Virus record (IMG/VR): IMGVR_UViG_3300029983_000007
Coordinates: 1-64,000 of that record
Length of the DNA: 64,000 bases
Source: a virus
Direction: 5' to 3' (one strand)
Below, piece by piece: positions 1 to 64,000 of this stretch. Each line of letters starts with the position of its first letter. Position 1 is the first letter of the stretch. The notes below the pieces were generated by a model. That model made no database searches and was not told where the DNA came from. It worked only from the letters and a program-made list of their open reading frames with translations. The position numbers and the translations under genes are program-made.

Positions 1-268
1 CACCACTCTCAGAGCCATCAACTATCTGATCACCAATAACCCAAACAACAACTCCTCCATCTTTAGTTATTCTATATAATTCCTCTACCATTGGTATAAA
101 TGGAAAACTATAACCATCAAACTCATTCTTATCTTTTACAACACCTTTATATGTTCGCAATGAACCATATGGAGGACTTGTGACTGTAAGGTCAACACTA
201 TTATCAGGCATTTTTGACATTATATCAACAGCATCACCACATATTATTTTATTCAAAAAATCATTCAT
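1..268 (-). CDS. DNA methyltransferase, N-terminal part (cut by window edge)
   Basis: The first 89 codons of a gene running off the left edge, read from ATG at 268. The start MNDFLNKIICGDAVDIM is followed by the catalytic tetrad in TSPPYG (about residues 31-36) and later GGVVVWVIGD, typical of N6-adenine or N4-cytosine methyltransferases with the catalytic motif first (beta-type order). The AdoMet-binding FxGxG motif would lie in the missing part. Together with the complete methyltransferase at 26393 it suggests that the phage modifies its DNA against host restriction. Target sequence cannot be told. Confidence 0.85.
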   Translation of the reverse strand, partial: MNDFLNKIICGDAVDIMSKMPDNSVDLTVTSPPYGSLRTYKGVVKDKNEFDGYSFPFIPMVEELYRITKDGGVVVWVIGDQIVDGSESG

Positions 269-298
269 ATTTATATTTATATTTATATTTATATTTAT
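267..298. repeat. hexamer tandem repeat ATATTT, about 5.3 copies
   Basis: Perfect six-base tandem repeat that begins inside the start codon of the methyltransferase read to the left and forms its upstream leader. Copy number could vary by slippage and would change the spacing upstream of that gene. Confidence 0.85.
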
Positions 299-342
299 CT
301 ATCTTTTATATAAATAAAAACTTATTATGTTTAACAAAAAAA

Positions 343-375
343 AGAGAATACAAGTTAATGTATTCTCTTTTTTTT
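343..375. terminator. bidirectional terminator hairpin
   Basis: Stem AGAGAATAC/GTATTCTCT with an 8-base loop, an A-run on the left and T-run on the right, between the zinc-ribbon gene at 402 and the methyltransferase at 268, both read leftwards. Confidence 0.8.
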
Positions 376-401
376 ACTAAAAATTATTATATGTAATTAA
401 A

Positions 402-833
402 TCAACTAAATATACATGCAATTAAAATATCAACAAACCCAAATCCTAAACCAATCAAAAACATTGTACCTGCAAATGAAAAATCACCAACCAAAAATGA
501 TAAAAATGAAATAACAATAAATATTAATGCTATGATAAATATTATAACACCTATCATTGGAATTTTACTTTTACTATTCCAATCAATACCTTCGAGGGTT
601 TTTTCATTTGAAGTTTTTTGATCACCACTAATACCTTCACCAGGATTGAATTTTTTCCCACATTTTAAGCAAGTTATTTTAGTTTTATTACTACCTATAA
701 ATCCTGCTAATAAACCAACACCACCTGTTAATGCTGCACCTGCAGCAGCTTTTCCAACTCCAAATCCTTTTTTTTCTGTTGATAATTGTATTGATCCACA
801 CTTAGGACATCTAATTTGATCATTATTTTTCAT
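402..833 (-). CDS. zinc-ribbon membrane protein
   Basis: 143 residues. An N-terminal CxxC pair (C9, C12) and a second pair (C55, C58) make a zinc ribbon interrupted by a glycine/alanine-rich segment (GKAAAGAALTGGVGLLAGF). Two hydrophobic helices follow at about 93-140. This arrangement is seen in small zinc-ribbon proteins of bacteria and phages; the function is not known. The C-terminal helices suggest a membrane-anchored protein with the ribbon in the cytoplasm. Confidence 0.7.
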   Translation of the reverse strand: MKNNDQIRCPKCGSIQLSTEKKGFGVGKAAAGAALTGGVGLLAGFIGSNKTKITCLKCGKKFNPGEGISGDQKTSNEKTLEGIDWNSKSKIPMIGVIIFIIALIFIVISFLSFLVGDFSFAGTMFLIGLGFGFVDILIACIFS

Positions 834-929
834 ACATAAATAACTTTAACCTATACAAGTGAGGTTTTTAAATTTTATATAAAAATAATAAAATTATTTC
901 ATATATGCAAATATTTTTAATAAAATTAT

Positions 930-1118
930 TTAAAATTCTTCTTCAAATTTTTCACCTCTACTAATCAAATCATCTTTTATAAGTTTTTCAATATACTTTG
1001 ATTTATTTGTGTAACCATTCTCAGTTAAGTAAGATTCTAATTTTTCATTGAGTAATATATTCACTGAAACAGAAAACTCTTTCTTTTTCTCATCATCTGA
1101 TAGTTTTTTCCTAGACAT
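930..1118 (-). CDS. ribbon-helix-helix protein
   Basis: 62 residues: a short beta strand (EFSVSVNILLNEKLESYL) followed by two helices (KSKYIEKLIKDDLI), the CopG/Arc ribbon-helix-helix pattern of small dimeric DNA-binding repressors. It is divergent from another ribbon-helix-helix gene at 1242, with a tandem repeat between them that could be the operator. Confidence 0.65.
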   Translation of the reverse strand: MSRKKLSDDEKKKEFSVSVNILLNEKLESYLTENGYTNKSKYIEKLIKDDLISRGEKFEEEF

Positions 1119-1172
1119 AAATAATTTTTTATTTTTATATCGTAAAAATCAAAAAAAGATTGAAATATTTTT

Positions 1173-1194
1173 AAAATAATTGTAAAATAATTGT
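1173..1194. repeat. 11-bp perfect tandem repeat, possible operator
   Basis: AAAATAATTGT occurs twice head to tail, midway between two divergent ribbon-helix-helix genes. Such proteins often bind short direct repeats cooperatively and regulate themselves; the role here is inferred from position only. Confidence 0.4.
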
Positions 1195-1241
1195 TTTTGA
1201 CTTTAAAATATTTATATATACTATAAAATAAAGAACATAAC

Positions 1242-1409
1242 ATGAAAAGACAAGTAACAAAAAAATCTATGACAGTTGTAATAGATAAGAATATATATGA
1301 AGCAATTGAACGTTTATTCTGTAACAAATCTAAATATATAAATTGGCTTATATATCAGGACTTATTGAAGAATACTAATGATGAAGAAATTAAAAAATTA
1401 TTATTGTAA
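1242..1409 (+). CDS. small ribbon-helix-helix protein
   Basis: 55 codons, ATG at 1242 to TAA at 1407. The product begins MKRQVTKKSMTVVIDKNIYE, a basic strand followed by two short helices (AIERLFCNKSKYINWLIYQ), as in CopG/Arc-type DNA-binding proteins. It ends two bases before the ATG of the endonuclease at 1411, so the two may be co-transcribed, or the endonuclease inserted directly behind it. It is divergent from the similar gene at 930-1118. Confidence 0.65.
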   Translation: MKRQVTKKSMTVVIDKNIYEAIERLFCNKSKYINWLIYQDLLKNTNDEEIKKLLL

Positions 1410-1410
1410 A

Positions 1411-2676
1411 ATGAAGAAATTAACTACAGAAGAATTTATACAGAAAGCAAAAAATGTACATGAAGATAAATATGATTATTCATTAGTTGAATATATAAAT
1501 TCATATACTAAGGTGAAAATAATATGTCCTACACACGGCATATTTGAACAAAAACCGAATGGTCATTTAGATAAAAAAGGTTGTTCAGAGTGTAGTGGTA
1601 ATAAGAAATTATCTAAAGATGAATTTATACAAAAATCAAAAAATATACATGGTAATAAATATAATTACAGTTTAGTGAATTATTTTAATTCTAAAACAAA
1701 AGTTAAAATTATATGCGAAAAACATGGCATTTTCGAACAAAATGCAAATAGTCATATTATAGGATATGAATGTTCAAAATGTAGTTATAATGATAGATAT
1801 GTATTTATTGAAAAATCTAAACAGATACATGGTAATAAATATGACTATTCTTTAGTTAATTATACAAATGCATTAAATAAAATAATTATAATATGTCCTG
1901 AACACGGTGAATTTACACAATTACCATATAATCATTTAAGTGGTAATGGTTGTAAAGAATGTTGCACATTAAATAAAAAATTAAAAATTGATGAATTTAT
2001 ACAAAAATCTATGGTTACACATGGAGATAAGTATGATTATTCTTTAGTTAATTATAAAGATAGTAAAACAAAAGTTAAAATTATATGCAAAAAACATGGG
2101 GTATTTGAACAAAAACCAAATGAACATTTAAATGGTAAAGGATGTGCAAGGTGTTTTAATACATTCAAATTAACAACAACTGAATTTATAATTAAATCAA
2201 AGGAAATACATGAAAATAAATACAATTACAGTTTGGTGAATTATGTTAATTCCAAAACAAAGGTTAAAATTATATGTTCTATACATGGCATTTTCGAACA
2301 AATACCTAATTGTCATACAGCACAAAAACAAGGATGCCCGATATGTAAAGAAAGTAAAGGTGAAAGAATTATTAGACAATTTTTATTGAAAAATAATATA
2401 ATTTTTATAACACAGAAAACATTTAGTAAATGTTTATCAGATAAAAATAAAAAGTTAAAATTTGATTTTTATTCAATAGACTATAATATGTGCATAGAAT
2501 ATGATGGTATTCAGCATTTTGAATCTGTTGAATATTGGGGAGGTGAAAAAGATTTCATAAAAAGACAAATGTATGATCAAATAAAAAACGAATATTGTTT
2601 AAAAAACAATATTCGTTTAATACGAATTAGATATGATGAAAATATAGAAGAAATACTAAATAGTTATTTTTTATAA
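1411..2676 (+). CDS. homing endonuclease with five zinc-binding repeats and Vsr-like nuclease domain
   Basis: 421 residues from ATG 1411; an upstream in-frame ATG at 1378 would overlap the preceding gene. Five tandem repeats of about 60 residues follow the pattern FIxKSKxIHGNKYDYSLVNY ... CxxHGxFEQ ... CxxC (DUF723-type, probably DNA-reading zinc modules). The C-terminal 90 residues carry FDFYSIDYNMCIEYDGIQHF and a later RLIRIRY, as in the Vsr-like PD-(D/E)xK fold of I-Bth0305I-type homing enzymes. The 3-prime end overlaps the convergent pncB gene by 13 bases. A relative lies at 20915. Confidence 0.8.
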   Translation: MKKLTTEEFIQKAKNVHEDKYDYSLVEYINSYTKVKIICPTHGIFEQKPNGHLDKKGCSECSGNKKLSKDEFIQKSKNIHGNKYNYSLVNYFNSKTKVKIICEKHGIFEQNANSHIIGYECSKCSYNDRYVFIEKSKQIHGNKYDYSLVNYTNALNKIIIICPEHGEFTQLPYNHLSGNGCKECCTLNKKLKIDEFIQKSMVTHGDKYDYSLVNYKDSKTKVKIICKKHGVFEQKPNEHLNGKGCARCFNTFKLTTTEFIIKSKEIHENKYNYSLVNYVNSKTKVKIICSIHGIFEQIPNCHTAQKQGCPICKESKGERIIRQFLLKNNIIFITQKTFSKCLSDKNKKLKFDFYSIDYNMCIEYDGIQHFESVEYWGGEKDFIKRQMYDQIKNEYCLKNNIRLIRIRYDENIEEILNSYFL

Positions 2677-3851
2677 TTATTAATATGTATATATTTCATT
2701 GTTTCAACCATTGTAGGATCACCAATTGCCTTAATTGCATCATCTGATAACTTAACACAAGGAATTCCATTTGCACTAGTAAGTTTAATTACCATGTTCA
2801 TTGGTTTACTTTTTTCACATTTATTACTTTTTTTTGAAAAATCCGATGTCAGAAAAGTTCCAATTCCCATTGAACAACGTATTTTACCTTTACAATAGTC
2901 AACAATTTTTAAAGATCTATCAATATCTAAACCATTGCTATATACAATAATCTTAGTAGTTGGATCAATATTTAACTTTTTATAATGAGCAATCATTTTA
3001 TCAGTATAAGTATATTCTGATCCTGAATCCCAGCGTGTACCATCCCATAATTTTGAGTCTTCCAAAGAGAAATCTTTTAAGAATGAATCAATACCGAATG
3101 TATCTGGAAGCATAGTACCCAAATCTCCACTATAAGTTTGTTGCCATTTTTTCATAACAACTTTATTCGGATGATTCAAACTTTCTAATGCTGCTACACC
3201 TGAAATAATTTCATGAGCCAAAGTTCCTACGCATCTAACATCATGTTTCATAGATAGATACGGATTACTTGTGCCTACAAATACTGAATATTTTTTCAAT
3301 TCTCTAACAACCATATCTTGAACCGAGAAATCTCTCCTACGGCGAGTTCCAAAATCAGCTAATGATGCGCCAGCATCACTTAATGTTTTTCCTTTTGAAT
3401 TAATCAATTCAATTTGTCCATCCATACTCCAATCTTTATCCATCACTTTGAAGTACACTTCAGATATAATTGCCATCAATGGAACTTCCCATAATATTGT
3501 ATCTCTCCAAAAACCACTAATATTAATATTTAGTTCACCATTTTTTTCATGAGTAATATAAACTTGTTCAGGATTAAATCTGTAAGCCGCTAAATATTGA
3601 CGATAAGAAACTGGTAGATATTTAAATTTTTCTTTTAAAAAGTCATATTCTTCATCTGTTAATTTCAATTTAGACATCATATTGATTTGTTTTTTAATCA
3701 TTTTGAATGCTTCATCATTAAAAATCATAGATTTATCACGATTGCTAAATGTATATTCACATTCTACATCAGGGTAGTGCTGAATTACAAAATTTTGCAT
3801 ACTTAACTTGTAGATGTCAGTATCTAAGATACTTTTGATAATTTGCTTCAT
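2664..3851 (-). CDS. pncB: nicotinate phosphoribosyltransferase
   Basis: 395 residues, the usual full length. It makes nicotinate mononucleotide from nicotinate and PRPP, the entry step of the Preiss-Handler NAD salvage route. Family signs: start TDIYKLSMQNFV, YTFSNRD near residue 33, FGTRRRRDFS at 167-175, and the VGTSNPYLS...VGTLAHE segment with conserved histidines around 205-216. It works on the product of the nicotinamidase at 5880, encoded on the same strand. NAD salvage in a phage can support synthesis or counter NAD-depleting host defences; which applies is not shown by the sequence. Confidence 0.93.
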   Translation of the reverse strand: MKQIIKSILDTDIYKLSMQNFVIQHYPDVECEYTFSNRDKSMIFNDEAFKMIKKQINMMSKLKLTDEEYDFLKEKFKYLPVSYRQYLAAYRFNPEQVYITHEKNGELNINISGFWRDTILWEVPLMAIISEVYFKVMDKDWSMDGQIELINSKGKTLSDAGASLADFGTRRRRDFSVQDMVVRELKKYSVFVGTSNPYLSMKHDVRCVGTLAHEIISGVAALESLNHPNKVVMKKWQQTYSGDLGTMLPDTFGIDSFLKDFSLEDSKLWDGTRWDSGSEYTYTDKMIAHYKKLNIDPTTKIIVYSNGLDIDRSLKIVDYCKGKIRCSMGIGTFLTSDFSKKSNKCEKSKPMNMVIKLTSANGIPCVKLSDDAIKAIGDPTMVETMKYIHINNYKK

Positions 3852-3876
3852 TATTTTTAAATTTTTAAATTATTTA

Positions 3877-3884
3877 CAAAGATA
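3877..3884 (-). promoter_or_regulatory. Bacteroidota-type -7 element for pncB
   Basis: Read on the minus strand the box is TATCTTTG (consensus TAnnTTTG), 26 bases upstream of the pncB start. A clean TTTG at -33 is not seen; TTGT lies near the expected place. Confidence 0.5.
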
Positions 3885-3919
3885 ATACTATTATTTCAAA
3901 ATACAATAAAATATCAGTT

Positions 3920-4543
3920 TTATTTTTTTGAATATGGATTTTTACTTAAATAAGAATTATAATATTTCTTATTACTTGTAACTTCTTCTCCTAACCATTC
4001 TGGTTTTTCATAAGATTCATTTTCACTTTGAAGTTCAACCTCAGCCATTGTTAATCCTTCATTATCTCCATGAAATTCATCAACTTCAAATATATGATTT
4101 CCAACTTGAATATTATAACGAGTCTTATCAATTTTACCATCTCTACACAATAGAAGTAACTCTTTTGCCTCATCAACTAATATTTCTTTTTCAAACTCAT
4201 AACGAGATACACCAGTTTCATTAAGTTTACCTTTAATAGTTATATAGGCTTTATCACTTTTGATACGAATTCTAATAGAAGGATTTTCTGATATATATCC
4301 TTGAATAATATGATATTCATTAACAGCTAATGATTTATATTCACCTTTAACAAGAAATTTTCTTTCAATTTCTTGTGGCATAGGCTTTCTATCCATTTGT
4401 TTTAAAATTTTTTGTTGAATATCAATAATACACAATGTTATCTCATATATTCTATTTTTTATTTCTTCAGTTTGTTCTAGACTTTCAAGATATTTCAATC
4501 TACCATCCATACAATCATATATTTCTTTATACATTCCAATCAT
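3920..4543 (-). CDS. CYTH-domain triphosphatase-like protein
   Basis: 207 residues. After a 55-residue helical N-terminal extension comes EIERKFLVKG (58-67), the hallmark ExExK strand of CYTH enzymes, then IRIRIKSDKAYITIKG, RYEFEKEI, DKTRYNIQ and EVDEFHGDNEGLTMAEVEL, the charged strands lining the triphosphate tunnel. CYTH proteins hydrolyse inorganic triphosphate, thiamine triphosphate or act as adenylate cyclases; the substrate cannot be assigned. The N-terminal extension is unusual. Overlaps the downstream gene start by 17 bases. Confidence 0.85.
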   Translation of the reverse strand: MIGMYKEIYDCMDGRLKYLESLEQTEEIKNRIYEITLCIIDIQQKILKQMDRKPMPQEIERKFLVKGEYKSLAVNEYHIIQGYISENPSIRIRIKSDKAYITIKGKLNETGVSRYEFEKEILVDEAKELLLLCRDGKIDKTRYNIQVGNHIFEVDEFHGDNEGLTMAEVELQSENESYEKPEWLGEEVTSNKKYYNSYLSKNPYSKK

Positions 4544-4835
4544 AGTTTTTATTTTTTATTTTATCAAGTTCTTCTAATTTTTCTTTTCTAACTTCTATTA
4601 GTGTTTTTTCTGGTTTTTCAACCCAACTATTTGATTCACTTACTTCCCATCTCCACCTATACAAATCAAATTTTTTCTGTTTGATTTCCACATATCCGTG
4701 CAAATTAAAATCACGACCAATTGGACGCATATACAAATCATAATATTCATTTGGAATATTCTTGATAATCTCTGAATTAAATATTTGTTCACAAACAATA
4801 TGACCACTTGTTGAATTTTTATAATATTTGTTCAT
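4527..4835 (-). CDS. small protein with C-terminal RKxKL tail
   Basis: 102 residues, no family recognised. Aromatic-rich middle (DLYRWRWEVSESNSW) and a tail IEVRKEKLEELDKIKN that recurs in other small proteins of this window. Overlaps both neighbours by about 17 bases, so translation is probably coupled in the minus-strand operon. Confidence 0.6.
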   Translation of the reverse strand: MNKYYKNSTSGHIVCEQIFNSEIIKNIPNEYYDLYMRPIGRDFNLHGYVEIKQKKFDLYRWRWEVSESNSWVEKPEKTLIEVRKEKLEELDKIKNKNYDWNV

Positions 4836-5076
4836 TTATTTTTTCTAATTTTTCTTTTCTTATTATTAATAAAGCTTTACTATAATATTGTGCTATATGT
4901 CCTGTATTTTTTTCATATGAATGTTGCATACAGAATACATATTGTGTTATTGGTTCTTCAAAACCTAAAGAGTGAAGCCAATTATCATAATCTTTAAGAA
5001 AAAGATAATATGCAAGTTCATCTAAATAACTACAATTTCCTAAATTCCAATATCCTAAAGATTTATCTATGTTCAT
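4819..5076 (-). CDS. small protein with C-terminal RKxKL tail
   Basis: 85 residues, unrecognised. Rich in aromatic residues (YWNLGNCSYLDELAYYLFLKDYDNW) and ends LIIRKEKLEKINEQIL, the shared tail. Overlaps the genes on either side by 14-17 bases in the same operon. Confidence 0.6.
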   Translation of the reverse strand: MNIDKSLGYWNLGNCSYLDELAYYLFLKDYDNWLHSLGFEEPITQYVFCMQHSYEKNTGHIAQYYSKALLIIRKEKLEKINEQIL

Positions 5077-5395
5077 TTTTATCTATGATACGATTAATTT
5101 TCATTTTATCAGCAAGAATCCATGCTCCACCTTGGGATTCAGGTCTATCATAAGTTTTTATACCTTCAACTTCAACTTCTACCCATACTCTTATTTCGCC
5201 ACTTAATAGTTTTTCTTTCAAGTGTGGCGCACTTGGAGTGAAACAACAATGCCAACCAAATCTCTCAGCAAATCCATTTGTAGGTATAAACTCAGCATTC
5301 ATCCAAACATTCAATGAATATACTTCTTTAGCATTTATAAACAAACTACCAAGAGTACCATTCTTTCTTTGTTTCATTAATTTATATGCTATCAT
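5063..5395 (-). CDS. conserved hypothetical phage protein
   Basis: 110 residues. Contains FAERFGWHCCFTPSAPHLKEKL and a valine/glutamate-rich strand (VWVEVEVEG) ending in ILADKMKINRII. The layout (a query of a parent request, ending in a tryptophan-alanine-rich strand) resembles uncharacterised proteins common in large phages; I assign no function. Overlaps the next gene by four bases (ATGA). Confidence 0.55.
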   Translation of the reverse strand: MIAYKLMKQRKNGTLGSLFINAKEVYSLNVWMNAEFIPTNGFAERFGWHCCFTPSAPHLKEKLLSGEIRVWVEVEVEGIKTYDRPESQGGAWILADKMKINRIIDKNEHR

Positions 5396-5628
5396 TTTAA
5401 ATTATTTAGTTTTTTAAGTTTTCGTTTTCTATATTCAGATAATGTTTCAAATTCATCTGACATAAATGGTACACATGTTTCAAATCCAACCAATACATAT
5501 AAATCATAACCATGATGATGATTTACATATTTTATTGTATAATTTGAATCAAGAATTAATTCATCATAAACTATTTTATCAGGAGCATAACCAGTATATA
5601 TGACTCTATCACCTTTTTTGCATATCAT
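5392..5628 (-). CDS. small beta-barrel-like protein with RKxKL tail
   Basis: 78 residues. Starts GDRVIYTGYAPDKIVYDELI, a strand pattern like small SH3/KOW barrels, and ends FETLSEYRKRKLKKLNNLK. The next gene at 5630 is a paralogue with the same layout and nearly identical tail. Confidence 0.6.
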   Translation of the reverse strand: MICKKGDRVIYTGYAPDKIVYDELILDSNYTIKYVNHHHGYDLYVLVGFETCVPFMSDEFETLSEYRKRKLKKLNNLK

Positions 5629-5629
5629 A

Positions 5630-5869
5630 CTATAATTTTAAGTTTTTTAGTTTTTTAAGTTTTAGTTTTCTATATTCAGATAATTTTTTAAATTCATTGA
5701 AATTAAATGGTATATCAAATCCAAATAATAAATATCCTGAACTATTACGTATACAGCTTATATCTTTCACAATATAAATTGAATTTTTAGTCAACAACCA
5801 ATTCACATGATGATAAAGTTCACCAATATAAACAACTTTATCTCCAGCTTTTGCTAGATTTTTTATCAC
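5630..5869 (-). CDS. small beta-barrel-like protein with RKxKL tail (paralogue)
   Basis: 79 residues. Begins AGDKVVYIGELYHHVNWLLTKNSIYIVKDI and ends FKKLSEYRKLKLKKLKNLKL. Same plan as the neighbour at 5392 and the pair at 14010/14289: a GDK-type beta-barrel and a basic helical tail. Function unknown. Confidence 0.6.
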   Translation of the reverse strand: MIKNLAKAGDKVVYIGELYHHVNWLLTKNSIYIVKDISCIRNSSGYLLFGFDIPFNFNEFKKLSEYRKLKLKKLKNLKL

Positions 5870-5879
5870 AATCTAAATC

Positions 5880-6557
5880 TTAAATTACTTCAATTTCATC
5901 AGCAGAATTAACAACTACAATCCTACTACCAACACTATTGACTTTATATTTTTCAACTAAAGAATCTACATAGTTTTTAACATCTTCATCAGAGCCAATA
6001 CCTCGACAGCCACCAAGGTTAAGAATGACATCAAAACCAGCATCAAGCAAATCTTCAACTGTTGAACCTACACAGTAGTTTGTAGCTAATCCTGCTACAA
6101 TAACAGTATCAATATGTTTAGCTATATACCATTCAATAAGTCCTGTTGATATTTTTTTATTTAAGTCATGATAACAACTTGAATAAGGATGTAAATCTGG
6201 TTCAAATCCTTTTGCAACAAAGAAATCATACTCACACATTTTAGGAAGTCCTGCTATAAGTTCAGAACCAAATGTACCTGATATACAATGAGATTTCCAA
6301 GCAATGTCTACATTTTCTCCTTCTACTGGTGAAAATTGAGGTTGGCTATCATTAGCTATCCAAATTGAATTAATAGGATGCATATCTTTAGATACAGTCT
6401 TATATTTCACAAGATTATTTTGCTTATTCAATTCATCTACAATTTCATTACCACCTATTACAGGCAACTCATCTGGACACAATGGAGTAAATCCATTTTG
6501 AGGATCTACATTGTGGCTTGCTGTCAAATTTTTAAATACTGTTATTTTTTTATACAT
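5880..6557 (-). CDS. pncA: nicotinamidase
   Basis: 225 residues, isochorismatase-like hydrolase fold. The catalytic triad is visible as D18 (NVDPQNGF), K116 (FVAKGF) and C162 (GLATNYCVGSTV), and the metal site as D58, H60 (KDMHP) and H90 (KSHC). It hydrolyses nicotinamide to nicotinate, the substrate of PncB at 2664. Having both enzymes gives the phage a two-step recycling route for nicotinamide released by NAD-consuming enzymes. A second, more diverged member of the superfamily lies at 35015. Confidence 0.92.
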   Translation of the reverse strand: MYKKITVFKNLTASHNVDPQNGFTPLCPDELPVIGGNEIVDELNKQNNLVKYKTVSKDMHPINSIWIANDSQPQFSPVEGENVDIAWKSHCISGTFGSELIAGLPKMCEYDFFVAKGFEPDLHPYSSCYHDLNKKISTGLIEWYIAKHIDTVIVAGLATNYCVGSTVEDLLDAGFDVILNLGGCRGIGSDEDVKNYVDSLVEKYKVNSVGSRIVVVNSADEIEVI

Positions 6558-6561
6558 TGTG

Positions 6562-6900
6562 TTATTTTTTAATTTTTTGTTTATAATATGCTTCTACTTT
6601 TTCAAAATGTTCTGGCCATTTGTCAATTAAATTTGTATTAGAAAAATCAATTCTTATTTTTATAGCTGGTATATTATTTTTTACATAAAATCTTTTTCTT
6701 GTGTCTATTGAATTAACAGTATTTGTAAATAAAGAATTAATATCACAACTATAAATAAATATAAATTCTTCAAATCTTGAAATATCTTTTTTTATATCAT
6801 GTAAATTAACAAAACCTAAGTCATGTTTACCAACTTTTATTTGTTCTTTATAATTGGTTTCAAATATTTTACGATATTCAAGATATTTTTCTAATTTCAT
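6562..6900 (-). CDS. hypothetical protein
   Basis: 112 residues, no family recognised. Charged, with a central RFEEFIFIYSCDINSLF and a C-terminal helix FEKVEAYYKQKIKK. Sits four bases upstream of pncA in the same operon; the next gene upstream ends at 6902. Confidence 0.5.
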   Translation of the reverse strand: MKLEKYLEYRKIFETNYKEQIKVGKHDLGFVNLHDIKKDISRFEEFIFIYSCDINSLFTNTVNSIDTRKRFYVKNNIPAIKIRIDFSNTNLIDKWPEHFEKVEAYYKQKIKK

Positions 6901-6901
6901 T

Positions 6902-7075
6902 TTACCAATGTATTTTTATATGTTCTAAATAATCATTATAATTTTCATCTAATATATCAATCATGTTTGCATATCCAATATCTTGAATTGCTATTTTAAT
7001 GCCATCTTTTTCAATTACTTCACCTTTTGTGAGTTTTTTAAAATCTTCTTCGTCTAATAATATATTTTTTGCCAT
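6902..7075 (-). CDS. small hypothetical protein
   Basis: 57 codons, ATG at 7075, TAA at 6902-6904. Product begins MAKNILLDEEDFKKLTKGEV and ends LEHIKIHW. It fills the gap between two clear operon genes without overlap and has the acidic/lysine composition of its neighbours. No homologue recognised. Confidence 0.55.
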   Translation of the reverse strand: MAKNILLDEEDFKKLTKGEVIEKDGIKIAIQDIGYANMIDILDENYNDYLEHIKIHW

Positions 7076-7089
7076 AATTTTTTAATATT

Positions 7090-7428
7090 TTAACACCAAC
7101 CTGATTGTTCATTTATCTTTTTAATTTTTTCATCATCAGTGACTAATGAAACTTCAGAGCCAATTAGATTTCTCAAATCAAAATCTTTCATATTATCAAA
7201 TTTTGTTGCATAATAGCCTACTTCACAAGCATCTACAATCAAGTTTTCACCTTTAATAGAAATGTCTTTTGTTTCAAAGTGATGTGTTTTATTATCAAAA
7301 ATCACATCAATATACTTACCTATTGTTATATTGACATTTGTTTCAAATGTAATATAGGTACCTTTTTTTACTTTTCTTCCTGATGATACTATTACAGCAT
7401 CTATTACTTTACCTAAATAATTTTCCAT
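7090..7428 (-). CDS. hypothetical protein, first gene of the minus-strand operon
   Basis: 112 residues, mostly predicted beta strands (GTYITFETNVNITIGKYIDVIF). No family recognised. It directly follows a good Bacteroidota-type promoter (7449-7479), so it is probably the first gene of the operon running down to the CYTH gene. Confidence 0.5.
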   Translation of the reverse strand: MENYLGKVIDAVIVSSGRKVKKGTYITFETNVNITIGKYIDVIFDNKTHHFETKDISIKGENLIVDACEVGYYATKFDNMKDFDLRNLIGSEVSLVTDDEKIKKINEQSGWC

Positions 7429-7448
7429 ATTTTATATTTATTTTTGTA

Positions 7449-7479
7449 CAAAGATATAACTAATTTTTATAATATCAAA
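7449..7479 (-). promoter_or_regulatory. Bacteroidota-type promoter
   Basis: Minus-strand reading: TTTG (7476-7479), 19 bases, TATCTTTG (7449-7456), 21 bases before the start at 7428. Both boxes and spacing fit the TTTG/TAnnTTTG consensus. Confidence 0.75.
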
Positions 7480-7519
7480 ATAAATTGAGATAATATTTTT
7501 TTATTTGAATATAATTTAT

Positions 7520-7527
7520 TATATTTG
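7520..7527 (+). promoter_or_regulatory. Bacteroidota-type -7 element
   Basis: TATATTTG 20 bases before ATG 7548. The only nearby TTTG (7504) is at a too-short spacing, so only the -7 box is convincing. Confidence 0.5.
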
Positions 7528-7547
7528 TAATACAAATTAAAAACAAA

Positions 7548-7862
7548 ATGTCAATAGTAATTAAAGAAATAAACAATGAACAATGGCTACACTCTATTGG
7601 TGATATTCCTATAAATTTTACACCATATACGAATAGTAATAGAGGAACTTTTAGTGTATCTATTAGAATTGGTAAAATAAAATATTCTAATTTAATAGTT
7701 GATGAAATATATGACTTAGATTACGATAAAGATTTTATGATAATAGAAAGAATAAAACAAGTAAAACATGAAGATGGACTTATATATGATGATTTAATAT
7801 TTATAAATAAATCTCAATATTTAAAATACACAAGAAAACAAAAACTAAAACAAATACAATGA
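7548..7862 (+). CDS. small protein with RKxKL tail
   Basis: 104 residues, unrecognised. A beta-rich body (GTFSVSIRIGKIKYSNLIVDEIYDL) and the tail YLKYTRKQKLKQIQ. Overlaps the next gene by ATGA, so the pair is translationally coupled. Confidence 0.6.
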   Translation: MSIVIKEINNEQWLHSIGDIPINFTPYTNSNRGTFSVSIRIGKIKYSNLIVDEIYDLDYDKDFMIIERIKQVKHEDGLIYDDLIFINKSQYLKYTRKQKLKQIQ

Positions 7863-8245
7863 AATTAACGGAAGAACAAATAGATAAAATAAACAGTGAA
7901 TGTACAATATCCGATCAGGGAGTATTCATAGAACCATATGGATGTGATGGCATTAAAGAATTAGTAATTTATATGCGTTGGTCTGAAGGTGGTGCGCAAG
8001 GTGGTAATTGTTGGAATGATGATGAACCTGAAGAATATGATGGAGAAGGTAAACCAAAATTCAAAGTTCTTGATATGGTTTTAGAAATATTAACACCAGG
8101 TATGACATATTTACAATATAAAGCAGTAGAAGAATTGTTGATATCAACAACTAAACATGAATGGGAATATTACGGTAACTATGATAATTATGGTATAGAG
8201 TATATTAAATTAAAGGATTTGATAGATTTATTAGAAACTTTTTAA
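7859..8245 (+). CDS. conserved phage protein
   Basis: 128 residues. Contains FIEPYGCDGIKELVIYMRWSEGG, GGNCW and HEWEYYGNYDNYGIEYI. I recall similar proteins as uncharacterised genes of several large phages, but know no function. Second gene of a two-gene operon closed by the terminator at 8260. Confidence 0.6.
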   Translation: MKLTEEQIDKINSECTISDQGVFIEPYGCDGIKELVIYMRWSEGGAQGGNCWNDDEPEEYDGEGKPKFKVLDMVLEILTPGMTYLQYKAVEELLISTTKHEWEYYGNYDNYGIEYIKLKDLIDLLETF

Positions 8246-8259
8246 ATTTTTTAATAAAA

Positions 8260-8285
8260 AGAGAGCCTAAGTGCTCTCTTTTTTT
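8260..8285 (+). terminator. rho-independent terminator
   Basis: Stem AGAGAGC/GCTCTCT, loop of six, seven Ts, just after the stop at 8245. Confidence 0.85.
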
Positions 8286-8305
8286 ATTTATTTAACCAAA
8301 TATAA

Positions 8306-8337
8306 TTAGTGTATCTTTATATAATTATCTATCTTTG
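8306..8337 (+). promoter_or_regulatory. Bacteroidota-type promoter for the YopX-like gene
   Basis: TATCTTTG at 8330-8337; TTAG (one mismatch to TTTG) 20 bases upstream. It is 29 bases before ATG 8367. Confidence 0.6.
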
Positions 8338-8366
8338 CATTAAATAATCATTAAAAAAATAATTTT

Positions 8367-8789
8367 ATGAAAACAGTTTTTAAAGTAAAATTAATAGACG
8401 GCGGTTGGGTATTTTGGAACCAATTTGGTATTATAATTAGTATTAGTACTGATAATGAAGGAATTCATTTAAATAAATATATTAGTCAATATAAAGTTAT
8501 TACTGAAACAGTATGTCAATTTACTGGGATAACTGATAAAAATAACATTGATATTTTTGAAAATGATTTATTATCAGATGGTAATATAATTTATAAAGTT
8601 GAATGGAATCAACAAAATACCTGTTGGTGGATTAATCCAATAAAAACAATAAAAAAATCTGAAATATCAGAAAAAGATAGTTTCATAACACTAGTACTAA
8701 GCAATGAAAAACTAGGAAATGGGTATTATTCAAGAAGAGATATGGAAGTAATAGGAAATACAATAGATGACTTAAACTTACTATCATAA
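8367..8789 (+). CDS. YopX-family protein
   Basis: 140 residues. CQFTGITDKNNIDIFENDLL matches the core YopX motif (QYTGLxDxxGxxIYEGDI) and the C-terminal MEVIGNTIDD matches the conserved V-I-G-N end. YopX proteins are frequent in phages and prophages; their role is unknown. Monocistronic, between its own promoter and the terminator at 8893. Confidence 0.8.
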   Translation: MKTVFKVKLIDGGWVFWNQFGIIISISTDNEGIHLNKYISQYKVITETVCQFTGITDKNNIDIFENDLLSDGNIIYKVEWNQQNTCWWINPIKTIKKSEISEKDSFITLVLSNEKLGNGYYSRRDMEVIGNTIDDLNLLS

Positions 8790-8892
8790 ATAATAAGTAA
8801 TCTATTGATTAATAGACACATACAAAACAATTTATATATAATATATATAGTATATATATCATGATCTTGCATGTTTTTATAATTATACATGA

Positions 8893-8925
8893 AAATCAGG
8901 TGTTTAGTCACCTGATTTTTATTTT
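8893..8925 (+). terminator. rho-independent terminator
   Basis: Stem AAATCAGGTG/CACCTGATTT, loop TTTAGT, followed by Ts. It lies 104 bases after the YopX-like gene; nothing else was found in that interval. Confidence 0.8.
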
Positions 8926-8968
8926 TTATTTGATTAAACTTTATTATTTGATTTTTATATCATGAATT

Positions 8969-10186
8969 ATGGCAAAAATAGACATTGAGTATATAAAGAG
9001 TAAGATTTCAGAAGTATTAAAAAATGCTCATTCTGATCCCCGTAAATTTATTATTAAAGATTATAATGATAGAATAAATTTTGCATGTCCAGTATGTGGA
9101 GATTCACATAAAGATCCTAACGCAAAAAGAGCAAATATATATAAGGATAACCCTACATTTATGGTTTGCTTCAATGAAGATTGTAGAGCAAGTGTTACTC
9201 ATTTGTGTCGTGACTTTAATGTAGAAATAGGATTAGAAGAAAAACAAGCATTGTATGATTTTGCTGATTCTCACATGAAGTTTGATAGGAAGAAAGATGT
9301 TTATATTCCTTCGAATTTGAATAAATTGATTGATATAGATGAATTTTCAAACTATGTAAATGAACATTCAGAAAATCAGATTTCAAAATTTAAACCAATA
9401 CAATTTAATTCTGCAGCTTATCAATATTTGAAATATGATAGATTAATTGAAGATTTTGAAAATATTTATGAGTGTGATTATAAGTTAACAGATAGATGGA
9501 CTGAGAAGTGTATTGTTATGCTGAATAAGTCAGGTAAGAAAATGTTAGGAATGCAAATTAGAAACATGAAACCTGGAGATAAAAGATTTTTTAAGATTTT
9601 TAATTTTGAAAAAGTATATTCAATTTTACATCCTGATGAAGTATTAGATGAATTAGAAATGTTATCTTATAATAAGCTTTCTAATTTTTTCAATATATTA
9701 AATGTTGATTGGAATGAACCAGTGACAATATTTGAGGGTATGTTAGATTCATTGTTTATGAATTATGGTAATTCACATAGTAATTCAATTGGAGCAATAG
9801 GGTTGAATAGTATTGATACAGACTTATCATTTTTATTTGATTCTGACTTGGATATTCAATTCTTTTTAGACCAAGATAATGTTGGTATCAGAAAATCTCA
9901 AACTCTCTTAGAACAAGGATATAAGGTTTTTTTGTGGCAAAAATTAGTAGAAGATTTATTAAAAAACAAAAAAGATAAATATGTAGCTAAGAAATATTTA
10001 ATTAAAATTAAAGATTTAAATAAATTGGTACAGGAAATAAAAGATATGGAAAAATTTAAAAAAATAAATTTACAAAAATATTTTTCAAATGATGTTTTTG
10101 ATAAATTATATTTAGATGAAACTTTATATCCTAAACCAGATAAGTTTGGTAAAAAACCATATGATAAAAACAAATATAAAAAATGA
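8969..10186 (+). CDS. DNA primase
   Basis: 405 residues. An N-terminal zinc ribbon (C40-x2-C43 ... C67-x4-C72, within FACPVCGDSHKDP and FMVCFNEDC) is followed by a Toprim-like domain with TIFEGMLDSLF (acidic EG motif) and FFLDQDNVG (DxD). This is the layout of phage primases such as T4 gp61 and DnaG-like relatives, which make RNA primers at the phage fork with the helicase. No helicase gene is adjacent. The last codons overlap the HD gene by ATGA. Confidence 0.85.
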   Translation: MAKIDIEYIKSKISEVLKNAHSDPRKFIIKDYNDRINFACPVCGDSHKDPNAKRANIYKDNPTFMVCFNEDCRASVTHLCRDFNVEIGLEEKQALYDFADSHMKFDRKKDVYIPSNLNKLIDIDEFSNYVNEHSENQISKFKPIQFNSAAYQYLKYDRLIEDFENIYECDYKLTDRWTEKCIVMLNKSGKKMLGMQIRNMKPGDKRFFKIFNFEKVYSILHPDEVLDELEMLSYNKLSNFFNILNVDWNEPVTIFEGMLDSLFMNYGNSHSNSIGAIGLNSIDTDLSFLFDSDLDIQFFLDQDNVGIRKSQTLLEQGYKVFLWQKLVEDLLKNKKDKYVAKKYLIKIKDLNKLVQEIKDMEKFKKINLQKYFSNDVFDKLYLDETLYPKPDKFGKKPYDKNKYKK

Positions 10187-10878
10187 AAAATGATATTGAT
10201 GAATGGAATGATTTTTTAAATGAATTTGACAATTCAATTTTGAATATTTATAAGAAACATGAAAATAGTTTTGATGAATATGGAATTCATGGAAGACGTC
10301 ATATCTCACGTTCTATTGTTTTTTCTGAATTTATGTCAAGATTTTATACAAAGGAATTAGGTAAAGATATAGATTTTAAAGCAATAAGATATGCTGTATC
10401 ATTTCATGATAGTGGTAGGCAAGGTAATGGTATAGATGTATGGGAAAACGATAGTCAAAAAAATTGTTTCAAATATTTAATGAATGATTCTGATTATGAT
10501 AATCATTCTGATTATGATGAAACTAAATGTAAATACATATCTTCATTAATTAGTAAGAATCTAACAAATGATATAAATCATAATATTGTTTATGATTCTG
10601 ATGTTTTAGATATAATGAGACCTTGCTGTGGACATGGTGAGATTGAAAATTTTAGAAGAAGTGAACTTCGTTTTTTAGGACCAAAAGATAATTTTGCAAA
10701 TTGTCATTTATATGATGAAATAAGAGAAGAATTAATTATTGATGCTTGGAAATTGATAGAATACACAGAAGATAATGAAATGCTATTCAACACAAAAGAA
10801 AATAATCAACTTTATTATATGCTTAATATAGTAGATAAAAATAAATTAAATTTTAATATATTACATAAATATTTTTAA
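10183..10878 (+). CDS. HD-domain phosphohydrolase
   Basis: 231 residues. Motif HGRRH (36-40), SFHDSGRQ with the HD pair at about 75-76, and a later acidic YDSDVLDIMRP fit the metal-dependent HD superfamily. Substrates of such phage proteins include nucleotides and signalling nucleotides; not predictable here. Coupled to the primase by a four-base overlap. Confidence 0.75.
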   Translation: MKNDIDEWNDFLNEFDNSILNIYKKHENSFDEYGIHGRRHISRSIVFSEFMSRFYTKELGKDIDFKAIRYAVSFHDSGRQGNGIDVWENDSQKNCFKYLMNDSDYDNHSDYDETKCKYISSLISKNLTNDINHNIVYDSDVLDIMRPCCGHGEIENFRRSELRFLGPKDNFANCHLYDEIREELIIDAWKLIEYTEDNEMLFNTKENNQLYYMLNIVDKNKLNFNILHKYF

Positions 10879-10889
10879 TATTTATGTAA
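10861..10889. terminator. inverted repeat at the end of the HD gene
   Basis: Perfect arms TTACATAAATAT/ATATTTATGTAA around a five-base loop, spanning the stop codon of the HD gene. There is no clear T-run, so termination is likely but not certain. Confidence 0.5.
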
Positions 10890-10910
10890 TATATAAATAT
10901 TGTAAAAATT

Positions 10911-10942
10911 TTTGGTATATACAAATAAAAATATTACATTTG
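10911..10942 (+). promoter_or_regulatory. Bacteroidota-type promoter for infC
   Basis: TTTG (10911-10914), 20 bases, TACATTTG (10935-10942), ending 21 bases before ATG 10964. One of the best matches in the window. Confidence 0.8.
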
Positions 10943-10963
10943 CACAAATAAATAATAAAATAA

Positions 10964-11491
10964 ATGGCTAAACAAGAAATTAAAAACAAAATCAATAGAT
11001 TTATTACAAATCAAAGTGTTAGATTAGTTGGAGATAATGTTGAAAATTGTGTATTAGACACTAGAAAGGCACTTAGACTTGCTGATGAAATGGAATTAGA
11101 TTTAGTTGAAATATCATCTAATGATAACGTTTCTATATGTAAAATTGTTGATTATGAAAAATTTCTTTATGACAAAAAGAAAAAAGAAAAAGAACAAAAG
11201 AAAGTTCAAAAACAAAATCAAGCAGAGCTGAAAGAGATTAGAATGACTCCTAATATTGATGAGCATGATTTTAATTTTAAATTAACTCACGCAAAAAACT
11301 TTTTATCTGAAGGTAATAAAGTTTTACTATCAGTGTTTTTTAAAGGAAGAGAGATAGTGTATCAAGATCAAGGTAAAGTTAAACTATTGAAGTTTGTTGA
11401 AGCATTGGATGGTATTGGTATGGCAGAGTCTATGCCAAAATTAGAAGGTAAAAGAATGCAAATGACTATAAAACCAAAAAAGACAAAATAA
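10964..11491 (+). CDS. infC: translation initiation factor IF-3
   Basis: 175 residues, full length for IF3. Both domains are present: the N-terminal domain (NQSVRLVGDNVENCVLDTRKALRLADEM region) and, after a lysine-rich linker (DYEKFLYDKKKKEKEQKK), the C-terminal domain (ELKEIRMTPNIDEHDFNFKL, LSVFFKGREI, LEGKRMQMTI). IF3 binds the 30S subunit, prevents 70S association and checks the initiator tRNA and start codon. It has its own strong promoter. A phage copy is unusual and pairs with two initiator tRNA genes at 58719 and 58806. Confidence 0.95.
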   Translation: MAKQEIKNKINRFITNQSVRLVGDNVENCVLDTRKALRLADEMELDLVEISSNDNVSICKIVDYEKFLYDKKKKEKEQKKVQKQNQAELKEIRMTPNIDEHDFNFKLTHAKNFLSEGNKVLLSVFFKGREIVYQDQGKVKLLKFVEALDGIGMAESMPKLEGKRMQMTIKPKKTK

Positions 11492-12211
11492 ATGGAGAAA
11501 AATGAAATGCTTAATAGCATTATTAAACTTACAAAAGAAACTGGACAAGGTTTAGCATTATCAATTATTAGAGTTGCATCTCCCGAGTATGGGAGATTAG
11601 TTGATGAGCTTATTGAAGAAGGTAAAGTAGATATTCACATCAAACATTATTCTATGTTACCATCTGATGAATGGGTTGTACCTGCAGGTTGTTATTTTGC
11701 CATTAAAGATGATGAAACATATCATCCAGGTGCTTTAATTTTTATGAGAATGTATCTAGAAATTGAAGATTTAGGAGTTGGACTTAAAATATCTAAGGTA
11801 TTAAAAGATGTTCATAGCATGGAAAATTATGCTAAATGGCTAAAAGACAATGAACAAAAACTGATTGATTTAGTTAATATGAAAGAAATTGAATTTATAC
11901 CAAATCAATTAGATGACAATACAAAAAATTGGATAAAAGATAAAACTTGGTATAAAAATAATGATACTGTAGAATCTTGTCTTAATCTGTCAGAAAAAGT
12001 TTCAAAAGAAAATGGAGATAATACACAATTAGATTTGTATGATCAACTTATGCCTTTATATAATACAGACAAAAGTAGATTTGTCAAAGAAATTGAAGAC
12101 TCTAAAATAGATATTGAAAAATTAAAAGAAAATATAAAAAATAGAAATAAGGTAAATAATTGGCTGAAAAGTCAAACACAAACAGATAAAATACAAACAC
12201 TTATAAATTAA
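11492..12211 (+). CDS. hypothetical protein between infC and pepF
   Basis: 239 residues, no family recognised. The N-terminal 150 residues look globular (LSIIRVASPEYGRLVDELIEE, SDEWVVPAGCYFAI); the rest is charged and helical. It starts on the base after the infC stop and ends two bases before pepF, so the three genes form one operon. Confidence 0.6.
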   Translation: MEKNEMLNSIIKLTKETGQGLALSIIRVASPEYGRLVDELIEEGKVDIHIKHYSMLPSDEWVVPAGCYFAIKDDETYHPGALIFMRMYLEIEDLGVGLKISKVLKDVHSMENYAKWLKDNEQKLIDLVNMKEIEFIPNQLDDNTKNWIKDKTWYKNNDTVESCLNLSEKVSKENGDNTQLDLYDQLMPLYNTDKSRFVKEIEDSKIDIEKLKENIKNRNKVNNWLKSQTQTDKIQTLIN

Positions 12212-12213
12212 AA

Positions 12214-14013
12214 ATGGAAACAAAATTAAGAAAAGACATTTCAGTTGAGTTTAAATGGGATTTAACTCATATTTACAAAAATAGAGAAGATTTTGATTGT
12301 GAATGCGATAAAATTGAAGGTTTTACTGAAAAAATTCAATTATTTAATGGTAAATTATCTGATCCAAAGGAATTAAAAAATTGCTTAGATTTGATGGGCG
12401 ATGTACGAAAAATGATAACAAAACTTCATTGTTATGCTAATATGTATTTAGATCAAGAGCAAAATAATGAAGATGCTGATAAATTAGTTCAGAAAGTAAA
12501 AGATGCTGCTGTTAAGTTAGGCTCAAAATGTGCATTTATTACAGATGAAATTATCAATTTTGATGATGATACAATTTCTATGATGTTATCTTGTGATGAT
12601 TTGAAAAATTATCATTTTGATATCAAAGATACAATAAAAAATAAGAGTCACATCTTATCAAAGATAGAAGAAGAACTACTCACTAAAATCTCAGATGTTT
12701 TTTCTACGTCAAATGATGTATATACAATTTTCAAAAATACTGAGTTAAAATACTCAACTGTTACATTATCCAATGGAGAAGAAGTTTTGGTTGATGATAG
12801 AAATTATAGAGTTTTAATAGAATCAAGTAATAGAGAAGATCGTAAATTAGTTTATGATACATTCTATAAAACATTTGATGAATATAAGAATACTCTAGCT
12901 AAACTAATGTTCAAATTTGTAAAAAGTTCAACAACAGGAAGCAAAATCAGAAATTATAAATCATCTTTAGAACAGTCTCTATCATCAGAAAATATTCCAA
13001 TATCAATTTATGATGGATTGATTGAAAATGTTTCTAATAACCTTGATAAAATGTTTGATTATCTTAATTTAAGAAAAGATATTTTAGGTTATGAAGATTT
13101 GAATTATTATGATTTATATAATCCTATAGTTGATAATGTTGATTATGAATATTCATATGATAATGCTAAGAAATTACTTATTGAATCAACTGCTATTCTT
13201 GGAGAAGAATACACAGATATTATGAAAAGAGCAATTAGTGAAAGTTGGATAGATATATATCCAAATCAATTCAAAGACACTGGTGCTTATATGAATGGCT
13301 CTGTGTATGATGTTCATCCTTATATTTTATTGAATTATAAAGGTAAATATGATGATGTTTCAACTATGCTTCATGAAGCAGGACACGCAGGACATTCTGT
13401 GCTGAGTAATGCGAACCAACCTTATAATAAAGCAAGTTACTCAACATTTATTGCTGAAATTGCATCAACAACAAATGAACTTTTGTTACTCAATCATATG
13501 TTGACAACAACAGATGATAAACAATTGAAAATTTTCTTGTTGAATAACTATATTGAACATTTTAGGACTACCGTATTTAGACAAACTATGTTTGCGGAGT
13601 TTGAGAAATTTATGTATGAATCAGTAGAAAATGATGAGGTTCTAACAGCATCAATGATGAATGATAAGTATTATGAGTTACTTAAAAAGTATCATGGAGA
13701 AGATAAAAATATCATTAAGATTGATAAAATGTATGCAAATGAATGGTCACGTATTCCTCATTTCTATTATGATTTTTATGTGTTCCAATATTCAACTAGT
13801 TTTATTTCTGCAGTCATTCTTTCAACAAGAATATTAAATGGAGATAAAGAACAACTTGATAAGTATATGGAATTATTGAAATCTGGTGGTAGTGATTATC
13901 CTGTAGATTTGTTGAAAAAGGCTGGTATTGATTTAACTGACGGAGAATGTTATAAAGATGCATTCAAACAATTCTCAGAATATTTAGAAGAACTGAAGTC
14001 TTTATTGAAATGA
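12214..14013 (+). CDS. pepF: oligoendopeptidase F-like M3 metallopeptidase
   Basis: 599 residues, the normal length of bacterial PepF. Zinc-site motif HEAGH at 387-391 (MLHEAGHAGHS) and the downstream glutamate segment STFIAEIASTTNELLL are intact; N-terminal KWDLTHIYKNREDF and the end region YYDFYVFQYSTSFISA are typical. The enzyme cuts short peptides in the cytoplasm. A full-length, apparently active copy in a phage is uncommon; peptide recycling or removal of small inhibitors are possible roles. Last gene of the infC operon, overlapping the next start by ATGA. Confidence 0.93.
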   Translation: METKLRKDISVEFKWDLTHIYKNREDFDCECDKIEGFTEKIQLFNGKLSDPKELKNCLDLMGDVRKMITKLHCYANMYLDQEQNNEDADKLVQKVKDAAVKLGSKCAFITDEIINFDDDTISMMLSCDDLKNYHFDIKDTIKNKSHILSKIEEELLTKISDVFSTSNDVYTIFKNTELKYSTVTLSNGEEVLVDDRNYRVLIESSNREDRKLVYDTFYKTFDEYKNTLAKLMFKFVKSSTTGSKIRNYKSSLEQSLSSENIPISIYDGLIENVSNNLDKMFDYLNLRKDILGYEDLNYYDLYNPIVDNVDYEYSYDNAKKLLIESTAILGEEYTDIMKRAISESWIDIYPNQFKDTGAYMNGSVYDVHPYILLNYKGKYDDVSTMLHEAGHAGHSVLSNANQPYNKASYSTFIAEIASTTNELLLLNHMLTTTDDKQLKIFLLNNYIEHFRTTVFRQTMFAEFEKFMYESVENDEVLTASMMNDKYYELLKKYHGEDKNIIKIDKMYANEWSRIPHFYYDFYVFQYSTSFISAVILSTRILNGDKEQLDKYMELLKSGGSDYPVDLLKKAGIDLTDGECYKDAFKQFSEYLEELKSLLK

Positions 14014-14285
14014 TAAAAGTTGGTGATAAATTATATTGTCATGATAATAGTTATAGTTTGATAAAACTAACTGAAGGAAAGTTGTACACAGTATCAGATA
14101 TTCGTGAATATGGTCATATTATAAGTACCAATAGTCGGTTAACTATAAAAGATGACGAAGATGAAAATATTTTTTTCTCAATAGATCAAGATGAAAATGA
14201 ATTATCATATAAAAACTGGTTCATAGAAAATAATGAATATAGAAAAAATAAATTATTAAAAATAGAATATAATGTTCAATATTAA
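14010..14285 (+). CDS. small beta-barrel-like protein with RKxKL tail
   Basis: 91 residues. Starts VGDKLYCHDNSYSLIKLTEGKLYTVSDI, as in small SH3/KOW-like barrels, and ends NEYRKNKLLKIEYNVQY. Translationally coupled to pepF (ATGA overlap) and followed by a paralogue. Confidence 0.6.
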   Translation: MIKVGDKLYCHDNSYSLIKLTEGKLYTVSDIREYGHIISTNSRLTIKDDEDENIFFSIDQDENELSYKNWFIENNEYRKNKLLKIEYNVQY

Positions 14286-14288
14286 TAG

Positions 14289-14552
14289 ATGATGAGGTCA
14301 GGAGATAAATTGTATTGTGAACGCAATGATATCGGTATAGTAAATTTATCTATTCACAAAATATATGAAATTATTGAAGTTAAAACAGATAATTCTTATG
14401 GTAAAATTTTAATTCATGATGATGTTGATAGAATTATTAGTTTTACTATATATGTAGATAGAAATAATCTATCATATCGTAATTGGTTTCGGTTAATTAA
14501 TATAAAGGAAGAGAGAAAAATAAAACTATTTGATATAGAACATAACATTTAA
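14289..14552 (+). CDS. small beta-barrel-like protein with RKxKL tail (paralogue)
   Basis: 87 residues; SGDKLYCERNDIGIVNLSIHKIYEIIEV parallels the preceding gene, and so do the sequences LSYRNWF (LSYKNWF upstream) and the tail KEERKIKLFDIEHNI. A recent tandem duplication is likely. Followed by the terminator at 14561. Confidence 0.6.
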   Translation: MMRSGDKLYCERNDIGIVNLSIHKIYEIIEVKTDNSYGKILIHDDVDRIISFTIYVDRNNLSYRNWFRLINIKEERKIKLFDIEHNI

Positions 14553-14560
14553 CATAAAAA

Positions 14561-14593
14561 AATCTGAATTACTTTTGTAGTTCAGATTTTTTT
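14561..14593 (+). terminator. terminator overlapping the next promoter
   Basis: Stem AATCTGAA/TTCAGATT with a 12-base loop and seven Ts. The loop contains the TTTG (-33) box of the promoter at 14574-14604. Confidence 0.8.
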
Positions 14594-14604
14594 ATGTACC
14601 TTTG
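14574..14604 (+). promoter_or_regulatory. Bacteroidota-type promoter nested in a terminator
   Basis: TTTG (14574-14577), 19 bases, TACCTTTG (14597-14604), 38 bases before ATG 14643. The -33 box sits in the loop of the upstream terminator and the spacer contains its T-run. Confidence 0.75.
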
Positions 14605-14642
14605 TATTCAATTAATTATAAAACAATCTAAAAATTAAAAAA

Positions 14643-14783
14643 ATGAATGAACAATTAATTTCTTTTTACAATGTCTACATTTCTACTGGATCGAACATTG
14701 CTGAATATGCAGAGAAAAATGGTATTACACCTACTCAGTGCTTTCAATTGATCACAATGGGAGAATTTTACAGCAAAAACTAA
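14643..14783 (+). CDS. small HTH-like protein
   Basis: 46 residues, ATG 14643 to TAA 14781. Starts MNEQLISFYNVYISTGSNIA and contains NIAEYAEKNGITPTQCFQLITMG, which could form a helix-turn-helix (two short helices separated by a glycine turn). It has its own promoter and terminator, which supports a real gene. Confidence 0.6.
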   Translation: MNEQLISFYNVYISTGSNIAEYAEKNGITPTQCFQLITMGEFYSKN

Positions 14784-14807
14784 TTTGAATATTAGTTTAT
14801 ATAAAAA

Positions 14808-14838
14808 AACCAACATTAATAATGTTGGTTTTTTTTGT
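14808..14838. terminator. bidirectional terminator
   Basis: Stem AACCAACATT/AATGTTGGTT, three-base loop, A-run on the left and eight Ts on the right, between convergent genes. Confidence 0.85.
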
Positions 14839-15068
14839 TATGTATTCAATGATTTATTTATTTCTCTGTGTGTTCTTCCTCTATGAGCTAATGGGAAATT
14901 TTCATAAAACTCTTTAATTTCCTTTGAGTGTAATTTATTGTAGATAGATTCAAATTTATCTAAGAACGTTATGTCTTCATTAGATATATTAAATTCATCA
15001 GATATATTCTTGTATCTACTGAAATTTTCAGAAATCCACTTAATTCTATCTTTATTTGTCAATATCAT
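14838..15068 (-). CDS. hypothetical protein
   Basis: 76 residues, mostly helical and charged (RIKWISENFSRYKNISDEFNI; LHSKEIKEFYENFPLAHRGR). No family recognised. It follows the HAD-like gene by two bases and ends at the terminator. Confidence 0.55.
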   Translation of the reverse strand: MILTNKDRIKWISENFSRYKNISDEFNISNEDITFLDKFESIYNKLHSKEIKEFYENFPLAHRGRTHREINKSLNT

Positions 15069-15070
15069 AA

Positions 15071-15925
15071 TTACATAACTTTCTTAACACTTCTATCTCC
15101 AGTATCAAATACAGAATATGTTACATTTTTAGTTGATAATCTTAATTCTAAGAATTGATCCATTGCAGCCTTGACAAACTTAGGATCATCATCAGAGAAA
15201 CCATATTCAACATTTATACCTAAATTGTTTGCATACTTATTAACTAATACATTAAATTCTTGTAGTGCAACTTTTTTAGAATCTTCCACTGACATTATAC
15301 CATATTTTTCAATAAAATAATCAGAAGAAACAGTGTAAATTGGACATAACTCAATATAGTAATCAATTACTTGATGTGATTCAGTACCAAATATCTTGTG
15401 GTATTTCAAAAGATTATTAATCATTTGAGTTTTAAAATCAACATCTTTATCTACATTTTCAATTTGTAAATCTTTGAAATTTTCTAACCCGTATTCATAT
15501 ATAAGCCAATATAAAGCTTTCTTTATGTTTTTTGGTGAGTGTCCTCTCGATGTTACAATAGAGAATATATTACCATTTATGATGCATTCAAGAAATGTTG
15601 TCCAAGAAGGTGCAAATTTCTTATTCATTACAGCATCTTTGAAATCAACAATGAATGTCTCATCTTTTAGTTTGCCCCAATCTCTAAAATTTGAAAATGA
15701 TAGTTGTCCTGGTTTGTATCTCCATCCTTCTGCACTTCTAACTTGAGAAAACATTATGGTATCTACTTCTTCATCAATCCATTCATCTTTCACTAAATGT
15801 TCCATGATAATTTTTGTGTTTGTATACAGTAAATTATCATCAATATCAAATGAATAATATTTGAATATATTTTCGTTAATTTTACTTTTCTTTTGAGGTT
15901 TTGAATTTTCAACTTTTGTATTCAT
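15071..15925 (-). CDS. HAD-superfamily phosphatase-like protein
   Basis: 284 residues from ATG 15925 (an upstream alternative start would add 16 unlikely residues). Motif I YSFDIDDNLLYTNT (nucleophile D27, D29), motif II IVTSRGHS, and motif IV YGFSDDDPKFV are all present. Large inserts between I and II (about 85 residues) make a cap. HAD-like phosphatases occur in several T4-like phages; the substrate is unknown. Start of a minus-strand pair with the gene at 14838. Confidence 0.75.
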   Translation of the reverse strand: MNTKVENSKPQKKSKINENIFKYYSFDIDDNLLYTNTKIIMEHLVKDEWIDEEVDTIMFSQVRSAEGWRYKPGQLSFSNFRDWGKLKDETFIVDFKDAVMNKKFAPSWTTFLECIINGNIFSIVTSRGHSPKNIKKALYWLIYEYGLENFKDLQIENVDKDVDFKTQMINNLLKYHKIFGTESHQVIDYYIELCPIYTVSSDYFIEKYGIMSVEDSKKVALQEFNVLVNKYANNLGINVEYGFSDDDPKFVKAAMDQFLELRLSTKNVTYSVFDTGDRSVKKVM

Positions 15926-15994
15926 TATATATCTTTTAAGTGAGTTATTATAATTATGAATACAAATATACAAATAATATTTTGAATAAAAAAA

Positions 15995-16270
15995 TTATAA
16001 GTTATATTTTTTTGATGATAGATGTATTTTTATTTCAGGTATTGCATTTAAGTCTACAATTTCTTCTGTTACTTTTTTTATCCACATATTATTGTCATAT
16101 CCTTTCATACATAAATAACAGTTAACAATTTCATCTAAATCAAATGGATTTGCATCAGGTTCAATTTCTTCTGAATCTCCATTTTTATCAATTTTCATTA
16201 GTTTATATTCAGGATCATATATAACTGGGTCAATTATATTTTCAAATTTTTCAAATTTTCTAATTTCCAT
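15995..16270 (-). CDS. small protein with N-terminal leader and C-terminal KKYNL tag
   Basis: 91 residues. The N terminus MEIRKFEKFENII and the C terminus SSKKYNL belong to the paired tags seen in eight proteins of this window. The body is acidic with no recognised domain. Last of a run of minus-strand genes from 18546. Confidence 0.6.
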   Translation of the reverse strand: MEIRKFEKFENIIDPVIYDPEYKLMKIDKNGDSEEIEPDANPFDLDEIVNCYLCMKGYDNNMWIKKVTEEIVDLNAIPEIKIHLSSKKYNL

Positions 16271-16272
16271 AT

Positions 16273-16527
16273 TTAATTATTATGTTTATTATAATATTTC
16301 GAAACAGTAGGATTGAAGAAATTACGTACAATTAAGTTAGATTCTATTGTATAAACTAATAATTTTTTAAGTTTATCAAGAAATGTGCTTGTTGTTTCAT
16401 TTTGAAACATTAAGTTAGATAATGATTTTGTCATTAATTCATCTTCATAATCAAAACCTTTTTCAATATTATCATTTATATGTTTTAAATCATATAATTC
16501 TTTAATTTGCATATCTTTTTCTATCAT
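16273..16527 (-). CDS. hypothetical protein
   Basis: 84 residues, helical (LSNLMFQNETTSTFLDKLKKLLVYTIESNLIVRN). No family recognised; no tag. Two bases from each neighbour in the operon. Confidence 0.55.
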   Translation of the reverse strand: MIEKDMQIKELYDLKHINDNIEKGFDYEDELMTKSLSNLMFQNETTSTFLDKLKKLLVYTIESNLIVRNFFNPTVSKYYNKHNN

Positions 16528-16529
16528 AG

Positions 16530-17069
16530 TTAAATATTGAATTTTTTTGTTGCGTCATAAGATTCTATGTCATTTATGAAATATATTAATAATTGATATT
16601 CATCTTTATTGAATGTGTAATCCCTGCTACGATTGAATACATCATTGTCTGTTATTCCTATTTCTAATGCATCATTTCCAGTTTCAGTATAAGTATAAAA
16701 ATCAACATATTCAGAATCTTTACATAAATTATTAAATTTTAGATATTCAGTGATCCATACAAATGTATCATTTCTATCAGATATTATTTTTATATAATTA
16801 TTTATTCCATTTTCCTTTAAATGTTTCTTATATTCTATCATTCTATTTTTTGATATTTCAAATTCTTCTTCATTTTCTATGCTATCAGTATATGCTATCA
16901 TATTACCATCCCAAAAATCAGTTATTTTAACTATATCTTCTATTTCCTCATATATTTTCAAATATTCAATTGTATATTCTAGTAATTCATCATATCTATC
17001 TACAATTTTAGATAATTTATCTTCCTGAATTGTACTTTCATTTAACTGAATAAATCTTTTAATTATCAT
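16530..17069 (-). CDS. tagged protein, leader IIKRFIQLNE and tail TKKFNI
   Basis: 179 residues. The N terminus MIIKRFIQLNESTIQED fits the capsid-targeting-like leader with a hydrophobic-x-E site (L-N-E), and the C terminus ATKKFNI fits the paired tail. The acidic body has no recognised domain. Overlaps its upstream neighbour by ATGA. Confidence 0.6.
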   Translation of the reverse strand: MIIKRFIQLNESTIQEDKLSKIVDRYDELLEYTIEYLKIYEEIEDIVKITDFWDGNMIAYTDSIENEEEFEISKNRMIEYKKHLKENGINNYIKIISDRNDTFVWITEYLKFNNLCKDSEYVDFYTYTETGNDALEIGITDNDVFNRSRDYTFNKDEYQLLIYFINDIESYDATKKFNI

Positions 17070-17602
17070 TCTGTTAATTTATTCTTTTTATCTGTCCAAA
17101 TATAATAACCATTGAATTCATTGTCATATACCATATTACCTAGTGTAGATATCACATTTAATGTTGTATCAAATGTTATAGTTTGTTGAAAAGAATATTT
17201 GACTTTTTCTTTATCAATAAAAGACAATGGTTTCATCATTATACCAAAAACATTTAATGAATCAGGTATATCTGAATAAAATTCTGATAACGCAAAAGTT
17301 ACTAAATTTTCTCTGATGTTTTCAATATCTTCTTTATCAAAAATACTACATTTGAATACTACTTTTTCAGTACCTAAAATGTCACCTGACATATCATTGA
17401 TCTTATATTGATGTTTCTTTTTGTCCATTAAATCAATATATTGATCATATGTTTTAAAATAATCAACAAGAGTTTTTGTGTATTTAGGTGTTGCTAATTT
17501 TATGTTATAAAAAAATTCATCTAATTTTACATTAGGTATTTGAAACTCATATAATGGAGACCATTCTGTAAATTTTTTTATACTATTTATTTCATTTATC
17601 AT
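17066..17602 (-). CDS. hypothetical protein
   Basis: 178 residues from ATG 17602. Longer in-frame starts (17644, 17677) would lie inside the preceding gene, so the inner ATG, 22 bases after that stop, is preferred. Mixed alpha/beta; no family recognised. Confidence 0.55.
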   Translation of the reverse strand: MINEINSIKKFTEWSPLYEFQIPNVKLDEFFYNIKLATPKYTKTLVDYFKTYDQYIDLMDKKKHQYKINDMSGDILGTEKVVFKCSIFDKEDIENIRENLVTFALSEFYSDIPDSLNVFGIMMKPLSFIDKEKVKYSFQQTITFDTTLNVISTLGNMVYDNEFNGYYIWTDKKNKLTE

Positions 17603-17624
17603 TTTTGTGTAATTATTTTTTATA

Positions 17625-17858
17625 TCAAAGACCTTCACCTGCATAACTATCAGCTTCATCCGCCTGTGCTTCTTCACGAAGTATCATTATATATTCTTTC
17701 TCTTTTGTTGACAATTTGTTAAACCAATTTATTATATTTAGTTTTTCTTCTTTAGATAAATCAGAATTCCAGTTGAATAATCCACTGCCATTGATTGAAT
17801 ATTCTTCTTCCTGAGTAATATTTTCATTTGTTGTACTATATTCTCTAACATTTTTCAT
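17625..17858 (-). CDS. small acidic protein
   Basis: 77 residues. NWFNKLSTKEKEYIMILREEAQADEADSYAGEGL: a helical, acidic C terminus. No family recognised. Adjacent to 17860 with one-base spacing. Confidence 0.5.
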   Translation of the reverse strand: MKNVREYSTTNENITQEEEYSINGSGLFNWNSDLSKEEKLNIINWFNKLSTKEKEYIMILREEAQADEADSYAGEGL

Positions 17859-17859
17859 T

Positions 17860-18546
17860 TTATTTATTTATTATTTTTAGGAAATCTTTGTATTGTTCAT
17901 CTGATAATTTAAGTTCTCCACTAGTGTCACCTCCATTTGATGTATAAGAAATATTTAACATTTTTTCATTTTTTAATAATCTAATACTAAAATCTATGTT
18001 ATTTAAACTAAATCTTATAAAAAATCTATCATTCAAGTCTATTATTGGAATTTTATCTAATTTCTTTAATTCATCTAGTATATTTAAAACTAATAATTTA
18101 TTGAATTCTGAAGTTTTGCTTCTTATTTTTTTGATATTATTAGAAATGAATACTGATTTTAAAAATTTATATAAAAAGAATCCAATTGCAAAAGATGTTA
18201 TTAATCCTAATGATTCATTTTTGTAATCATAAGAATTAAACTCTTTTATGTGTGTTAGTTTTTTATTTTTATATACATCATCTTTATCTTTTGCTATTAA
18301 GTCATCTAATATATCATTTAATACGCTTCTCACTAAATTCTTATACTCAGTATCATCTGTTATTATATTAGCACCTTTGTTTTTTATATCTTCTAAAACT
18401 TCATTAAACCTTTTTGAGTTTCTGTAATATTTTTTTAATGATTGAGGAGTTGCACCTTTATTTATATAAAAATTTATAATAGGATATAATTCAGAGAATA
18501 TATCTGATTTCGCTTGCTTAGTTAAGTTAGAATTTTCCATATTCAT
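17860..18546 (-). CDS. hypothetical protein with hydrophobic segment
   Basis: 228 residues. A helical N-terminal half, a hydrophobic stretch around residue 115 (LGLITSFAIGFFLYKFLKSVF), then a beta-rich C-terminal domain. Possibly membrane-associated. First gene of the minus-strand operon, divergent from 18593. Confidence 0.5.
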   Translation of the reverse strand: MNMENSNLTKQAKSDIFSELYPIINFYINKGATPQSLKKYYRNSKRFNEVLEDIKNKGANIITDDTEYKNLVRSVLNDILDDLIAKDKDDVYKNKKLTHIKEFNSYDYKNESLGLITSFAIGFFLYKFLKSVFISNNIKKIRSKTSEFNKLLVLNILDELKKLDKIPIIDLNDRFFIRFSLNNIDFSIRLLKNEKMLNISYTSNGGDTSGELKLSDEQYKDFLKIINK

Positions 18547-18574
18547 ATATATTAATATTTATTTTCTAAAAATA

Positions 18575-18590
18575 TTTTTTATATATAATT
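18575..18590 (+). promoter_or_regulatory. TTTATATATAA element upstream of tagged genes
   Basis: TTTTTATATATAATT ends two bases before ATG 18593. The same core recurs upstream of 20915, 28590, 35015 and several minus-strand genes and may be a phage-specific promoter element; function inferred. Confidence 0.35.
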
Positions 18591-18592
18591 AC

Positions 18593-18958
18593 ATGATAAC
18601 TAACTTTAAACTATTTGAAGATTATGATAAAAAATTAGTTTGGAATATACCAGTAAAAATGCCAGATTTTTATTTGTCATTGAAAAAAATTGGAATGTCA
18701 GATAGAGTAATTAAAGATTGGTTAAGGCTTCGTCAGAATAAAGTGTTTTCAACTAAAGATACTAATACTAATTTTGAAACTATTTCATTAGTAAAAGATT
18801 CAGAACAAGAAGACTCATATACATGGTATTGGTATCCAACATCAGAAAGTGATGAATATACTATATATATGGGTAAATTAGAATGTACTCCAGAAGAAAT
18901 TCATAAATACTATGATGACATTGAATTTAAAAAAAATATTACCAAATTTAATATATGA
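18593..18958 (+). CDS. tagged protein, leader NFKLFED and tail TKFNI
   Basis: 121 residues. Begins MITNFKLFEDYDKK, identical over its first nine residues to the next gene, and ends ITKFNI. The body (PDFYLSLKKIGMSDRVIKDWLRLRQNKVF) is not recognised. Overlaps the next gene by ATGA; the leader looks like a capsid-targeting sequence with an L-F-E site. Confidence 0.65.
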   Translation: MITNFKLFEDYDKKLVWNIPVKMPDFYLSLKKIGMSDRVIKDWLRLRQNKVFSTKDTNTNFETISLVKDSEQEDSYTWYWYPTSESDEYTIYMGKLECTPEEIHKYYDDIEFKKNITKFNI

Positions 18959-19266
18959 TAACTAACTTTAAACTATTTGAAACAATTAATGTAGGTAAAC
19001 CAGAAATTGGAGATTTTGTGATATGTAATGAAGATGATTCTACGTCTGAGGTTACGTATTTTACCTCAAATAATATAGGTAAATATATTAAGTATAATTA
19101 TGACATTGAATATCATTATGCTATATATTATGAAGATACACCAAAAGATTTAGGTGTATATTTTTCAAACGGTGAAAGAAATATGACATTAGATGAAATA
19201 AAATATTGGTCAAAAAATAAAGAAGAATTGGAATATATAATTAAAACAAATAAATTCAATTTATGA
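18955..19266 (+). CDS. tagged protein, leader NFKLFET and tail NKFNL
   Basis: 103 residues, start MITNFKLFETINVG, end KTNKFNL. Beta-rich body (GDFVICNEDDSTSEVTYFTSNN; YHYAIYYED) without a recognised family. Its leader DNA is also identical to that of the preceding gene, which suggests copying of the leader itself. Confidence 0.65.
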   Translation: MITNFKLFETINVGKPEIGDFVICNEDDSTSEVTYFTSNNIGKYIKYNYDIEYHYAIYYEDTPKDLGVYFSNGERNMTLDEIKYWSKNKEELEYIIKTNKFNL

Positions 19267-19772
19267 TAATCAACTTTAAAATATTTGAAGATTATTCTGA
19301 TGATGAGATTAGAAAAATTGAAGCAACATCAGAATTAATGAAAATTGTTGATGAAAAATCACGAGATACAAGAAGTATGGAGCCCGCAATAAAAATGATA
19401 AATTTATTGGATAAAGGAGCATATCCAAATATTAAATCTAAAAATGGACAGACTCCTTTGACTTATGCTGCTACTTTATGCTATCATGACTTAATTTATA
19501 AACTTATAGAAGTTGGTGCTAATTTAGAAGCTAAAAATGATAACGGTGATACTCCGTTGATGAGGTCAGCAATAAATAGTGACTTAGCATCAATGTTTGT
19601 ATTATTATCTGCTGGATCGTCATTATATTGTAAAAATATACAAGGGCATAAACCTTTTGATTTTTTGACTGATTATGATATTAATAGAATAGCTATTAAA
19701 TATCCAGAACAATATAAAGATTATTTGAAAAAAGAAGAATTTGATAATTCAGTTAAAAAATTTAATTTATAA
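19263..19772 (+). CDS. ankyrin-repeat protein with leader and tail tags
   Basis: 169 residues. Leader MIINFKIFEDYSDD, tail SVKKFNL. Between them are about three ankyrin repeats: LLDKGAYPNIKSKNGQTPL, LIEVGANLEAKNDNGDTPL and LLSAGSSLYCKNIQGHKPF. Ankyrin repeats bind proteins, so a packaged and injected binder of a host protein is an attractive but unproven reading. ATGA overlap with the preceding gene. Confidence 0.8.
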   Translation: MIINFKIFEDYSDDEIRKIEATSELMKIVDEKSRDTRSMEPAIKMINLLDKGAYPNIKSKNGQTPLTYAATLCYHDLIYKLIEVGANLEAKNDNGDTPLMRSAINSDLASMFVLLSAGSSLYCKNIQGHKPFDFLTDYDINRIAIKYPEQYKDYLKKEEFDNSVKKFNL

Positions 19773-19773
19773 T

Positions 19774-20442
19774 ATGAAACATGTTAAAATGTATGAAGAT
19801 AATGATTTTACTATTTTATTCGAAAATGAAAACGAATTAAAAAATCTATTGTTAAAGAATAAGTTTTTTTCTGAAGGCGATGTGTTTTCTGGTATAATAG
19901 ATGTTTCATATAAACATTTCACACCAAAAATTGGATATGATAATTTTTTAGAAATTATAAAAACGAAATTTGGATTATTACCTTATTTTTGTATTCTTCT
20001 TGGTAGTTATAATGGACAAGTTTGTAATGGCGGACATATGCAATATTTTGATAATGGATATGCCAGTTCAAAATCAAGAAAAAAATATGACGGATCTGAT
20101 TATGATAATGTTAATTTACATGAAAAATTACTTAGATTATTTAAATTTTTGAAAATAGAACAATGTGTACCTAAAAAATTAGGAGAAAAAGTATATTCAA
20201 TAATGAAAGATTTTGATTTTGATTGTGTTGCATTTGAATGTTACAATGGAGATGACGGACAATATAATGAGAATGATAATGATAAACATGATTATTTAGA
20301 AGAATTGGACAACAGATGGTATGATGTAACTGAAGAATTTATTAATAAATTTAATGAATATCTCAAAAAATTAACTTTAGATGGTGAAAAAATCGAAAAT
20401 ATGTTAGAATTATCATCCAATATTAATAAATACAATATATAA
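19774..20442 (+). CDS. hypothetical protein with leader-like start and KYNI tail
   Basis: 222 residues from ATG 19774, just after the upstream stop. Start MKHVKMYEDNDF, end INKYNI. The body contains LLGSYNGQVCNGGHMQYFDNGYAS and VAFECYNGDDGQY, resembling the DUF4375-like family of bacterial proteins with a conserved NGGxxQ(Y/F)xxN motif. That resemblance is from memory and no enzymatic role is known. Confidence 0.6.
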   Translation: MKHVKMYEDNDFTILFENENELKNLLLKNKFFSEGDVFSGIIDVSYKHFTPKIGYDNFLEIIKTKFGLLPYFCILLGSYNGQVCNGGHMQYFDNGYASSKSRKKYDGSDYDNVNLHEKLLRLFKFLKIEQCVPKKLGEKVYSIMKDFDFDCVAFECYNGDDGQYNENDNDKHDYLEELDNRWYDVTEEFINKFNEYLKKLTLDGEKIENMLELSSNINKYNI

Positions 20443-20445
20443 AAA

Positions 20446-20474
20446 AGAGATGAATATTATTCATCTCTTTTTTT
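20446..20474. terminator. bidirectional terminator between convergent genes
   Basis: Stem AGAGATGAA/TTCATCTCT, five-base loop, A-run and T-run. The minus-strand gene ends inside the stem. Confidence 0.85.
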
Positions 20475-20798
20475 ATCAGAATGTTCCTTAAACTTATCTA
20501 AATGTTTCAATTCTTTTTCTTTATTTATTTCTCTCTCATCTCTCTTTTGTTTAGCTTTAATATTAGAAAATTTGATGTTAGATTCATCTTCTAAACCTAC
20601 CATACCTTTTAGTTTATCTAAAATTATGTGATTACTTTTTCTGAAAGTATACTCTAATTTTTTTAGCAACAACTTAATATCATCTTCAGATAAATTTTCA
20701 TTGTTTTTAATCTTATTGACTAACTCATTACCTGATTTTTTAAAAGAATATTCCAATTTTTTGAGTAATAATTCATACTCGTCACTTTGTAATTTCAT
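20457..20798 (-). CDS. helical protein with internal duplication
   Basis: 113 residues. LLLKKLEYSFKKSGNELVNK (residues 10-29) is repeated as LLLKKLEYTFRKSNHIILDK at about 43-62, followed by a highly charged coiled-coil-like tail. No family recognised. Single gene between 20800 and the terminator. Confidence 0.55.
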   Translation of the reverse strand: MKLQSDEYELLLKKLEYSFKKSGNELVNKIKNNENLSEDDIKLLLKKLEYTFRKSNHIILDKLKGMVGLEDESNIKFSNIKAKQKRDEREINKEKELKHLDKFKEHSDKKRDE

Positions 20799-20896
20799 AA
20801 TAATTTTTTATTTATATATTAATTTATAAAGATAATAATAATTTATATATTGGCAAAATTAATGTAAACATATTATATTTTTTTATATATAATATT

Positions 20897-20905
20897 GGAA
20901 GGAGG
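20897..20905 (+). promoter_or_regulatory. strong Shine-Dalgarno site
   Basis: GGAAGGAGG, nine bases before ATG 20915. Almost all other genes here lack such a site, so it decides the start and hints that the endonuclease came from a phage of a different host group. Confidence 0.7.
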
Positions 20906-20914
20906 CATGTTTAT

Positions 20915-21997
20915 ATGTATAATAATAAGAAATTTATAGAAAAAGCAATTTTAATACATCATGATTTATATGATTACTCATTAATTAACTATAAGTCATC
21001 AACAGAAAAAATTAAAATCGTTTGTAAAAAACATGGTATTTTTGAACAATCACCTGTTAAACATTTAATTGGACATGGTTGTCCAATTTGTGGCGGTAGT
21101 AAAAAGAAAAATATAATTGATTTTATTGAGGAATCAAAAAAAACACATGATGATTTATATGATTACTCATTGAGTGAATATAAAAATGCTAAAACTCCAG
21201 TTAAAATAATATGTCATAAACATGGAGTTTTTGAACAAACACCTTATTCTCATATTGCTGGATCAAAATGTCCGAAATGCTATTTTGAGTCTAAATTAAA
21301 AACTACTACACAATTTATTGATGAATCAAATAAAATTCATAATTATTTGTATGATTATTCAAATACTAATTACATAAAAAATAATATTCCTGTAGAAATA
21401 ATATGTAAAATACATGGCTCATTTTTTCAACAACCATCAGTTCATTTAAATAATGGAAATTGCCCAACGTGTGCAGATGAGAGTAAAAAATTAACAAGAT
21501 GTCAATTCATGTTAAATTCTATTCGAATTCATGGTGATTTGTATGATTATTCAAAATCTGTATATATTAACAACTACACTAAAGTAGAAATAATATGTAA
21601 AAAACATGGATCTTTCTTTCAATGTCCAAATTTTCATATGTTAGGTCAAGGATGTCCTAGTTGTAAAAATAGTTTAATGGAAAATTATATTTCAAAAATA
21701 TTAGATAATTTAAATATTAGATATGAAAGACAAAAAACATTTGAACTGTGTAAGAATATAAATAAATTACCTTTTGATTTTTACTTACCAGATCATAATA
21801 TTTGTATAGAATATAATGGTAAACAACACTATGAACCAATTGATTATTTTGGTGGTTCTGAAACATTAAAATATATTCAAAATAATGATAGTATAAAGAA
21901 AAAATTTTGTGATAGTAATAATATTAAATATTTTGAAATATCATATAATGAAAAAAATATAGATGATTTAATAAAAAAAGAATTGAATATAAAATAA
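20915..21997 (+). CDS. homing endonuclease with four zinc-binding repeats and Vsr-like nuclease domain
   Basis: 360 residues. Four tandem repeats (YDYSLINY ... KHGIFEQSP ... CPICGG) of the same kind as in the gene at 1411, then a C-terminal nuclease domain with FDFYLPDHNICIEYNGKQHYEPI and KKKFCDSNNIKYFEISY. Family knowledge: Vsr-like (I-Bth0305I-type) homing enzymes. Free-standing next to the split DNA polymerase, with a strong ribosome-binding site. Confidence 0.8.
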   Translation: MYNNKKFIEKAILIHHDLYDYSLINYKSSTEKIKIVCKKHGIFEQSPVKHLIGHGCPICGGSKKKNIIDFIEESKKTHDDLYDYSLSEYKNAKTPVKIICHKHGVFEQTPYSHIAGSKCPKCYFESKLKTTTQFIDESNKIHNYLYDYSNTNYIKNNIPVEIICKIHGSFFQQPSVHLNNGNCPTCADESKKLTRCQFMLNSIRIHGDLYDYSKSVYINNYTKVEIICKKHGSFFQCPNFHMLGQGCPSCKNSLMENYISKILDNLNIRYERQKTFELCKNINKLPFDFYLPDHNICIEYNGKQHYEPIDYFGGSETLKYIQNNDSIKKKFCDSNNIKYFEISYNEKNIDDLIKKELNIK

Positions 21998-22002
21998 TAA
22001 AT

Positions 22003-23529
22003 ATGATAAAAGAAGAAACTGTTGATGTTCATATGTCTTATAGAAATATAACTCGTTATAAAGAATTAGGATATCAGACAAAATTACACGAAACTATTCA
22101 AGTTAAAGTTATAGATTTAGCACCTGTATCTCATCAAAAAATAACTGCTATTTGTGATAATTGTGGAGCAGAAAAAGTAATAGCATATCATAAATATTTA
22201 GAGAATGAAAAAAGATGTGGATATTATGGCTGTAAAAGATGCTCAAATAATAAAAGAGAAATAACAAGTTTAGAAAGATTCGGAGTTACTAATTATGCTA
22301 AAACAGATGAATGTAAAGAAAAAACATCTAAAAATAATATGATAAAATATGGTGTCAAAACTACTCTTTTAGAAAAAAATACAATGAAAAAAATAAAAGA
22401 TACTGTGTTTGAAAGATATGGAGTAGATGAGATATTGTCGTCTAAAGATGTTATTGAGAAAGGTAAAAAAACTAATATTGAGAAATATGGATTTGATCAT
22501 TATGCTAAATCATTATTTTTTTATGATAATACATATAAAAGATGGAAATCTGATGTTATTTATAAATTAAATAGATATAATATTACTGATTATATTTTGA
22601 AAGATGATAGAACAATAGATATTAAGTGTGATTGCGGATTAGATCATTACTTTAATACTACATCAAAAATATTATATCAACGAAAAGAAATACAACACAA
22701 TATATTATGTACAGTATGTAATTCTGTTATAAGTCAAAAACAATCAGGTAAAGAAATACAAATATTAAATTTCATAAAAGAAAATTATAATGGAGTAATA
22801 TTAGAGAATGATAAAACAATAGTTTCAGAGTTAGATATTTATTTACCTGAATTAAAATTAGCTATTGAATTTAATGGATTATATTGGCATAGTGATATTT
22901 ATAAAGAACATAATTATCACTTAAATAAGACGGAAAATTGTGAAAAAAAAGGAATACAACTAATTCATATTTGGGAAGATGAGTGGATTTATAAACAAGA
23001 TATAGTTAAATCTATGATATTAAATAAATTAGGAAAAACATATAATAAAATTTATGCTAGAAAAACAGAAATTAAAGAAATATTTGATACCAAATTAATT
23101 AGAGAATTTCTTGATAATAATCACATTCAAGGATTTGTTGGATCAAAAGTTAAAATTGGACTTTTTTATGAAAATGAATTGATGAGTTTAATGACATTAG
23201 GTAATCGTAGAGTTTCAATGGGTAAAAAAACAACAACTGAAGGAGAATATGAACTGTTACGGTTCTGTAATAAATTAAATACAAATATTATAGGTGGAGC
23301 TAGTAAATTATTTAATTATTTTATTAAAAATTATAATATAAATGAAATAATCTCATATGCTGATAGAAGTCATAGTAAAGGTAAATTGTATGAAACATTA
23401 GGATTTGAATATTTAGGGAAAACTGTTCCTAATTATAGTTATTATGATTCAAAATGTAATAAATATAATAGGTTTAATTTTAGAAAGGATGTTTTGATTG
23501 AAAAAGGTTATGATAAAAATAAAACATAA
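22003..23529 (+). CDS. Hef-like homing endonuclease
   Basis: 508 residues. N-terminal zinc finger (CDNCGAEK ... CKRCSNN), repeated (E)RYGV modules, then a nuclease core ELDIYLPELKLAIEFNGLYWHSD and QLIHIWEDEW. The C-terminal region contains NHIQGFVGSKVKIGLFYENELMSLMT, ELLRFCNKLNTNIIGGASKLF and SYADRSHSKGKLYETLGF. The same set of blocks is in phage proteins annotated Hef-like. Its family-typical C-terminal tail lies beyond an in-frame TAA (23530-23613). Located upstream of the C-terminal polymerase fragment. Confidence 0.8.
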   Translation: MIKEETVDVHMSYRNITRYKELGYQTKLHETIQVKVIDLAPVSHQKITAICDNCGAEKVIAYHKYLENEKRCGYYGCKRCSNNKREITSLERFGVTNYAKTDECKEKTSKNNMIKYGVKTTLLEKNTMKKIKDTVFERYGVDEILSSKDVIEKGKKTNIEKYGFDHYAKSLFFYDNTYKRWKSDVIYKLNRYNITDYILKDDRTIDIKCDCGLDHYFNTTSKILYQRKEIQHNILCTVCNSVISQKQSGKEIQILNFIKENYNGVILENDKTIVSELDIYLPELKLAIEFNGLYWHSDIYKEHNYHLNKTENCEKKGIQLIHIWEDEWIYKQDIVKSMILNKLGKTYNKIYARKTEIKEIFDTKLIREFLDNNHIQGFVGSKVKIGLFYENELMSLMTLGNRRVSMGKKTTTEGEYELLRFCNKLNTNIIGGASKLFNYFIKNYNINEIISYADRSHSKGKLYETLGFEYLGKTVPNYSYYDSKCNKYNRFNFRKDVLIEKGYDKNKT

Positions 23530-23613
23530 CATGAGATTATGATAGAACTTAATTATATGTGTGTTTATAATTCTGGAAATTTAAAATATTTATATAAACC
23601 AATTAAAAAATAA
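23530..23613 (+). pseudogene. cut-off C-terminal tail of the Hef-like endonuclease
   Basis: In the same frame after the TAA at 23527, 27 more codons are open and include LNYMCVYNSGNLKYLYKP. This matches the tail CYRIYDAGKIKFTYPL of the homologue at 32349. The simplest reading is a premature stop that removed the tail. Confidence 0.55.
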
Positions 23614-23641
23614 ACCATACAATAAGAAACTAATAATTTAT

Positions 23642-25003
23642 ATGACAGCGCAGGAAAAAAGAGATAAAATTACAGATTTAAAAAAGAAAATAGATCAAAC
23701 AAAAGCAGATTATGATAGAGCGAAAGCAATGCAATTAGCTCTGAAATTGGTAATTAATGGAACATATGGTGCGTTCGCACATCCAAAATTTGTATTATCA
23801 AATTCACATATTGCAAATGCAATAACTGCTCAAGGACGTGATGTTATAAATTATATGCTAAAAAAAATAGAGACTTATTTCTATAAAGAATGGCATTTAG
23901 ATGTTAAAACTCATCAACTTCTTGGACTTGAATATATTGCTGAAAAAGAAGGTAGTTTTTATCTATTAGATAGAAATGGTGAAAATATTCATTATAAATA
24001 TGAATCTGTTGATGAATTATTAGAAAAATTGAATTATTATCGTAGTAATTTAATTGAAGATAAAAAAGAATTGAATGGCTATAATATTTTGTATAGTAGA
24101 TTTATTCATGATTTTTCTAATGTGACACCAATACCAAAAGATGTTCCAATTACAATTTATGGAGATACAGATTCATTGTATATTTCTTTCGCTCCTATGG
24201 TTAAATCATCTGGTTATAATGGAGATGAATTAGATTTCATTCTTCATATGGATAGAGTTTTTATTGAGAAGTTATATAATGGTTGGTTAGAAGAATATGC
24301 AGAAAAATATGGTGTTAAGAATATTCACAACTTTGAATTAGAAACAATTAATAGATCAGCATTACATATACAAAAGAAACATTATATAAATAACGTTGCT
24401 TGGGAAGATGGATTATTTTATGAAAGTATGAGTTATTTTTATCCAAAAGGAGTTGAAATTGTTAAATCATCTACTCCTCCATTTGTCAGAGAAAATATTT
24501 ATGAGTTTTTGAGATATATTTTCTCGAATCCTAATAATTTGAACATTAGAAAAATATTACTAATTGTGAAAGATTTGAAAAAACAATTTATGATGGCTAA
24601 TATTGAGGATATTAGTATGACATCAAGTTGTACAAATTATCCAATTAAAGTTATTGATGATGTGACAGATGTTCTTTGTGTCAAAGGTGCTCACTTTGCA
24701 GTCAAAGCTGCAGCTTTACACAATTACTTATTAAATAAGAACTCTGAGTATAAAACAAAGTATGATAATATTAGAGGTGGACGTGTAAAATATTTTTATT
24801 GTAATCATACTAAGAATGGCGTGTTCGCTTATCAAAGAGGACTGTATCCATATGAAATTTGTGAAAAAGAAGGAGTTAAAATAGATTATGATGAACAATT
24901 CGATGTGACAATGCTTCATATTGTGAATAGATTCCTTGAACCTATTGGATTACCTACAATAAATAAAAGATTATCTGTTTTAAATTCAATATTTCAATTT
25001 TAG
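23642..25003 (+). CDS. family-B DNA polymerase, C-terminal fragment (split gene 43)
   Basis: 453 residues. It starts in the fingers and contains polymerase motif B, KLVINGTYGAF (K35-G43), and motif C, YGDTDSLYISF (D175, D177), then the thumb. The end, LSVLNSIFQF, resembles the sliding-clamp-binding peptide of T4-type polymerases. The exonuclease domain and motif A are missing and are not encoded upstream in this window, so the enzyme must be made of two polypeptides or be defective. Flanking Hef-like genes mirror the split gene 43 of some Aeromonas phages. Confidence 0.88.
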   Translation: MTAQEKRDKITDLKKKIDQTKADYDRAKAMQLALKLVINGTYGAFAHPKFVLSNSHIANAITAQGRDVINYMLKKIETYFYKEWHLDVKTHQLLGLEYIAEKEGSFYLLDRNGENIHYKYESVDELLEKLNYYRSNLIEDKKELNGYNILYSRFIHDFSNVTPIPKDVPITIYGDTDSLYISFAPMVKSSGYNGDELDFILHMDRVFIEKLYNGWLEEYAEKYGVKNIHNFELETINRSALHIQKKHYINNVAWEDGLFYESMSYFYPKGVEIVKSSTPPFVRENIYEFLRYIFSNPNNLNIRKILLIVKDLKKQFMMANIEDISMTSSCTNYPIKVIDDVTDVLCVKGAHFAVKAAALHNYLLNKNSEYKTKYDNIRGGRVKYFYCNHTKNGVFAYQRGLYPYEICEKEGVKIDYDEQFDVTMLHIVNRFLEPIGLPTINKRLSVLNSIFQF

Positions 25004-25108
25004 TATATTAATAAGACTGAATCTGAAATAATGTCAGAAAGAAAAATATTCAGAATATATGATTCTGGAAGTTTAAAAATAAAATTAACAAATGTTAAAA
25101 CTAAGTAA
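25004..25108 (+). pseudogene. relic of a Hef-like endonuclease tail
   Basis: In frame after the polymerase TAG, 34 codons are open. They include ESEIMSERKIFRIYDSGSLKI, which matches the C-terminal end of Hef-like proteins (RIYDAG at 33900). It overlaps the start of the next gene. It appears to be the remains of an endonuclease once located here. Confidence 0.55.
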
Positions 25109-26075
25109 AGAAATATTAACAGATAATTCACTTTATAGAATTGAACCAACTAAATCAGATAGTTGGATTCAAACATATTTAAATCCAACAAATTTTGATA
25201 ATTTAAATACCAAAGAAAATTTAGAAGAATTTCGAAATTATGTAATTGATAATTGTAAATATAAATTGATTGAAAACTATAGTATCAATGAATATAAATC
25301 TGATTTTTTTATACCAGAATTGAATTTAGCTCTGAAATTTATAAATCTATTTAGTTATTGTGAGTTAAATGTAGATAAAAAATATCAATTAAATTCATAT
25401 TTAGAATATGAAAAATCTGGTATTCATCTGATACAGATATTTGAAGATTTATGGGAAATTAGAAAAACTAATATTAAATCTAGGTTAAAGAATATGTTTG
25501 GATTGTCTGAAATAATTTATGCAAGAAAATGTAAAGTTGTTATTTTCGATAAAAAAGATAACTCTTTTGTTAGTAATTTTATAAGTGAAAATCATCTACA
25601 AGGTAATGTAGGATCATTTATTAAATTGGGTTTGAAATTTGATGATGAGATTGTTTCAGTTATGACTTTTGGTAAATTAAGAAAGAATATGGGACAACAT
25701 GGTGGATCAGATGATTATGAATTGTTGAGATTTTGTAATAAAATGAATAGTTCTGTTATAGGAGGAGCATCAAAATTGTTTAAATTTTTTGTTAATATGT
25801 ATAATCCTTCTACATTAACATCATATGCAGATATGATGTGGAGTAGTTCAGAAAACATATATAAAAAATTAGGATTAGTATTTGAACACAAAAGTGATCC
25901 TTCATATTTTTATATTGTTGATAACATAAGGAAAAATAGATTTGGATATCGTAAAGATGTTTTATTGTCTTGTGGATATAACGGTGAATATTGGGGAGAG
26001 CATGATATTTGTTTTGTAAATAAATTATATAGAATTTACGATGTTGGAACTGAGAAGTTTACATGGACTAAATGA
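25092..26075 (+). CDS. degenerate Hef-like homing endonuclease
   Basis: 327 residues, lacking the zinc finger and repeat modules of its relatives. The nuclease core is altered: ELNLALKFINLFSYCE stands where relatives have ELNLAFEYNGLYWHSE, so the acidic residue, glycine and W-H pair are gone. The C-terminal module is well kept (NHLQGNVGSFIKLGLKFDDEIVSVMTFG, ELLRFCNKMNSSVIGGASKLF, LYRIYDVGTEKFTW). Probably inactive as a nuclease, possibly still DNA-binding. Confidence 0.75.
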   Translation: MLKLSKEILTDNSLYRIEPTKSDSWIQTYLNPTNFDNLNTKENLEEFRNYVIDNCKYKLIENYSINEYKSDFFIPELNLALKFINLFSYCELNVDKKYQLNSYLEYEKSGIHLIQIFEDLWEIRKTNIKSRLKNMFGLSEIIYARKCKVVIFDKKDNSFVSNFISENHLQGNVGSFIKLGLKFDDEIVSVMTFGKLRKNMGQHGGSDDYELLRFCNKMNSSVIGGASKLFKFFVNMYNPSTLTSYADMMWSSSENIYKKLGLVFEHKSDPSYFYIVDNIRKNRFGYRKDVLLSCGYNGEYWGEHDICFVNKLYRIYDVGTEKFTWTK

Positions 26076-26099
26076 GTGAACTAATTCACTCATTTTTTA
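26071..26099 (+). terminator. terminator after the endonuclease cluster
   Basis: Stem AATGAGTGAA/TTCACTCATT, loop CTAA, six Ts; includes the stop codon of the preceding gene. Confidence 0.85.
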
Positions 26100-26130
26100 T
26101 TCTATGCTTTTGTAGTATTTTATTCTAATT

Positions 26131-26165
26131 AAATGAATATTGTTATTTTTACAATATTCATTTTT
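26131..26165 (+). terminator. second hairpin in the 26.1-26.4 kb gap
   Basis: Arms AAATGAATATTGT/ACAATATTCATTT, seven-base loop and Ts. The rest of the gap 26076-26392 is AT-rich with a short palindrome ATTCACATGTGAAT at about 26217 and no gene that I can support. Confidence 0.6.
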
Positions 26166-26392
26166 AATATTATCATTAAATTGTGTACTTTTTTAATTTT
26201 ATTGTGTATTTATATAATTCACATGTGAATATTCTTATTTATTATCATGAATCAATATAGCTTTTTTATAAATTCTTATTTGTTGTTTTTATATTCATAT
26301 ATTAAAATAAATCTAAATCTAAATCATAATATAAATAATAAACAAATTATTATTTCTGTACTAAGTATAATTACATAAAAAGAATAAAATTG

Positions 26393-27139
26393 ATGTTAGA
26401 ATTTAATAAAATATATCAAATAGATGTATTAGAAGGATTACGAAAATTGGATGATAATAGTATTGACTGTGGTGTATCATCACCACCGTATAATAAATTG
26501 GGTCTGATGAAAGGAAAAAAGCAAAAAGGTGGTGATTGGGATGGCTATATAACATATGATAATTTTGAAGATAATATGCCTGAAGATGAATATCAGAAAT
26601 GGCAAATAGAAATATTAAATGAAATTCAAAGAGTATTAAAACCTGGTGGATCATTTTTCTATAATCATAAAAATAGAAGATATGATAAAACTGAGTATTC
26701 TCCATATGAATGGGTAAGTAAATCAAATATAAATATTTATCAAACTATTATTTGGGATAGAAAAGCTGATGTTAATAATTCTTTGTATTTTTTTCAACCA
26801 GTATATGAATTGGTATATTGGTTAACAAAAGATAATAAAAAAGCTCCAATTTTTAATAAAAGAGATTTGATTGAACAAAAAAGTATTTGGAGAATATCAC
26901 CAAAAATGAATATTCCTCATCCTGCTCCTTTTCCTGATGAATTAGTTGAACATTGTATAAATGCTACAACTAAAGAAGGCGACGTTGTGTTAGATCCATT
27001 TATGGGAGTAGGTACTACTGCTCTGGTTGCTAAAAGATTAGGTAGAAAATACATAGGATTTGATATATCAGGAGAATATGTTAATATTGCTGAAACAAAT
27101 GTTTATGAAGGCAAAATTAGAAAAAAAAATGAAATGTAA
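26393..27139 (+). CDS. DNA methyltransferase, beta-type
   Basis: 248 residues from ATG 26393. Catalytic motif SSPPYN at 29-34 comes first, the AdoMet-binding motif DPFMGVGTTALVAKRLGRKYIGFDIS near the C terminus, with a target-recognition stretch between. This permuted order is that of beta-class N6-adenine/N4-cytosine methyltransferases (CcrM-like). No partner nuclease is nearby, so it is probably an anti-restriction or regulatory methylase. Confidence 0.9.
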   Translation: MLEFNKIYQIDVLEGLRKLDDNSIDCGVSSPPYNKLGLMKGKKQKGGDWDGYITYDNFEDNMPEDEYQKWQIEILNEIQRVLKPGGSFFYNHKNRRYDKTEYSPYEWVSKSNINIYQTIIWDRKADVNNSLYFFQPVYELVYWLTKDNKKAPIFNKRDLIEQKSIWRISPKMNIPHPAPFPDELVEHCINATTKEGDVVLDPFMGVGTTALVAKRLGRKYIGFDISGEYVNIAETNVYEGKIRKKNEM

Positions 27140-27364
27140 ATGAAAGAAAAAGTCCAAGTTGAAAAAGAAAAAAAATATCTTGAAGTGATTTTCGAAAGTT
27201 CAGATGATTTTAATAAATATACAGGAAAAATTAAAACATCTGATCTTGGTGAAGAAGATTATATATTAACTATTTATAAAAAAGGATCAGTAGTTAGAAA
27301 ACTTCGTAGATTAGGAATAACCGAAAATTCATCAAGAAATATTAATTATAGAGAAATAATTTAA
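27140..27364 (+). CDS. small hypothetical protein
   Basis: 74 residues directly after the methyltransferase stop. KYLEVIFESSDDFNKYTGKI and YILTIYKKGSVVRKLRRLGI suggest a small alpha/beta protein. No family recognised; likely co-expressed with the methylase. Confidence 0.55.
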   Translation: MKEKVQVEKEKKYLEVIFESSDDFNKYTGKIKTSDLGEEDYILTIYKKGSVVRKLRRLGITENSSRNINYREII

Positions 27365-27367
27365 AAA

Positions 27368-27616
27368 ATGTGCATAAAAACAACTCATATAGTAACAAGA
27401 TAATTTGCTATTGGTGCAATTCTAAGAAAACAGAATGATATTTATAATATATCTGATGAAGAACTTTCTGATTTATTGAAATAGAGTATTCACAATGGTT
27501 TTTATAATTTTGTTATTGTTAGTAAATCTGAAATGGAAGATAATAGAAATAAAAAATATCCAAGTCCATATTTAGATGATGTGTATAATTTACCAGAAAG
27601 TAATGATGCTTGGTAA
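27368..27616 (+). pseudogene. small gene broken by two stop codons
   Basis: One frame from ATG 27368 to TAA 27614 has protein-like composition throughout but is interrupted by TAA at 27401 and TAG at 27482. Segments: MCIKTTHIVTR, then FAIGAILRKQNDIYNISDEE, then FYNFVIVSKSEMEDN to a final NLPESNDAW. No frameshift is needed. It is read as a recent pseudogene. Confidence 0.6.
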
Positions 27617-27621
27617 TAAAA

Positions 27622-27652
27622 AAGTGAATGATTAAATCATTCACTTTTTTTA
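27622..27652. terminator. bidirectional terminator
   Basis: Stem AAGTGAATGAT/ATCATTCACTT, three-base loop, A-run and T-run between convergent genes. Confidence 0.85.
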
Positions 27653-28180
27653 TTTAAATAAACTTATTATTGCATTCATTCCATAGTCATTTAGATTTCT
27701 TGTTCCTATGCCTGCAAATTTTTCTGTTAATTTTGGAATACCTTCATAGATTTCAAATGCGTTTGATTCATAATCAAAATAATGCCATTGGTTCACATTT
27801 TGCTCAAATAAATATATTGGCTTATGATTATCTATTGCACAAGAAACAGCGTATCCTGTACCCCCTCTAACATTAGTTTCATTTTCAAGAGTGCCAATTG
27901 CAAATATTGTATCAGAACTTTTTACTTGAAACCAATCTCTTGATATTAGATTTTTGACATACAATGAAGCATTCTTTATGTTTCTATTTAGTCTTTCATT
28001 AGCAATTTTGATGTGTTCATAGCCTTCTTTTAATTGGTTGGTTGAGAGTATGTATCTATTGTCTGACTTTGTGCCGTGGTCGAAAAAAGAAAATGATACA
28101 ACTTTAAATCCTTTCTTAATTGACTCTTGTTCGAAAATGTAATCTGAGCCTGATGCTCCTCCAGAATAACATGTTTTCAT
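27650..28180 (-). CDS. SLOG/DprA-like nucleotide-binding protein
   Basis: 176 residues. CYSGGASGSDYIFE at the N terminus, GTLENETNVRGGTGYAV in the middle and FAGIGTRNLNDYGMNAI at the C terminus are glycine-rich loops as in Rossmann-like LOG/DprA (SLOG) proteins that bind nucleotides or their derivatives. Phage copies are common and of unknown role. Assignment rests on motif pattern only. Confidence 0.55.
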   Translation of the reverse strand: MKTCYSGGASGSDYIFEQESIKKGFKVVSFSFFDHGTKSDNRYILSTNQLKEGYEHIKIANERLNRNIKNASLYVKNLISRDWFQVKSSDTIFAIGTLENETNVRGGTGYAVSCAIDNHKPIYLFEQNVNQWHYFDYESNAFEIYEGIPKLTEKFAGIGTRNLNDYGMNAIISLFK

Positions 28181-28190
28181 ATTTGTTGAT

Positions 28191-28504
28191 TTATATATTA
28201 TTTGTAATTATTAGCTCATGTTTAAAAATAATCCTATCACCGTTATAATTATGAATATTATAATCCTTGTATAATTTTCTTATAAATGGCTTATCTTCAT
28301 AAGATATAATAACGTTACCTTTGAGTTTATCTATTTCATTTTTCAATTCAATATGAAAATCATCAGTATAGTTTTCACAATTATCATACAAATATTCCTT
28401 TTTGTAATATGGCGGATCTAAATACCAAACAACATTATCAGTATTGTACATATTGAAAATGTCTTTGTAGTTTTAAGTTCTTCATTAAATCTTTTAATTT
28501 CCAT
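28191..28504 (-). pseudogene. relic of a Dam-type (D12) adenine methyltransferase
   Basis: The open part MYNTDNVVWYLDPPYYKK (from 28451) holds the catalytic DPPYY motif, and the end FKHELIITNNI is typical of the D12 family. The N-terminal half with the AdoMet-binding FxGxG motif is absent. Upstream, ATG 28504 gives MEIKRFNEELK, and a change of frame would join NYKDIFNMYNTD, so a deletion plus frameshift is likely. Adjacent to the SLOG-like gene. Confidence 0.65.
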
Positions 28505-28589
28505 GATATTATTATTTTTTATAAAACTATATATTAAATTTTTGATGAATTTTTTTTTTATATATACTTGAAAATATAATATAATATTA

Positions 28590-30005
28590 ATGAAAATTTA
28601 CTCTAATGAATATATTACAGATTTTAATAAATTAAAAAATTCTGTTATAGGGTTTGAATTTGAATTTTATACAGATAAATCATATTTTAAATTAATAGAA
28701 TTATTAAATAATACTCTTGCGCCTATTCAGGTTCATGGATATAGAAAATATCACTCTACTTTTACTCCAGATGAAAATAATTTTAAAATTGAACCAGATT
28801 TATCTGGTGGCGCTGATCTTGTTGAATTGATAACAGGACCAATACCTTATGTAAATTCAAAAATAATTTTATTGAAAATTCTTAAAGTATTAGATAAATA
28901 TGCAAGAACAGATGAAAAATGTTCAATTCACATCAATATTTCTTTTGAAGATATTGGAAATGGTAAAGTATTAGATAATTTAAATAAGTTAAAATTGATT
29001 TTATCTGTAGATGAAGAACGAATATACAACTTTTTTCCTGAAAGAAAAAATAATATCTATGCAAAAAGTGTTAAAACATTAATTCCATTTAAAGGATTTG
29101 ATTTTTCGACAAATGCAGTAGACATATTACAGAATAATGTTCAAATAGGAAATACTAAATATTATGGCATAAATTTTTTACCAGCAGAAAACATCGAAAC
29201 ATCTGGACAAAGATTAGAGTGGAGATATATTGGTGGTGATAACTATAATCAGAAATCATCAGAAATATTATCATTAATGGATTATTTTATTGCTATAACT
29301 TGGAATTGTTGTGATGCTAAATTGACTGATGATGATTTGAAAAAATTACAAAAATATTTATTTGAAAATATTAATATATTTAAGACATTTTCAAATTATA
29401 ATGATTTTATTGCTGAATTTCCAACAATTGATATTCAAGTTGATAAACTAAATGATTATAGTATAGTTAAAGCTTATTATGATACTATTTATACTAAGAT
29501 ATTTGATATAGTAAGAAATGTTTACAACCTTAAAGATTGTATTATAAATTTGGACACTGAAGTTAATAGAATTGAATTGGTTGATGCCACATTCAAAACA
29601 ATATTTGATTTATATGATTTAGATTTTATAGAATGCTCTATGAATAGTGGTAGATACACAAGCTGTAATTTTATTTCATCAGAATTAGTTAATGGCACCA
29701 TACATGGTGGAGAAATATCAGATACTGATGTATTGAACTCTAAAATAGAAAGTGCTACAATTGATTTAGATTCAGAAGTAAGTGATTGTTATTTATATCA
29801 ATGTATGATTAATTGTAGAGTAAAAGGTAATTCTGTTATAAGAATGTGTAAACTTGGACCAAATGCAATAATAGATGACTCTGTTAAAATTGCAACTGAT
29901 ACTAATAACTATTTTCATACCATTCCGACTGAAGAAGATGTTAAAAAGGGTCCAGATAATTTGAAAGATATGAAGATACCTTTCACAAAAGGTAAAAAAT
30001 GGTGA
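28590..30005 (+). CDS. amidoligase-like protein fused to a beta-helix domain
   Basis: 471 residues. GFEFEFY (21-27), EPDLSGGADLVELITGP (68-84) and CSIHINIS (H114) match the putative amidoligase family (glutamate-cysteine-ligase-like, COOH-NH2 ligases). These join amino acids or peptides and are found in several large phages. Residues of about 365-435 (CSMNSGRYTSCNFISSELVN; CYLYQCMINCRVKGNSVI) are short repeating strands like a pentapeptide/hexapeptide beta-helix, an unusual fusion. Start of a plus-strand operon with tagged proteins. Confidence 0.75.
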   Translation: MKIYSNEYITDFNKLKNSVIGFEFEFYTDKSYFKLIELLNNTLAPIQVHGYRKYHSTFTPDENNFKIEPDLSGGADLVELITGPIPYVNSKIILLKILKVLDKYARTDEKCSIHINISFEDIGNGKVLDNLNKLKLILSVDEERIYNFFPERKNNIYAKSVKTLIPFKGFDFSTNAVDILQNNVQIGNTKYYGINFLPAENIETSGQRLEWRYIGGDNYNQKSSEILSLMDYFIAITWNCCDAKLTDDDLKKLQKYLFENINIFKTFSNYNDFIAEFPTIDIQVDKLNDYSIVKAYYDTIYTKIFDIVRNVYNLKDCIINLDTEVNRIELVDATFKTIFDLYDLDFIECSMNSGRYTSCNFISSELVNGTIHGGEISDTDVLNSKIESATIDLDSEVSDCYLYQCMINCRVKGNSVIRMCKLGPNAIIDDSVKIATDTNNYFHTIPTEEDVKKGPDNLKDMKIPFTKGKKW

Positions 30006-30006
30006 T

Positions 30007-30342
30007 ATGATAATACATAAATTTAATGAAAATAATAACGAAGATTATGATGATTTTGTGAATAAAGTGAAAACTTTATTTTTAGAATTGTGGGATGATA
30101 AAATAGGAATTTCAAATTTTAAAATTGATACAAATGTTCAATATAATGTAAGTTTTAAAATTGGCTATAATTCAGTTACAAATAAAAATTTTACAGAATA
30201 TAATGAATTGTTTAAAATATTAAACAATTCTGGTCCAGAATTTCAATTCATTTCTGGTACTATGTATGCAAAGATAACTAATTTTAGTAAACTAATTGAA
30301 GATATGAAACTATTATTAAATTCAAAAAAATTTAATTTATAA
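30007..30342 (+). CDS. tagged protein, leader IIHKFNE and tail KKFNL
   Basis: 111 residues. Start MIIHKFNENNNEDY, end LNSKKFNL. The body (VKTLFLELWDDKIGISNFKI; FKILNNSGPEFQF) is a paralogue of the next gene (KELFLDLWDDTLFLTKL). No family recognised. Overlaps the next start by one base. Confidence 0.65.
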   Translation: MIIHKFNENNNEDYDDFVNKVKTLFLELWDDKIGISNFKIDTNVQYNVSFKIGYNSVTNKNFTEYNELFKILNNSGPEFQFISGTMYAKITNFSKLIEDMKLLLNSKKFNL

Positions 30343-30680
30343 TGGAAATAGATAGATTTAGAAATGAAGCAAAAATATTATCTAATGACACAAAAGAATT
30401 GTTTTTAGATTTGTGGGATGATACATTATTTCTAACTAAATTGTGTGTACAATCATATGTAGATACATCCAATAATATTTTTTATCAATTGTCTTGCTCA
30501 ATGCACAAATCTATTGATAAAGACACATATAATATTTATAAAACTTTATTTGATATTCTAGTTAGATGTGATGTTGATTTTAAGTTCGATAAAAATGAAT
30601 TATCAGCTCAATTTGAGGATATCAATACTTTTATAAAAGAAATGAAAACATTAAAAGATTCAAAAAAATTTAACATATAA
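30342..30680 (+). CDS. tagged protein, leader EIDRFRNE and tail KKFNI
   Basis: 112 residues. Start MEIDRFRNEAKIL, end KDSKKFNI. Paralogue of the preceding gene, sharing the LFL-LWDD block and the C-terminal tag while most of the body has diverged, so the tags are kept more strictly than the core. Confidence 0.65.
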   Translation: MEIDRFRNEAKILSNDTKELFLDLWDDTLFLTKLCVQSYVDTSNNIFYQLSCSMHKSIDKDTYNIYKTLFDILVRCDVDFKFDKNELSAQFEDINTFIKEMKTLKDSKKFNI

Positions 30681-31105
30681 TGATTACAAACTTTAATACT
30701 AAATCAACAGACCACAATTTTTATTATCCTTCTGTTACAGGACCCCAAGGTAAAATTCCTTTTGCTGGTACAAATTATGGTGAGGAACCAAGAATTAAGA
30801 ATTTTAAACAATATTTTGGTGAATACAGAAAGGGATCTGATAAATTTGGAAAATTAGTTGAAAGAATAATGGAATTTTTGAGATTACCAGAATTTAAAGA
30901 TAGACTTAGTGAAAATGATGGATTGAAATTCTTTATTTATGACTTTGAAGCAAGATCTCACATCAAAGTAGATAAAATAAAGCAATTATTAAGTAATGAT
31001 ACAAACCTTTATAGTTTTGATATTAAGATAGATGATAAATATATAACATTTTCTAATATAAACAAAACCAGAAAAGGTAGATATGTATCAGGTAGAAAAG
31101 ATTAA
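30680..31105 (+). CDS. hypothetical protein with leader-like start
   Basis: 141 residues. Start MITNFNTKSTDHNFYYPSV shares the first five residues of the tagged group but lacks the E site and the C-terminal tag. The body includes GPQGKIPFAGTNYGEEPRIKN and a lysine-rich end. No family recognised. Confidence 0.55.
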   Translation: MITNFNTKSTDHNFYYPSVTGPQGKIPFAGTNYGEEPRIKNFKQYFGEYRKGSDKFGKLVERIMEFLRLPEFKDRLSENDGLKFFIYDFEARSHIKVDKIKQLLSNDTNLYSFDIKIDDKYITFSNINKTRKGRYVSGRKD

Positions 31106-31109
31106 ATTT

Positions 31110-32285
31110 ATGAATAAAAATTGGACATATATAATATTATTATCAATTGCGGCATTATCATTAGCAGGTACTGCCGCATATTTTTCGATATTTGGATTAA
31201 CAAAATTATTTGCTTCAGCAGGTTTAGGTATAACTATATTAGCAGCAGCACTTGAGTTTTCTAAATTAGTTACCGTATCGTATGTTTATCGTTATTGGAA
31301 AAAGATTAAACCAATATTAAGAGGATTTTATATTTTTGCTGTTGTTTTTATTATGTTTTTGACTTCGGTGGGTATATATGGATTTTTAACTGGAGCATAT
31401 CAACAATCTGCTAATAAATTAGAAAGTAGAGATTCACAAATAAAGATAATGGAAAGTAAGAAATCTCTATTTATAACTCAATTAGATATGATGAATAAAT
31501 CTATTGAGAGTTCAAATAGTAGAATTAACACTTTGTCTGGATTAAGAATACAGCAAGAAAAAAGATTAGATGATCTTTATAATAAAAAAAATAATAATGT
31601 TGCAAAAAATGCAGAGAGCCATATAGCAGGTTCAGATAATCAGATCAATATAATAAATTCTGATATTACATCAAAAATGAAACAAGTCAGTATGTATAAT
31701 GATTCTATTTCATTTTATGAACAGAAAATTATTGATTTGAAGTCATCAGATGCTACAAATGAAATTGGTCCTTATAAATTTGTTGCTAAATTGACAGGTA
31801 TTCCTATAGATAATTTAGTTAATATTGTAGCATTACTTATTATATGTGTATTTGACCCATTAGCTATCGCATTATTGATAGGTGTCAATCAATTAACAGA
31901 AAATGAAGAAAATGTAAAAAAAGAAGATGATAAAAAAGAAGATGAAGATGAAATACCTGATGTTAAAAATAATTCAGAGAATATATTAGATAATCAAATA
32001 ATATCACAAAAAAATAATATATCATCTGACAATATTAATTTTCATGATAATATTAGTTCAAATCAACAATATTACAATGATATGAAAGAAATATATGATG
32101 AATGGTTAAATGAAGAACTATTAAAAGAAAAATCAAAAGATGAATTAGTTGAAGAAAAAGTATCAGTTGAAGAAATTGAAGATTTTATGACATTATTTGA
32201 TAAAAATTACGATGAAAATGAACTAATTACTGTAATAAAAAGAGATAACTTAATTACTGAGTATCACTACGATAAAAAACACTAA
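31110..32285 (+). CDS. membrane protein with coiled coil
   Basis: 391 residues from ATG 31110 (a longer frame start at 31083 would overlap the preceding gene). Two or three membrane helices in the first 100 residues (TYIILLSIAALSLAGTAAYF; GFYIFAVVFIMFLTSVGIYG), a coiled coil at about 100-210, another helix near 230-255 (NIVALLIICVFDPLAIALLI), and an acidic cytoplasmic tail. The topology suggests an envelope-anchored protein; role unknown. Confidence 0.7.
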   Translation: MNKNWTYIILLSIAALSLAGTAAYFSIFGLTKLFASAGLGITILAAALEFSKLVTVSYVYRYWKKIKPILRGFYIFAVVFIMFLTSVGIYGFLTGAYQQSANKLESRDSQIKIMESKKSLFITQLDMMNKSIESSNSRINTLSGLRIQQEKRLDDLYNKKNNNVAKNAESHIAGSDNQINIINSDITSKMKQVSMYNDSISFYEQKIIDLKSSDATNEIGPYKFVAKLTGIPIDNLVNIVALLIICVFDPLAIALLIGVNQLTENEENVKKEDDKKEDEDEIPDVKNNSENILDNQIISQKNNISSDNINFHDNISSNQQYYNDMKEIYDEWLNEELLKEKSKDELVEEKVSVEEIEDFMTLFDKNYDENELITVIKRDNLITEYHYDKKH

Positions 32286-32348
32286 AATCGTCAAAAAACA
32301 TAAACAACATATATAATATTTAATATAATATAAAAATAATTATGATTG

Positions 32349-33935
32349 ATGATAAAATATGATAAAATAGAAATAAAAATATCAAGTAATAATGTTAATC
32401 ATTATAGAAGTAAAGGATATGAATGTAATATTAAAGATATTATAACTATTAATGTTACTGATTTGATGAATCAATCAACAAAAAAAATAATAGCGGTGTG
32501 CGATGTATGCGGTTCTGAACAAGAAATAGAATATAGAAAATATGTTAATAATAAAAAAAATAAGAATTTTTATGTTTGTTCACCATCATGTGCTAGAGAA
32601 AAAGTGAAAATAACTAACAAAGAAAAATATGGAGATGAGAATTATTCAAATGTAGAAAAAAGAAATAAAACTTGCTTAGAAAAATATGGAGATGAAAATT
32701 ATAAAAATTTTGAAAAAACAAAGAAAACAAATTTAGAAAAATATGGGTTTGAATATACTATACAAAATAATGATGTAAAAGAAAAAAGACAAAAGACAAA
32801 CATAATAAAATTTAATTTTGATTCACCTATGAAAAATGATGAAATTAAAATTAAAAGAAGTAATACCATGATAAATAGATATGGTGTGAAAAATTATAAT
32901 AATATTGAAAAATCATTATTTGCAATAAAAAATTCAAATATTGAAAAATTGAAACTTAAATTTAACGTTAATGTAATTGATTATAAAGATAAGTTATTTT
33001 ATATAAAATGTGAAAAAGGACATGAATATAAAGCTACGTATGATATAATAAGTAAAAGATATTTATATAATACTGATATTTGTACAATTTGTAATCCAAT
33101 TGGAGTGACATATTCTAATGAGGAAAAAAAATTATCAGAATTTATATCTGAAAATTATAGTGGAGAAATAATATTAAACAATAGAAGTGTAATAAAACCA
33201 TATGAGTTAGATATTTATTTGCCTGAATTGAATTTGGCATTTGAATATAATGGATTGTATTGGCATAGTGAGCTATATAAAGAAAAAAATTATCATAAGA
33301 ATAAATATAAAATGTGTGAAATAAATAATATACAACTCATACAAATTTGGGAAGATGATTGGTTAAATATAAATGATGTTGTTAAATCAATGATATTAAA
33401 TAAGTTAGTAAAAACTAAAACTAAGATATATGCTAGAAAATGTGAAATAAGAGAAATTTATGATAATATATTAATTAAAGAGTTTTTAAACCAAAATCAC
33501 ATTCAAGGTTTTGTTGGATCAAAAATTAAAATTGGACTTTTTTATTGTAATGAGCTGGTGAGTCTAATGACATTTTCAGAAAAAACTAAAACTAAGATTT
33601 ATGAATTAAATAGATTTTGTAATAGTCTTAACACTAATGTTATTGGAGGCGCTAGTAAACTATTTAATTATTTTATAACAAATTATAAGTACGATAAAAT
33701 AATATCATTTTCAAATAATTCTTATTCTAATGGTAAATTATATGAAAAATTAAAATTTATCAAAACAACAGAACTAAAAGAAGATTATTCTTACATTGTG
33801 AATGGTATAAGAATTCATAAATTTAATTTTAGAAAAAAAGAAAATCAAATAGAAACCGAAAGAGAATTAATGTTAAGTAAAAAATGTTATAGAATTTATG
33901 ATGCTGGTAAAATAAAATTTACCTATCCATTATAA
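32349..33935 (+). CDS. Hef-like homing endonuclease, complete
   Basis: 528 residues. Zinc finger (CDVCGSEQ ... CSPSCAREK), repeated EKYGDENY/NLEKYGF modules, nuclease core ELDIYLPELNLAFEYNGLYWHSE with QLIQIWEDDW, and the C-terminal module NHIQGFVGSKIKIGLFYCNELVSLMTF, ELNRFCNSLNTNVIGGASKLF, ending CYRIYDAGKIKFTYPL. It is the only one of three homologues here with all parts and overlaps the convergent gene at 33919 by 17 bases. Confidence 0.82.
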   Translation: MIKYDKIEIKISSNNVNHYRSKGYECNIKDIITINVTDLMNQSTKKIIAVCDVCGSEQEIEYRKYVNNKKNKNFYVCSPSCAREKVKITNKEKYGDENYSNVEKRNKTCLEKYGDENYKNFEKTKKTNLEKYGFEYTIQNNDVKEKRQKTNIIKFNFDSPMKNDEIKIKRSNTMINRYGVKNYNNIEKSLFAIKNSNIEKLKLKFNVNVIDYKDKLFYIKCEKGHEYKATYDIISKRYLYNTDICTICNPIGVTYSNEEKKLSEFISENYSGEIILNNRSVIKPYELDIYLPELNLAFEYNGLYWHSELYKEKNYHKNKYKMCEINNIQLIQIWEDDWLNINDVVKSMILNKLVKTKTKIYARKCEIREIYDNILIKEFLNQNHIQGFVGSKIKIGLFYCNELVSLMTFSEKTKTKIYELNRFCNSLNTNVIGGASKLFNYFITNYKYDKIISFSNNSYSNGKLYEKLKFIKTTELKEDYSYIVNGIRIHKFNFRKKENQIETERELMLSKKCYRIYDAGKIKFTYPL

Positions 33936-34671
33936 ACCATCCAGTATTTGTTTCTGATCTAACTTTCTCTATTATAGCATCCATTTTTTCTTTACCTTGA
34001 GAAATCATGTCGGCAGCATTATATTGAAATGAACCAGGCATATTGAAATTAAATCTTCCTACTGCTTGTCCCATCCTCATTTGACATAATCCTATAAGAT
34101 ATTGTTTGAAATATACATTATCAAAAAGTTCTTCTTCTTCAATTCTTGAATATATCTCTAACATCATATCAGTATCAATCATTGTTAATAAATTTAGATG
34201 CTTGCTTATATGATTGAAATTAAATCTTAATGTATTAGTTGTCATTTTGTTTATTTGATCTGCAAAACTACTAATAACTGAACGATATACTCCTAATTCA
34301 CCTGCTGTTGTTACAAAACTTGTCAAAAATGGCTGATTAGTTACTCCAAGATTAATTGATAATTGAGGTGCTTGAATACCAAGTCTAAACATATTTGGAT
34401 TATCAATTTTAACTATTCTAACCAAATCTTCTACTTCAGGTGGTAATACAATTGTTTTATTTCTATGATACTCATCAGTGTATATAAAATCTTTTTTAAG
34501 ATAATAAAACATTTTAATTTTAGAGAATTGATAATTTTTATAAAACCAATCCAATGCTTCTTCTCTAATTAAACGAATTATTTCCATATCAGGTAAAATT
34601 TTATCAAAAAGTCCAGATATTGTCAAATCACCTTGAACGATATCAACCAATTGATCGATTGTCATTGCCAT
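33919..34671 (-). CDS. putative virion structural protein
   Basis: 250 residues. Start DQLVDIVQGDLTISGLFDKI, then LPPEVEDLVRIVKIDN, and a C-terminal GLCQMRMGQAVGRFNFNMPG. The composition is balanced and less charged than the surrounding small proteins. It reminds me of conserved neck or tail-completion proteins of large myoviruses, but no motif proves this. Confidence 0.4.
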   Translation of the reverse strand: MAMTIDQLVDIVQGDLTISGLFDKILPDMEIIRLIREEALDWFYKNYQFSKIKMFYYLKKDFIYTDEYHRNKTIVLPPEVEDLVRIVKIDNPNMFRLGIQAPQLSINLGVTNQPFLTSFVTTAGELGVYRSVISSFADQINKMTTNTLRFNFNHISKHLNLLTMIDTDMMLEIYSRIEEEELFDNVYFKQYLIGLCQMRMGQAVGRFNFNMPGSFQYNAADMISQGKEKMDAIIEKVRSETNTGWFIMDR

Positions 34672-35014
34672 AATTACAAATTATTATTTTTGGTATATAT
34701 AAATTTTAAGAATCATAAATTAAAAATTTCAGATTCTTTTATTAAATATTCTTAATATATTTTAGAATATTATTATTTAATTATTCTTTAATTAACATCC
34801 AAGTGAGTCCAGACTATATGTTCTTCAATATTAAAATTTCTAAATACTTTATCAAATATTTTTATACTATTTTATTTTTTGTAGGATATATTATTATATC
34901 TATATATAATAACAGGTAGTCAATTGATTACTGCGAGATGTGCTAATTCGTTGAGTTTTTTGATATTTGTATTTTTATATATAAAAAATAAATTAATAAA
35001 TTATATATAAAACT
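34672..35014. other. 343-bp intergenic stretch with short gene relics
   Basis: No intact gene. On the minus strand two short open segments end with plausible protein sequence but lack a start: FDKVFRNFNIEEHIVWTHLD (about 34788-34860) and KKLNELAHLAVIN (about 34920-34965). They may be remains of deleted genes. TTATATATAA at 35001-35010 precedes the gene at 35015. Confidence 0.4.
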
Positions 35015-35656
35015 ATGGAGATATTCAAATTCGGGAATTTTGTTATAAATGAAAATATATCATTAATTGATCATGACGGTATATTATTAATTGTTGACGT
35101 TCAATCTAATTTTAAAAAATATTTTCCTACTGATCCTAATGGATTTATTAAAAAAATAGACAAATATTGTTTAGATTTTCCATCAGATGACACAGGAAAA
35201 GGAGTTTATCAAATATGGGATTCAAATCAAGGATCTAAACCAACATACAAATTTAAAAATGAGATAGATTTAATTGAAAAAAAATATGGAGTCAAAAAAT
35301 TTTATTCTAAATATAAAGGGGGGTTTAAAGAATGGATAACACACATATTTGATAATAAAACATTAGAAGAATTCAAATCTAGAAATAATGTATTTAAAAA
35401 AGGTGATGCATTTAAGTTAAGGGATAAAAATGAATTTTTGATATATATAGGAAATAATCATCAATGGTTTTACGTTAATGAAGAATTGGTAGAATTATTT
35501 AAAAAATTAAGAAATAAAAAAGTTATAATATGTGGAGGAGCAGAAGATGAATGTTTAGATGACGTGTATATAGCATTAAAGTCGTTTAATGTTAATGTAA
35601 TTAAAAATCATCAATATATATATAGTGCAGAAACAGGTAACTATTTGAAGAAATAA
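35015..35656 (+). CDS. isochorismatase-like cysteine hydrolase with capsid-targeting-like leader
   Basis: 213 residues. Leader MEIFKFGNFVINENIS with an I-N-E site, then LLIVDVQSNF (D28), a lysine-rich loop SKYKGGF (K99/K101) and ICGGAEDECLDDV (C180), aligned with GLATNYCVGST of the nicotinamidase at 5880. The D-K-C set suggests an active hydrolase, but the metal-site motif of PncA is not evident, so the substrate is open (nicotinamide, isochorismate or another amide). If the leader works as in T4, the enzyme would be packaged and injected. Confidence 0.7.
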   Translation: MEIFKFGNFVINENISLIDHDGILLIVDVQSNFKKYFPTDPNGFIKKIDKYCLDFPSDDTGKGVYQIWDSNQGSKPTYKFKNEIDLIEKKYGVKKFYSKYKGGFKEWITHIFDNKTLEEFKSRNNVFKKGDAFKLRDKNEFLIYIGNNHQWFYVNEELVELFKKLRNKKVIICGGAEDECLDDVYIALKSFNVNVIKNHQYIYSAETGNYLKK

Positions 35657-35673
35657 AAATAAATAAATTAAAT

Positions 35674-36378
35674 ATGTTAAATTTAATAATGGCAATAAAT
35701 ATTCTCAATATATTTGAAGATTATGGTTTTATAATTACAGTTTTTTTGGTAATAATCCTAATCGCATATATGATGATTAATAGTTCTGCTAAAAGAATAA
35801 AAGAACAAGAAGATAAGATTGATTCATTGTATAATAGATTGGATAATATGATGAAAAAAATACCAAATGATGATCATTCTGATTTACCTGCTAAATTTAT
35901 GAATTTTGCTGAAAACGCGAATAAAATACAAATACAGATGTATCATTTATTGCAAATTTTTGATAGTGAAAGAATATCTATTTTTGAATTCCATAATGGC
36001 GGTAAAAATTTAGCTGGAATTGAATTTAAAAAATGTAGTAATACATATGAAGCAGTGTCATTAGAAACAAAGCCAATAATAAAAGAAATGCAAAATATGC
36101 CTCTGAGTATAAATCCTCTTTGGAATAGAATATTGGCAACTCGTGATGAAATTTGTATACCACTGGTGTCTAATCTAAATGATCATTTCTTAAAAGATTA
36201 TTTAACATCATTAGGAATAAAAACTTATTATTCAACAATTTTAGAAGATTATGACAATACCCCAATTGGACTAATAACAATGGAGTATTATAATTATACA
36301 AAAGAGTTGACATCAGAACAATTTAACGAATTTGCTGAAACAGCCATAAAAATAGCGGTATTAATAAATAAAAAATAA
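35674..36378 (+). CDS. membrane-anchored GAF-like protein
   Basis: 234 residues. One N-terminal membrane helix (FIITVFLVIILIAYMMI, about 19-35), a short coiled coil, then ISIFEFHNGGKNLAGIEFKK and YYSTILEDYDNTPIGLITMEYY, the strand pattern of GAF sensor domains. I recall similar proteins in phages and bacteria without known function. The gene at 36390 has the same plan. Confidence 0.6.
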   Translation: MLNLIMAINILNIFEDYGFIITVFLVIILIAYMMINSSAKRIKEQEDKIDSLYNRLDNMMKKIPNDDHSDLPAKFMNFAENANKIQIQMYHLLQIFDSERISIFEFHNGGKNLAGIEFKKCSNTYEAVSLETKPIIKEMQNMPLSINPLWNRILATRDEICIPLVSNLNDHFLKDYLTSLGIKTYYSTILEDYDNTPIGLITMEYYNYTKELTSEQFNEFAETAIKIAVLINKK

Positions 36379-36389
36379 TTCATAAGAGT

Positions 36390-37022
36390 ATGAATGAAAT
36401 TGCTATCTGTGTATTTGTAGTTTTAGTTGTTATATTTTTTATTTTATTTTTAAAAAAATTACATAACACTAACAAAAAAAAATATTATATATTAATTGAT
36501 TATTTAATTAAATATATTAAAATGCTAACATATCATGAAAACATAAATTACATGAATATGTTGAAAGATTCTAGTGCGTTATTTTCTCATCCTAAAAAAG
36601 AAATATACAACTTACCATTTAATTATAGCGGAGTTTTTAAATATAATCATAAAACAGATTTTTTTTCATCAGATTTTTTGTTCACATTGAAAAATTCTGG
36701 CTACATTACTGACGGTATTATATTTGACGATTTAACAATGTCTGTTAGTATAATATCATCTGCTTCTTTTAGAAGTGAAAATGATTTTGATTGTATGTAT
36801 ATTGATGAGATAGAAACTATTAATTATAATAAATCTATGTATAAAATACATAAAGAAAGAGACATCTATAAAATATACTATAATAATATTAACAATTTAG
36901 AAAATGATGAATCAGATATAGTAGGATTCTTTTTTGCTTCTCACATAGACAAAAGTATCATATCAGAAGAAGAACAAAAAACATTATCAGATATCATATC
37001 ACAAGTAAGAGAGATAATTTAA
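36390..37022 (+). CDS. membrane-anchored GAF-like protein, diverged paralogue
   Basis: 210 residues. N-terminal membrane helix (IAICVFVVLVVIFFILFL), then a soluble domain ending DIVGFFFASHIDKSIISEEEQKTLSDIISQ, matching the end of the preceding protein (GLITMEYYNYTKELTSEQFNEFAE). The central GAF strands are less clear. Confidence 0.5.
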   Translation: MNEIAICVFVVLVVIFFILFLKKLHNTNKKKYYILIDYLIKYIKMLTYHENINYMNMLKDSSALFSHPKKEIYNLPFNYSGVFKYNHKTDFFSSDFLFTLKNSGYITDGIIFDDLTMSVSIISSASFRSENDFDCMYIDEIETINYNKSMYKIHKERDIYKIYYNNINNLENDESDIVGFFFASHIDKSIISEEEQKTLSDIISQVREII

Positions 37023-37074
37023 TATAATTTAAGATAAATTAATATTGAAATATTAAAACATATTAAATATTTAT

Positions 37075-37108
37075 AATCCTTGATAATATATGTATCAAGG
37101 ATTTTTTA
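37075..37108 (+). terminator. rho-independent terminator
   Basis: Stem AATCCTTGATA/TATCAAGGATT, seven-base loop, T-run. Confidence 0.85.
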
Positions 37109-37124
37109 TTAGGCTAAATTGTTG

Positions 37125-37132
37125 TATCTTTG
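37125..37132 (+). promoter_or_regulatory. Bacteroidota-type -7 element
   Basis: TATCTTTG, 22 bases before ATG 37155. The -33 region lies in the T-run of the terminator and has TTTT rather than TTTG. It also shows that an upstream in-frame start at 37119 is not used. Confidence 0.6.
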
Positions 37133-37154
37133 TACTATAATTAAAAACAAAGAT

Positions 37155-37661
37155 ATGAAAAAAGAAACTCTGTATCAGTTTGAAAATGTCGAAGACATTA
37201 AAAATTTCATAGTTGGAGGTAATGCTATTTTCACATTGGAAAGTAAAGTTACTGGTAATTGGTTTACTTATAGAATCAGAAAAATGAAAAATTCTGATGA
37301 AAAAGCTCCTTTGTTTGTGTCTGTTCTCACTGGTAGTGATAATGAAGAAGCATACACTTATATGGGAGCAATTTTTAATTATAATTCATTGAGTTTTAAA
37401 TTAACAACAAAATCTAAAATAGGAACTGATGCATTATCATATAAAGCATTTATGTTCTTTTTTAATTTGTTGATGATGAACAAAACTCATAAAGATATGG
37501 GAATTTATCATAAAGGTATTTGCTGTGTTTGTGGTAGAGCTTTAACCACACCAGAGTCATTAAAAAATGGAATAGGGTCATTTTGTTCAGGAGTATTTTT
37601 TAATAAAAAAACAAATAAGGTTTCTATTAAGAATAAAAAATCTTTATCATACTCAAATTAA
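37155..37661 (+). CDS. DUF6011-like zinc protein
   Basis: 168 residues from ATG 37155. The C-terminal CCVCGRALTTPESLKNGIG with a following C (GSFCSG) is a treble-clef-like zinc motif found in DUF6011 proteins. The N-terminal part (AIFTLESKVTGNWFTYRIRKM; FVSVLTGSDNEEAYTYMG) is a beta domain that often precedes it in phage proteins. Probably a nucleic-acid-related factor; function unknown. Monocistronic. Confidence 0.7.
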   Translation: MKKETLYQFENVEDIKNFIVGGNAIFTLESKVTGNWFTYRIRKMKNSDEKAPLFVSVLTGSDNEEAYTYMGAIFNYNSLSFKLTTKSKIGTDALSYKAFMFFFNLLMMNKTHKDMGIYHKGICCVCGRALTTPESLKNGIGSFCSGVFFNKKTNKVSIKNKKSLSYSN

Positions 37662-37680
37662 TAATTAAATAAAATAAACA

Positions 37681-37719
37681 AAAAATCTTTTATCTTATAA
37701 AATAAGATAAAAGATTTTT
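37681..37719 (+). terminator. long terminator hairpin directly before a start codon
   Basis: Near-perfect 18-base arms (AAAAATCTTTTATCTTAT and its complement) with a three-base loop and T-run. ATG 37721 follows within two bases, so any message reaching that gene from upstream would be controlled by this hairpin. Confidence 0.8.
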
Positions 37720-37720
37720 T

Positions 37721-37930
37721 ATGTGGAAATACCTTATTATTACACTTTTCTTTAATGCCATATTATTTTATACTTATAATGTATTCGGATTTGAAGTAAC
37801 AATTATATTTGCCTTGTCTATTATTTGTTCAAGCCTTATTAATCCTACAATTCTTAATAAAAATAAGAGAGTGAATCAAAGAACAAATCAACAAATGTAT
37901 TCTACTAATAAAAACAAGATTAGAAGTTAA
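37721..37930 (+). CDS. small membrane protein
   Basis: 69 residues with two hydrophobic helices (YLIITLFFNAILFYTYNVF; VTIIFALSIICSSLI) and a basic, asparagine/glutamine-rich tail. No family recognised. Overlaps the next gene by one base. Confidence 0.5.
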   Translation: MWKYLIITLFFNAILFYTYNVFGFEVTIIFALSIICSSLINPTILNKNKRVNQRTNQQMYSTNKNKIRS

Positions 37931-38595
37931 TGCTAAGAGCATATCAAAAAATTGCATTTGATAAAATTAATGATAATGATAAATCTATTATAATTTGGCC
38001 AAGGCAAACAGGTAAAAGTTATTTGATAAATAAAATAATAGAAAATTTTGTCATTAATAATTCAAATAAAAAAATCATTTTTATTACAGAATCAGAAAGT
38101 TATTTTGCTCATTCAACATTAAGAATAGAAAAGGACATAAATAATGTTGTTGTTAGGTATAATAAATATGATATTAGTTTTATAAATAATAATAAATTGA
38201 TATTTTTTTCAATAAGAAATAATATATTCCCCTTATTAAGTAATTATAATCCTCAATTAATTGTGGCCGATTGCTATAAGAAAATTCAAAAGTCGAAAAC
38301 AAATAATATATTAGAAATTAATATGTATTCTGATATTTCAAAATGTAAATGCTTGTATACATTTTTTTATGATATAAATATTATTAAAGATATTGATTAT
38401 AAAAATGATTGCTATATAAATATACTTCCATATGAAAAAATAAACAATTACTCATTTGATACTGATGAATCTATTATAAATTCAAACGTAGTAAAAGATT
38501 TGAGTTACAAACCTTGTGTATTATTAGATTATTATAATTTAACTTTCATTAGAAAACGGAAAATACAAATACTAAATAGTTTAAATTCTATTTAA
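37930..38595 (+). CDS. small terminase-like P-loop ATPase with RKxK tail
   Basis: 221 residues. Start LRAYQKIAFDKI (Q-motif-like), Walker A PRQTGKS (24-30), a possible Walker B LIVADC (110-115). This is the N-terminal ATPase layout of T4 gp17-type terminases and SF2 enzymes, but the later helicase or nuclease domains are missing. It ends FIRKRKIQILNSLNSI. Could be a reduced ATPase of unknown role. Overlaps the convergent gene by 15 bases. Confidence 0.6.
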   Translation: MLRAYQKIAFDKINDNDKSIIIWPRQTGKSYLINKIIENFVINNSNKKIIFITESESYFAHSTLRIEKDINNVVVRYNKYDISFINNNKLIFFSIRNNIFPLLSNYNPQLIVADCYKKIQKSKTNNILEINMYSDISKCKCLYTFFYDINIIKDIDYKNDCYINILPYEKINNYSFDTDESIINSNVVKDLSYKPCVLLDYYNLTFIRKRKIQILNSLNSI

Positions 38596-38946
38596 TGCTT
38601 GTATTTTATTTTTTCTAATAATACTATTACTAGTTTTTATCCAATTATCTATATTAAAATATTCTTTACCATAAATAAAGTAGCTATTATAATACCAACC
38701 AGTTGAATCTGTTCTTGTGATACAGGATGCACCGTAAATGTTGTGTTCTTTTCTGTTGTGATAATATGTAATTATTTTATCGTAACGATTATTTATTATA
38801 AATTTAATATCTTTAGATTTTTTATATTTTTTTGGTATTTTATACCAAAAATCTTTTCCAATAATATTATTCCAACTATTATAATCACTATCTTCTATTA
38901 CTAAATAATTTATATTGTTTTCAATCGATTTATATATTTTCTTCAT
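38581..38946 (-). CDS. hypothetical protein with RKxK tail
   Basis: 121 residues, aromatic-rich (WNNIIGKDFWYKIPKKYKK; GWYYNSYFIYG). The end IIRKNKIQALNRI mirrors the tail of the convergent ATPase gene, and the two 3-prime ends form an imperfect inverted repeat. No family recognised. Overlaps gp46 by 17 bases. Confidence 0.55.
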   Translation of the reverse strand: MKKIYKSIENNINYLVIEDSDYNSWNNIIGKDFWYKIPKKYKKSKDIKFIINNRYDKIITYYHNRKEHNIYGASCITRTDSTGWYYNSYFIYGKEYFNIDNWIKTSNSIIRKNKIQALNRI

Positions 38947-40672
38947 CTATTACTGTGAATGACATTTTTTTTGTTATTTTTAAAATTCTATTGAAATAAT
39001 TTCTCATTGGAGAACTTTCTGTGAAATATACTTTTGGATCAAGTATAATTATATTTAGATTAAATTCTTTTGTGAATTTTTTTAATACATTTAATGCAAA
39101 TTCTACATTTTCAGGACCCATACTAGAAAATACTTCATCTAAAAATAAAATATTCAATTTTCTGAATTTCAATATTAATTTAAGATAAGAAAGAGCAATT
39201 CCAATATTTATTTTCTTTGATTCACCCATAGATAAACTTTCAGGATGTATTTCAATTGTCAGTCTCTCATATATTTTAACATTAAAATTTTCGTCTATTT
39301 TAACACTATATGTAGATTTCATTTCATCTAAAATATCCTTCAAATAAACATTTATAGGTTTTACTATATTTTTTACTATGCTTTTTCTAACTCCATTAGT
39401 AGAAAATATAGTTTTTAATTCTTCATAGACTTGATTTTTTTCATTTAGTTCTATTATTTTTTTACTATTTTTAATGTTGCTATTTTTAAGTTCTTCTATA
39501 TTTTTTTCTAATTCATTAATTGATACATGATCAGAAGTATCTATTAAATTTGAAATTTGCTTTGTTATTATTTTTAATTCATATATCAAATTATTATATT
39601 CAGAATTAGTTATATTTTTTTTATTAAATAAAGAATCTCTACTATTTGATATCTGTGTTAATTTTAAAGTTAAATCATCTTTTTTAGAATTTAAGTCTTT
39701 AAACTTTTCCTTTTCCTTTTCTAATTTTAAATTAATATCACTCAAATCATGCTTGTGATTTTCGTCACATAAATTAGTGTTACACAATGGGCAAATTCCA
39801 GATTCATAAACGTCTAATTTTTCTTCTATGACTTTTATTTCAAATTTTATTTCAATTATATTATTTGATATTATATTTCTTTGATTTTCAAAATCCTGTC
39901 TTTCTTGTTCTAACTTTTTAAATTTATCATCATATGAACTCAATTCTTTTTTAGCATTTATGTATGGTTCTCTTTTAGAATTTTTCTCTTTTTCTAATTT
40001 CTCTTTTTCTAATTCTTTATCTAATATACCACTTTTTTTAATATTTACAATATTTTGATTTAACGTTTTTATTGTTTGTTCATTTGTTTCAATTATAGAT
40101 ATTAATTTTAATTCATTTTCTTTGTTTTGTCTAATTAAGCCATTGCTTAACGTTAAATATTCATCTAAATTTTGCAAATTAAACAATCTATTTATTATGC
40201 TTCTTTTCTCTTCTGGATTTAAATCAATAAAATTTGCAAAATCTGATACTGACATAGAAATAAAACTTTTATATGTATCATAATCAAATCCTATTAATTT
40301 ATCTCTATCTTCTTTTTTTAAATTTTTAAATTTTCTTGTTTCATCTATATCATTGATAAATACTTTTGCACGATTAGGTTCTAAACATCTCTGAATTTTA
40401 ATGTTATCAGACATATTATTAAAAAATTGTATTTCAGTTTCTAAATTTTTATTAATTCTATTCGGTAGTATTGATTGTGGAACTCTTTTACCACTTTTGC
40501 CCCTCACTATACCAAAAATAGAAAAATCAAATGATTGTTGAAAAGAAGATTTGCCTCCACCGTTATTTGCAGTTAATAGAATCAAATCAGAAGAATCTTC
40601 TTTGAATTTTACTGTTTGTGTGTTATTTCCAAATGATTTGAAATTTCTAAGTGAAATGGATTTAATTATCAT
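38930..40672 (-). CDS. recombination nuclease subunit, SbcC/Rad50-like (T4 gp46-like)
   Basis: 580 residues. Walker A LTANNGGGKSS (33-43), two long coiled coils flanking a zinc hook CPLC (C294-C297), signature SLSMGESKKINIGIALSYLK, and Walker B ILFLDEVFSSM (D512, E513). This is the small SbcC/Rad50 type found as gp46 in T4-like phages, where with the gp47 nuclease it resects DNA ends for recombination-dependent replication. The gp47 partner gene is not adjacent. Confidence 0.92.
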   Translation of the reverse strand: MIIKSISLRNFKSFGNNTQTVKFKEDSSDLILLTANNGGGKSSFQQSFDFSIFGIVRGKSGKRVPQSILPNRINKNLETEIQFFNNMSDNIKIQRCLEPNRAKVFINDIDETRKFKNLKKEDRDKLIGFDYDTYKSFISMSVSDFANFIDLNPEEKRSIINRLFNLQNLDEYLTLSNGLIRQNKENELKLISIIETNEQTIKTLNQNIVNIKKSGILDKELEKEKLEKEKNSKREPYINAKKELSSYDDKFKKLEQERQDFENQRNIISNNIIEIKFEIKVIEEKLDVYESGICPLCNTNLCDENHKHDLSDINLKLEKEKEKFKDLNSKKDDLTLKLTQISNSRDSLFNKKNITNSEYNNLIYELKIITKQISNLIDTSDHVSINELEKNIEELKNSNIKNSKKIIELNEKNQVYEELKTIFSTNGVRKSIVKNIVKPINVYLKDILDEMKSTYSVKIDENFNVKIYERLTIEIHPESLSMGESKKINIGIALSYLKLILKFRKLNILFLDEVFSSMGPENVEFALNVLKKFTKEFNLNIIILDPKVYFTESSPMRNYFNRILKITKKMSFTVIDEENI

Positions 40673-40801
40673 GTATAATTATATATGAACATAAAAAAAA
40701 AGTTTTCTATAAAAAATGTTATTTTTAAATTAATATTAATAATATTAATAATATTATTAATTAGGACACGAAAAGATTTATATATAAATAAAAAACAAAA
40801 T

Positions 40802-41476
40802 ATGAAAACAATAAAAACATACTCAATAGATGAAACCCTATATGATGCATTTGATACATTGGCATCAGAGAAAAATATTAATAAAAGTTCTTTTTTCGAA
40901 GATGCTATTAAAAAATATTTAAAAGAAAATAATTTAGAAATTGTAGGAGAAGATTATAGATTAAAAACAAATGATGCTTATATTGTAACAATTCTATCTC
41001 AAAATGATAAAATATGTAATTTGAGTAGTGGTGATAAAATTCAAAGAAGATTATTTTATGATTTATTTATGCCAGTTGATGGTGTTAATCCAGAAGAATT
41101 TTTTGGTAGTAATAATAAAGTATTAGAAGATGTATTTAATAAAGTTAAAAAATTAAATCCAGACGATGTAGGAGATATTAATTGTGTTCCTACCAACGAA
41201 TTTTATAGTAAAGATTTGTTTAATGTTATTAATACTGAAAATAAATCTGATGATATAGTGTCTACAATTAAAGAAAGTGCAGAAGATGTAAAGGAATTAT
41301 TTAAAATTAATTATAATTACAAATCAAAAGAGTATTTAAATTGTTCTAAACTTGAAATTTGTGATATAATTATTAAATTGAAGATAATGACATTTGAATA
41401 TGACAACTCTTCAGATAATTTGAGGAATTTGTTAGTAGATATTTACACAATTTATAAAGATACACTTATTATATGA
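40802..41476 (+). CDS. ribbon-helix-helix protein with C-terminal domain
   Basis: 224 residues from ATG 40802; an upstream in-frame ATG (40685) would add a membrane-like stretch lying in the divergent promoter region. The first 45 residues (KTYSIDETLYDAFDTLASEK, KSSFFEDAIKKYLKEN) are a ribbon-helix-helix domain. The remaining 180 residues are not recognised. Probably a transcription regulator; it is divergent from gp46. Confidence 0.65.
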   Translation: MKTIKTYSIDETLYDAFDTLASEKNINKSSFFEDAIKKYLKENNLEIVGEDYRLKTNDAYIVTILSQNDKICNLSSGDKIQRRLFYDLFMPVDGVNPEEFFGSNNKVLEDVFNKVKKLNPDDVGDINCVPTNEFYSKDLFNVINTENKSDDIVSTIKESAEDVKELFKINYNYKSKEYLNCSKLEICDIIIKLKIMTFEYDNSSDNLRNLLVDIYTIYKDTLII

Positions 41477-41479
41477 AAA

Positions 41480-41505
41480 AAAGAGATTCAAATGAATCTC
41501 TTTTT
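41480..41505. terminator. bidirectional terminator
   Basis: Stem AAAGAGATTC/GAATCTCTTT, loop of four, A-run and T-run between convergent genes. Confidence 0.85.
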
Positions 41506-41525
41506 GTTATTTTAATTTTTAATTT

Positions 41526-42293
41526 TTAATTCATTTTCTCAAATCTCCATTTAAAGTAATAATAGTCATTATTTTCTATATGGTAAGTATCTTCATTTAT
41601 CTTCATTATGATATATGGCTTATTGTTACTATTGATATTATATCCTAAAATTTCAACTACTTTGTTTTCGTTTATTTCAAATAGTTTGCCTATATTATCT
41701 TTTACCTTAGTTTCATTTTTCATATTTTTATAAAACCCTTTATCTGGTATGAACCATTTATCTAACTTTTTATAAAAATAATTACTCAATTTTAGTTTAT
41801 ATTCACTATCAAATCTGTATAAGTATTCTGGCTCGAAATATACTTCTGATTCAAGTGTTGGTCTTATTAAACCATTATAATTTCTGAATACGCCAAAATA
41901 TTCTTCTTTATCAAATTCAAATGATATAAATACATCTAATTTTAAACTACTATTTTCATATATTCTTAAAATTTTAATGTTGTCATACAATTCAATATCT
42001 TCCAAAAATGGATTACTATCTTTATAGATTAAGTTATTTTGACCACGTAAGCCTTTTATTACTCTATCTAAGTTAGATACTAAGCCAGATTGACGGGCAT
42101 AAAAATCAGTATATGGACTATCCTGATAGTTATAATACGATGAGCTTGGATCCTGAGCAAAGGCAAAGTCTCCTCCTCCTCCTGCAGTACCCATTGGTTC
42201 AATCCCGAATTGAAATTGTTGAAATTCTGAATCCTCTGTTATTAGGTTTGCTTCATTAAAAAATGAATATCTACTATATTTTAATACTTTCAT
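41526..42293 (-). CDS. putative virion protein with leader
   Basis: 255 residues. Leader MKVLKYSRYSFFNEANLI with an F-N-E site, a glycine-rich segment (MGTAGGGGDFAFAQDPSSSY), then a beta-rich domain (YIIMKINEDTYHIENNDYYYF). The leader suggests packaging in the capsid or head; no family recognised. Its upstream region has the TTTATATATAA element (about 42297-42311). Confidence 0.55.
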   Translation of the reverse strand: MKVLKYSRYSFFNEANLITEDSEFQQFQFGIEPMGTAGGGGDFAFAQDPSSSYYNYQDSPYTDFYARQSGLVSNLDRVIKGLRGQNNLIYKDSNPFLEDIELYDNIKILRIYENSSLKLDVFISFEFDKEEYFGVFRNYNGLIRPTLESEVYFEPEYLYRFDSEYKLKLSNYFYKKLDKWFIPDKGFYKNMKNETKVKDNIGKLFEINENKVVEILGYNINSNNKPYIIMKINEDTYHIENNDYYYFKWRFEKMN

Positions 42294-42381
42294 ACTGTTA
42301 TATATAAATTTTTCGATTTATTATTTTAATATATATTTAAAGGAATAAATAAAATTAATATATAAAGATAAAAGAATATTT

Positions 42382-42876
42382 ATGTCAGAAGAATTAGATA
42401 ATAATCAAGAAAATAAAAAAAATATCAATTATAATAAAAAATTTGATATTATTGAAAAATATCAATTTAAAGATGATTCTGTTGAACTAATAACAGATTC
42501 TCCTTCTGAATCATCGATTAAAAAAAATATCGAAGGAGTTTTAATTAAAGATATACCATCCAAGTCACTTAGTAAGAAAAGTGAGAGTAAAAACGCAGAA
42601 AAAATAACAGAAGTTAATAAAATAGAAAAAGTAGACTCAACTGAAATAAAAACTGAAAAAAAATATACTATTATGAAATCCAATAAAGAATTGTATGGTT
42701 CTTTTATTAAAGAATTGAAATATTATTCATTGAGCATTAACGATGAAGTTATTTATGATTCAAGTATTGATAAATCTAAAGACTGTCCTGTTAAATTTGA
42801 AAATGATTATTTTATCTTATTTGGTAAAAAATATTCATATAATGGCTTAAAAATTAAAAAAATTAATTTAAAATAA
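42382..42876 (+). CDS. low-complexity lysine/glutamate-rich protein
   Basis: 164 residues. The first 100 residues are disordered-looking (ELDNNQENKKNINYNKKFDI; SKSLSKKSESKNAEKITEVN); the last 60 may form a small beta domain (VIYDSSIDKSKDCPVKFEND). No family recognised. First gene of the run to 49395. Confidence 0.5.
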   Translation: MSEELDNNQENKKNINYNKKFDIIEKYQFKDDSVELITDSPSESSIKKNIEGVLIKDIPSKSLSKKSESKNAEKITEVNKIEKVDSTEIKTEKKYTIMKSNKELYGSFIKELKYYSLSINDEVIYDSSIDKSKDCPVKFENDYFILFGKKYSYNGLKIKKINLK

Positions 42877-44847
42877 ATGGAATTAAAAAATATTCAAAAT
42901 CGTAAAGATTTTATTAAAATGAATGAAATTTTTGGTGGAACTCAAGGTGGAGTTGGCGCTAGAGATGGATTTGCAAATAATTCTGAATTGAAAGATACTT
43001 ATTTAGGAAAACTAATGAATGGTTTATTTAAAGGATTGAGTTGGTTATGGAGAAAAAGTAAAGAAAATTTCATTATTAACAGAATGATTGCAAAATTAAT
43101 TAATGAATTAGTTCGTGGAGTTATAATATATTGCTTCATAAAAAAAATTGATTTACAATCAGGTAAAATATCAGAATCAGAATCTGAATCAGTAAACAAA
43201 GAAAATGTAGAATCAAATGATAACAAAGTTAATTTTGATGTAATTAAAAAGGATATTGGAGAGGATTTGTTTAATAGAATGATGAGCGGTAATGAAGATG
43301 AAGATGTTGAAGAATTGATTAAAAAATCAGGAATAAAAACAGATAATGATAGAACGATAATAAAAAATATCAATGACGTAAAAGAAGTTGTAGATAAGGA
43401 AGATTATAATAGAATGGAAACTGAAACATACGAATTTTTGAAGAAAAATATTCAATATTTTGACGAAATTAAGAAAAATGCAGATGACGGCGATGAAGAT
43501 TCTAAAAAGAAACTTGATATGATAAAAGCTATCTATGTCAATTATGAAATAGTTAGAAAATTAAAAGAAAAAGAAACAAAAAATAAAGGAGCATTAGGAG
43601 AAGCATCATTAACAAATGAGGCATTAACTAAACTGAGAACAGATTCTAGTGCTGGTAAAATTGGATTAGGATCAAATTCTCCAACTATAAGTCCTGCTAT
43701 CAATCCAAAATCACTTATTAAAAGTTTTGTTAGTGTTAAAAGCATTATAACTAAAAGAGATCAAGACAAATATAAAGAGCGTGAAGCTGATTTTTCTCTA
43801 CCAATATCAGATATAAATTTAGCTGAAATAGAAAAAACAATTAATAGAAAAACTGATGTTATGAAAGAAGTTTCATCAAATGTAAATTCTGAAAGTTTGA
43901 AAGTAATTCAACTTACTGTGAAAGAATTATTAGTTTCAAATAGTCAAGAACAAAATGTAGAAAAAGAAAAATTAAAATTGAGATGGGATAAAGAATTATC
44001 AAAGGTGTATGCTAGTTTTTCTTTACTGATGGATATACCAAGTGTTGATATAAGAGATGGAAACTACGGATCAGGCTTAAATTTATCAGGCTCAACATCA
44101 AGGGTATATAAAGAAGTTAAACAAATTGGTTCTGATACAGAATCATTGAAAATTGGCGATCAATTGGGTGATTCATTAAATCCAGTTGAAACTAAAATAG
44201 GTGGATTGGAAGGAAATTGGCAATATTGTATTTTTGATTATCAAGGAATAAATTATAATGCTACAATAGCACCAATTAGTTCTGCACCATCAAATGGATT
44301 TTATATGTTTATGGTTACGCAGACAATTAAGAAAATAGAAAATAATGTTGTCACATCAAATTTTAAAGAATTTGAGAAAATTTTTACATCTACAAATTTT
44401 GCAAATGTTAATCTTAAAAAAGATGATGTAGTTAATGTATACTTCATGTTAAAGAAAGGTGCTAGTTTACCATCAGGTACAAGTGCAAATACAAATGGGC
44501 AAAGCAATAGTTTTTTAGTTTTTAATAATTATATTAGTTCTGACAATAAAACCAATAAATTGTTTCTATGTGAGCCATCAGGAGAGAAATTTATAGCTGA
44601 TTTGGATTTAAGTAATCCTAGTAATACAATTGATGGCGTAATAGCTAGTAATTATCAAAAAGATAAAATTAGTATTAAGAGCTGTCGTAAGTTTGATAGA
44701 GTTAAATTTTGGTGGAAAGCATTAAATCTTATAACTGATACTAATGATAAAAAATTCTGTGCTTTTAAAGATGATGAAAGTAATCCTGTATTTTGGAATG
44801 ATAAAGTAGTATTAGATAATCTAAAGAAAATTGCATCTAAATTTTAA
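42877..44847 (+). CDS. large hypothetical, probably virion-associated protein
   Basis: 656 residues. An N-terminal segment with GGTQGGVGARDGFANNSELK and an amphipathic or membrane-like helix (INELVRGVIIYCFIKK), an acidic helical middle, and a C-terminal beta-rich domain (GNWQYCIFDYQGINYNATIA; NGFYMFMVTQTIKKIENNVV). RKDFIKMNE near residue 12 resembles the leader motif. Position next to leader-bearing proteins suggests an internal or head protein. Confidence 0.5.
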   Translation: MELKNIQNRKDFIKMNEIFGGTQGGVGARDGFANNSELKDTYLGKLMNGLFKGLSWLWRKSKENFIINRMIAKLINELVRGVIIYCFIKKIDLQSGKISESESESVNKENVESNDNKVNFDVIKKDIGEDLFNRMMSGNEDEDVEELIKKSGIKTDNDRTIIKNINDVKEVVDKEDYNRMETETYEFLKKNIQYFDEIKKNADDGDEDSKKKLDMIKAIYVNYEIVRKLKEKETKNKGALGEASLTNEALTKLRTDSSAGKIGLGSNSPTISPAINPKSLIKSFVSVKSIITKRDQDKYKEREADFSLPISDINLAEIEKTINRKTDVMKEVSSNVNSESLKVIQLTVKELLVSNSQEQNVEKEKLKLRWDKELSKVYASFSLLMDIPSVDIRDGNYGSGLNLSGSTSRVYKEVKQIGSDTESLKIGDQLGDSLNPVETKIGGLEGNWQYCIFDYQGINYNATIAPISSAPSNGFYMFMVTQTIKKIENNVVTSNFKEFEKIFTSTNFANVNLKKDDVVNVYFMLKKGASLPSGTSANTNGQSNSFLVFNNYISSDNKTNKLFLCEPSGEKFIADLDLSNPSNTIDGVIASNYQKDKISIKSCRKFDRVKFWWKALNLITDTNDKKFCAFKDDESNPVFWNDKVVLDNLKKIASKF

Positions 44848-44866
44848 ATAAAATATAAAATATAAA

Positions 44867-45958
44867 ATGAAAAAAACATATTCAGATTTCATATTAAATG
44901 AACAAGATTCATCAACAGCAGTTGCTCCTAGTGCAACTACAAAAGTAGAGCCAACTAATACTGCTGAAACAACAAAAACAATCAATCCTGATGTACCTGG
45001 TGAAGAAAAAACAACAGTTGATCAAGAACAAGATGATACAAAAAAAGATGACAGTCAAAAAGATGAAATAATATCAAATTTTGATGAAACAAAAGGAGAA
45101 GAGATTATCAAAGAAATTCGTGATTTTTGGATAAATAAAATAATAACAGAAAATGAATTAAATTTTTCTGGTAACACATTAAAGATTCTTTATGTCAAAC
45201 AAAAAAATTCAAAATATATTAAATACAAAGATACTATTAATGAAGTTATTGCATCAAAAACAGCAGAATGTAATCAAAGATTGATTGATTCTGATGTTAA
45301 CGATATGTTTTTTTATGTTGATTATCCTATTAAACTTATCAAAAAAGGATTGACAGGCAAACCTAGTATTGTTTCATTCTTTAATAGACAAACTGATGAA
45401 AAATATAACTCTAAAATAAAAGAAATAATAAGTAATAATGAATATGCTGATAGCTCAGGATTACCTGAATATCAGAAAAAATTAGTATTGGGTGAATTCG
45501 AATTATTAACAGACATAGATGAAAAACATACATATATGTATGATAATCAGCCAGTTGAATTTACATTCGAAAATGGTGCAATAAAAACAATGGTCAATGC
45601 AGATACAAATAATTCAATTAGTTTAGTAGATAAAAACGACAAAAATATATTTGATATCACAAAATTGAAAAAATATGATGAATCAGCCAAATCAGATATA
45701 ACAACAAACACTACAACTGTTGCTGCTACCACAACAAACACAACAACTGTTGCTGCTACCACAACAAACACAACAACTGTTGCTGCTACCACAACAAACA
45801 CTACAACTGTTGCTGCTACCACAACAAACACTACAACTATTGCTGCTACCACAACAAACACAACAACTATTGCTGTGAGTAAGAAAAATGTTATGAATAG
45901 TAAAGATTTTAAAAATAATAAAATTTTAAATAAAAATAAGAATAAAAACACATTTTAA
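44867..45958 (+). CDS. protein with T4-like capsid-targeting leader and TNTTTVAATT repeats
   Basis: 363 residues. MKKTYSDFILNEQD is close to the T4 capsid-targeting sequence MKTYQEFIAE, including the hydrophobic-x-E cleavage pattern (L-N-E). A Thr/Glu/Asp-rich linker, a globular central region (about 80-270), and six copies of a 10-residue repeat TNTTTVAATT follow, then a basic end. Likely an internal head protein. Confidence 0.65.
   Translation: MKKTYSDFILNEQDSSTAVAPSATTKVEPTNTAETTKTINPDVPGEEKTTVDQEQDDTKKDDSQKDEIISNFDETKGEEIIKEIRDFWINKIITENELNFSGNTLKILYVKQKNSKYIKYKDTINEVIASKTAECNQRLIDSDVNDMFFYVDYPIKLIKKGLTGKPSIVSFFNRQTDEKYNSKIKEIISNNEYADSSGLPEYQKKLVLGEFELLTDIDEKHTYMYDNQPVEFTFENGAIKTMVNADTNNSISLVDKNDKNIFDITKLKKYDESAKSDITTNTTTVAATTTNTTTVAATTTNTTTVAATTTNTTTVAATTTNTTTIAATTTNTTTIAVSKKNVMNSKDFKNNKILNKNKNKNTF
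45699..45875 (+). repeat. 30-bp tandem repeat, about six copies
   Basis: Unit ACAACAAACACTACAACTGT followed by TGCTGCTACC, in frame, with only single-base differences (caacaact/ctacaact; actgt/actat). It encodes the TNTTTVAATT repeats. The near identity at the DNA level points to recent expansion by slippage. Confidence 0.85.
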
Positions 45959-45972
45959 AAAAACTTAACAAA

Positions 45973-46407
45973 ATGAAACATATAAACAATTATGAATTTT
46001 TTTTAGAAAATGGTACGAGTAATCCTAACACACCACAAGGTTATGTAAATTCATTATCAAACAAAACAAAATTAAAACCAATCCAAAATAACAACAATCA
46101 ACAGATAAACAAACAGAAACCTACAGATGAAGTAGATAATATATTACAAGACACTGAGCAACAGAAACAAAATATTGTGGCAAAGAAAGATGTTATAGAA
46201 AAAGGTTTACTTCAGAATATTCAAGATTTAGAACCTGAAAATCAAAAAGTGGTAAAAACACAAGTACAGGATTATAAAAACCAAGTACAAGAATTTGATA
46301 AAACTGTACAGCAAATAGATAAATTAAATAAGACACTTAAAAAATCTAATGTTAATGTAAATGCAAACATAAACATGAAAAATGCAAGAAAACAAAATAA
46401 TTTTTAA
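45973..46407 (+). CDS. small coiled-coil protein with leader
   Basis: 144 residues. Start MKHINNYEFFLENGT (leader-like F-F-L-E), then an Asn/Gln-rich linker and a coiled coil (LQNIQDLEPENQKVV; VQEFDKTVQQIDKLNKTLKK), ending in a basic asparagine-rich tail. Likely an internal or scaffolding-like protein. Between two genes of the presumed virion operon. Confidence 0.55.
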   Translation: MKHINNYEFFLENGTSNPNTPQGYVNSLSNKTKLKPIQNNNNQQINKQKPTDEVDNILQDTEQQKQNIVAKKDVIEKGLLQNIQDLEPENQKVVKTQVQDYKNQVQEFDKTVQQIDKLNKTLKKSNVNVNANINMKNARKQNNF

Positions 46408-46413
46408 TTATAA

Positions 46414-49395
46414 ATGTCTAAACTAGATGAAAAATACATAGAATCATTAGATACATTCACAACAGCACTAGAAAAAATCGTAGAAATATTAAAAGAACAG
46501 CAAAAAACTGGTAAAGCAGATGTTGTTAACGATTTTTTAAAAACTCCTATGGATGATTTGAGTCATGTTGTTAAGGATTTGCAAAAAATAACTGAGGACG
46601 GATTCAAAAATGTCAAAACAGACAACGAAAAAATATTACAGAAAATTGATGGTATAAAGAAGCAAAAAGAATCTGGAATGTTTGGTAGTATAGAGGATCC
46701 TAAAAATAAGAACAAAATTGTTGATGGTATTAAAGTTGTTGTATTAATTGCGGCAGGCGTTTTAGCATTAGGATTAGCATTTAAAATAATTGGAAAAGTT
46801 GATTTTCTGTCTGTTGTAGCGTTATCTGTATCTATGATATCTATGTCCATGGCTTATAGTAAAATAGCGGATATTAAAAATTTAAAATATACTAATATAC
46901 TTTTGATATCCGCTATTATGCCTTTGATGGCAATTGGATTAGCATTATCTGGATATATTTTGAAAGGTATGCCTAATTTTTCAATAATGCAATCAATATC
47001 TATACTTCTTATTAGTACAGCTATGGGACTAGCAACATATTTTATAATGAAATCAATTTCTAAGATTAGTACATCATCATTGAAAATGATACCATTATTA
47101 CCTTTTATTTTACCAATGATAGCATGGGGTATAGTCAAATCTTCCCAAATTTTAAAGAACGTTGATAGAATATCATTTGTCCAAGTACTATCTGTAGGAT
47201 TGATTGGATTAGCTTTGGGTGTAGCGACATTTGGTATATCATTAGCATTAAGGGGATTGAAAAACGTGACATACAAAGAAATGTTAGCATTACCATTCAT
47301 GATACCATTAATAGCAGGTGGTATAGTTTTGGCTAGTGAAATATTTAAAGGATTTGTACCGCTTAGTAATCCATTAGATTTATTAATTGGTAGTGCTGTT
47401 ATAGGATTGTCTTTATTATTTTTTACTCCAGCAATTTATTTTTTAGGTAAAATGAAGTTAGAAGATGTTATTACTGGAGCATTGATGATATTGCCAATGT
47501 CTTATGCTATTACTCAATCTAGTATTATTTTTAGTAAATTTATACCTCTTTCTGATCCATTGAATGTTGTTTTTAGTACATTAGCAATGGGTATATCAAT
47601 ATTGATTTTTACTCCTACCATTGTGCTATTAGGTAAATTGTCAATTTCTGATTTACTTGTTGGTATAGCAGGAAGTGTTTTGACTTCTGTTGCTATTGTA
47701 TTGGTTGCTAATATATTTGCATCATTACCAAATAATATGATAGCTCCAGATTTCATGTGGACATTATCTGCTGGATTGGCAATAGGAGGATTTGCTCTTA
47801 TAGCTGCTGGAGTTGGATTTTTTGCTGGAACTAATCCATTTTTCTGGATTGGACTTGCCGCTATTTTAGCAGTTGCTGGAATTATGGTTCTTGTTTCTCA
47901 TATTATACCAACTGGTAACTACGCTAAATATCCACCTTTGGATTGGGCTTTAGGAGTAGGTGGATCATTGATAGCATTTAGCTCTGCTATGATTTTAGCA
48001 TCAGCAGGTAGTATTGCAGGAGTAATTTCAAAAGTGTTTACTGGCGGAGAAGATCCTTTAATTAAGATAGCAAATTCCATGGTAGCTGTATCTTGGCTTT
48101 TACAGAGTGGAAAATGGGATAGTGGTTATCCAACATTAGGTTGGGCTTTAGGTGTTGGTACTGCGTTATCATTGTTTGCTGCTTCTTATGTTGCTATAAC
48201 AGGATTACAAGGAATTAATAAAGTATTTTCATTTTTAACTGGTACTAAATCACAAAGTTTCAATGATTTTGTTATATCAGCAGCAGGTGCAATGAAAACT
48301 GCAAATGCTGAATTATCAAGTGTGAATTGGAGTGCAGCAGGTAGTTATCCATCTAAAGATTACGCAGATGGAGTAGGAGAATTATTAAAATCATTTGCTG
48401 AAACATATGCAATAATATCTGTTTCAAATATATTTAGTAAAACTCCTGAGAATTTTGGAGTATTTGTTGAAAATGCTGCGAAATCTATGGTTACTGCAAA
48501 AACAATACTAGATAGAGCTGACTGGACTACTTCTGGACATCCTACAAAAGAGTATTCTGAAGGTATTGGAGCTTTTCTTGTGTCTATGGCTACTGCATAT
48601 TCTAAAATCAACGATATTGGAATTATGGAGTTTTTTGCAAAATTATTTAATGTTGGTAATAAATTGACAATAAATGATTTCGTTGAGCAATCATCAAATG
48701 CAATAGTTTTAGCATCTAATATATTAGCAGGTGGTGATTTTACTACAATTCCAGATTCAAAATATTTAACTAATTTTACTAATTTCCTAATTTCAATGGC
48801 AGATAATATTAACAATTTTAAAATTGACACATTGGATATGGCAGCTTTCACTTCAAATTTGAATTTATTAGCACCATCATTATCTTCATTATCAAATGCT
48901 ACTCAAAATCCTTTATCTGATATTTATATACAAGGCTTTGATAAGTTAGTTAAATTACTAGATAATATGCCGGATAAAAGTGCTCAAATACATAAATTGG
49001 CTGATTCATTTGTTGATTTATCAAATTCATTGAAAGATATTACAACTTTTGATAATTTATCAAAAGTCTCAGCTAGTGTGGTGCTTTTAAGTGCTGTTGA
49101 TGATACAAAACTACAAATAGTTCTTGATAAATTAAAAGATAACCAAGATACAATAAAAACTATTTATGGTAATTCAAGCTCAACACCAAATATAATGAAA
49201 ACAATGGGTAAATTTTTTGATACATTAACAGGCAATGATAAAATTGAAGCCAATAATAAATCAAATGAGCCAATTGTTGTTACTACCAAAATAGATCCAC
49301 AATTTTATAGTGACATGGCTGAAATGAAAAGATATTTGAAATCAATTAAAAATTCTTTAGATAAACCTGCACCTGCATCAAGTTTTCATAGATAA
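46414..49395 (+). CDS. giant membrane protein, tape-measure-like
   Basis: 993 residues, the largest gene here. A helical N-terminal 100 residues is followed by about twelve or more hydrophobic segments (about 108-560), a repeating soluble region with WALGVGG/DYADGVGELLKSFAETYA-like units, and a helical C terminus. Phage proteins of this size with many membrane segments are usually tail tape-measure or membrane-penetration proteins. No peptidase or other motif was seen, so the role is inferred from size and context. Confidence 0.5.
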   Translation: MSKLDEKYIESLDTFTTALEKIVEILKEQQKTGKADVVNDFLKTPMDDLSHVVKDLQKITEDGFKNVKTDNEKILQKIDGIKKQKESGMFGSIEDPKNKNKIVDGIKVVVLIAAGVLALGLAFKIIGKVDFLSVVALSVSMISMSMAYSKIADIKNLKYTNILLISAIMPLMAIGLALSGYILKGMPNFSIMQSISILLISTAMGLATYFIMKSISKISTSSLKMIPLLPFILPMIAWGIVKSSQILKNVDRISFVQVLSVGLIGLALGVATFGISLALRGLKNVTYKEMLALPFMIPLIAGGIVLASEIFKGFVPLSNPLDLLIGSAVIGLSLLFFTPAIYFLGKMKLEDVITGALMILPMSYAITQSSIIFSKFIPLSDPLNVVFSTLAMGISILIFTPTIVLLGKLSISDLLVGIAGSVLTSVAIVLVANIFASLPNNMIAPDFMWTLSAGLAIGGFALIAAGVGFFAGTNPFFWIGLAAILAVAGIMVLVSHIIPTGNYAKYPPLDWALGVGGSLIAFSSAMILASAGSIAGVISKVFTGGEDPLIKIANSMVAVSWLLQSGKWDSGYPTLGWALGVGTALSLFAASYVAITGLQGINKVFSFLTGTKSQSFNDFVISAAGAMKTANAELSSVNWSAAGSYPSKDYADGVGELLKSFAETYAIISVSNIFSKTPENFGVFVENAAKSMVTAKTILDRADWTTSGHPTKEYSEGIGAFLVSMATAYSKINDIGIMEFFAKLFNVGNKLTINDFVEQSSNAIVLASNILAGGDFTTIPDSKYLTNFTNFLISMADNINNFKIDTLDMAAFTSNLNLLAPSLSSLSNATQNPLSDIYIQGFDKLVKLLDNMPDKSAQIHKLADSFVDLSNSLKDITTFDNLSKVSASVVLLSAVDDTKLQIVLDKLKDNQDTIKTIYGNSSSTPNIMKTMGKFFDTLTGNDKIEANNKSNEPIVVTTKIDPQFYSDMAEMKRYLKSIKNSLDKPAPASSFHR

Positions 49396-49457
49396 TCAGA
49401 GATAATCTATCATACCTGTAAACTTTAATTTAATTTTAATCTATAAGTTATTAAAGT

Positions 49458-49523
49458 AAATATTTTGATATTGTATAGTATCAAAATATTTATTGATATA
49501 TGTTCATTTGAACCTATATCAAT
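49458..49523. terminator. two adjacent hairpins after the giant membrane protein gene
   Basis: Arms AAATATTTTGATA/TATCAAAATATTT (49458-49491) and ATTGATATA/TATATCAAT (49492-49523); the second loop contains the palindrome GTTCATTTGAAC. No strong T-run. They may terminate or process the message. Confidence 0.5.
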
Positions 49524-49547
49524 AAATATATAAATAAAAAAGAAGAT

Positions 49548-49973
49548 ATGAAAAGATTTTTATATTTGATAAGATATTTTAAACTTCTTAAGAAGAATGA
49601 GAAGATTTTATCTGAATCCAGAATTAATAAAAATGTTAATCCCTATGGTATTCAATACGATTGGATAGGTAGATTATATACAGTACTAAATTTACCATTG
49701 GATGACAAAGAAAACATTGATAAGTATGGCTATTATTATGTTGATAATATGGTTAGAAATCATGTTATTGAAATTAATAATTTTTTATTTGAGTTAGGAA
49801 TGTTAGAATATGTAGAATTAGATACAGATAATATACAACAAATTGATGATTTAAATATAAGAATAGTATTAAAATTTAAGTATCTAAATACAAAAATTAT
49901 CGCAAGATTTCTTATAGGTACAATAGTATTAGGATTTTTATTTGGAATATTTTCTTTATTATTTTTATTATAA
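49548..49973 (+). CDS. small membrane-anchored protein
   Basis: 141 residues. Basic start (KRFLYLIRYFKLLKKNEKIL), a soluble middle and a C-terminal membrane helix (IARFLIGTIVLGFLFGIFSLLFLL) running to the end, as in tail-anchored proteins. No family recognised. Confidence 0.55.
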   Translation: MKRFLYLIRYFKLLKKNEKILSESRINKNVNPYGIQYDWIGRLYTVLNLPLDDKENIDKYGYYYVDNMVRNHVIEINNFLFELGMLEYVELDTDNIQQIDDLNIRIVLKFKYLNTKIIARFLIGTIVLGFLFGIFSLLFLL

Positions 49974-50015
49974 ACTTTATTAAACAATTACAATATATTT
50001 AAAAAACAAAAAATT

Positions 50016-50453
50016 ATGGCAAAAGAACAATATCACGAATTAGCAGATTATATAATAGACTATTTTAAAGTCTTAGAAGAAAAATTATGCATTCCAATAA
50101 ACTTGAAATTTGTATATCAAGCAGACGATAAACAAAAAACACTAATAAAAATATGTAAAATTAACGATAGATACGTGAGCTTATTGAATGCTGAACTATT
50201 AGTTAGTTTTAATGAAAATTTTTTTGATGCTTTTGACGATGAAATAAAAAACATATTAATTGATCAAGAGTTAGCATTAATAGAAGCAGATCTTGATAAA
50301 GGTACAATTAAATTGGGAAAAGCAGATTTGATAACATCATATGGTATTATTAGTAGATATGGAGTTGAAGCTGTTGAAAGAGCAAATAAATGTAGAGATT
50401 TATATAATAGTCAACAAGCTGAGAAAGATAAAGAATCAAAATCAAACAAGTAA
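50016..50453 (+). CDS. conserved phage protein
   Basis: 145 residues. EQYHELADYIIDYF, NINLKF-like strand, FFDAFDDEIKNILIDQELALIEADLDKGTIKLGKADLITSYGII is cut here for length; the key part is DDEIKNILIDQEL, which resembles the zinc helix (DxxHEL) of phage metallopeptidases but with Q in place of the first histidine. It is therefore probably not a peptidase. Similar proteins are common in large phages. Confidence 0.5.
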   Translation: MAKEQYHELADYIIDYFKVLEEKLCIPINLKFVYQADDKQKTLIKICKINDRYVSLLNAELLVSFNENFFDAFDDEIKNILIDQELALIEADLDKGTIKLGKADLITSYGIISRYGVEAVERANKCRDLYNSQQAEKDKESKSNK

Positions 50454-50485
50454 TAAATAAAAACAAAAATAAATAAATAAAAACA

Positions 50486-51268
50486 ATGGAAGAAAAAAAA
50501 TTTTTCAATTTTAACGGTGATGAAACATTCGACTTAAATACAGAATATACAAAATTATTTGTAGATGGAGATGAACAAAAAACTAGTTCAAATGATAATA
50601 AAATTAAAGATGCTGAAAAAATTATTTCAGAAACAGGACAGAAATATATCGAAGTTACATCACTTCAAAAATATGAATATCTATTCACAAATTTAGATGT
50701 ATTTTTAAATAGGTTTCAAACTGATTCAGAAGAAGTGAAATCAATGACAAAAGAAGATAGAGACAAATTATTTGGTTATGGTAGAGAACTATTTTCAACA
50801 TATCAAACTCAATATAGTTCATTGAATTTTAATTTTGAACTTTCAATGAAAGAATGGAATTATATGGATAATATATTAACAAAGAAATTATCATATAATG
50901 GAAATGAACTTTTTAATTTTTGGGAGTTATTTACTAAATTTATTGATCCAACTAGAAATTACATTAAAAGTTTACCAAAAGGTATAGAATCATTTGTACC
51001 AGTTTGCTCAATTCAAAGTTTAGTTTTGGTTAGTCATTTATTGATGAAACACGAAGAAAAAGGATCAACTGATCATTTCTTCTATTTTAAAAATGTATTA
51101 ACTGAAGTTGGTTTGATGACAAGACTTTTCAATGCTTATGGTGTAGTACTAGAAAGATACACTAATATGTTTAATAATTGGGTAGATGCATTGAACACTA
51201 TGGATGGATATAATAACATAGATAGAATAGATGAAACAGGAACAGTGTCAGAGTCACAACAACAATAA
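50486..51268 (+). CDS. conserved hypothetical, possibly virion-related
   Basis: 260 residues. Low-complexity start, then an ordered helical domain (EEVKSMTKEDRDKLFGYGRE; MKEWNYMDNILTKKLSYNGN; HEEKGSTDHFFYFKNVLTEV). No family recognised. Same direction and short spacing as the genes around it. Confidence 0.55.
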   Translation: MEEKKFFNFNGDETFDLNTEYTKLFVDGDEQKTSSNDNKIKDAEKIISETGQKYIEVTSLQKYEYLFTNLDVFLNRFQTDSEEVKSMTKEDRDKLFGYGRELFSTYQTQYSSLNFNFELSMKEWNYMDNILTKKLSYNGNELFNFWELFTKFIDPTRNYIKSLPKGIESFVPVCSIQSLVLVSHLLMKHEEKGSTDHFFYFKNVLTEVGLMTRLFNAYGVVLERYTNMFNNWVDALNTMDGYNNIDRIDETGTVSESQQQ

Positions 51269-51293
51269 GGAGATTTTTTGTGAAATACGAGAC

Positions 51294-51593
51294 ATGATAT
51301 ATAAAAATAGTGAAAAAGCTATTGGTATAAGTGATGTTAAGATTTCCTCATTGAAAAATCCTCATATTATTGATGATATAAAAAATATCAAGATTATTGA
51401 ATTAAATAATCTTGCTGATTTTATGTCTTATGTGAATTATGACCACTACCTAATATTTAAAGTTGATAATTTTTATTATTTCTGTGATACAGAGCTTGCT
51501 TCATATTTGTATAATCTTAGTTTGATTAAAATATCAGATTTTAATTTGTATCTCAGAAAAGATAAAATAAATAAAATAGAAAATTTTAACTAA
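51294..51593 (+). CDS. small protein with RKxK tail
   Basis: 99 residues from ATG 51294. A longer frame back to 51231 would overlap the preceding gene. AAGGAG at 51267-51272 is a good ribosome-binding site but is 21 bases from this ATG, so an unusual start (ATT near 51276) is possible. Ends LYLRKDKINKIENFN, a variant of the shared tail. Terminator stem overlaps its last codons. Confidence 0.5.
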   Translation: MIYKNSEKAIGISDVKISSLKNPHIIDDIKNIKIIELNNLADFMSYVNYDHYLIFKVDNFYYFCDTELASYLYNLSLIKISDFNLYLRKDKINKIENFN

Positions 51594-51613
51594 TTAAATA
51601 GTTAAAATTTTTA
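51580..51613 (+). terminator. rho-independent terminator
   Basis: Arms AAAATTTTAACTA/TAGTTAAAATTTT, six-base loop and T-run, spanning the stop codon. Confidence 0.75.
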
Positions 51614-51663
51614 TTATAAACTATACCTAAAATTTAGTTTATATAAAATAAAAACATAACAAT

Positions 51664-51984
51664 ATGCCAAAGTCAAAAAATCGAAAAGGACACGATTCTA
51701 AAGTTAGAAAATATAACGCCAATAAGAAAATTCAACAAGAGATATTAAAAAATAAAATGATGGAAGATTATATTAAACTTCAAAAGGAAATTATGGCTGG
51801 ACAAGCTCATACATCGACAGAGGATGTTATAGATTCAGATATTAATATTGATGAATTGAATGATATTAATGATATTTCATTGATTGATATTGATAATCTT
51901 GTTGAAATTCCAGAAAATGATATTAATGAAGAACTAGTTAATGAAGAACTAGTTGATGTAGAATTGATAGAACCTAATAAATAA
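51664..51984 (+). CDS. basic-to-acidic small protein
   Basis: 106 residues. Basic N terminus (PKSKNRKGHDSKVRKYNANK), a helix, and a strongly acidic tail with DIxxL repeats. Proteins that start with KSKNRKxH are common in large phages; function unknown. Ten bases before the next gene. Confidence 0.5.
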   Translation: MPKSKNRKGHDSKVRKYNANKKIQQEILKNKMMEDYIKLQKEIMAGQAHTSTEDVIDSDINIDELNDINDISLIDIDNLVEIPENDINEELVNEELVDVELIEPNK

Positions 51985-51993
51985 TTTAATATT

Positions 51994-53034
51994 ATGATAA
52001 CCATAACAAACAATAAAATCTATTACAGTGAAGAACCAATATCATATTTAAATTCAATAGATAACGCTGATGTTATAGATCCAAATGATATACTACTTTT
52101 CTTGTCTGATACAGTTGAATTGGGAGAAAATCTAATATTCAAAAGATTATTTGATATCATATCATACAATGTAAATGATTTTAATGATATTTTTTATTCA
52201 TCCTTAGATGGTTATTATATTGATCCATTTCTACAAGAAATAGAGAATAATCCAACTGATAAATTAGATATGGATTATATTGAAGTTAATTGGAGTTGCA
52301 ATAAGTATGACAATGAACTAAGTGCAATATCAACAATTCACGGCGTTTCATATAATGATACAGATTTTTATGCAATAGACTTTGTTCCTCTTAATAATTT
52401 GAAAAAATTGAATATTTCAATTAATAAAAATTTTATTGTGTATGATTATAATAAATTAATAGAGGGTAAAAATGAAGAAGAATCCACAATTAATTTGGGA
52501 GAAAAATCATTTACTCTATTTGATTTGTATAATGCAATATTTAGTGAGATTACATTTCATGGAGGTCCTCTTGATAAAAAAGAAAGATTTGAAGAATTAG
52601 AAAAATGTATAGAAGAAGAGAATATTAATGCTGATGAATATAAAGAATTAAAATCTTCTACTCTGAATGATTTGATAGAAAAATACGAAAAAGAAGATAA
52701 ATATTTAGTAAAATATAAAGATTTCAGAGATAGAGTAGACGAAAGTCGAATTAAAAATAATGAGAACTTATCAAAATTAAAAGATTGTTTGAAAAATAAA
52801 ATGATTATTTATGATGATATCAACAATTGTGAAGGTAGCTTAAAAAAATATTATAAAAAATTAACAAATATTGAGTTTAATATGCAATCATTGTATGGTG
52901 AAGACGAAGATATTTTATATCACAAATTTTGGCAAACACCAAAATGTACATGTCCAAAAATTAATAATATTGAAATTTATCCTTCTAAAAATTGTTTAGT
53001 TGATGATAATTGTCCAATTCATGGTAAAAAATAA
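51994..53034 (+). CDS. hypothetical protein with C-terminal Cys/His cluster
   Basis: 346 residues. An alpha/beta N-terminal half, a charged coiled coil (about 195-290), and a C-terminal CTCPKINN ... CLVDDNCPIHG cluster that could bind zinc. No family recognised. Confidence 0.55.
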   Translation: MITITNNKIYYSEEPISYLNSIDNADVIDPNDILLFLSDTVELGENLIFKRLFDIISYNVNDFNDIFYSSLDGYYIDPFLQEIENNPTDKLDMDYIEVNWSCNKYDNELSAISTIHGVSYNDTDFYAIDFVPLNNLKKLNISINKNFIVYDYNKLIEGKNEEESTINLGEKSFTLFDLYNAIFSEITFHGGPLDKKERFEELEKCIEEENINADEYKELKSSTLNDLIEKYEKEDKYLVKYKDFRDRVDESRIKNNENLSKLKDCLKNKMIIYDDINNCEGSLKKYYKKLTNIEFNMQSLYGEDEDILYHKFWQTPKCTCPKINNIEIYPSKNCLVDDNCPIHGKK

Positions 53035-53096
53035 ATTAAAAAAGCTTCATATTTAAATTAAAAAAGCTTCATATTTAAATATGAAGCTTTTTTAAT
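53033..53096. terminator. bidirectional terminator with duplicated arm
   Basis: A 22-bp unit containing AAAAAAGCTTCATATTT is repeated in tandem (53033-53054, 53055-53076); the second copy is half of a perfect 34-base palindrome (53060-53093). The palindrome with A/T runs terminates both convergent genes; the extra copy looks like slippage. Confidence 0.8.
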
Positions 53097-53350
53097 TTTT
53101 CTTTTCTTGTGTGCTTAATAGAATATTCCAAACATTCTTCAGATATGCTTTCATAAGTTACACCATTTATAGTATTATTTGTTATCATTCCTGGTTTATC
53201 AGAGTCCCAATAATCAGTATAATAACTTTTACCATATTCAGAAAAAACAATAATTTTCATGCTATTTGTATGATACCAAGGGTATTCTTTAATGTCATTA
53301 CACAATACACTACACACAACTATGTCACCTATTTTAAATTTTCTTTTCAT
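53075..53350 (-). CDS. small beta-barrel-like protein with RKxKL tail
   Basis: 91 residues. Start KFKIGDIVVCSVLCNDIKEY, middle KIIVFSEYGKSYYTDYWDSD, end KHTRKEKLKKLHI. Same plan as the genes at 5392, 5630, 14010 and 14289. Ends inside the terminator palindrome; overlaps the next gene by 17 bases. Confidence 0.6.
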   Translation of the reverse strand: MKRKFKIGDIVVCSVLCNDIKEYPWYHTNSMKIIVFSEYGKSYYTDYWDSDKPGMITNNTINGVTYESISEECLEYSIKHTRKEKLKKLHI

Positions 53351-53636
53351 TATTTTTAGAATTTAAATAATCAGACTCAATTTGCGTCCAATTTTGAATA
53401 GGACATGTACCTCCAGCATCTTGATATGTTTTAGGCGTGAAAATCTTTGCTTTTAATGCACATCCACATAAATTACATCTTGCAAATATATCAAATTCAC
53501 CTATTGCTATCATTTCTTTGTGCTCACAACCATTACAAATTTCTATACGTTTACAAGCTAAATCATATTCAGGATCATCCTTGACAACAGTCAGAGCAAT
53601 TCTCCAAGATGTGAAAATTTCTTCAATTTTATTCAT
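53334..53636 (-). CDS. zinc-binding conserved phage protein
   Basis: 100 residues with eight possible zinc ligands: ACKRIEICNGCEH, ARCNLCGCALKAK and GTCPIQNW. This C-x2-C/C-x2-C pattern with final CPINxW is common in uncharacterised proteins of phages infecting Bacteroidota and Firmicutes. Function unknown. Confidence 0.65.
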   Translation of the reverse strand: MNKIEEIFTSWRIALTVVKDDPEYDLACKRIEICNGCEHKEMIAIGEFDIFARCNLCGCALKAKIFTPKTYQDAGGTCPIQNWTQIESDYLNSKNNEKKI

Positions 53637-53687
53637 ATAATATAATTATTTTTTGTTATTATATATAAAATTGAAATGATTCAAACA

Positions 53688-54884
53688 TCAAATATCTTTA
53701 TTTGGCGTACGAATATATCCATTATTTATATGATTTTTAAATAATTTTTCTAATAACACTTTTTTACGAGCTGCATTATATGCGCCCACACTATTTTTAG
53801 TAAATTCGCATATGTTGTCATATTTATTAGCTTCTTCTTGTAATGTTTCTTCTGTCCAATATCCAAGTTTAACTTGTTTTTCTGAATAACCTTGATTTTT
53901 GTGATTTTTAAATAATTCATCTAACATTTTTCTACTTTTGGCTGCAATATAAGCAGAACTATTTTCTCTAAATTCTTTTCTTGTTTTATATTTATTAGCT
54001 TCTTCTTGTAAAGATTTTATTGTCCATTTTAATCCACCTGATCCTAATGATCCAGCTTTGACTGAATTTATCATAATCCATTCATTATTTTCATAAACAT
54101 CAACCCAATATATTTCCTTTTTTATAGCGTCATTAGAATTTAAATTTTCTTCTAATAATTTATACTTTGGAAGAGGAATATTATTTATTTTACAAAAATT
54201 AATCAATGATTCTTTTTCACTAAATAAATGTTCTTTGTCTCGTCTATTTATATTGTTTGTTAATCCAACATAAGCATTATTATAATTTGTGAATTCATAA
54301 ACATATATAACATAACTATTTTCTTTCCATTCAATTATATTCCGACGTCCTTGATTGTCGTGATTTTTAAATAATTCATCTATTAATCTATTTTTATACG
54401 CAATTTTATAACCTGTGCTTTTTTTCTGAAATTCTCCTCTTGTTATATATTTATTAGCTTCTTCTTGTAATCTATCAAACGTCCAATAACCTTTTTTATT
54501 TACTTTAATATCAAATCCGTTATTAGAATGATTTTTGAATAATTCATCTATTAATTTTTTACTTAATGCTGCACTATATGCAGATTTGTTTTTACGAAAT
54601 TCTCCTCTTGTTTTATGTTTGTTTGCTTCTTCTTGAAGTTTTTCTCTATTCCAATGCCCAATAGTCATTTTACCTTCTTCGTAACCTTTATTTATGTGAT
54701 TTTTAAATAAATCATCAATTAATTTAATTTTAGATGCCGCTATATAAGCGGAGTTGCATTTTTCTCTAAATTCTTTTCGATTTTCGTATTTATCAGCTTC
54801 TTCTTGCAATTTGTCAATAGTCCAATAACCAATAGGTTTACGACTTTCATTTATAAAAATATTATAATTTTTACTTATTTTCAT
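53688..54884 (-). CDS. GIY-YIG homing endonuclease with DNA-binding repeats and a leader-like N terminus
   Basis: 398 residues. A central GIY-YIG domain (YVYEFTNYNNAYVGLTNNIN, RRDKEH, catalytic-type E in KKEIYWVDVYE) is flanked by five copies of a 50-residue module (YWTxxxLQEEANKYxTRxEF ... LxDELFKNHxNxGY), three before and two after. The first residues MKISKNYNIFINESRK match the capsid-targeting-like leader with an I-N-E site, which is strange for a homing enzyme. Next to the atypical tRNA at 54949. Confidence 0.75.
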   Translation of the reverse strand: MKISKNYNIFINESRKPIGYWTIDKLQEEADKYENRKEFREKCNSAYIAASKIKLIDDLFKNHINKGYEEGKMTIGHWNREKLQEEANKHKTRGEFRKNKSAYSAALSKKLIDELFKNHSNNGFDIKVNKKGYWTFDRLQEEANKYITRGEFQKKSTGYKIAYKNRLIDELFKNHDNQGRRNIIEWKENSYVIYVYEFTNYNNAYVGLTNNINRRDKEHLFSEKESLINFCKINNIPLPKYKLLEENLNSNDAIKKEIYWVDVYENNEWIMINSVKAGSLGSGGLKWTIKSLQEEANKYKTRKEFRENSSAYIAAKSRKMLDELFKNHKNQGYSEKQVKLGYWTEETLQEEANKYDNICEFTKNSVGAYNAARKKVLLEKLFKNHINNGYIRTPNKDI

Positions 54885-54948
54885 TGAATAATATATTTTT
54901 AACTATATATTTATAAAAAAATCAATGATAAATTATTGAATTTTTTGA

Positions 54949-55027
54949 ACCTATGATGGGAGTCAAACCCACATTTACAACTTCAATTACAGTTACTTGA
55001 TTCGTAGTCAAGACTGGTTACATAGGC
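54949..55027 (-). tRNA. atypical tRNA, anticodon ACG (Arg?)
   Basis: 79 bases. Acceptor GCCTATG/CATAGGT, T-arm GTGGG-TTTGACT-CCCAT, and an anticodon-like arm CTTGA-CTACGAA-TCAAG (ACG). Only eight bases lie between acceptor and this arm, and 23 between it and the T-arm, so there is no normal D-arm. Could be degenerate. Confidence 0.45.
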
Positions 55028-55040
55028 ATATTATATCTAC

Positions 55041-55523
55041 TCATTTTTTTATAACAATATCTATATTTTCTAATTTTTCTTTTCTTGAGTATCTATATTT
55101 ATATTTATTAATACCTTCTATATCTGAATCTAAAAATTGTTCTATAAATTCTTCAGTTTGCATAGTAACATATTTTTTAGTACAATTTTCTTTATTGTCA
55201 CCATAATGACTAGTATCAAATCCTACTATCCAATAATTGTTGAATTTTTTATAATTTTCCTTTGTCACATCACCATCAATTTCTAAGCCTTCAGTCCAAT
55301 TTAAAAATGAATCAGAATCAAAAAATCGTCCATATGTTAATCCTCCATGTACACTTATGGTATTCATATCATCATATGAAACTTCATACAATGGATGATT
55401 AGTAGGTAATAATATATAACCATTCCCCCATCCAAATTCCATTATTAATGGATAATTTTGTATAGTAGATAAATGTTTAGTAAGATAATTCTCAACTATT
55501 AGTGTGTAAATTCCGTATTTCAT
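55041..55523 (-). CDS. conserved phage protein with RKxKL tail
   Basis: 160 residues. MEFGWGNGYILLPTNHPLYE, ISVHGGLTYGRFF and YWIVGFDTSHYGDN are typical of an uncharacterised family common in phages. It ends YRYSRKEKLENIDIVIKK, the shared tail. A -7 promoter element lies upstream at 55544. Confidence 0.7.
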   Translation of the reverse strand: MKYGIYTLIVENYLTKHLSTIQNYPLIMEFGWGNGYILLPTNHPLYEVSYDDMNTISVHGGLTYGRFFDSDSFLNWTEGLEIDGDVTKENYKKFNNYWIVGFDTSHYGDNKENCTKKYVTMQTEEFIEQFLDSDIEGINKYKYRYSRKEKLENIDIVIKK

Positions 55524-55543
55524 AATATTTTTTTATAATAAAA

Positions 55544-55551
55544 CAAATATA
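55544..55551 (-). promoter_or_regulatory. Bacteroidota-type -7 element
   Basis: Minus-strand TATATTTG, 20 bases before the start at 55523; the -33 box is weak (TTGT). Confidence 0.5.
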
Positions 55552-55581
55552 CAAAAAAATTGTTATATATACAACTTAAAA

Positions 55582-56106
55582 TTATATTTTTTCTTGAATA
55601 TTGTCAACATCTGTATCAACTATTTTCAAATCATCTTGTATGTCATCCACATGATCTGTTATATTGTCAACATCTGTGTCAACAGATTTTAAATTTTCTT
55701 GTATACCATCAATGTGATTTTTTATGTTGTCTACATCTGTATCAACATATTTTAATTCTACTTCTATATCATCAACATGATATTTTATATCATCTACATC
55801 AGTTCCTATGTGCTCAGTCATAACTTCTATTTTTTCAGATAACTCTGCTATCTTAGATATAATAGCATCAGTTCTACTTCCACTTATTTTAGCAATATAA
55901 CCTAAGACTGGTAAAGCAACTCCTTGAAAAAAAACAGAAACTATATATTGCATCCATGCAACTGTTCCTGATGGTTGACTAAAAAATAATGGAATTATAA
56001 CTAACAATGTTATTATCCAAAACATTGTCATACTAGATAATGAATCTGATAAAAAAATTGCAAATTTTTCTTGCGATGACTTTAATTTCTCAACTAATTT
56101 ATTCAT
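55582..56106 (-). CDS. membrane protein with 22-residue coiled repeats
   Basis: 174 residues from ATG 56106; a longer frame would run into the tRNA-Tyr gene. Two membrane helices (MFWIITLLVIIPLFF; YIVSVFFQGVALPVLGYI) and then four to five imperfect repeats of about 22 residues (VDTDVDNIxxHVDDIQxxLK) that should form a long coil. Possibly a holin-like or envelope protein; function unknown. Confidence 0.6.
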   Translation of the reverse strand: MNKLVEKLKSSQEKFAIFLSDSLSSMTMFWIITLLVIIPLFFSQPSGTVAWMQYIVSVFFQGVALPVLGYIAKISGSRTDAIISKIAELSEKIEVMTEHIGTDVDDIKYHVDDIEVELKYVDTDVDNIKNHIDGIQENLKSVDTDVDNITDHVDDIQDDLKIVDTDVDNIQEKI

Positions 56107-56161
56107 ATATTTTTTATATTTATATATAAATAGTATAAATAATATTAATTTTTTTTTTTGT

Positions 56162-56243
56162 GGGACTAGTGGGGCTCGAACCCACAACCTCCGAAGAGAT
56201 CAGTTTTACAGACTGACATGACTACCTGTGTCATATTAATCCC
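56162..56243 (-). tRNA. tRNA-Tyr (GTA), long variable arm
   Basis: Acceptor GGGATTA/TAGTCCC, anticodon arm TCAGT-CTGTAAA-ACTGA, variable arm CTC-TTCG-GAG, T-loop TTCGAGC. Normal class II tRNA-Tyr. First of the cluster from the left. Confidence 0.9.
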
Positions 56244-56252
56244 ATATTTTTG

Positions 56253-56377
56253 TGGTAGCAGATGGACTCGAACCACCAACTTCTGAGACATCGGCCCAGC
56301 ACTCTATCCTTCGCTCGTTTCAAATTATTTATTCTAGATTCATAATTATCCCCTTTGTGCTTTTGAGTTACACTACC
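56253..56377 (-). tRNA. tRNA-Ile-like (GAT) with about 51-base insertion in the D-loop
   Basis: Acceptor GGTAGTG/TGCTACC, D-stem ACTC/GAGT, anticodon arm CTGGG-CCGATGT-CTCAG (C at 33 instead of T), T-arm GGTGG-TTCGAGT-CCATC. The D-loop is split by about 51 extra bases containing an AATTAT/ATAATT hairpin, giving 125 bases. May be a pseudogene or need removal of the insert. Confidence 0.5.
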
Positions 56378-56419
56378 TTTTTTTATTGTAATATTCTTTA
56401 TTTAATTTTTTATTGAGTG

Positions 56420-56498
56420 TACTGCCGAAGGGACTTGAACCCTCATACACCAATTACCTTGTTAATGACTGGATATAAGCCAGTGGGGATACGACAGT
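56420..56498 (-). tRNA. atypical tRNA, anticodon TAT (Ile?), no D-arm seen
   Basis: Acceptor ACTGTCG/CGGCAGT, anticodon arm ACTGG-CTTATAT-CCAGT, T-arm GAGGG-TTCAAGT-CCCTT. Seven bases replace the D-arm and 23 bases (with AAGGTAATTGGT) sit before the T-arm, as in the genes at 54949 and 56515. Confidence 0.5.
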
Positions 56499-56514
56499 GT
56501 ATTTATTTTTGTTG

Positions 56515-56591
56515 TTGGTGAAGTGGGACTTGAACCCACATGTGACCAATTAACCTTTCTACTACTTATCAGGCAGAGGGTATATTCACCA
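56515..56591 (-). tRNA. atypical tRNA, anticodon GAT (Ile?), no D-arm seen
   Basis: Acceptor TGGTGAA/TTCACCA, four-pair anticodon stem CTGC/GTAG with loop CTGATAA, T-arm GTGGG-TTCAAGT-CCCAC. Short link instead of a D-arm; AAGGTTAATTGGT before the T-arm parallels the neighbour at 56420. Confidence 0.5.
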
Positions 56592-56602
56592 ATGTTATTT
56601 AG

Positions 56603-56676
56603 TAGTCTCGGTGAGACTTGAACTCACGATTTATTGCTTATCAGGCAATTGCTCTAACCAACTGAACTACAAGACT
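56603..56676 (-). tRNA. tRNA-Ile (GAT)
   Basis: 74 bases, canonical cloverleaf: AGTCTTG/CGAGACT, D-arm GTTC-AGTTGGTTA-GAGC, ATTGC-CTGATAA-GCAAT, T-arm GTGAG-TTCAAGT-CTCAC. Confidence 0.95.
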
Positions 56677-56716
56677 ATTTTAGTTTATTATTTTTTTATT
56701 GGTATGATACTATTTG

Positions 56717-56797
56717 AGCACATTGACAGACTCGAACTGTCGGTGTTTATATCTCGCTTTTGCAGAACGATGCCTTCGCCACTCAGACCAAATGTGC
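56717..56797 (-). tRNA. tRNA-Cys (GCA)
   Basis: Acceptor GCACATT/AATGTGC, anticodon arm TCGTT-CTGCAAA-AGCGA, T-arm GACAG-TTCGAGT-CTGTC; variable region of about 12 bases is somewhat long. Confidence 0.88.
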
Positions 56798-56806
56798 ATT
56801 TCTATT

Positions 56807-57682
56807 TTAAAAATTAATTTTTCTTCCTTTTGTCCAACCATTAAATATCCATTCATCTAATTCACATTTTTTAATTTTCTTGTTTTTATTGATATTTAAA
56901 TTATAAATCCAACAAGTATTAAATTGTGAATTTTTATTTCCTTTTTGTTGTATTGAATTTTTTTCTCCAATTTTACGTTTCGTTTCATCAGTAATTTTTC
57001 TGCCAGAAAAAATATGCTTTAATTCACCAGATAAATATCGAGGATCATTTGTTGATACGTTTAATGTATTATTTTTATTGTCTTTAACCGTAATAAATCC
57101 TTTCTTGTGAAATATTAATTCACCAGATAAATATCTTGGATCATCAATAGAAACTCTAATTTTTTCGTTGTTTTTATTTTTAACAACAACAAAACCTTTA
57201 CCAACACACTGAAATTCACCTGATAAATATCTTGGATCTTCTGAATTCACAGATAATGTATTATTATCTTTGTCTTTAACCATAATCAATCCTTTCATTA
57301 TACTTACCAATTCACCTGATAAATACCTTGGATCTGTTTTATGTACTGATAATGTATTGTTATCTTTATCTTTAACAGTAATCAAATTATATGAATTAAA
57401 TCCTCCTCCACCTAATATTATATTATAAGTATTACCATTTTTAATAAATTCATCATTTACCAATTCTTTTTCTTTTTCCAACATTTTTTCTTTATCATCA
57501 AAATTAAATAACACAATTTTTTCAAAATTTTCAACTCCAAATTCTTTTATAGCTTTTTTAATATTAGATCCAGAACCCATATATTTATCATGTATGTTTT
57601 CTGTAATATGAATACCAATATAAATTTTATTATTTAACTTATTTGTTATTTGATAAACTATATAATATTTTTTATTTTCCAT
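56807..57682 (-). CDS. GIY-YIG homing endonuclease in the tRNA cluster
   Basis: 291 residues. YYIVYQITNKLNNKIYIGIH with YMGSGSNIKKAIKEFGVENF and a catalytic-type E in ELVNDEFI are the Seg/I-TevI-like GIY-YIG domain. Four repeats of VKDKDNNTLSVxxxDPRYLSGE follow, then a NUMOD3-like helix (RKITDETKRKIGEKNS). Inserted between tRNA-Cys and the CAT tRNA; it probably targets a site in a tRNA cluster of related phages. Confidence 0.85.
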   Translation of the reverse strand: MENKKYYIVYQITNKLNNKIYIGIHITENIHDKYMGSGSNIKKAIKEFGVENFEKIVLFNFDDKEKMLEKEKELVNDEFIKNGNTYNIILGGGGFNSYNLITVKDKDNNTLSVHKTDPRYLSGELVSIMKGLIMVKDKDNNTLSVNSEDPRYLSGEFQCVGKGFVVVKNKNNEKIRVSIDDPRYLSGELIFHKKGFITVKDNKNNTLNVSTNDPRYLSGELKHIFSGRKITDETKRKIGEKNSIQQKGNKNSQFNTCWIYNLNINKNKKIKKCELDEWIFNGWTKGRKINF

Positions 57683-57751
57683 AAGTCGAACTTTTTATCA
57701 CTATATATAAAAAGTTCGATATCAATTTTATTAATATTTATTTATTTTTAG

Positions 57752-57838
57752 TACCGTTAGGTGGAATCGAACCACCGCAATCTATAAGACTGAAAGGTTT
57801 ATGAGACCTCCGTAATAACCAACTCTACTCATAACGGT
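57752..57838 (-). tRNA. tRNA with CAT anticodon (Met/Ile2) and long variable arm
   Basis: 87 bases. Acceptor ACCGTTA/TAACGGT, anticodon arm GAGGT-CTCATAA-ACCTT, five-pair variable arm CAGTC-TTATA-GATTG, T-arm GGTGG-TTCGATT-CCACC. A class II shape with this anticodon is unexpected. Confidence 0.75.
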
Positions 57839-57911
57839 ATATTTATGTTTAAATATATAGTTAATATCATACTAATAGTATGATATTGTTAAATATTTTA
57901 AACTATTTTTG

Positions 57912-57985
57912 CGGGAAAGTTGAGATTTGAACTCAAGACACTTTGCTTAACAGGCAAACGCTCTAACCAACTGAGCTACATTCCC
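57912..57985 (-). tRNA. tRNA-Asn (GTT)
   Basis: 74 bases, canonical: D-arm GCTC-AGTTGGTTA-GAGC, anticodon arm TTTGC-CTGTTAA-GCAAA, T-arm TTGAG-TTCAAAT-CTCAA; one T-T mismatch in the acceptor. Confidence 0.93.
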
Positions 57986-57990
57986 TTATG

Positions 57991-58078
57991 CGCACTGGGT
58001 AGGATTTGAACCTACGGTGGAGATTACTCTCACTGGATTAACAGTCCAGACTTTTCGACCAACTAAAGCAACCAATGC
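57991..58078 (-). tRNA. tRNA with GTT anticodon (Asn) and long variable arm
   Basis: 88 bases. Acceptor GCATTGG/CCAGTGC, D-arm CTTT/AAAG, anticodon arm CTGGA-CTGTTAA-TCCAG, variable arm GAGA-GTAA-TCTC, T-arm GTAGG-TTCAAAT-CCTAC. A second GTT tRNA, but class II. Confidence 0.75.
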
Positions 58079-58080
58079 AT

Positions 58081-58117
58081 ATAATAACTTAATAATAACT
58101 TAATAATAACTTAATAA
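58081..58117. repeat. 11-bp tandem repeat ATAATAACTTA, 3.4 copies
   Basis: Perfect short tandem repeat in the spacer between two tRNA genes; no function seen. Confidence 0.8.
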
Positions 58118-58119
58118 AG

Positions 58120-58194
58120 CGGACTATAACGGTTACGGTCCGTTAATTTTACTTGAGTGACAGTCAAGTTCTCCACCAAGGAGCCTAATAATCC
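58120..58194 (-). tRNA. tRNA-Asp (GTC) with abnormal T-loop
   Basis: Acceptor GGATTAT/ATAGTCC, D-stem CTCC/GGAG, anticodon arm CTTGA-CTGTCAC-TCAAG. The T-stem AACGG/CCGTT is sound but its loop is ACCGTAA, not TTCRANN. Confidence 0.7.
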
Positions 58195-58201
58195 ATTTTT
58201 G

Positions 58202-58286
58202 TACTGGTAACGGGGTTCGAACCCGTGAGGAAATTTCTTTCCACAACATTGAAAGTGTTGCGACCTAGCCACTAGTCCATACCAGC
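58202..58286 (-). tRNA. tRNA with TTC anticodon (Glu) and long variable arm
   Basis: 85 bases. Acceptor GCTGGTA/TACCAGT, anticodon arm CAACA-CTTTCAA-TGTTG, variable arm GGAAA-GAAA-TTTCC, T-arm ACGGG-TTCGAAC-CCCGT. tRNA-Glu normally has a short variable loop. Confidence 0.75.
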
Positions 58287-58296
58287 ATTTTATTAG

Positions 58297-58373
58297 CGGA
58301 TTATATCGGGCTCAAACCGACTTCCTCAACCGTGACAGGGTTGTATGCAAAGTATCACTCACACCTATAATCC
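58297..58373 (-). tRNA. tRNA-Asp (GTC), second copy
   Basis: Acceptor GGATTAT/ATAATCC, anticodon arm CAACC-CTGTCAC-GGTTG, T-arm GTCGG-TTTGAGC-CCGAT. D-arm is weak (GTGT/GCAT) with a long loop. Its T-loop is normal, unlike the copy at 58120. Confidence 0.8.
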
Positions 58374-58382
58374 ATTTTTTTG

Positions 58383-58453
58383 TGGGATAGGAGGTAATCG
58401 AAACCTCGTAGTTATGATTTACAGTCATTCTAAGTAACCCTGACCTCTATCCC
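58383..58453 (-). tRNA. tRNA-Tyr-like (GTA) with short variable loop
   Basis: 71 bases. Acceptor GGGATAG/CTATCCC, four-pair anticodon stem ATGA/TCAT with loop CTGTAAA, T-arm GAGGT-TTCGATT-ACCTC. Unlike the Tyr tRNA at 56162 it lacks the class II arm. Confidence 0.7.
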
Positions 58454-58498
58454 ATTTATTCATTATCCAGTATTTCAAAGATCATTTAAAAACAAAAA

Positions 58499-58534
58499 AC
58501 TCAGTTCTTATTTTTAAGAACTGAGTTTTTTTAT
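58499..58534. terminator. bidirectional terminator within the tRNA region
   Basis: Stem ACTCAGTTCTTA/TAAGAACTGAGT, loop TTTT, A-run and T-run; separates the small gene at 58558 from the tRNAs to its left. Confidence 0.85.
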
Positions 58535-58557
58535 TATTCACATAATAATTTATATAC

Positions 58558-58689
58558 TTATCCAGTTCTTCCTACATTATTTTCATCATCATTAATATAA
58601 TCATTAATCATATCAATACATATCTCTTCCATATTGTAATTGATATTACAATTGCGATAAATGCTATATATGTTATTAATGTTATTCAT
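58558..58689 (-). CDS. small protein between tRNA genes
   Basis: 43 residues, start MNNINNIYSIYRNCNINYNM, end DDENNVGRTG. It shares a YRN-x(2-3)-IN pattern and acidic Ile/Asn-rich body with the 29-residue product at 59881, which supports both as real. Function unknown. Confidence 0.45.
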   Translation of the reverse strand: MNNINNIYSIYRNCNINYNMEEICIDMINDYINDDENNVGRTG

Positions 58690-58718
58690 GATATTTACTT
58701 TTACTTTGTTTTTATTTG

Positions 58719-58789
58719 TTGCGGACGTCTGATTCAAACAGCGACTATGGGTTATGAGCCCATTGAGATATCATTTCTCCACCTCCGCG
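58719..58789 (-). tRNA. initiator tRNA-Met (CAT), copy 1
   Basis: Starts CGCGGAG and ends CCGCA, giving the C1-A72 mismatch of bacterial initiators; anticodon arm ATGGG-CTCATAA-CCCAT has the three G-C pairs next to the loop; D-arm GAGA/TCTC. T-stem is weak (bulged A). Identical to the copy 87 bases upstream. Confidence 0.85.
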
Positions 58790-58805
58790 ATATTTTTTTT
58801 ATTTG

Positions 58806-58876
58806 TTGCGGACGTCTGATTCAAACAGCGACTATGGGTTATGAGCCCATTGAGATATCATTTCTCCACCTCCGCG
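58806..58876 (-). tRNA. initiator tRNA-Met (CAT), copy 2
   Basis: All 71 bases are identical to the gene at 58719; the pair is an 87-base tandem duplication including the short leader. Initiator features: C1-A72 mismatch and GGG/CCC anticodon stem. Confidence 0.85.
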
Positions 58877-58883
58877 ATATATT

Positions 58884-59510
58884 TTAATTTTTTCTGTTTC
58901 TATGATACAATTTTAGTGATTCTGAAATCTTTATTTTAGTTTCATCTGAAATTTTACTTTTATTTACTGTTTTATATGAATCAGACATTTTTTTCTTACT
59001 TTCATCTGATACAAAATGATTTTTTAATTTATTAGATATTTTATTTCTTTCTTCTTCAGATTCAAATCTTTTTTTAGCTGAATCTGACAATTTCTTTCTT
59101 GTTTCTTCTGATACAATTCTACATTTTAAAGATTCTGAAATCTTTTTCTTCGATTCATCAGAAAAAATTTTACCTATTGATGATTCTTTTAATTTATTTT
59201 TAGTTTCATCACTATGTTTTTTACCTTTAAAATGTGGACCACCTTCTCCTCCAATTCCTATATTATAATTTCTTTTTGATTTTATAAAATCTTCTGTTAT
59301 AATTTCTTTTTCTTTTTTATTCATTTCTGATTCATTATCAAAAATAAACAAAATTTCTTTTTTGAAATTTTCCTTACCATGCAATTTAATTGCATTTTCT
59401 AAGGCTTTACCAGAACCATAATAAGAATCATTTGTATTTTCAGTTTGATGCTTTCCAATATAATACTTATCATTTAATATATTTGTTGTTTTATAAATTG
59501 TATAGTACAA
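58884..59510 (-). CDS. GIY-YIG homing endonuclease with NUMOD3 repeats
   Basis: 208 residues. YTIYKTTNILNDKYYIGKHQ and YYGSGKALENAIKLHGKENF form the GIY-YIG domain; the C-terminal half is a series of NUMOD3-type DNA-binding helices (HSDETKNKLKESSIGKIFSD; SEETRKKLSDSAKKRF). Directly upstream of the initiator tRNA pair. Related to the gene at 56807. Confidence 0.85.
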   Translation of the reverse strand: MYYTIYKTTNILNDKYYIGKHQTENTNDSYYGSGKALENAIKLHGKENFKKEILFIFDNESEMNKKEKEIITEDFIKSKRNYNIGIGGEGGPHFKGKKHSDETKNKLKESSIGKIFSDESKKKISESLKCRIVSEETRKKLSDSAKKRFESEEERNKISNKLKNHFVSDESKKKMSDSYKTVNKSKISDETKIKISESLKLYHRNRKN

Positions 59511-59582
59511 AATTATTTCTTTTTTATGTATATATAAATATATAAAATCAGAAATTAACCTGTTACCACTATACTATATATT

Positions 59583-59816
59583 TTAATCTTTTTCTTTATC
59601 TATTTTCTTATAAAGTTTCTTAGCAATCTCTTTTGCTTTTGAATTCATTCCTTTTTCTGTTTTAGGAACTTCACTATAATCAATTTTGATTTTATCAGCA
59701 AACATTATAAATTTTTCAGTTCTATCAGATTTCTTTTTCAGTTCATCATAATTTCCTTGAATTCTATTTACTACTTCTGCTGATTCATCAATTTTATTTT
59801 CTTTAACTTTTTTCAT
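59583..59816 (-). CDS. small basic protein
   Basis: 77 residues from ATG 59816. Six upstream in-frame codons lie inside the terminator hairpin at 59821, so this later start is preferred. Body: KSDRTEKFIMFADKIKIDYS, end KAKEIAKKLYKKIDKEKD. No family recognised. Confidence 0.5.
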   Translation of the reverse strand: MKKVKENKIDESAEVVNRIQGNYDELKKKSDRTEKFIMFADKIKIDYSEVPKTEKGMNSKAKEIAKKLYKKIDKEKD

Positions 59817-59820
59817 AACA

Positions 59821-59853
59821 AAAAATCCAGTCATTTTTTAATTGACTGGATTT
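59821..59853 (-). terminator. terminator
   Basis: Arms AAATCCAGTCA/TGACTGGATTT with a nine-base loop; ends the small gene at 59881 read leftwards. Confidence 0.65.
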
Positions 59854-59880
59854 ATATATTTATAGGCATAAGCCTTAAAT

Positions 59881-59970
59881 TTATTTCTCAGTCAATTGGG
59901 ATGTATCATCAATATTATTGATAATTTCGTTGTTACACATTTCCTCATTTATATATAAATTACGATACAT
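59881..59970 (-). CDS. 29-residue small protein
   Basis: MYRNLYINEEMCNNEIINNI... ending SQLTEK, with the YRN/IN pattern shared with the 58558 product. Lies downstream of two tandem promoters (60076, 60175) and before a terminator. Confidence 0.45.
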   Translation of the reverse strand: MYRNLYINEEMCNNEIINNIDDTSQLTEK

Positions 59971-60075
59971 CTTGTTTTGTTTTTTTATTATTATTTTTGT
60001 TGAAAGTTTAATATTTTATTCTTTGTTATATATTATAGAAAAAAAGTCATTTTTTTCTATTTTTAATTTGTAGTA

Positions 60076-60107
60076 CAAAAGTAATACAAAGTTTTCATTC
60101 TACCAAA
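60076..60107 (-). promoter_or_regulatory. Bacteroidota-type promoter, copy A
   Basis: Minus strand: TTTG (60104-60107), 20 bases, TACTTTTG (60076-60083), in a context TTTGGTAGAATGAAAACTTT shared with copy B. Confidence 0.75.
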
Positions 60108-60174
60108 TGTTTTTCAATCTTTTTTATATATTATTGAAAAAATATCATTTTTTTCTACTTTTAATATGATAGTG

Positions 60175-60206
60175 CAAAATTACAATAAAGTTTTCATTCT
60201 ACCAAA
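60175..60206 (-). promoter_or_regulatory. Bacteroidota-type promoter, copy B
   Basis: Minus strand: TTTG (60203-60206), 20 bases, TAATTTTG (60175-60182). The spacer begins with the same GTAGAATGAAAACTTT as copy A, about 99 bases away; a duplication. Confidence 0.75.
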
Positions 60207-60361
60207 TCTTTTGATTGTTTTTCTTCAATATGTTTTTTAAATAGTTTATTAAATAATTTATAAATATTACTGAATTGTATATCATTGTAGAAATTTGTTT
60301 GTTTTTCAATTTCTTCTTTAGATTTAGTTTTTAAATCTGTTGGACTTAATCCTGTAATTGA

Positions 60362-60565
60362 TCACCTTTCATACTCACTATTCATGTGTTTTGAAAAGTT
60401 TTCATCTATTGTGGTTACTCCTGCTCTGGTTGAACCACCAAAATGATGGGCTTTTACTGTATCACCTTCATTGAACATAGTACCATAAAAAGGTCTTGCT
60501 ATTGTACCATCAGCATTGACATATAATCCTAAGAAATCTTTTCTTATTTTTACTATTTTAGACAT
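60362..60565 (-). CDS. small protein followed by an in-frame readable extension
   Basis: 67 residues from ATG 60565 (MSKIVKIRKDFLGLYVNADG); an earlier ATG at 60589 overlaps the upstream gene. It contains HHFGGSTRAGVTTIDENF. The frame stays open for 55 more codons after the TGA at 60362 (SITGLSPTDLKTKSKEEIEK ... KDLVE, stop at 60194), which suggests a truncated longer gene. Confidence 0.55.
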   Translation of the reverse strand: MSKIVKIRKDFLGLYVNADGTIARPFYGTMFNEGDTVKAHHFGGSTRAGVTTIDENFSKHMNSEYER

Positions 60566-60569
60566 AACC

Positions 60570-60803
60570 TTATTGTTGTATTGACTCAATAACTATCGAA
60601 TTTTCATAACTTTCTAATTCTTCATAATATTCTTGTTCATCACATTGATTATCTTCACAATATTCTTCTTTTGATTCACCCATATATTCTTTTATGAATT
60701 CTGTTTTTGCAGTATTTGCATCTTTTGGTGTATCAAATATTCCTATGAATATATTATCTGACATTGTACCAGTACTTGTAACGTAATCTACTTTGTATTT
60801 CAT
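60570..60803 (-). CDS. small acidic protein
   Basis: 77 residues: beta-strand start (MKYKVDYVTSTGTMSDNIFI), helix (DTPKDANTAKTEFIKEYM), and an acidic tail with three cysteine-proximal residues (EEYCEDNQCDEQEYYEELE). No family recognised. Own promoter at 60826. Confidence 0.55.
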   Translation of the reverse strand: MKYKVDYVTSTGTMSDNIFIGIFDTPKDANTAKTEFIKEYMGESKEEYCEDNQCDEQEYYEELESYENSIVIESIQQ

Positions 60804-60825
60804 ATTAAATTATTTTTAATTTGTG

Positions 60826-60857
60826 TAAAAATACAATAATTTTTTCATTTTACCAAA
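60826..60857 (-). promoter_or_regulatory. Bacteroidota-type promoter
   Basis: Minus strand: TTTG (60854-60857), 20 bases, TATTTTTA (one mismatch to TAnnTTTG). Its TTTGGTA-A-ATGAAAA context resembles the promoters at 60076 and 60175. Confidence 0.6.
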
Positions 60858-60874
60858 TGTTTATCAACTTATTT

Positions 60875-60917
60875 AAAAAAATAACCTTTCTTTTCAATGA
60901 AGAAAAGAAAGGTTTAT
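60875..60917 (-). terminator. terminator
   Basis: 13-pair stem AACCTTTCTTTTC/GAAAAGAAAGGTT, six-base loop; in the minus direction it is followed by a T-run. It ends the gene at 60939. Confidence 0.8.
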
Positions 60918-60938
60918 GTATTTCTATTTATTGTTTTT

Positions 60939-61118
60939 TTACATTGAAAGTTCTTTCTTTTTCTTTGTATAGAATGAGAAACCACCATATTCTTTATCAA
61001 TACCAGGAATTACCATGAAATTTTTAAGATTAACACTTTCTTTTACTGAATAATATTCTTCTTTTGTTAAAAAAAATACTTTTGTAGATTTTGCTGAGTT
61101 ACTTGAGTTGGTTGTCAT
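60939..61118 (-). CDS. small protein
   Basis: 59 residues, ATG 61118, TAA 60939. Starts MTTNSSNSAKSTKVFFLTKE and ends GGFSFYTKKKKELSM. A good promoter (61166) and terminator (60875) bracket it, supporting a single-gene unit. No family recognised. Confidence 0.6.
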   Translation of the reverse strand: MTTNSSNSAKSTKVFFLTKEEYYSVKESVNLKNFMVIPGIDKEYGGFSFYTKKKKELSM

Positions 61119-61165
61119 AATGTTTAATTTAAATTGTTTAAATGATTGTTGTTTTAATTTCTACA

Positions 61166-61197
61166 CAAAGATACTTCTGTTTTGAATATCTACCAAA
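61166..61197 (-). promoter_or_regulatory. Bacteroidota-type promoter
   Basis: Minus strand: TTTG (61194-61197), 20 bases, TATCTTTG (61166-61173), 48 bases before the start at 61118. Confidence 0.75.
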
Positions 61198-61317
61198 TAT
61201 TTTAGTGTTTTTTAATGATTTAGATATATTTTGACTTATATTTTATATTTTAGTAACATTATAAATAAAAAATCAGTTTTATAATATAAATATATACTAA
61301 AAAAAGATATTATAAAT

Positions 61318-61560
61318 ATGAAAAATATTAAAAATTTTGTAGATTATAAATCTATGAATGAAAAATGGAAAGATGATGTTAAAGTTAAGCACACTGGCGA
61401 ACATTCTGGTAAGACTATTGAAGAGTTAGAAAGTGAATTATCATCACTTAAGAAAAGAAGCAAAAAATATCAAGAATCAGGTAAAGATGTACCAAAGAGT
61501 ATCATTGATCAAGAGCAAGAAATAAATTTTGCAATTCGAGCAAAAAAACATTGGAAATAA
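61318..61560 (+). CDS. conserved small phage protein with leader-like start
   Basis: 80 residues. Start MKNIKNFVDYKSMNEKW resembles the capsid-targeting-like leader (M-N-E site). The rest, KHTGEHSGKTIEELESELSS and EINFAIRAKKHW, is typical of a conserved uncharacterised phage protein. Terminator follows directly. Confidence 0.65.
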   Translation: MKNIKNFVDYKSMNEKWKDDVKVKHTGEHSGKTIEELESELSSLKKRSKKYQESGKDVPKSIIDQEQEINFAIRAKKHWK

Positions 61561-61588
61561 AAAAAGCTTCTTAAAAAGAAGCTTTTTT
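61561..61588. terminator. bidirectional terminator
   Basis: Stem AAAAGCTTCTT/AAGAAGCTTTT, three-base loop, between convergent genes. Confidence 0.8.
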
Positions 61589-61589
61589 G

Positions 61590-62108
61590 TTAATGTTGAC
61601 TAACAGTTACATTTTTTAATTTGTTAAATAGTCCATCGTGTTCAAGAGAACTAAAATATGAGCTATCATTATCTGAATAACTGAAGCAATACATAACTCC
61701 ACTTTCCACATCTTTACCATCAATTACTTGAAGTTTTAATTTTCTTTCATTGAAGAATTCGTTAAGTGCTTTTTTACCATATCTATTCATTGCATCGTTG
61801 TAGGCATCCCATTTGTCTTGGTCATTCTCAATATGGTTAAAATCATTATAATCAGGAGCGCCTATTAAATAATCACTTTGACATATAATATTAGTTGCCT
61901 TTTCAGTATCATTCTTTTCTTGTTCGCAGATGTCTTTCCATACTGTTTCAGCTACTTGATCAACTGAATATATATCATCTCCATAATACAATTGAGTATC
62001 ATCGAATAACATTTTTTTAACATCTTCAGCGCATTTAGGTTCCATTGGAAAAATAACTACAAAGCTACTTGATGATGAATTACCAACAAATCCCGTTCTA
62101 ATTTTCAT
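61590..62108 (-). CDS. GFVxNSSSSSF-family protein 1
   Basis: 172 residues. N terminus MKIRTGFVGNSSSSSFVV (G in place of S). The acidic body (DDTQLYYGDDIYSVDQVAET; DYNDFNHIENDQDKWDAYND) is not recognised. Driven by the promoter at 62292. It belongs with three other genes in this stretch that share only the N terminus. Confidence 0.7.
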   Translation of the reverse strand: MKIRTGFVGNSSSSSFVVIFPMEPKCAEDVKKMLFDDTQLYYGDDIYSVDQVAETVWKDICEQEKNDTEKATNIICQSDYLIGAPDYNDFNHIENDQDKWDAYNDAMNRYGKKALNEFFNERKLKLQVIDGKDVESGVMYCFSYSDNDSSYFSSLEHDGLFNKLKNVTVSQH

Positions 62109-62291
62109 ATTTTATCTTTTTTATCATTTAAATCTATTGTAATATCAGATTTTCTAAAAATTGCTTTAATTATTTATGTTATTATACCACCAGTAATAGA
62201 AATTAATGAAATACAACCTACAAATATCCAAAATCCTGATGTTACATATTTTAAAAATTATAACATATAATTTTATTATTTTTTTTTTTTG

Positions 62292-62322
62292 CAAATTTAC
62301 TAAAATTATTTGATAATACAAA
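62292..62322 (-). promoter_or_regulatory. Bacteroidota-type promoter
   Basis: Minus strand: TTTG (62319-62322), 19 bases, TAAATTTG (62292-62299). It overlaps the 3-prime end of the upstream gene and should transcribe the gene at 61590; the 197-base gap between holds no supported gene. Confidence 0.7.
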
Positions 62323-62989
62323 AATTTATTGTCAAATAATTATTATGAATTTTTTTTATCTCACACAATTTATCTTTTCTTTTGTATACAGGATTACACA
62401 CTAGGCATATAAGACCGTGTTTTTTTGTATTCCACATCATCTGATAATCACCTTTTTGTTTGCATTTAGGACATGATTCGTTACTTTCTGAACCTATAAC
62501 TTGATAATCTAATGAATAATAATCATTATCAAAAGAATAAAATTCAGAGTCTCCATCAAGTAAACTGTTTATGCTATACCATCCATCGTCATTATCGTTA
62601 TATTTTTGTAGTATAATTTTAAGTTCTGATTTAGCATCTTCTGATAATTTAGTATTATATTTCCATAAATCCCAATCTTCATTATTACATGTTGAAATTA
62701 AATAGCAATCTGCAACTTTTTTTATATAAGTATCATAATTGCAACTTTGAAATGTTATTGCCTGATTCTCATCTAAATTTTGTAAAAAATTTAGATATTT
62801 ATCGTGCTCATTTTTTCGATATTCATCCTGTTTTTTATCTCCACCTCCATAATCTCCATAATCTCCATATTCATCATATTTTCTATTAATCATATATGTA
62901 GCAAGTTCACGTACACTTTTAAAATTCTTATCTGATATTATAAAACTACTTGATGATGAATTACTAACAAATCCAGTTCTTATTTTCAT
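62306..62989 (-). CDS. GFVSNSSSSSF-family protein 2 with zinc ribbon
   Basis: 227 residues. N terminus MKIRTGFVSNSSSSSFII, an acidic body and a C-terminal zinc ribbon (ESCPKCKQKGDY ... GLICLVCNPV, four cysteines). A tyrosine/glycine/aspartate-rich insert (YDEYGDYGDYGGGDKK) lies near residue 40. Function unknown. Confidence 0.7.
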   Translation of the reverse strand: MKIRTGFVSNSSSSSFIISDKNFKSVRELATYMINRKYDEYGDYGDYGGGDKKQDEYRKNEHDKYLNFLQNLDENQAITFQSCNYDTYIKKVADCYLISTCNNEDWDLWKYNTKLSEDAKSELKIILQKYNDNDDGWYSINSLLDGDSEFYSFDNDYYSLDYQVIGSESNESCPKCKQKGDYQMMWNTKKHGLICLVCNPVYKRKDKLCEIKKIHNNYLTINFCIIK

Positions 62990-63008
62990 TTTCTATTATT
63001 TTCTATTA

Positions 63009-63311
63009 TTAACAATATGTCGTACCAGTTATCAATTCAACTTCACTAATATCAACATTTAATGTGTCTGCTACTAATTTAGATTTTTCTATTATATCTG
63101 ATATCGATGTTGCACTATCACTTAACTCTTCACTTCTTGATATTATATAACCAACAATATATTCGTAATTACTATTTTCAACATTAATTACTTCAATATT
63201 ATTGTCAAATCCTTGTTCAATTTCATCTGTAGTGCAATTTGCTCTTTTGATACCAATTACCACAAAGCTACTTGAACTTGAATTACTCACAAATCCTTTT
63301 CTTATTTTCAT
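63009..63311 (-). CDS. GFVSNSSSSSF-family protein 3
   Basis: 100 residues. N terminus MKIRKGFVSNSSSSSFVV, then a body (IKRANCTTDEIEQGFDNNIE; EYIVGYIISRSEELSDSATS) ending ELITGTTYC. Same operon as its relatives; unrecognised. Confidence 0.7.
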   Translation of the reverse strand: MKIRKGFVSNSSSSSFVVIGIKRANCTTDEIEQGFDNNIEVINVENSNYEYIVGYIISRSEELSDSATSISDIIEKSKLVADTLNVDISEVELITGTTYC

Positions 63312-63324
63312 ATTTTCTTATTTT

Positions 63325-63786
63325 TTATCCATTTCTACCTGCGCCAAAATAAACTTCTGATTTATTTAAGTCTAACCCTGATTTTTCACTATAAAAAGCA
63401 TTATAAACTTTTTTGTCATTATTCTCAAAGAATGACATATCAATATCATAATCAATATCATCATAATCAGATGTCATAAAATCTGAATCACCTTCATTAT
63501 TGCATATATTAACAACTAAAAATAAATCTTCATCTTTACAATCTTTAGTATCTAACGAAGCATTTGTTTGAAATGACTCTACATAAATTTTATTATTGTT
63601 AAAATGTATATCATAATTACCGCTTTCTTTAATATTAGATAACGTTAATACTTTAACATAATAATCCAATTTAATATTATTATCTTTTGTGTATTGTGTA
63701 AATTCGTTGTAATCATTAATCTTGGCTATACCAACAATAAAACTACTTGATGATGAATTACTTACGAAACCATTTCTTATTTTCAT
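63325..63786 (-). CDS. GFVSNSSSSSF-family protein 4
   Basis: 153 residues from ATG 63786; an upstream in-frame start would add 17 residues not seen in the relatives. N terminus MKIRNGFVSNSSSSSFIV, acidic body, end LNKSEVYFGAGRNG. Immediately downstream of the IMPDH-like gene. Confidence 0.7.
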   Translation of the reverse strand: MKIRNGFVSNSSSSSFIVGIAKINDYNEFTQYTKDNNIKLDYYVKVLTLSNIKESGNYDIHFNNNKIYVESFQTNASLDTKDCKDEDLFLVVNICNNEGDSDFMTSDYDDIDYDIDMSFFENNDKKVYNAFYSEKSGLDLNKSEVYFGAGRNG

Positions 63787-63799
63787 ATTCTTATTTTTT

Positions 63800-64000
63800 T
63801 TACAATAAATGTGGTCTTGCTTCAGCAATTCCAGCATTTGTTACTTGATACCATTTTGGATTGTATTCAGATAGATTGTTAGCTCCTCCATAAGATAATG
63901 CTGAACGAACTCCATAAATTAATCCTTCTATTACAAATCTTACTCCACCTTTGAATGGTATAGTTGTTGACTCTCCTTCTACATTTCTCTCAGCTTGACC
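63800..64000 (-). CDS. IMP dehydrogenase/GMP reductase-like, C-terminal part (cut by window edge)
   Basis: 66 residues and a stop. NVEGESTTIPFKGGV, LIYGVRSALSYGGANNLSEY and VTNAGIAEARPHLL match the C-terminal flap and helix of IMPDH/GMP reductase (compare EGVxxxVPYKGxV, LxGGLRSGMGYxGA, VTxAGLxESHPH). The enzyme would act in guanine nucleotide supply; which of the two reactions cannot be decided from this part. Confidence 0.8.
   Translation of the reverse strand, partial: GQAERNVEGESTTIPFKGGVRFVIEGLIYGVRSALSYGGANNLSEYNPKWYQVTNAGIAEARPHLL

Follow-up and report, generated by a model that had tools for sequence, protein, structure and literature searches.

Otherwise unrelated proteins of this giant phage begin with a common N-terminal address, and the sequence comparisons described here support a modular leader placed on different bodies. 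The best explanation, and a probable one, is that the leader is a capsid-targeting sequence (CTS) working like that of T4. This front tag resembles the head-loading tag of T4, so about 100 proteins may travel in the head of this virus as cargo and be injected. The window (the whole stretch of DNA that was analysed, 64,000 nt) is part of a 330-kb linear record, and the counts below refer to that record unless another scope is given.

Leader and tail in the record and in the window

The strict leader forms the start of 96 of the 568 open reading frames (ORFs), against 3.9 expected from shuffling (at most 11 in any of 500 shuffles) and 3.3 in windows set at internal Met residues, and the set including manual additions comprises 107 proteins. 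It is mostly MKY[IL]KxFE, with MITNFK[IL]FE, xKFNE and FILNE as further forms. A sequence-only reading of the window had reported a leader on at least 13 proteins and suggested a search of the rest of the genome; that search gave the 96 strict leaders and the 107 with manual additions, so the leader was real and under-counted. The ten N-termini quoted in that reading are all present where it placed them, each ending in hydrophobic-x-E. Its pattern is too loose, missing 4 of its own 10 examples and giving 56 matches genome-wide versus 21.7 by shuffling (about 2.6-fold).

In the main class of 67 leaders, position 4 is I or L in 65 and V or M in 2, and position 7 (F/Y) and E8 (GAA or GAG) are present in all 67; this F/Y and E are imposed by the regular expression, while codon choice is free. 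Conservation stops at the E, with none from residue 9. A hydrophobic P3 is found in 15 of the 67 main-class leaders (MKYIKKFE-type) versus 36 of the 40 minor-class leaders. The hydrophobic-x-E ending of the quoted examples does not extend to the commonest leader (KKFE/KTFE), which mostly lacks this T4 cleavage consensus. Stronger conservation of the leader than of the body was expected among close orthologs and was not found (74% versus 71% identity).

The C-terminal tail K[FY]N[IL]-stop, absent from the sequence-only reading, ends 103 proteins where 0.15 are expected, and 86 of the 103 also carry the leader (P = 1.5e-63, Fisher test on the set of 107). What had been treated as one group of leader proteins falls into two: FILNE-type leaders, which have no tail, and small proteins with both tags. 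The leader regular expressions were drawn up after inspection of the data, yet they are valid independently, because the tail, which was not used in their definition, co-occurs with the leader, and because the frozen expressions were again associated with the tail (P = 5e-14) in contigs chosen solely by their capsid gene. A wider set of 436 dual-tagged proteins comes mostly from loci picked by the tag pattern, and its association P value was therefore not used. Searches of the open-access (PMC) literature gave no previous description of either the leaders or the tail.

In the window, 16 ORFs bear a leader, and 8 of these also bear the tail. Two dual-tagged ORFs lie on the minus strand, MEIRKFEKFE...SKKYNL (15995..16270) and MIIKRFIQLNE...TKKFNI (16530..17069), the latter with an ortholog in a relative that has both tags (MIIKRFFQLNE...TKKFNI). 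On the plus strand, the promoter-like TTTTTTATATATA (18575..18587) stands ahead of a tagged operon. It is followed on the same strand by MITNFKLFE...ITKFNI (18593..18958), by the GDYV-family protein MITNFKLFE...GDFV...TNKFNL (18955..19266), which overlaps the preceding gene by 4 bases, by MIINFKIFE...VKKFNL (19263..19772) with a body of the ankyrin-like cluster, and by MKHVKMYE...INKYNI (19774..20442), the last gene of the array, in which the tail is still present. Two further dual-tagged ORFs, MIIHKFNE...SKKFNL (30007..30342) and MEIDRFRNE...SKKFNI (30342..30680), are also on the plus strand.

Among the remaining leader-bearing ORFs, MKNVREYSTTNE (17625..17858, minus strand) and MKNIKNFVDYKSMNE (61318..61560, plus strand) are weak candidates without the tail. 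The leader MEIFKFGNFVINE (35015..35656, plus strand) starts a tail-less hydrolase-like protein (DGILLIVDVQ); a Pfam search gave no confident domain for it, and similar-looking proteins of LR756501 and LR745206 also begin with a leader. The tail-less ORF with MKVLKYSRYSFFNE (41526..42293, minus strand) has a promoter-like motif upstream. A 656-aa protein (42877..44847, plus strand) has the leader-like start MELKNIQNRKDFIKMNE, conserved in part in LR756501 (MDLKNITPFEEFKKILE). The leader nearest to the T4 CTS, MKKTYSDFILNE, is on a tail-less protein (44867..45958, plus strand) with a Thr-rich C-terminal region; assignment of this protein to the PHROG 'major tail protein' was rejected, as the match covers part of the Thr-rich low-complexity region. 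Searches with tblastn for the 42877 and 44867 proteins in named phages gave no match. Two more leaders without the tail are MKHINNYEFFLE (45973..46407, plus strand) and MKISKNYNIFINE (53688..54884, minus strand); the latter is on a GIY-YIG-like protein that scores just below the Pfam cut-off and whose best match in a relative has no leader.

Probable relation to T4-type heads

The neck protein is 55% identical to that of LR756501 and 38-40% identical to those of 634-642 kb genomes. By these comparisons the phage belongs to the Mahaphage lineage, a clade described in PMC7162821, and its closest named relatives appear to be the 735- to 634-kb Mahaphages. The relatives encode a T4-type portal (Gp20), an S77 protease fused to the scaffold, and a Gp23 capsid protein. 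In a tag-bearing contig, portal and Gp23 score above the Pfam cut-off and the S77 match (E = 3.7e-5) falls just under it. The scaffold-protease fusion contains about 11-12 repeats of YSEYIAEN, resembling YQEFIAE of T4, and in the capsid protein [ILM]xE-N is conserved where the propeptide is expected to end. Searches of the record with related proteins gave no match for a prohead protease or a capsid protein, and the profiles PF03420 and PF07068 matched neither the record nor the control genomes. The protease search suggested by the sequence-only reading failed in the record itself. The missing protease cannot serve as a refutation here, because the record, which is linear, has no capsid protein either and is probably incomplete, and because the tag-sharing contigs have the protease.

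The T4 CTS is MKTYQEFIAE, with Y4 and F7; it is present on IPI, IPII, IPIII and Alt, and the cleavage consensus of T4 is hydrophobic-x-E. The first 10 residues are enough, with residues 4 and 7 used in targeting and 8 and 10 in processing (PMC9026906), and the T4 internal proteins are a diverse set in which the CTS is the sole conserved part (PMC3012670). The proteins studied here are alike in their small, unrelated and rapidly diverging bodies behind a short N-terminal peptide, in having hydrophobic or aromatic residues at positions 4 and 7 followed by Glu, and in belonging to a clade with a T4-type portal, S77 protease and Gp23. They differ in number (about 100, compared with a handful in T4), in the KxFE ending of the main leader without hydrophobic P3, in the second, C-terminal tag, in their acidic average (T4 internal proteins are small and basic) and in the arrangement of their genes, up to 12 of which overlap in one tandem array. 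To our knowledge, no T4 internal protein has a common C-terminal tag. The T4-like character proposed in the sequence-only reading is retained for spacing, for the T4-type heads of the lineage and for the ties to head genes, while the main leader does not share the cleavage consensus.

Such ties are present in Sphingomonas phage PAU, where the head module, next to the portal, protease and capsid genes, holds 12 of 17 leader genes (P = 2e-10). The PAU leaders (MKT[LI]xxL[FY]E) have the same plan and length, and they differ in being on about 17 proteins, in a slightly different sequence and in the lack of the tail. In a capsid-bearing, tag-bearing contig, a dual-tagged gene lies between portal and protease. 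The promoter-like motif TT..ATATATA is common to tagged operons (20 of 27) and structural operons (8 of 8), compared with 1 of 14 replication/metabolic and 26 of 158 other operons. A search for virion proteomics of any clade member found none. In phiKZ and SPN3US, giant phages that package many proteins, cleavage occurs after Glu at sites such as AVE and TFE (PMC5694885); their ejection proteins differ, in that several propeptides are longer than 100 residues and no description exists of a short leader or tail common to them.

The targeting, cleavage, packaging and ejection of the tagged proteins, and the role of the tail, are what we infer. The leader would be a short flexible peptide, hydrophobic near position 4, aromatic near position 7 and ending in Glu, which docks many unrelated small late proteins on a prohead core made of the scaffold fused to the S77-type protease. 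The head would close around the docked proteins, which would presumably leave it together with the DNA and act at an early stage in the host. Cleavage after Glu is probable for leaders that end in FILNE, FINE, KFNE or LFE, and the abundant KKFE leader may be cut through relaxed specificity or stay uncut. The C-terminal K[FY]N[IL] would be a second signal on most such proteins, presumably remaining after processing and perhaps serving retention in the core or shell, or helping with ejection. Only tentatively do we suggest a two-ended code, in which both tags are required to load about 100 fast-evolving proteins into the head for injection and the C-terminal signal serves retention in core or shell or exit with the DNA; we know of no phage precedent for such a C-terminal step. 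Points against the capsid-address reading are the acidic tail-bearing proteins (mean net charge -4.0), the main leader without consensus and the very large cargo, with tagged genes making up 17% of the record. Further such points are a leader not conserved above the body, the GIY-YIG-like relative without a leader and the record without head genes.

If the capsid-address reading is true, the injected arsenal of a phage would be readable from sequence. For the lineage to which the largest known phages belong, the two short tags would then mark, in each genome, about 100 candidates for early effectors or anti-defence proteins, almost none with an assigned function. The capsid-targeting mechanism of T4, which serves a handful of proteins, would reach the scale of a proteome and gain a second targeting signal, and the tags would be candidate peptides with which to load very large capsids with protein. 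PAU can be cultured, so the prediction is open to a direct test there.

Alternatively, both tags could be docking motifs for another phage structure or a host factor, and the tagged proteins late effectors that work within the cell and are never taken into the head. Docking targets would then be a membrane, the replication compartment, a chaperone or a protease. This is unlikely, even though the tagged proteins are mostly small and on average acidic, some have protein-binding bodies (ankyrin, LRR), and the commonest leader has no T4 cleavage consensus. The 735-kb Mahaphage LR756501, moreover, has the unrelated proteome-wide tag DPYGEExW, indicating that address peptides are in wider use among these phages. 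That tag is likewise a short peptide on unrelated proteins, often C-terminal and selected as protein; it differs in sequence, occurs also internally, N-terminally and beyond leader proteins, and is absent from this phage. Against docking elsewhere stand the clustering in the PAU head module, the tagged gene between portal and protease, the promoter-like motif common with structural genes and the fit of the leader to T4 CTS spacing.

Bodies, codons and gene arrays

The 107 leader proteins fall into 55 body clusters (GDYV domain, ankyrin, LRR, singletons), which bears out the earlier claim of an N-terminal address on differing bodies. Tagged proteins are small (median 125 aa), and Pfam scans named few domains in them. 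A single, vastly expanded paralogous family with ends conserved for folding is very unlikely: the GDYV family accounts for 31 of the 107 and the ankyrin-like cluster for 13, and in the AlphaFold model a C-terminal helix ends in the tail, but the 436 dual-tagged proteins of the wider set form 171 clusters, the folds are unrelated, and leader residues 1-8 have low confidence in the model, as if disordered. Different leader subtypes are also found within one body family, and in PAU and LR745206 leaders are present with no tail. In the GDYV family, bodies are 21-42% identical to the reference while leader and tail are near-invariant; a PDB fold search with the GDYV model gave no match (best E 0.22).

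Tagged genes overlap in tandem arrays, the longest with 12 genes. The leader as an RNA or DNA element (an A-rich translation start or a recombination handle), with the tail as the ribosome-binding region of the next gene, would fit the ATGA overlaps of 50 of the 107 leader genes and the position of the tail immediately upstream of the next start codon, where it mimics a conserved upstream element. A conserved DNA element upstream of leader genes was considered and rejected, as the sequence codes for the C-terminal tail of the preceding gene, which overlaps the leader gene. The RNA- or DNA-level reading as a whole is highly improbable and already largely refuted, since 33 tail genes without a recognised leader gene close behind keep the tail. 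In addition, tail N codons are AAT or AAC at about 50:50, F/Y and I/L interchange and stop codons differ, and in the leader the L, I, Y and H codons vary and F/Y alternate while E is constant. Leader and tail are selected as protein: the codons used for them vary, nothing is conserved beyond the E, and the terminal genes of arrays retain the tail with synonymous variation.

Chance likeness in an AT-rich, Lys/Phe/Asn-rich proteome, in which low GC favours K, F, N, I and E and the loose pattern is just 2.6-fold enriched, is refuted by 96 versus 3.9 leaders, 103 versus 0.15 tails, the association between them and a tail-leader junction pattern present in at least 116 stretches of viral contigs versus 17 scattered single matches in 257 Gb of genomes.

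Source phage and its relatives

The window opens a linear virus record of 330,208 bases (GC 24%), of which it makes up the first 64 kb. Genes for DNA polymerase, primase, neck and tail fibres, all of phage type, mark the record as phage DNA. The neck protein shares 55% identity with that of LR756501 (Mahaphage clade, 735 kb) and 38-40% with those of the 634-642 kb genomes; Sphingomonas phage PAU, pT24, PTm1 and MA9V-1/2 are remoter relatives in this comparison. Bacteroidetes are the predicted replication hosts of the largest Mahaphages (PMC7162821). The DNA polymerase appears to be split: one gene lies at window 23642-25003 and another about 90 kb away at record 111471-112952, and they match the C- and N-terminal parts of phrog_262. 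Genes for NAD salvage are also present (window 2664-3851 and record 125887-127653), one nicotinamide phosphoribosyltransferase-like and the other NAD synthetase-like.

Tags at both protein ends

The sequence-only reading proposed a T4-like capsid-targeting leader on at least 13 unrelated proteins, and all ten N-termini it quoted are found in the sequence. Its pattern as written is loose (56 matches vs. 21.7 expected), whereas tight leader classes are found on 96 of 568 ORFs, with 3.9 expected from shuffling; manual additions bring the set to 107. Most leader genes sit outside the window, lined up in tandem arrays that reach 12 genes, with neighbours often overlapping by ATGA. The main class, MKY[IL]KxFE, has 67 members, with I, L, V or M at position 4, F or Y at position 7 and E at position 8. 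Because synonymous codons vary in this class and conservation stops at residue 9, the signal resides in the peptide. The bodies of the 107 proteins are diverse, forming 55 clusters that include the GDYV family (31), ankyrin-like (13) and LRR (2) proteins, one GIY-YIG-like protein and many singletons.

Apparent conservation upstream of leader genes pointed to the C-termini and led to the discovery of a tail, K[FY]N[ILVM], which ends 103 proteins (0.15 expected). The leader is present on 86 of these (P=1.5e-63); among the other 17, with only a tail, diverged leaders and misplaced starts are common. The tail is likewise selected as a protein signal, since 33 genes, several ending at terminator-like sequence, keep it with no recognised leader gene closely downstream, and since its codons and residues interchange (AAT and AAC about 50:50 for N; F/Y and I/L swaps). 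With the leader regexes frozen, both tags were associated again on contigs selected for the capsid gene alone (P=5e-14). In the GDYV family, body identity to the reference is 21-42% and both tags are near-invariant; its AlphaFold model has low confidence at residues 1-8, and the tail closes the C-terminal helix.

The DNA pattern of a tail overlapping a leader is found in at least 116 IMG/VR stretches, many with several matches; 257 Gb of bacterial and archaeal genomes yielded only 17 matches, all single and scattered. Some 436 different dual-tagged proteins were gathered, in 171 clusters. In LR745206 and PAU the leader occurs but the tail does not, which makes the tail look like an addition specific to this lineage.

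Evidence for and against capsid targeting

It is fairly probable that the leader targets proteins to the capsid as in T4; the main rival is that it serves a different docking function. In T4 IPIII, the first 10 residues suffice: targeting depends on residues 4 and 7, processing on 8 and 10 (PMC9026906). The quoted leaders are not one uniform set. One group consists of dual-tagged small proteins (15995-20442 and 30007-30680). The other, in which the proteins are mostly longer (35015, 41526, 42877, 44867, 45973 and 53688), has no tail and leaders that end FILNE, FVINE, FFNE or FFLE. The tail-less leaders most resemble the T4 capsid-targeting sequence and mostly match its cleavage consensus, hydrophobic-x-E, as had been claimed for all. 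The dual-tagged group is, genome-wide, mostly MKYIKKFE, a class in which only 15 of 67 leaders have the hydrophobic residue (P3). This mismatch of the main class counts against capsid targeting, as does cargo that is acidic on average.

Missing head genes also count against it: the prohead protease expected elsewhere in the genome, like the capsid, had no match in the 330,208-base record, which is probably a fragment. Head genes of T4 type are present in PAU and the Mahaphage relatives: an S77-type protease and Gp23-type capsid clade-wide, and a portal in those genomes scanned. Contigs of 24% GC from related samples, bearing the same dual tags, encode a portal (E=6.7e-63), Gp23 (4.8e-24) and, narrowly missing the cut-off, an S77-like protease (3.7e-5), and a dual-tagged gene (MKIAKFNE...SEKYNL) sits between portal and protease. 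In a fusion protein (contig L161, 7525-9897; counterparts in LR756501, LR756502 and LR756504), the protease is joined to a scaffold-like region in which Y-[ST]-[EN]-Y-[ILV]-A-E (YSEYIAEN) recurs about 11-12 times, resembling YQEFIAE of the T4 targeting sequence and its cleavage site. [ILM]-x-E-N is common to the capsid proteins at the expected propeptide end. In PAU, a 27-gene head module holds 12 of 17 leader genes (P=2e-10). Under capsid targeting, tagged proteins would enter the prohead core, be cleaved, packaged and ejected, and the tail may have a role of its own.

Promoter-like motif and further recurrent peptides

TT..ATATATA, for example at window 18575-18587, lies about 31 bases upstream of 20 of 27 tagged operons, the set from which it was derived. 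At about the same distance it precedes 8/8 structural operons, against 1/14 for replication or metabolism and 26/158 for the rest. The structural-versus-replication contrast is independent of the derivation, with hand-assigned gene classes. Its reverse orientation is enriched too, because it is near-palindromic. The motif is a candidate late promoter of this lineage.

LR756501 has its own tag, DPYGEExW, which was absent from the source phage and the other phages checked. In LR756501 it occurs 96 times (L021, L022, L040-L071), and DPYxE is found in 88 proteins, placed C-terminally, close to the N-terminus or in linkers and encoded by diverse codons. About 15 small genes in tandem (record 190969-194836) have neither leader nor tail, and most of them carry xIGDxLLCK near the N-terminus. 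Seven adjacent genes (window 61590-63837 and record 65853-67059) begin MKIRxGFVSNSSSSSF, one behind an upstream Met, and then diverge; this N-terminus, also seen in two relatives (G001 and G002), is possibly a further tag.
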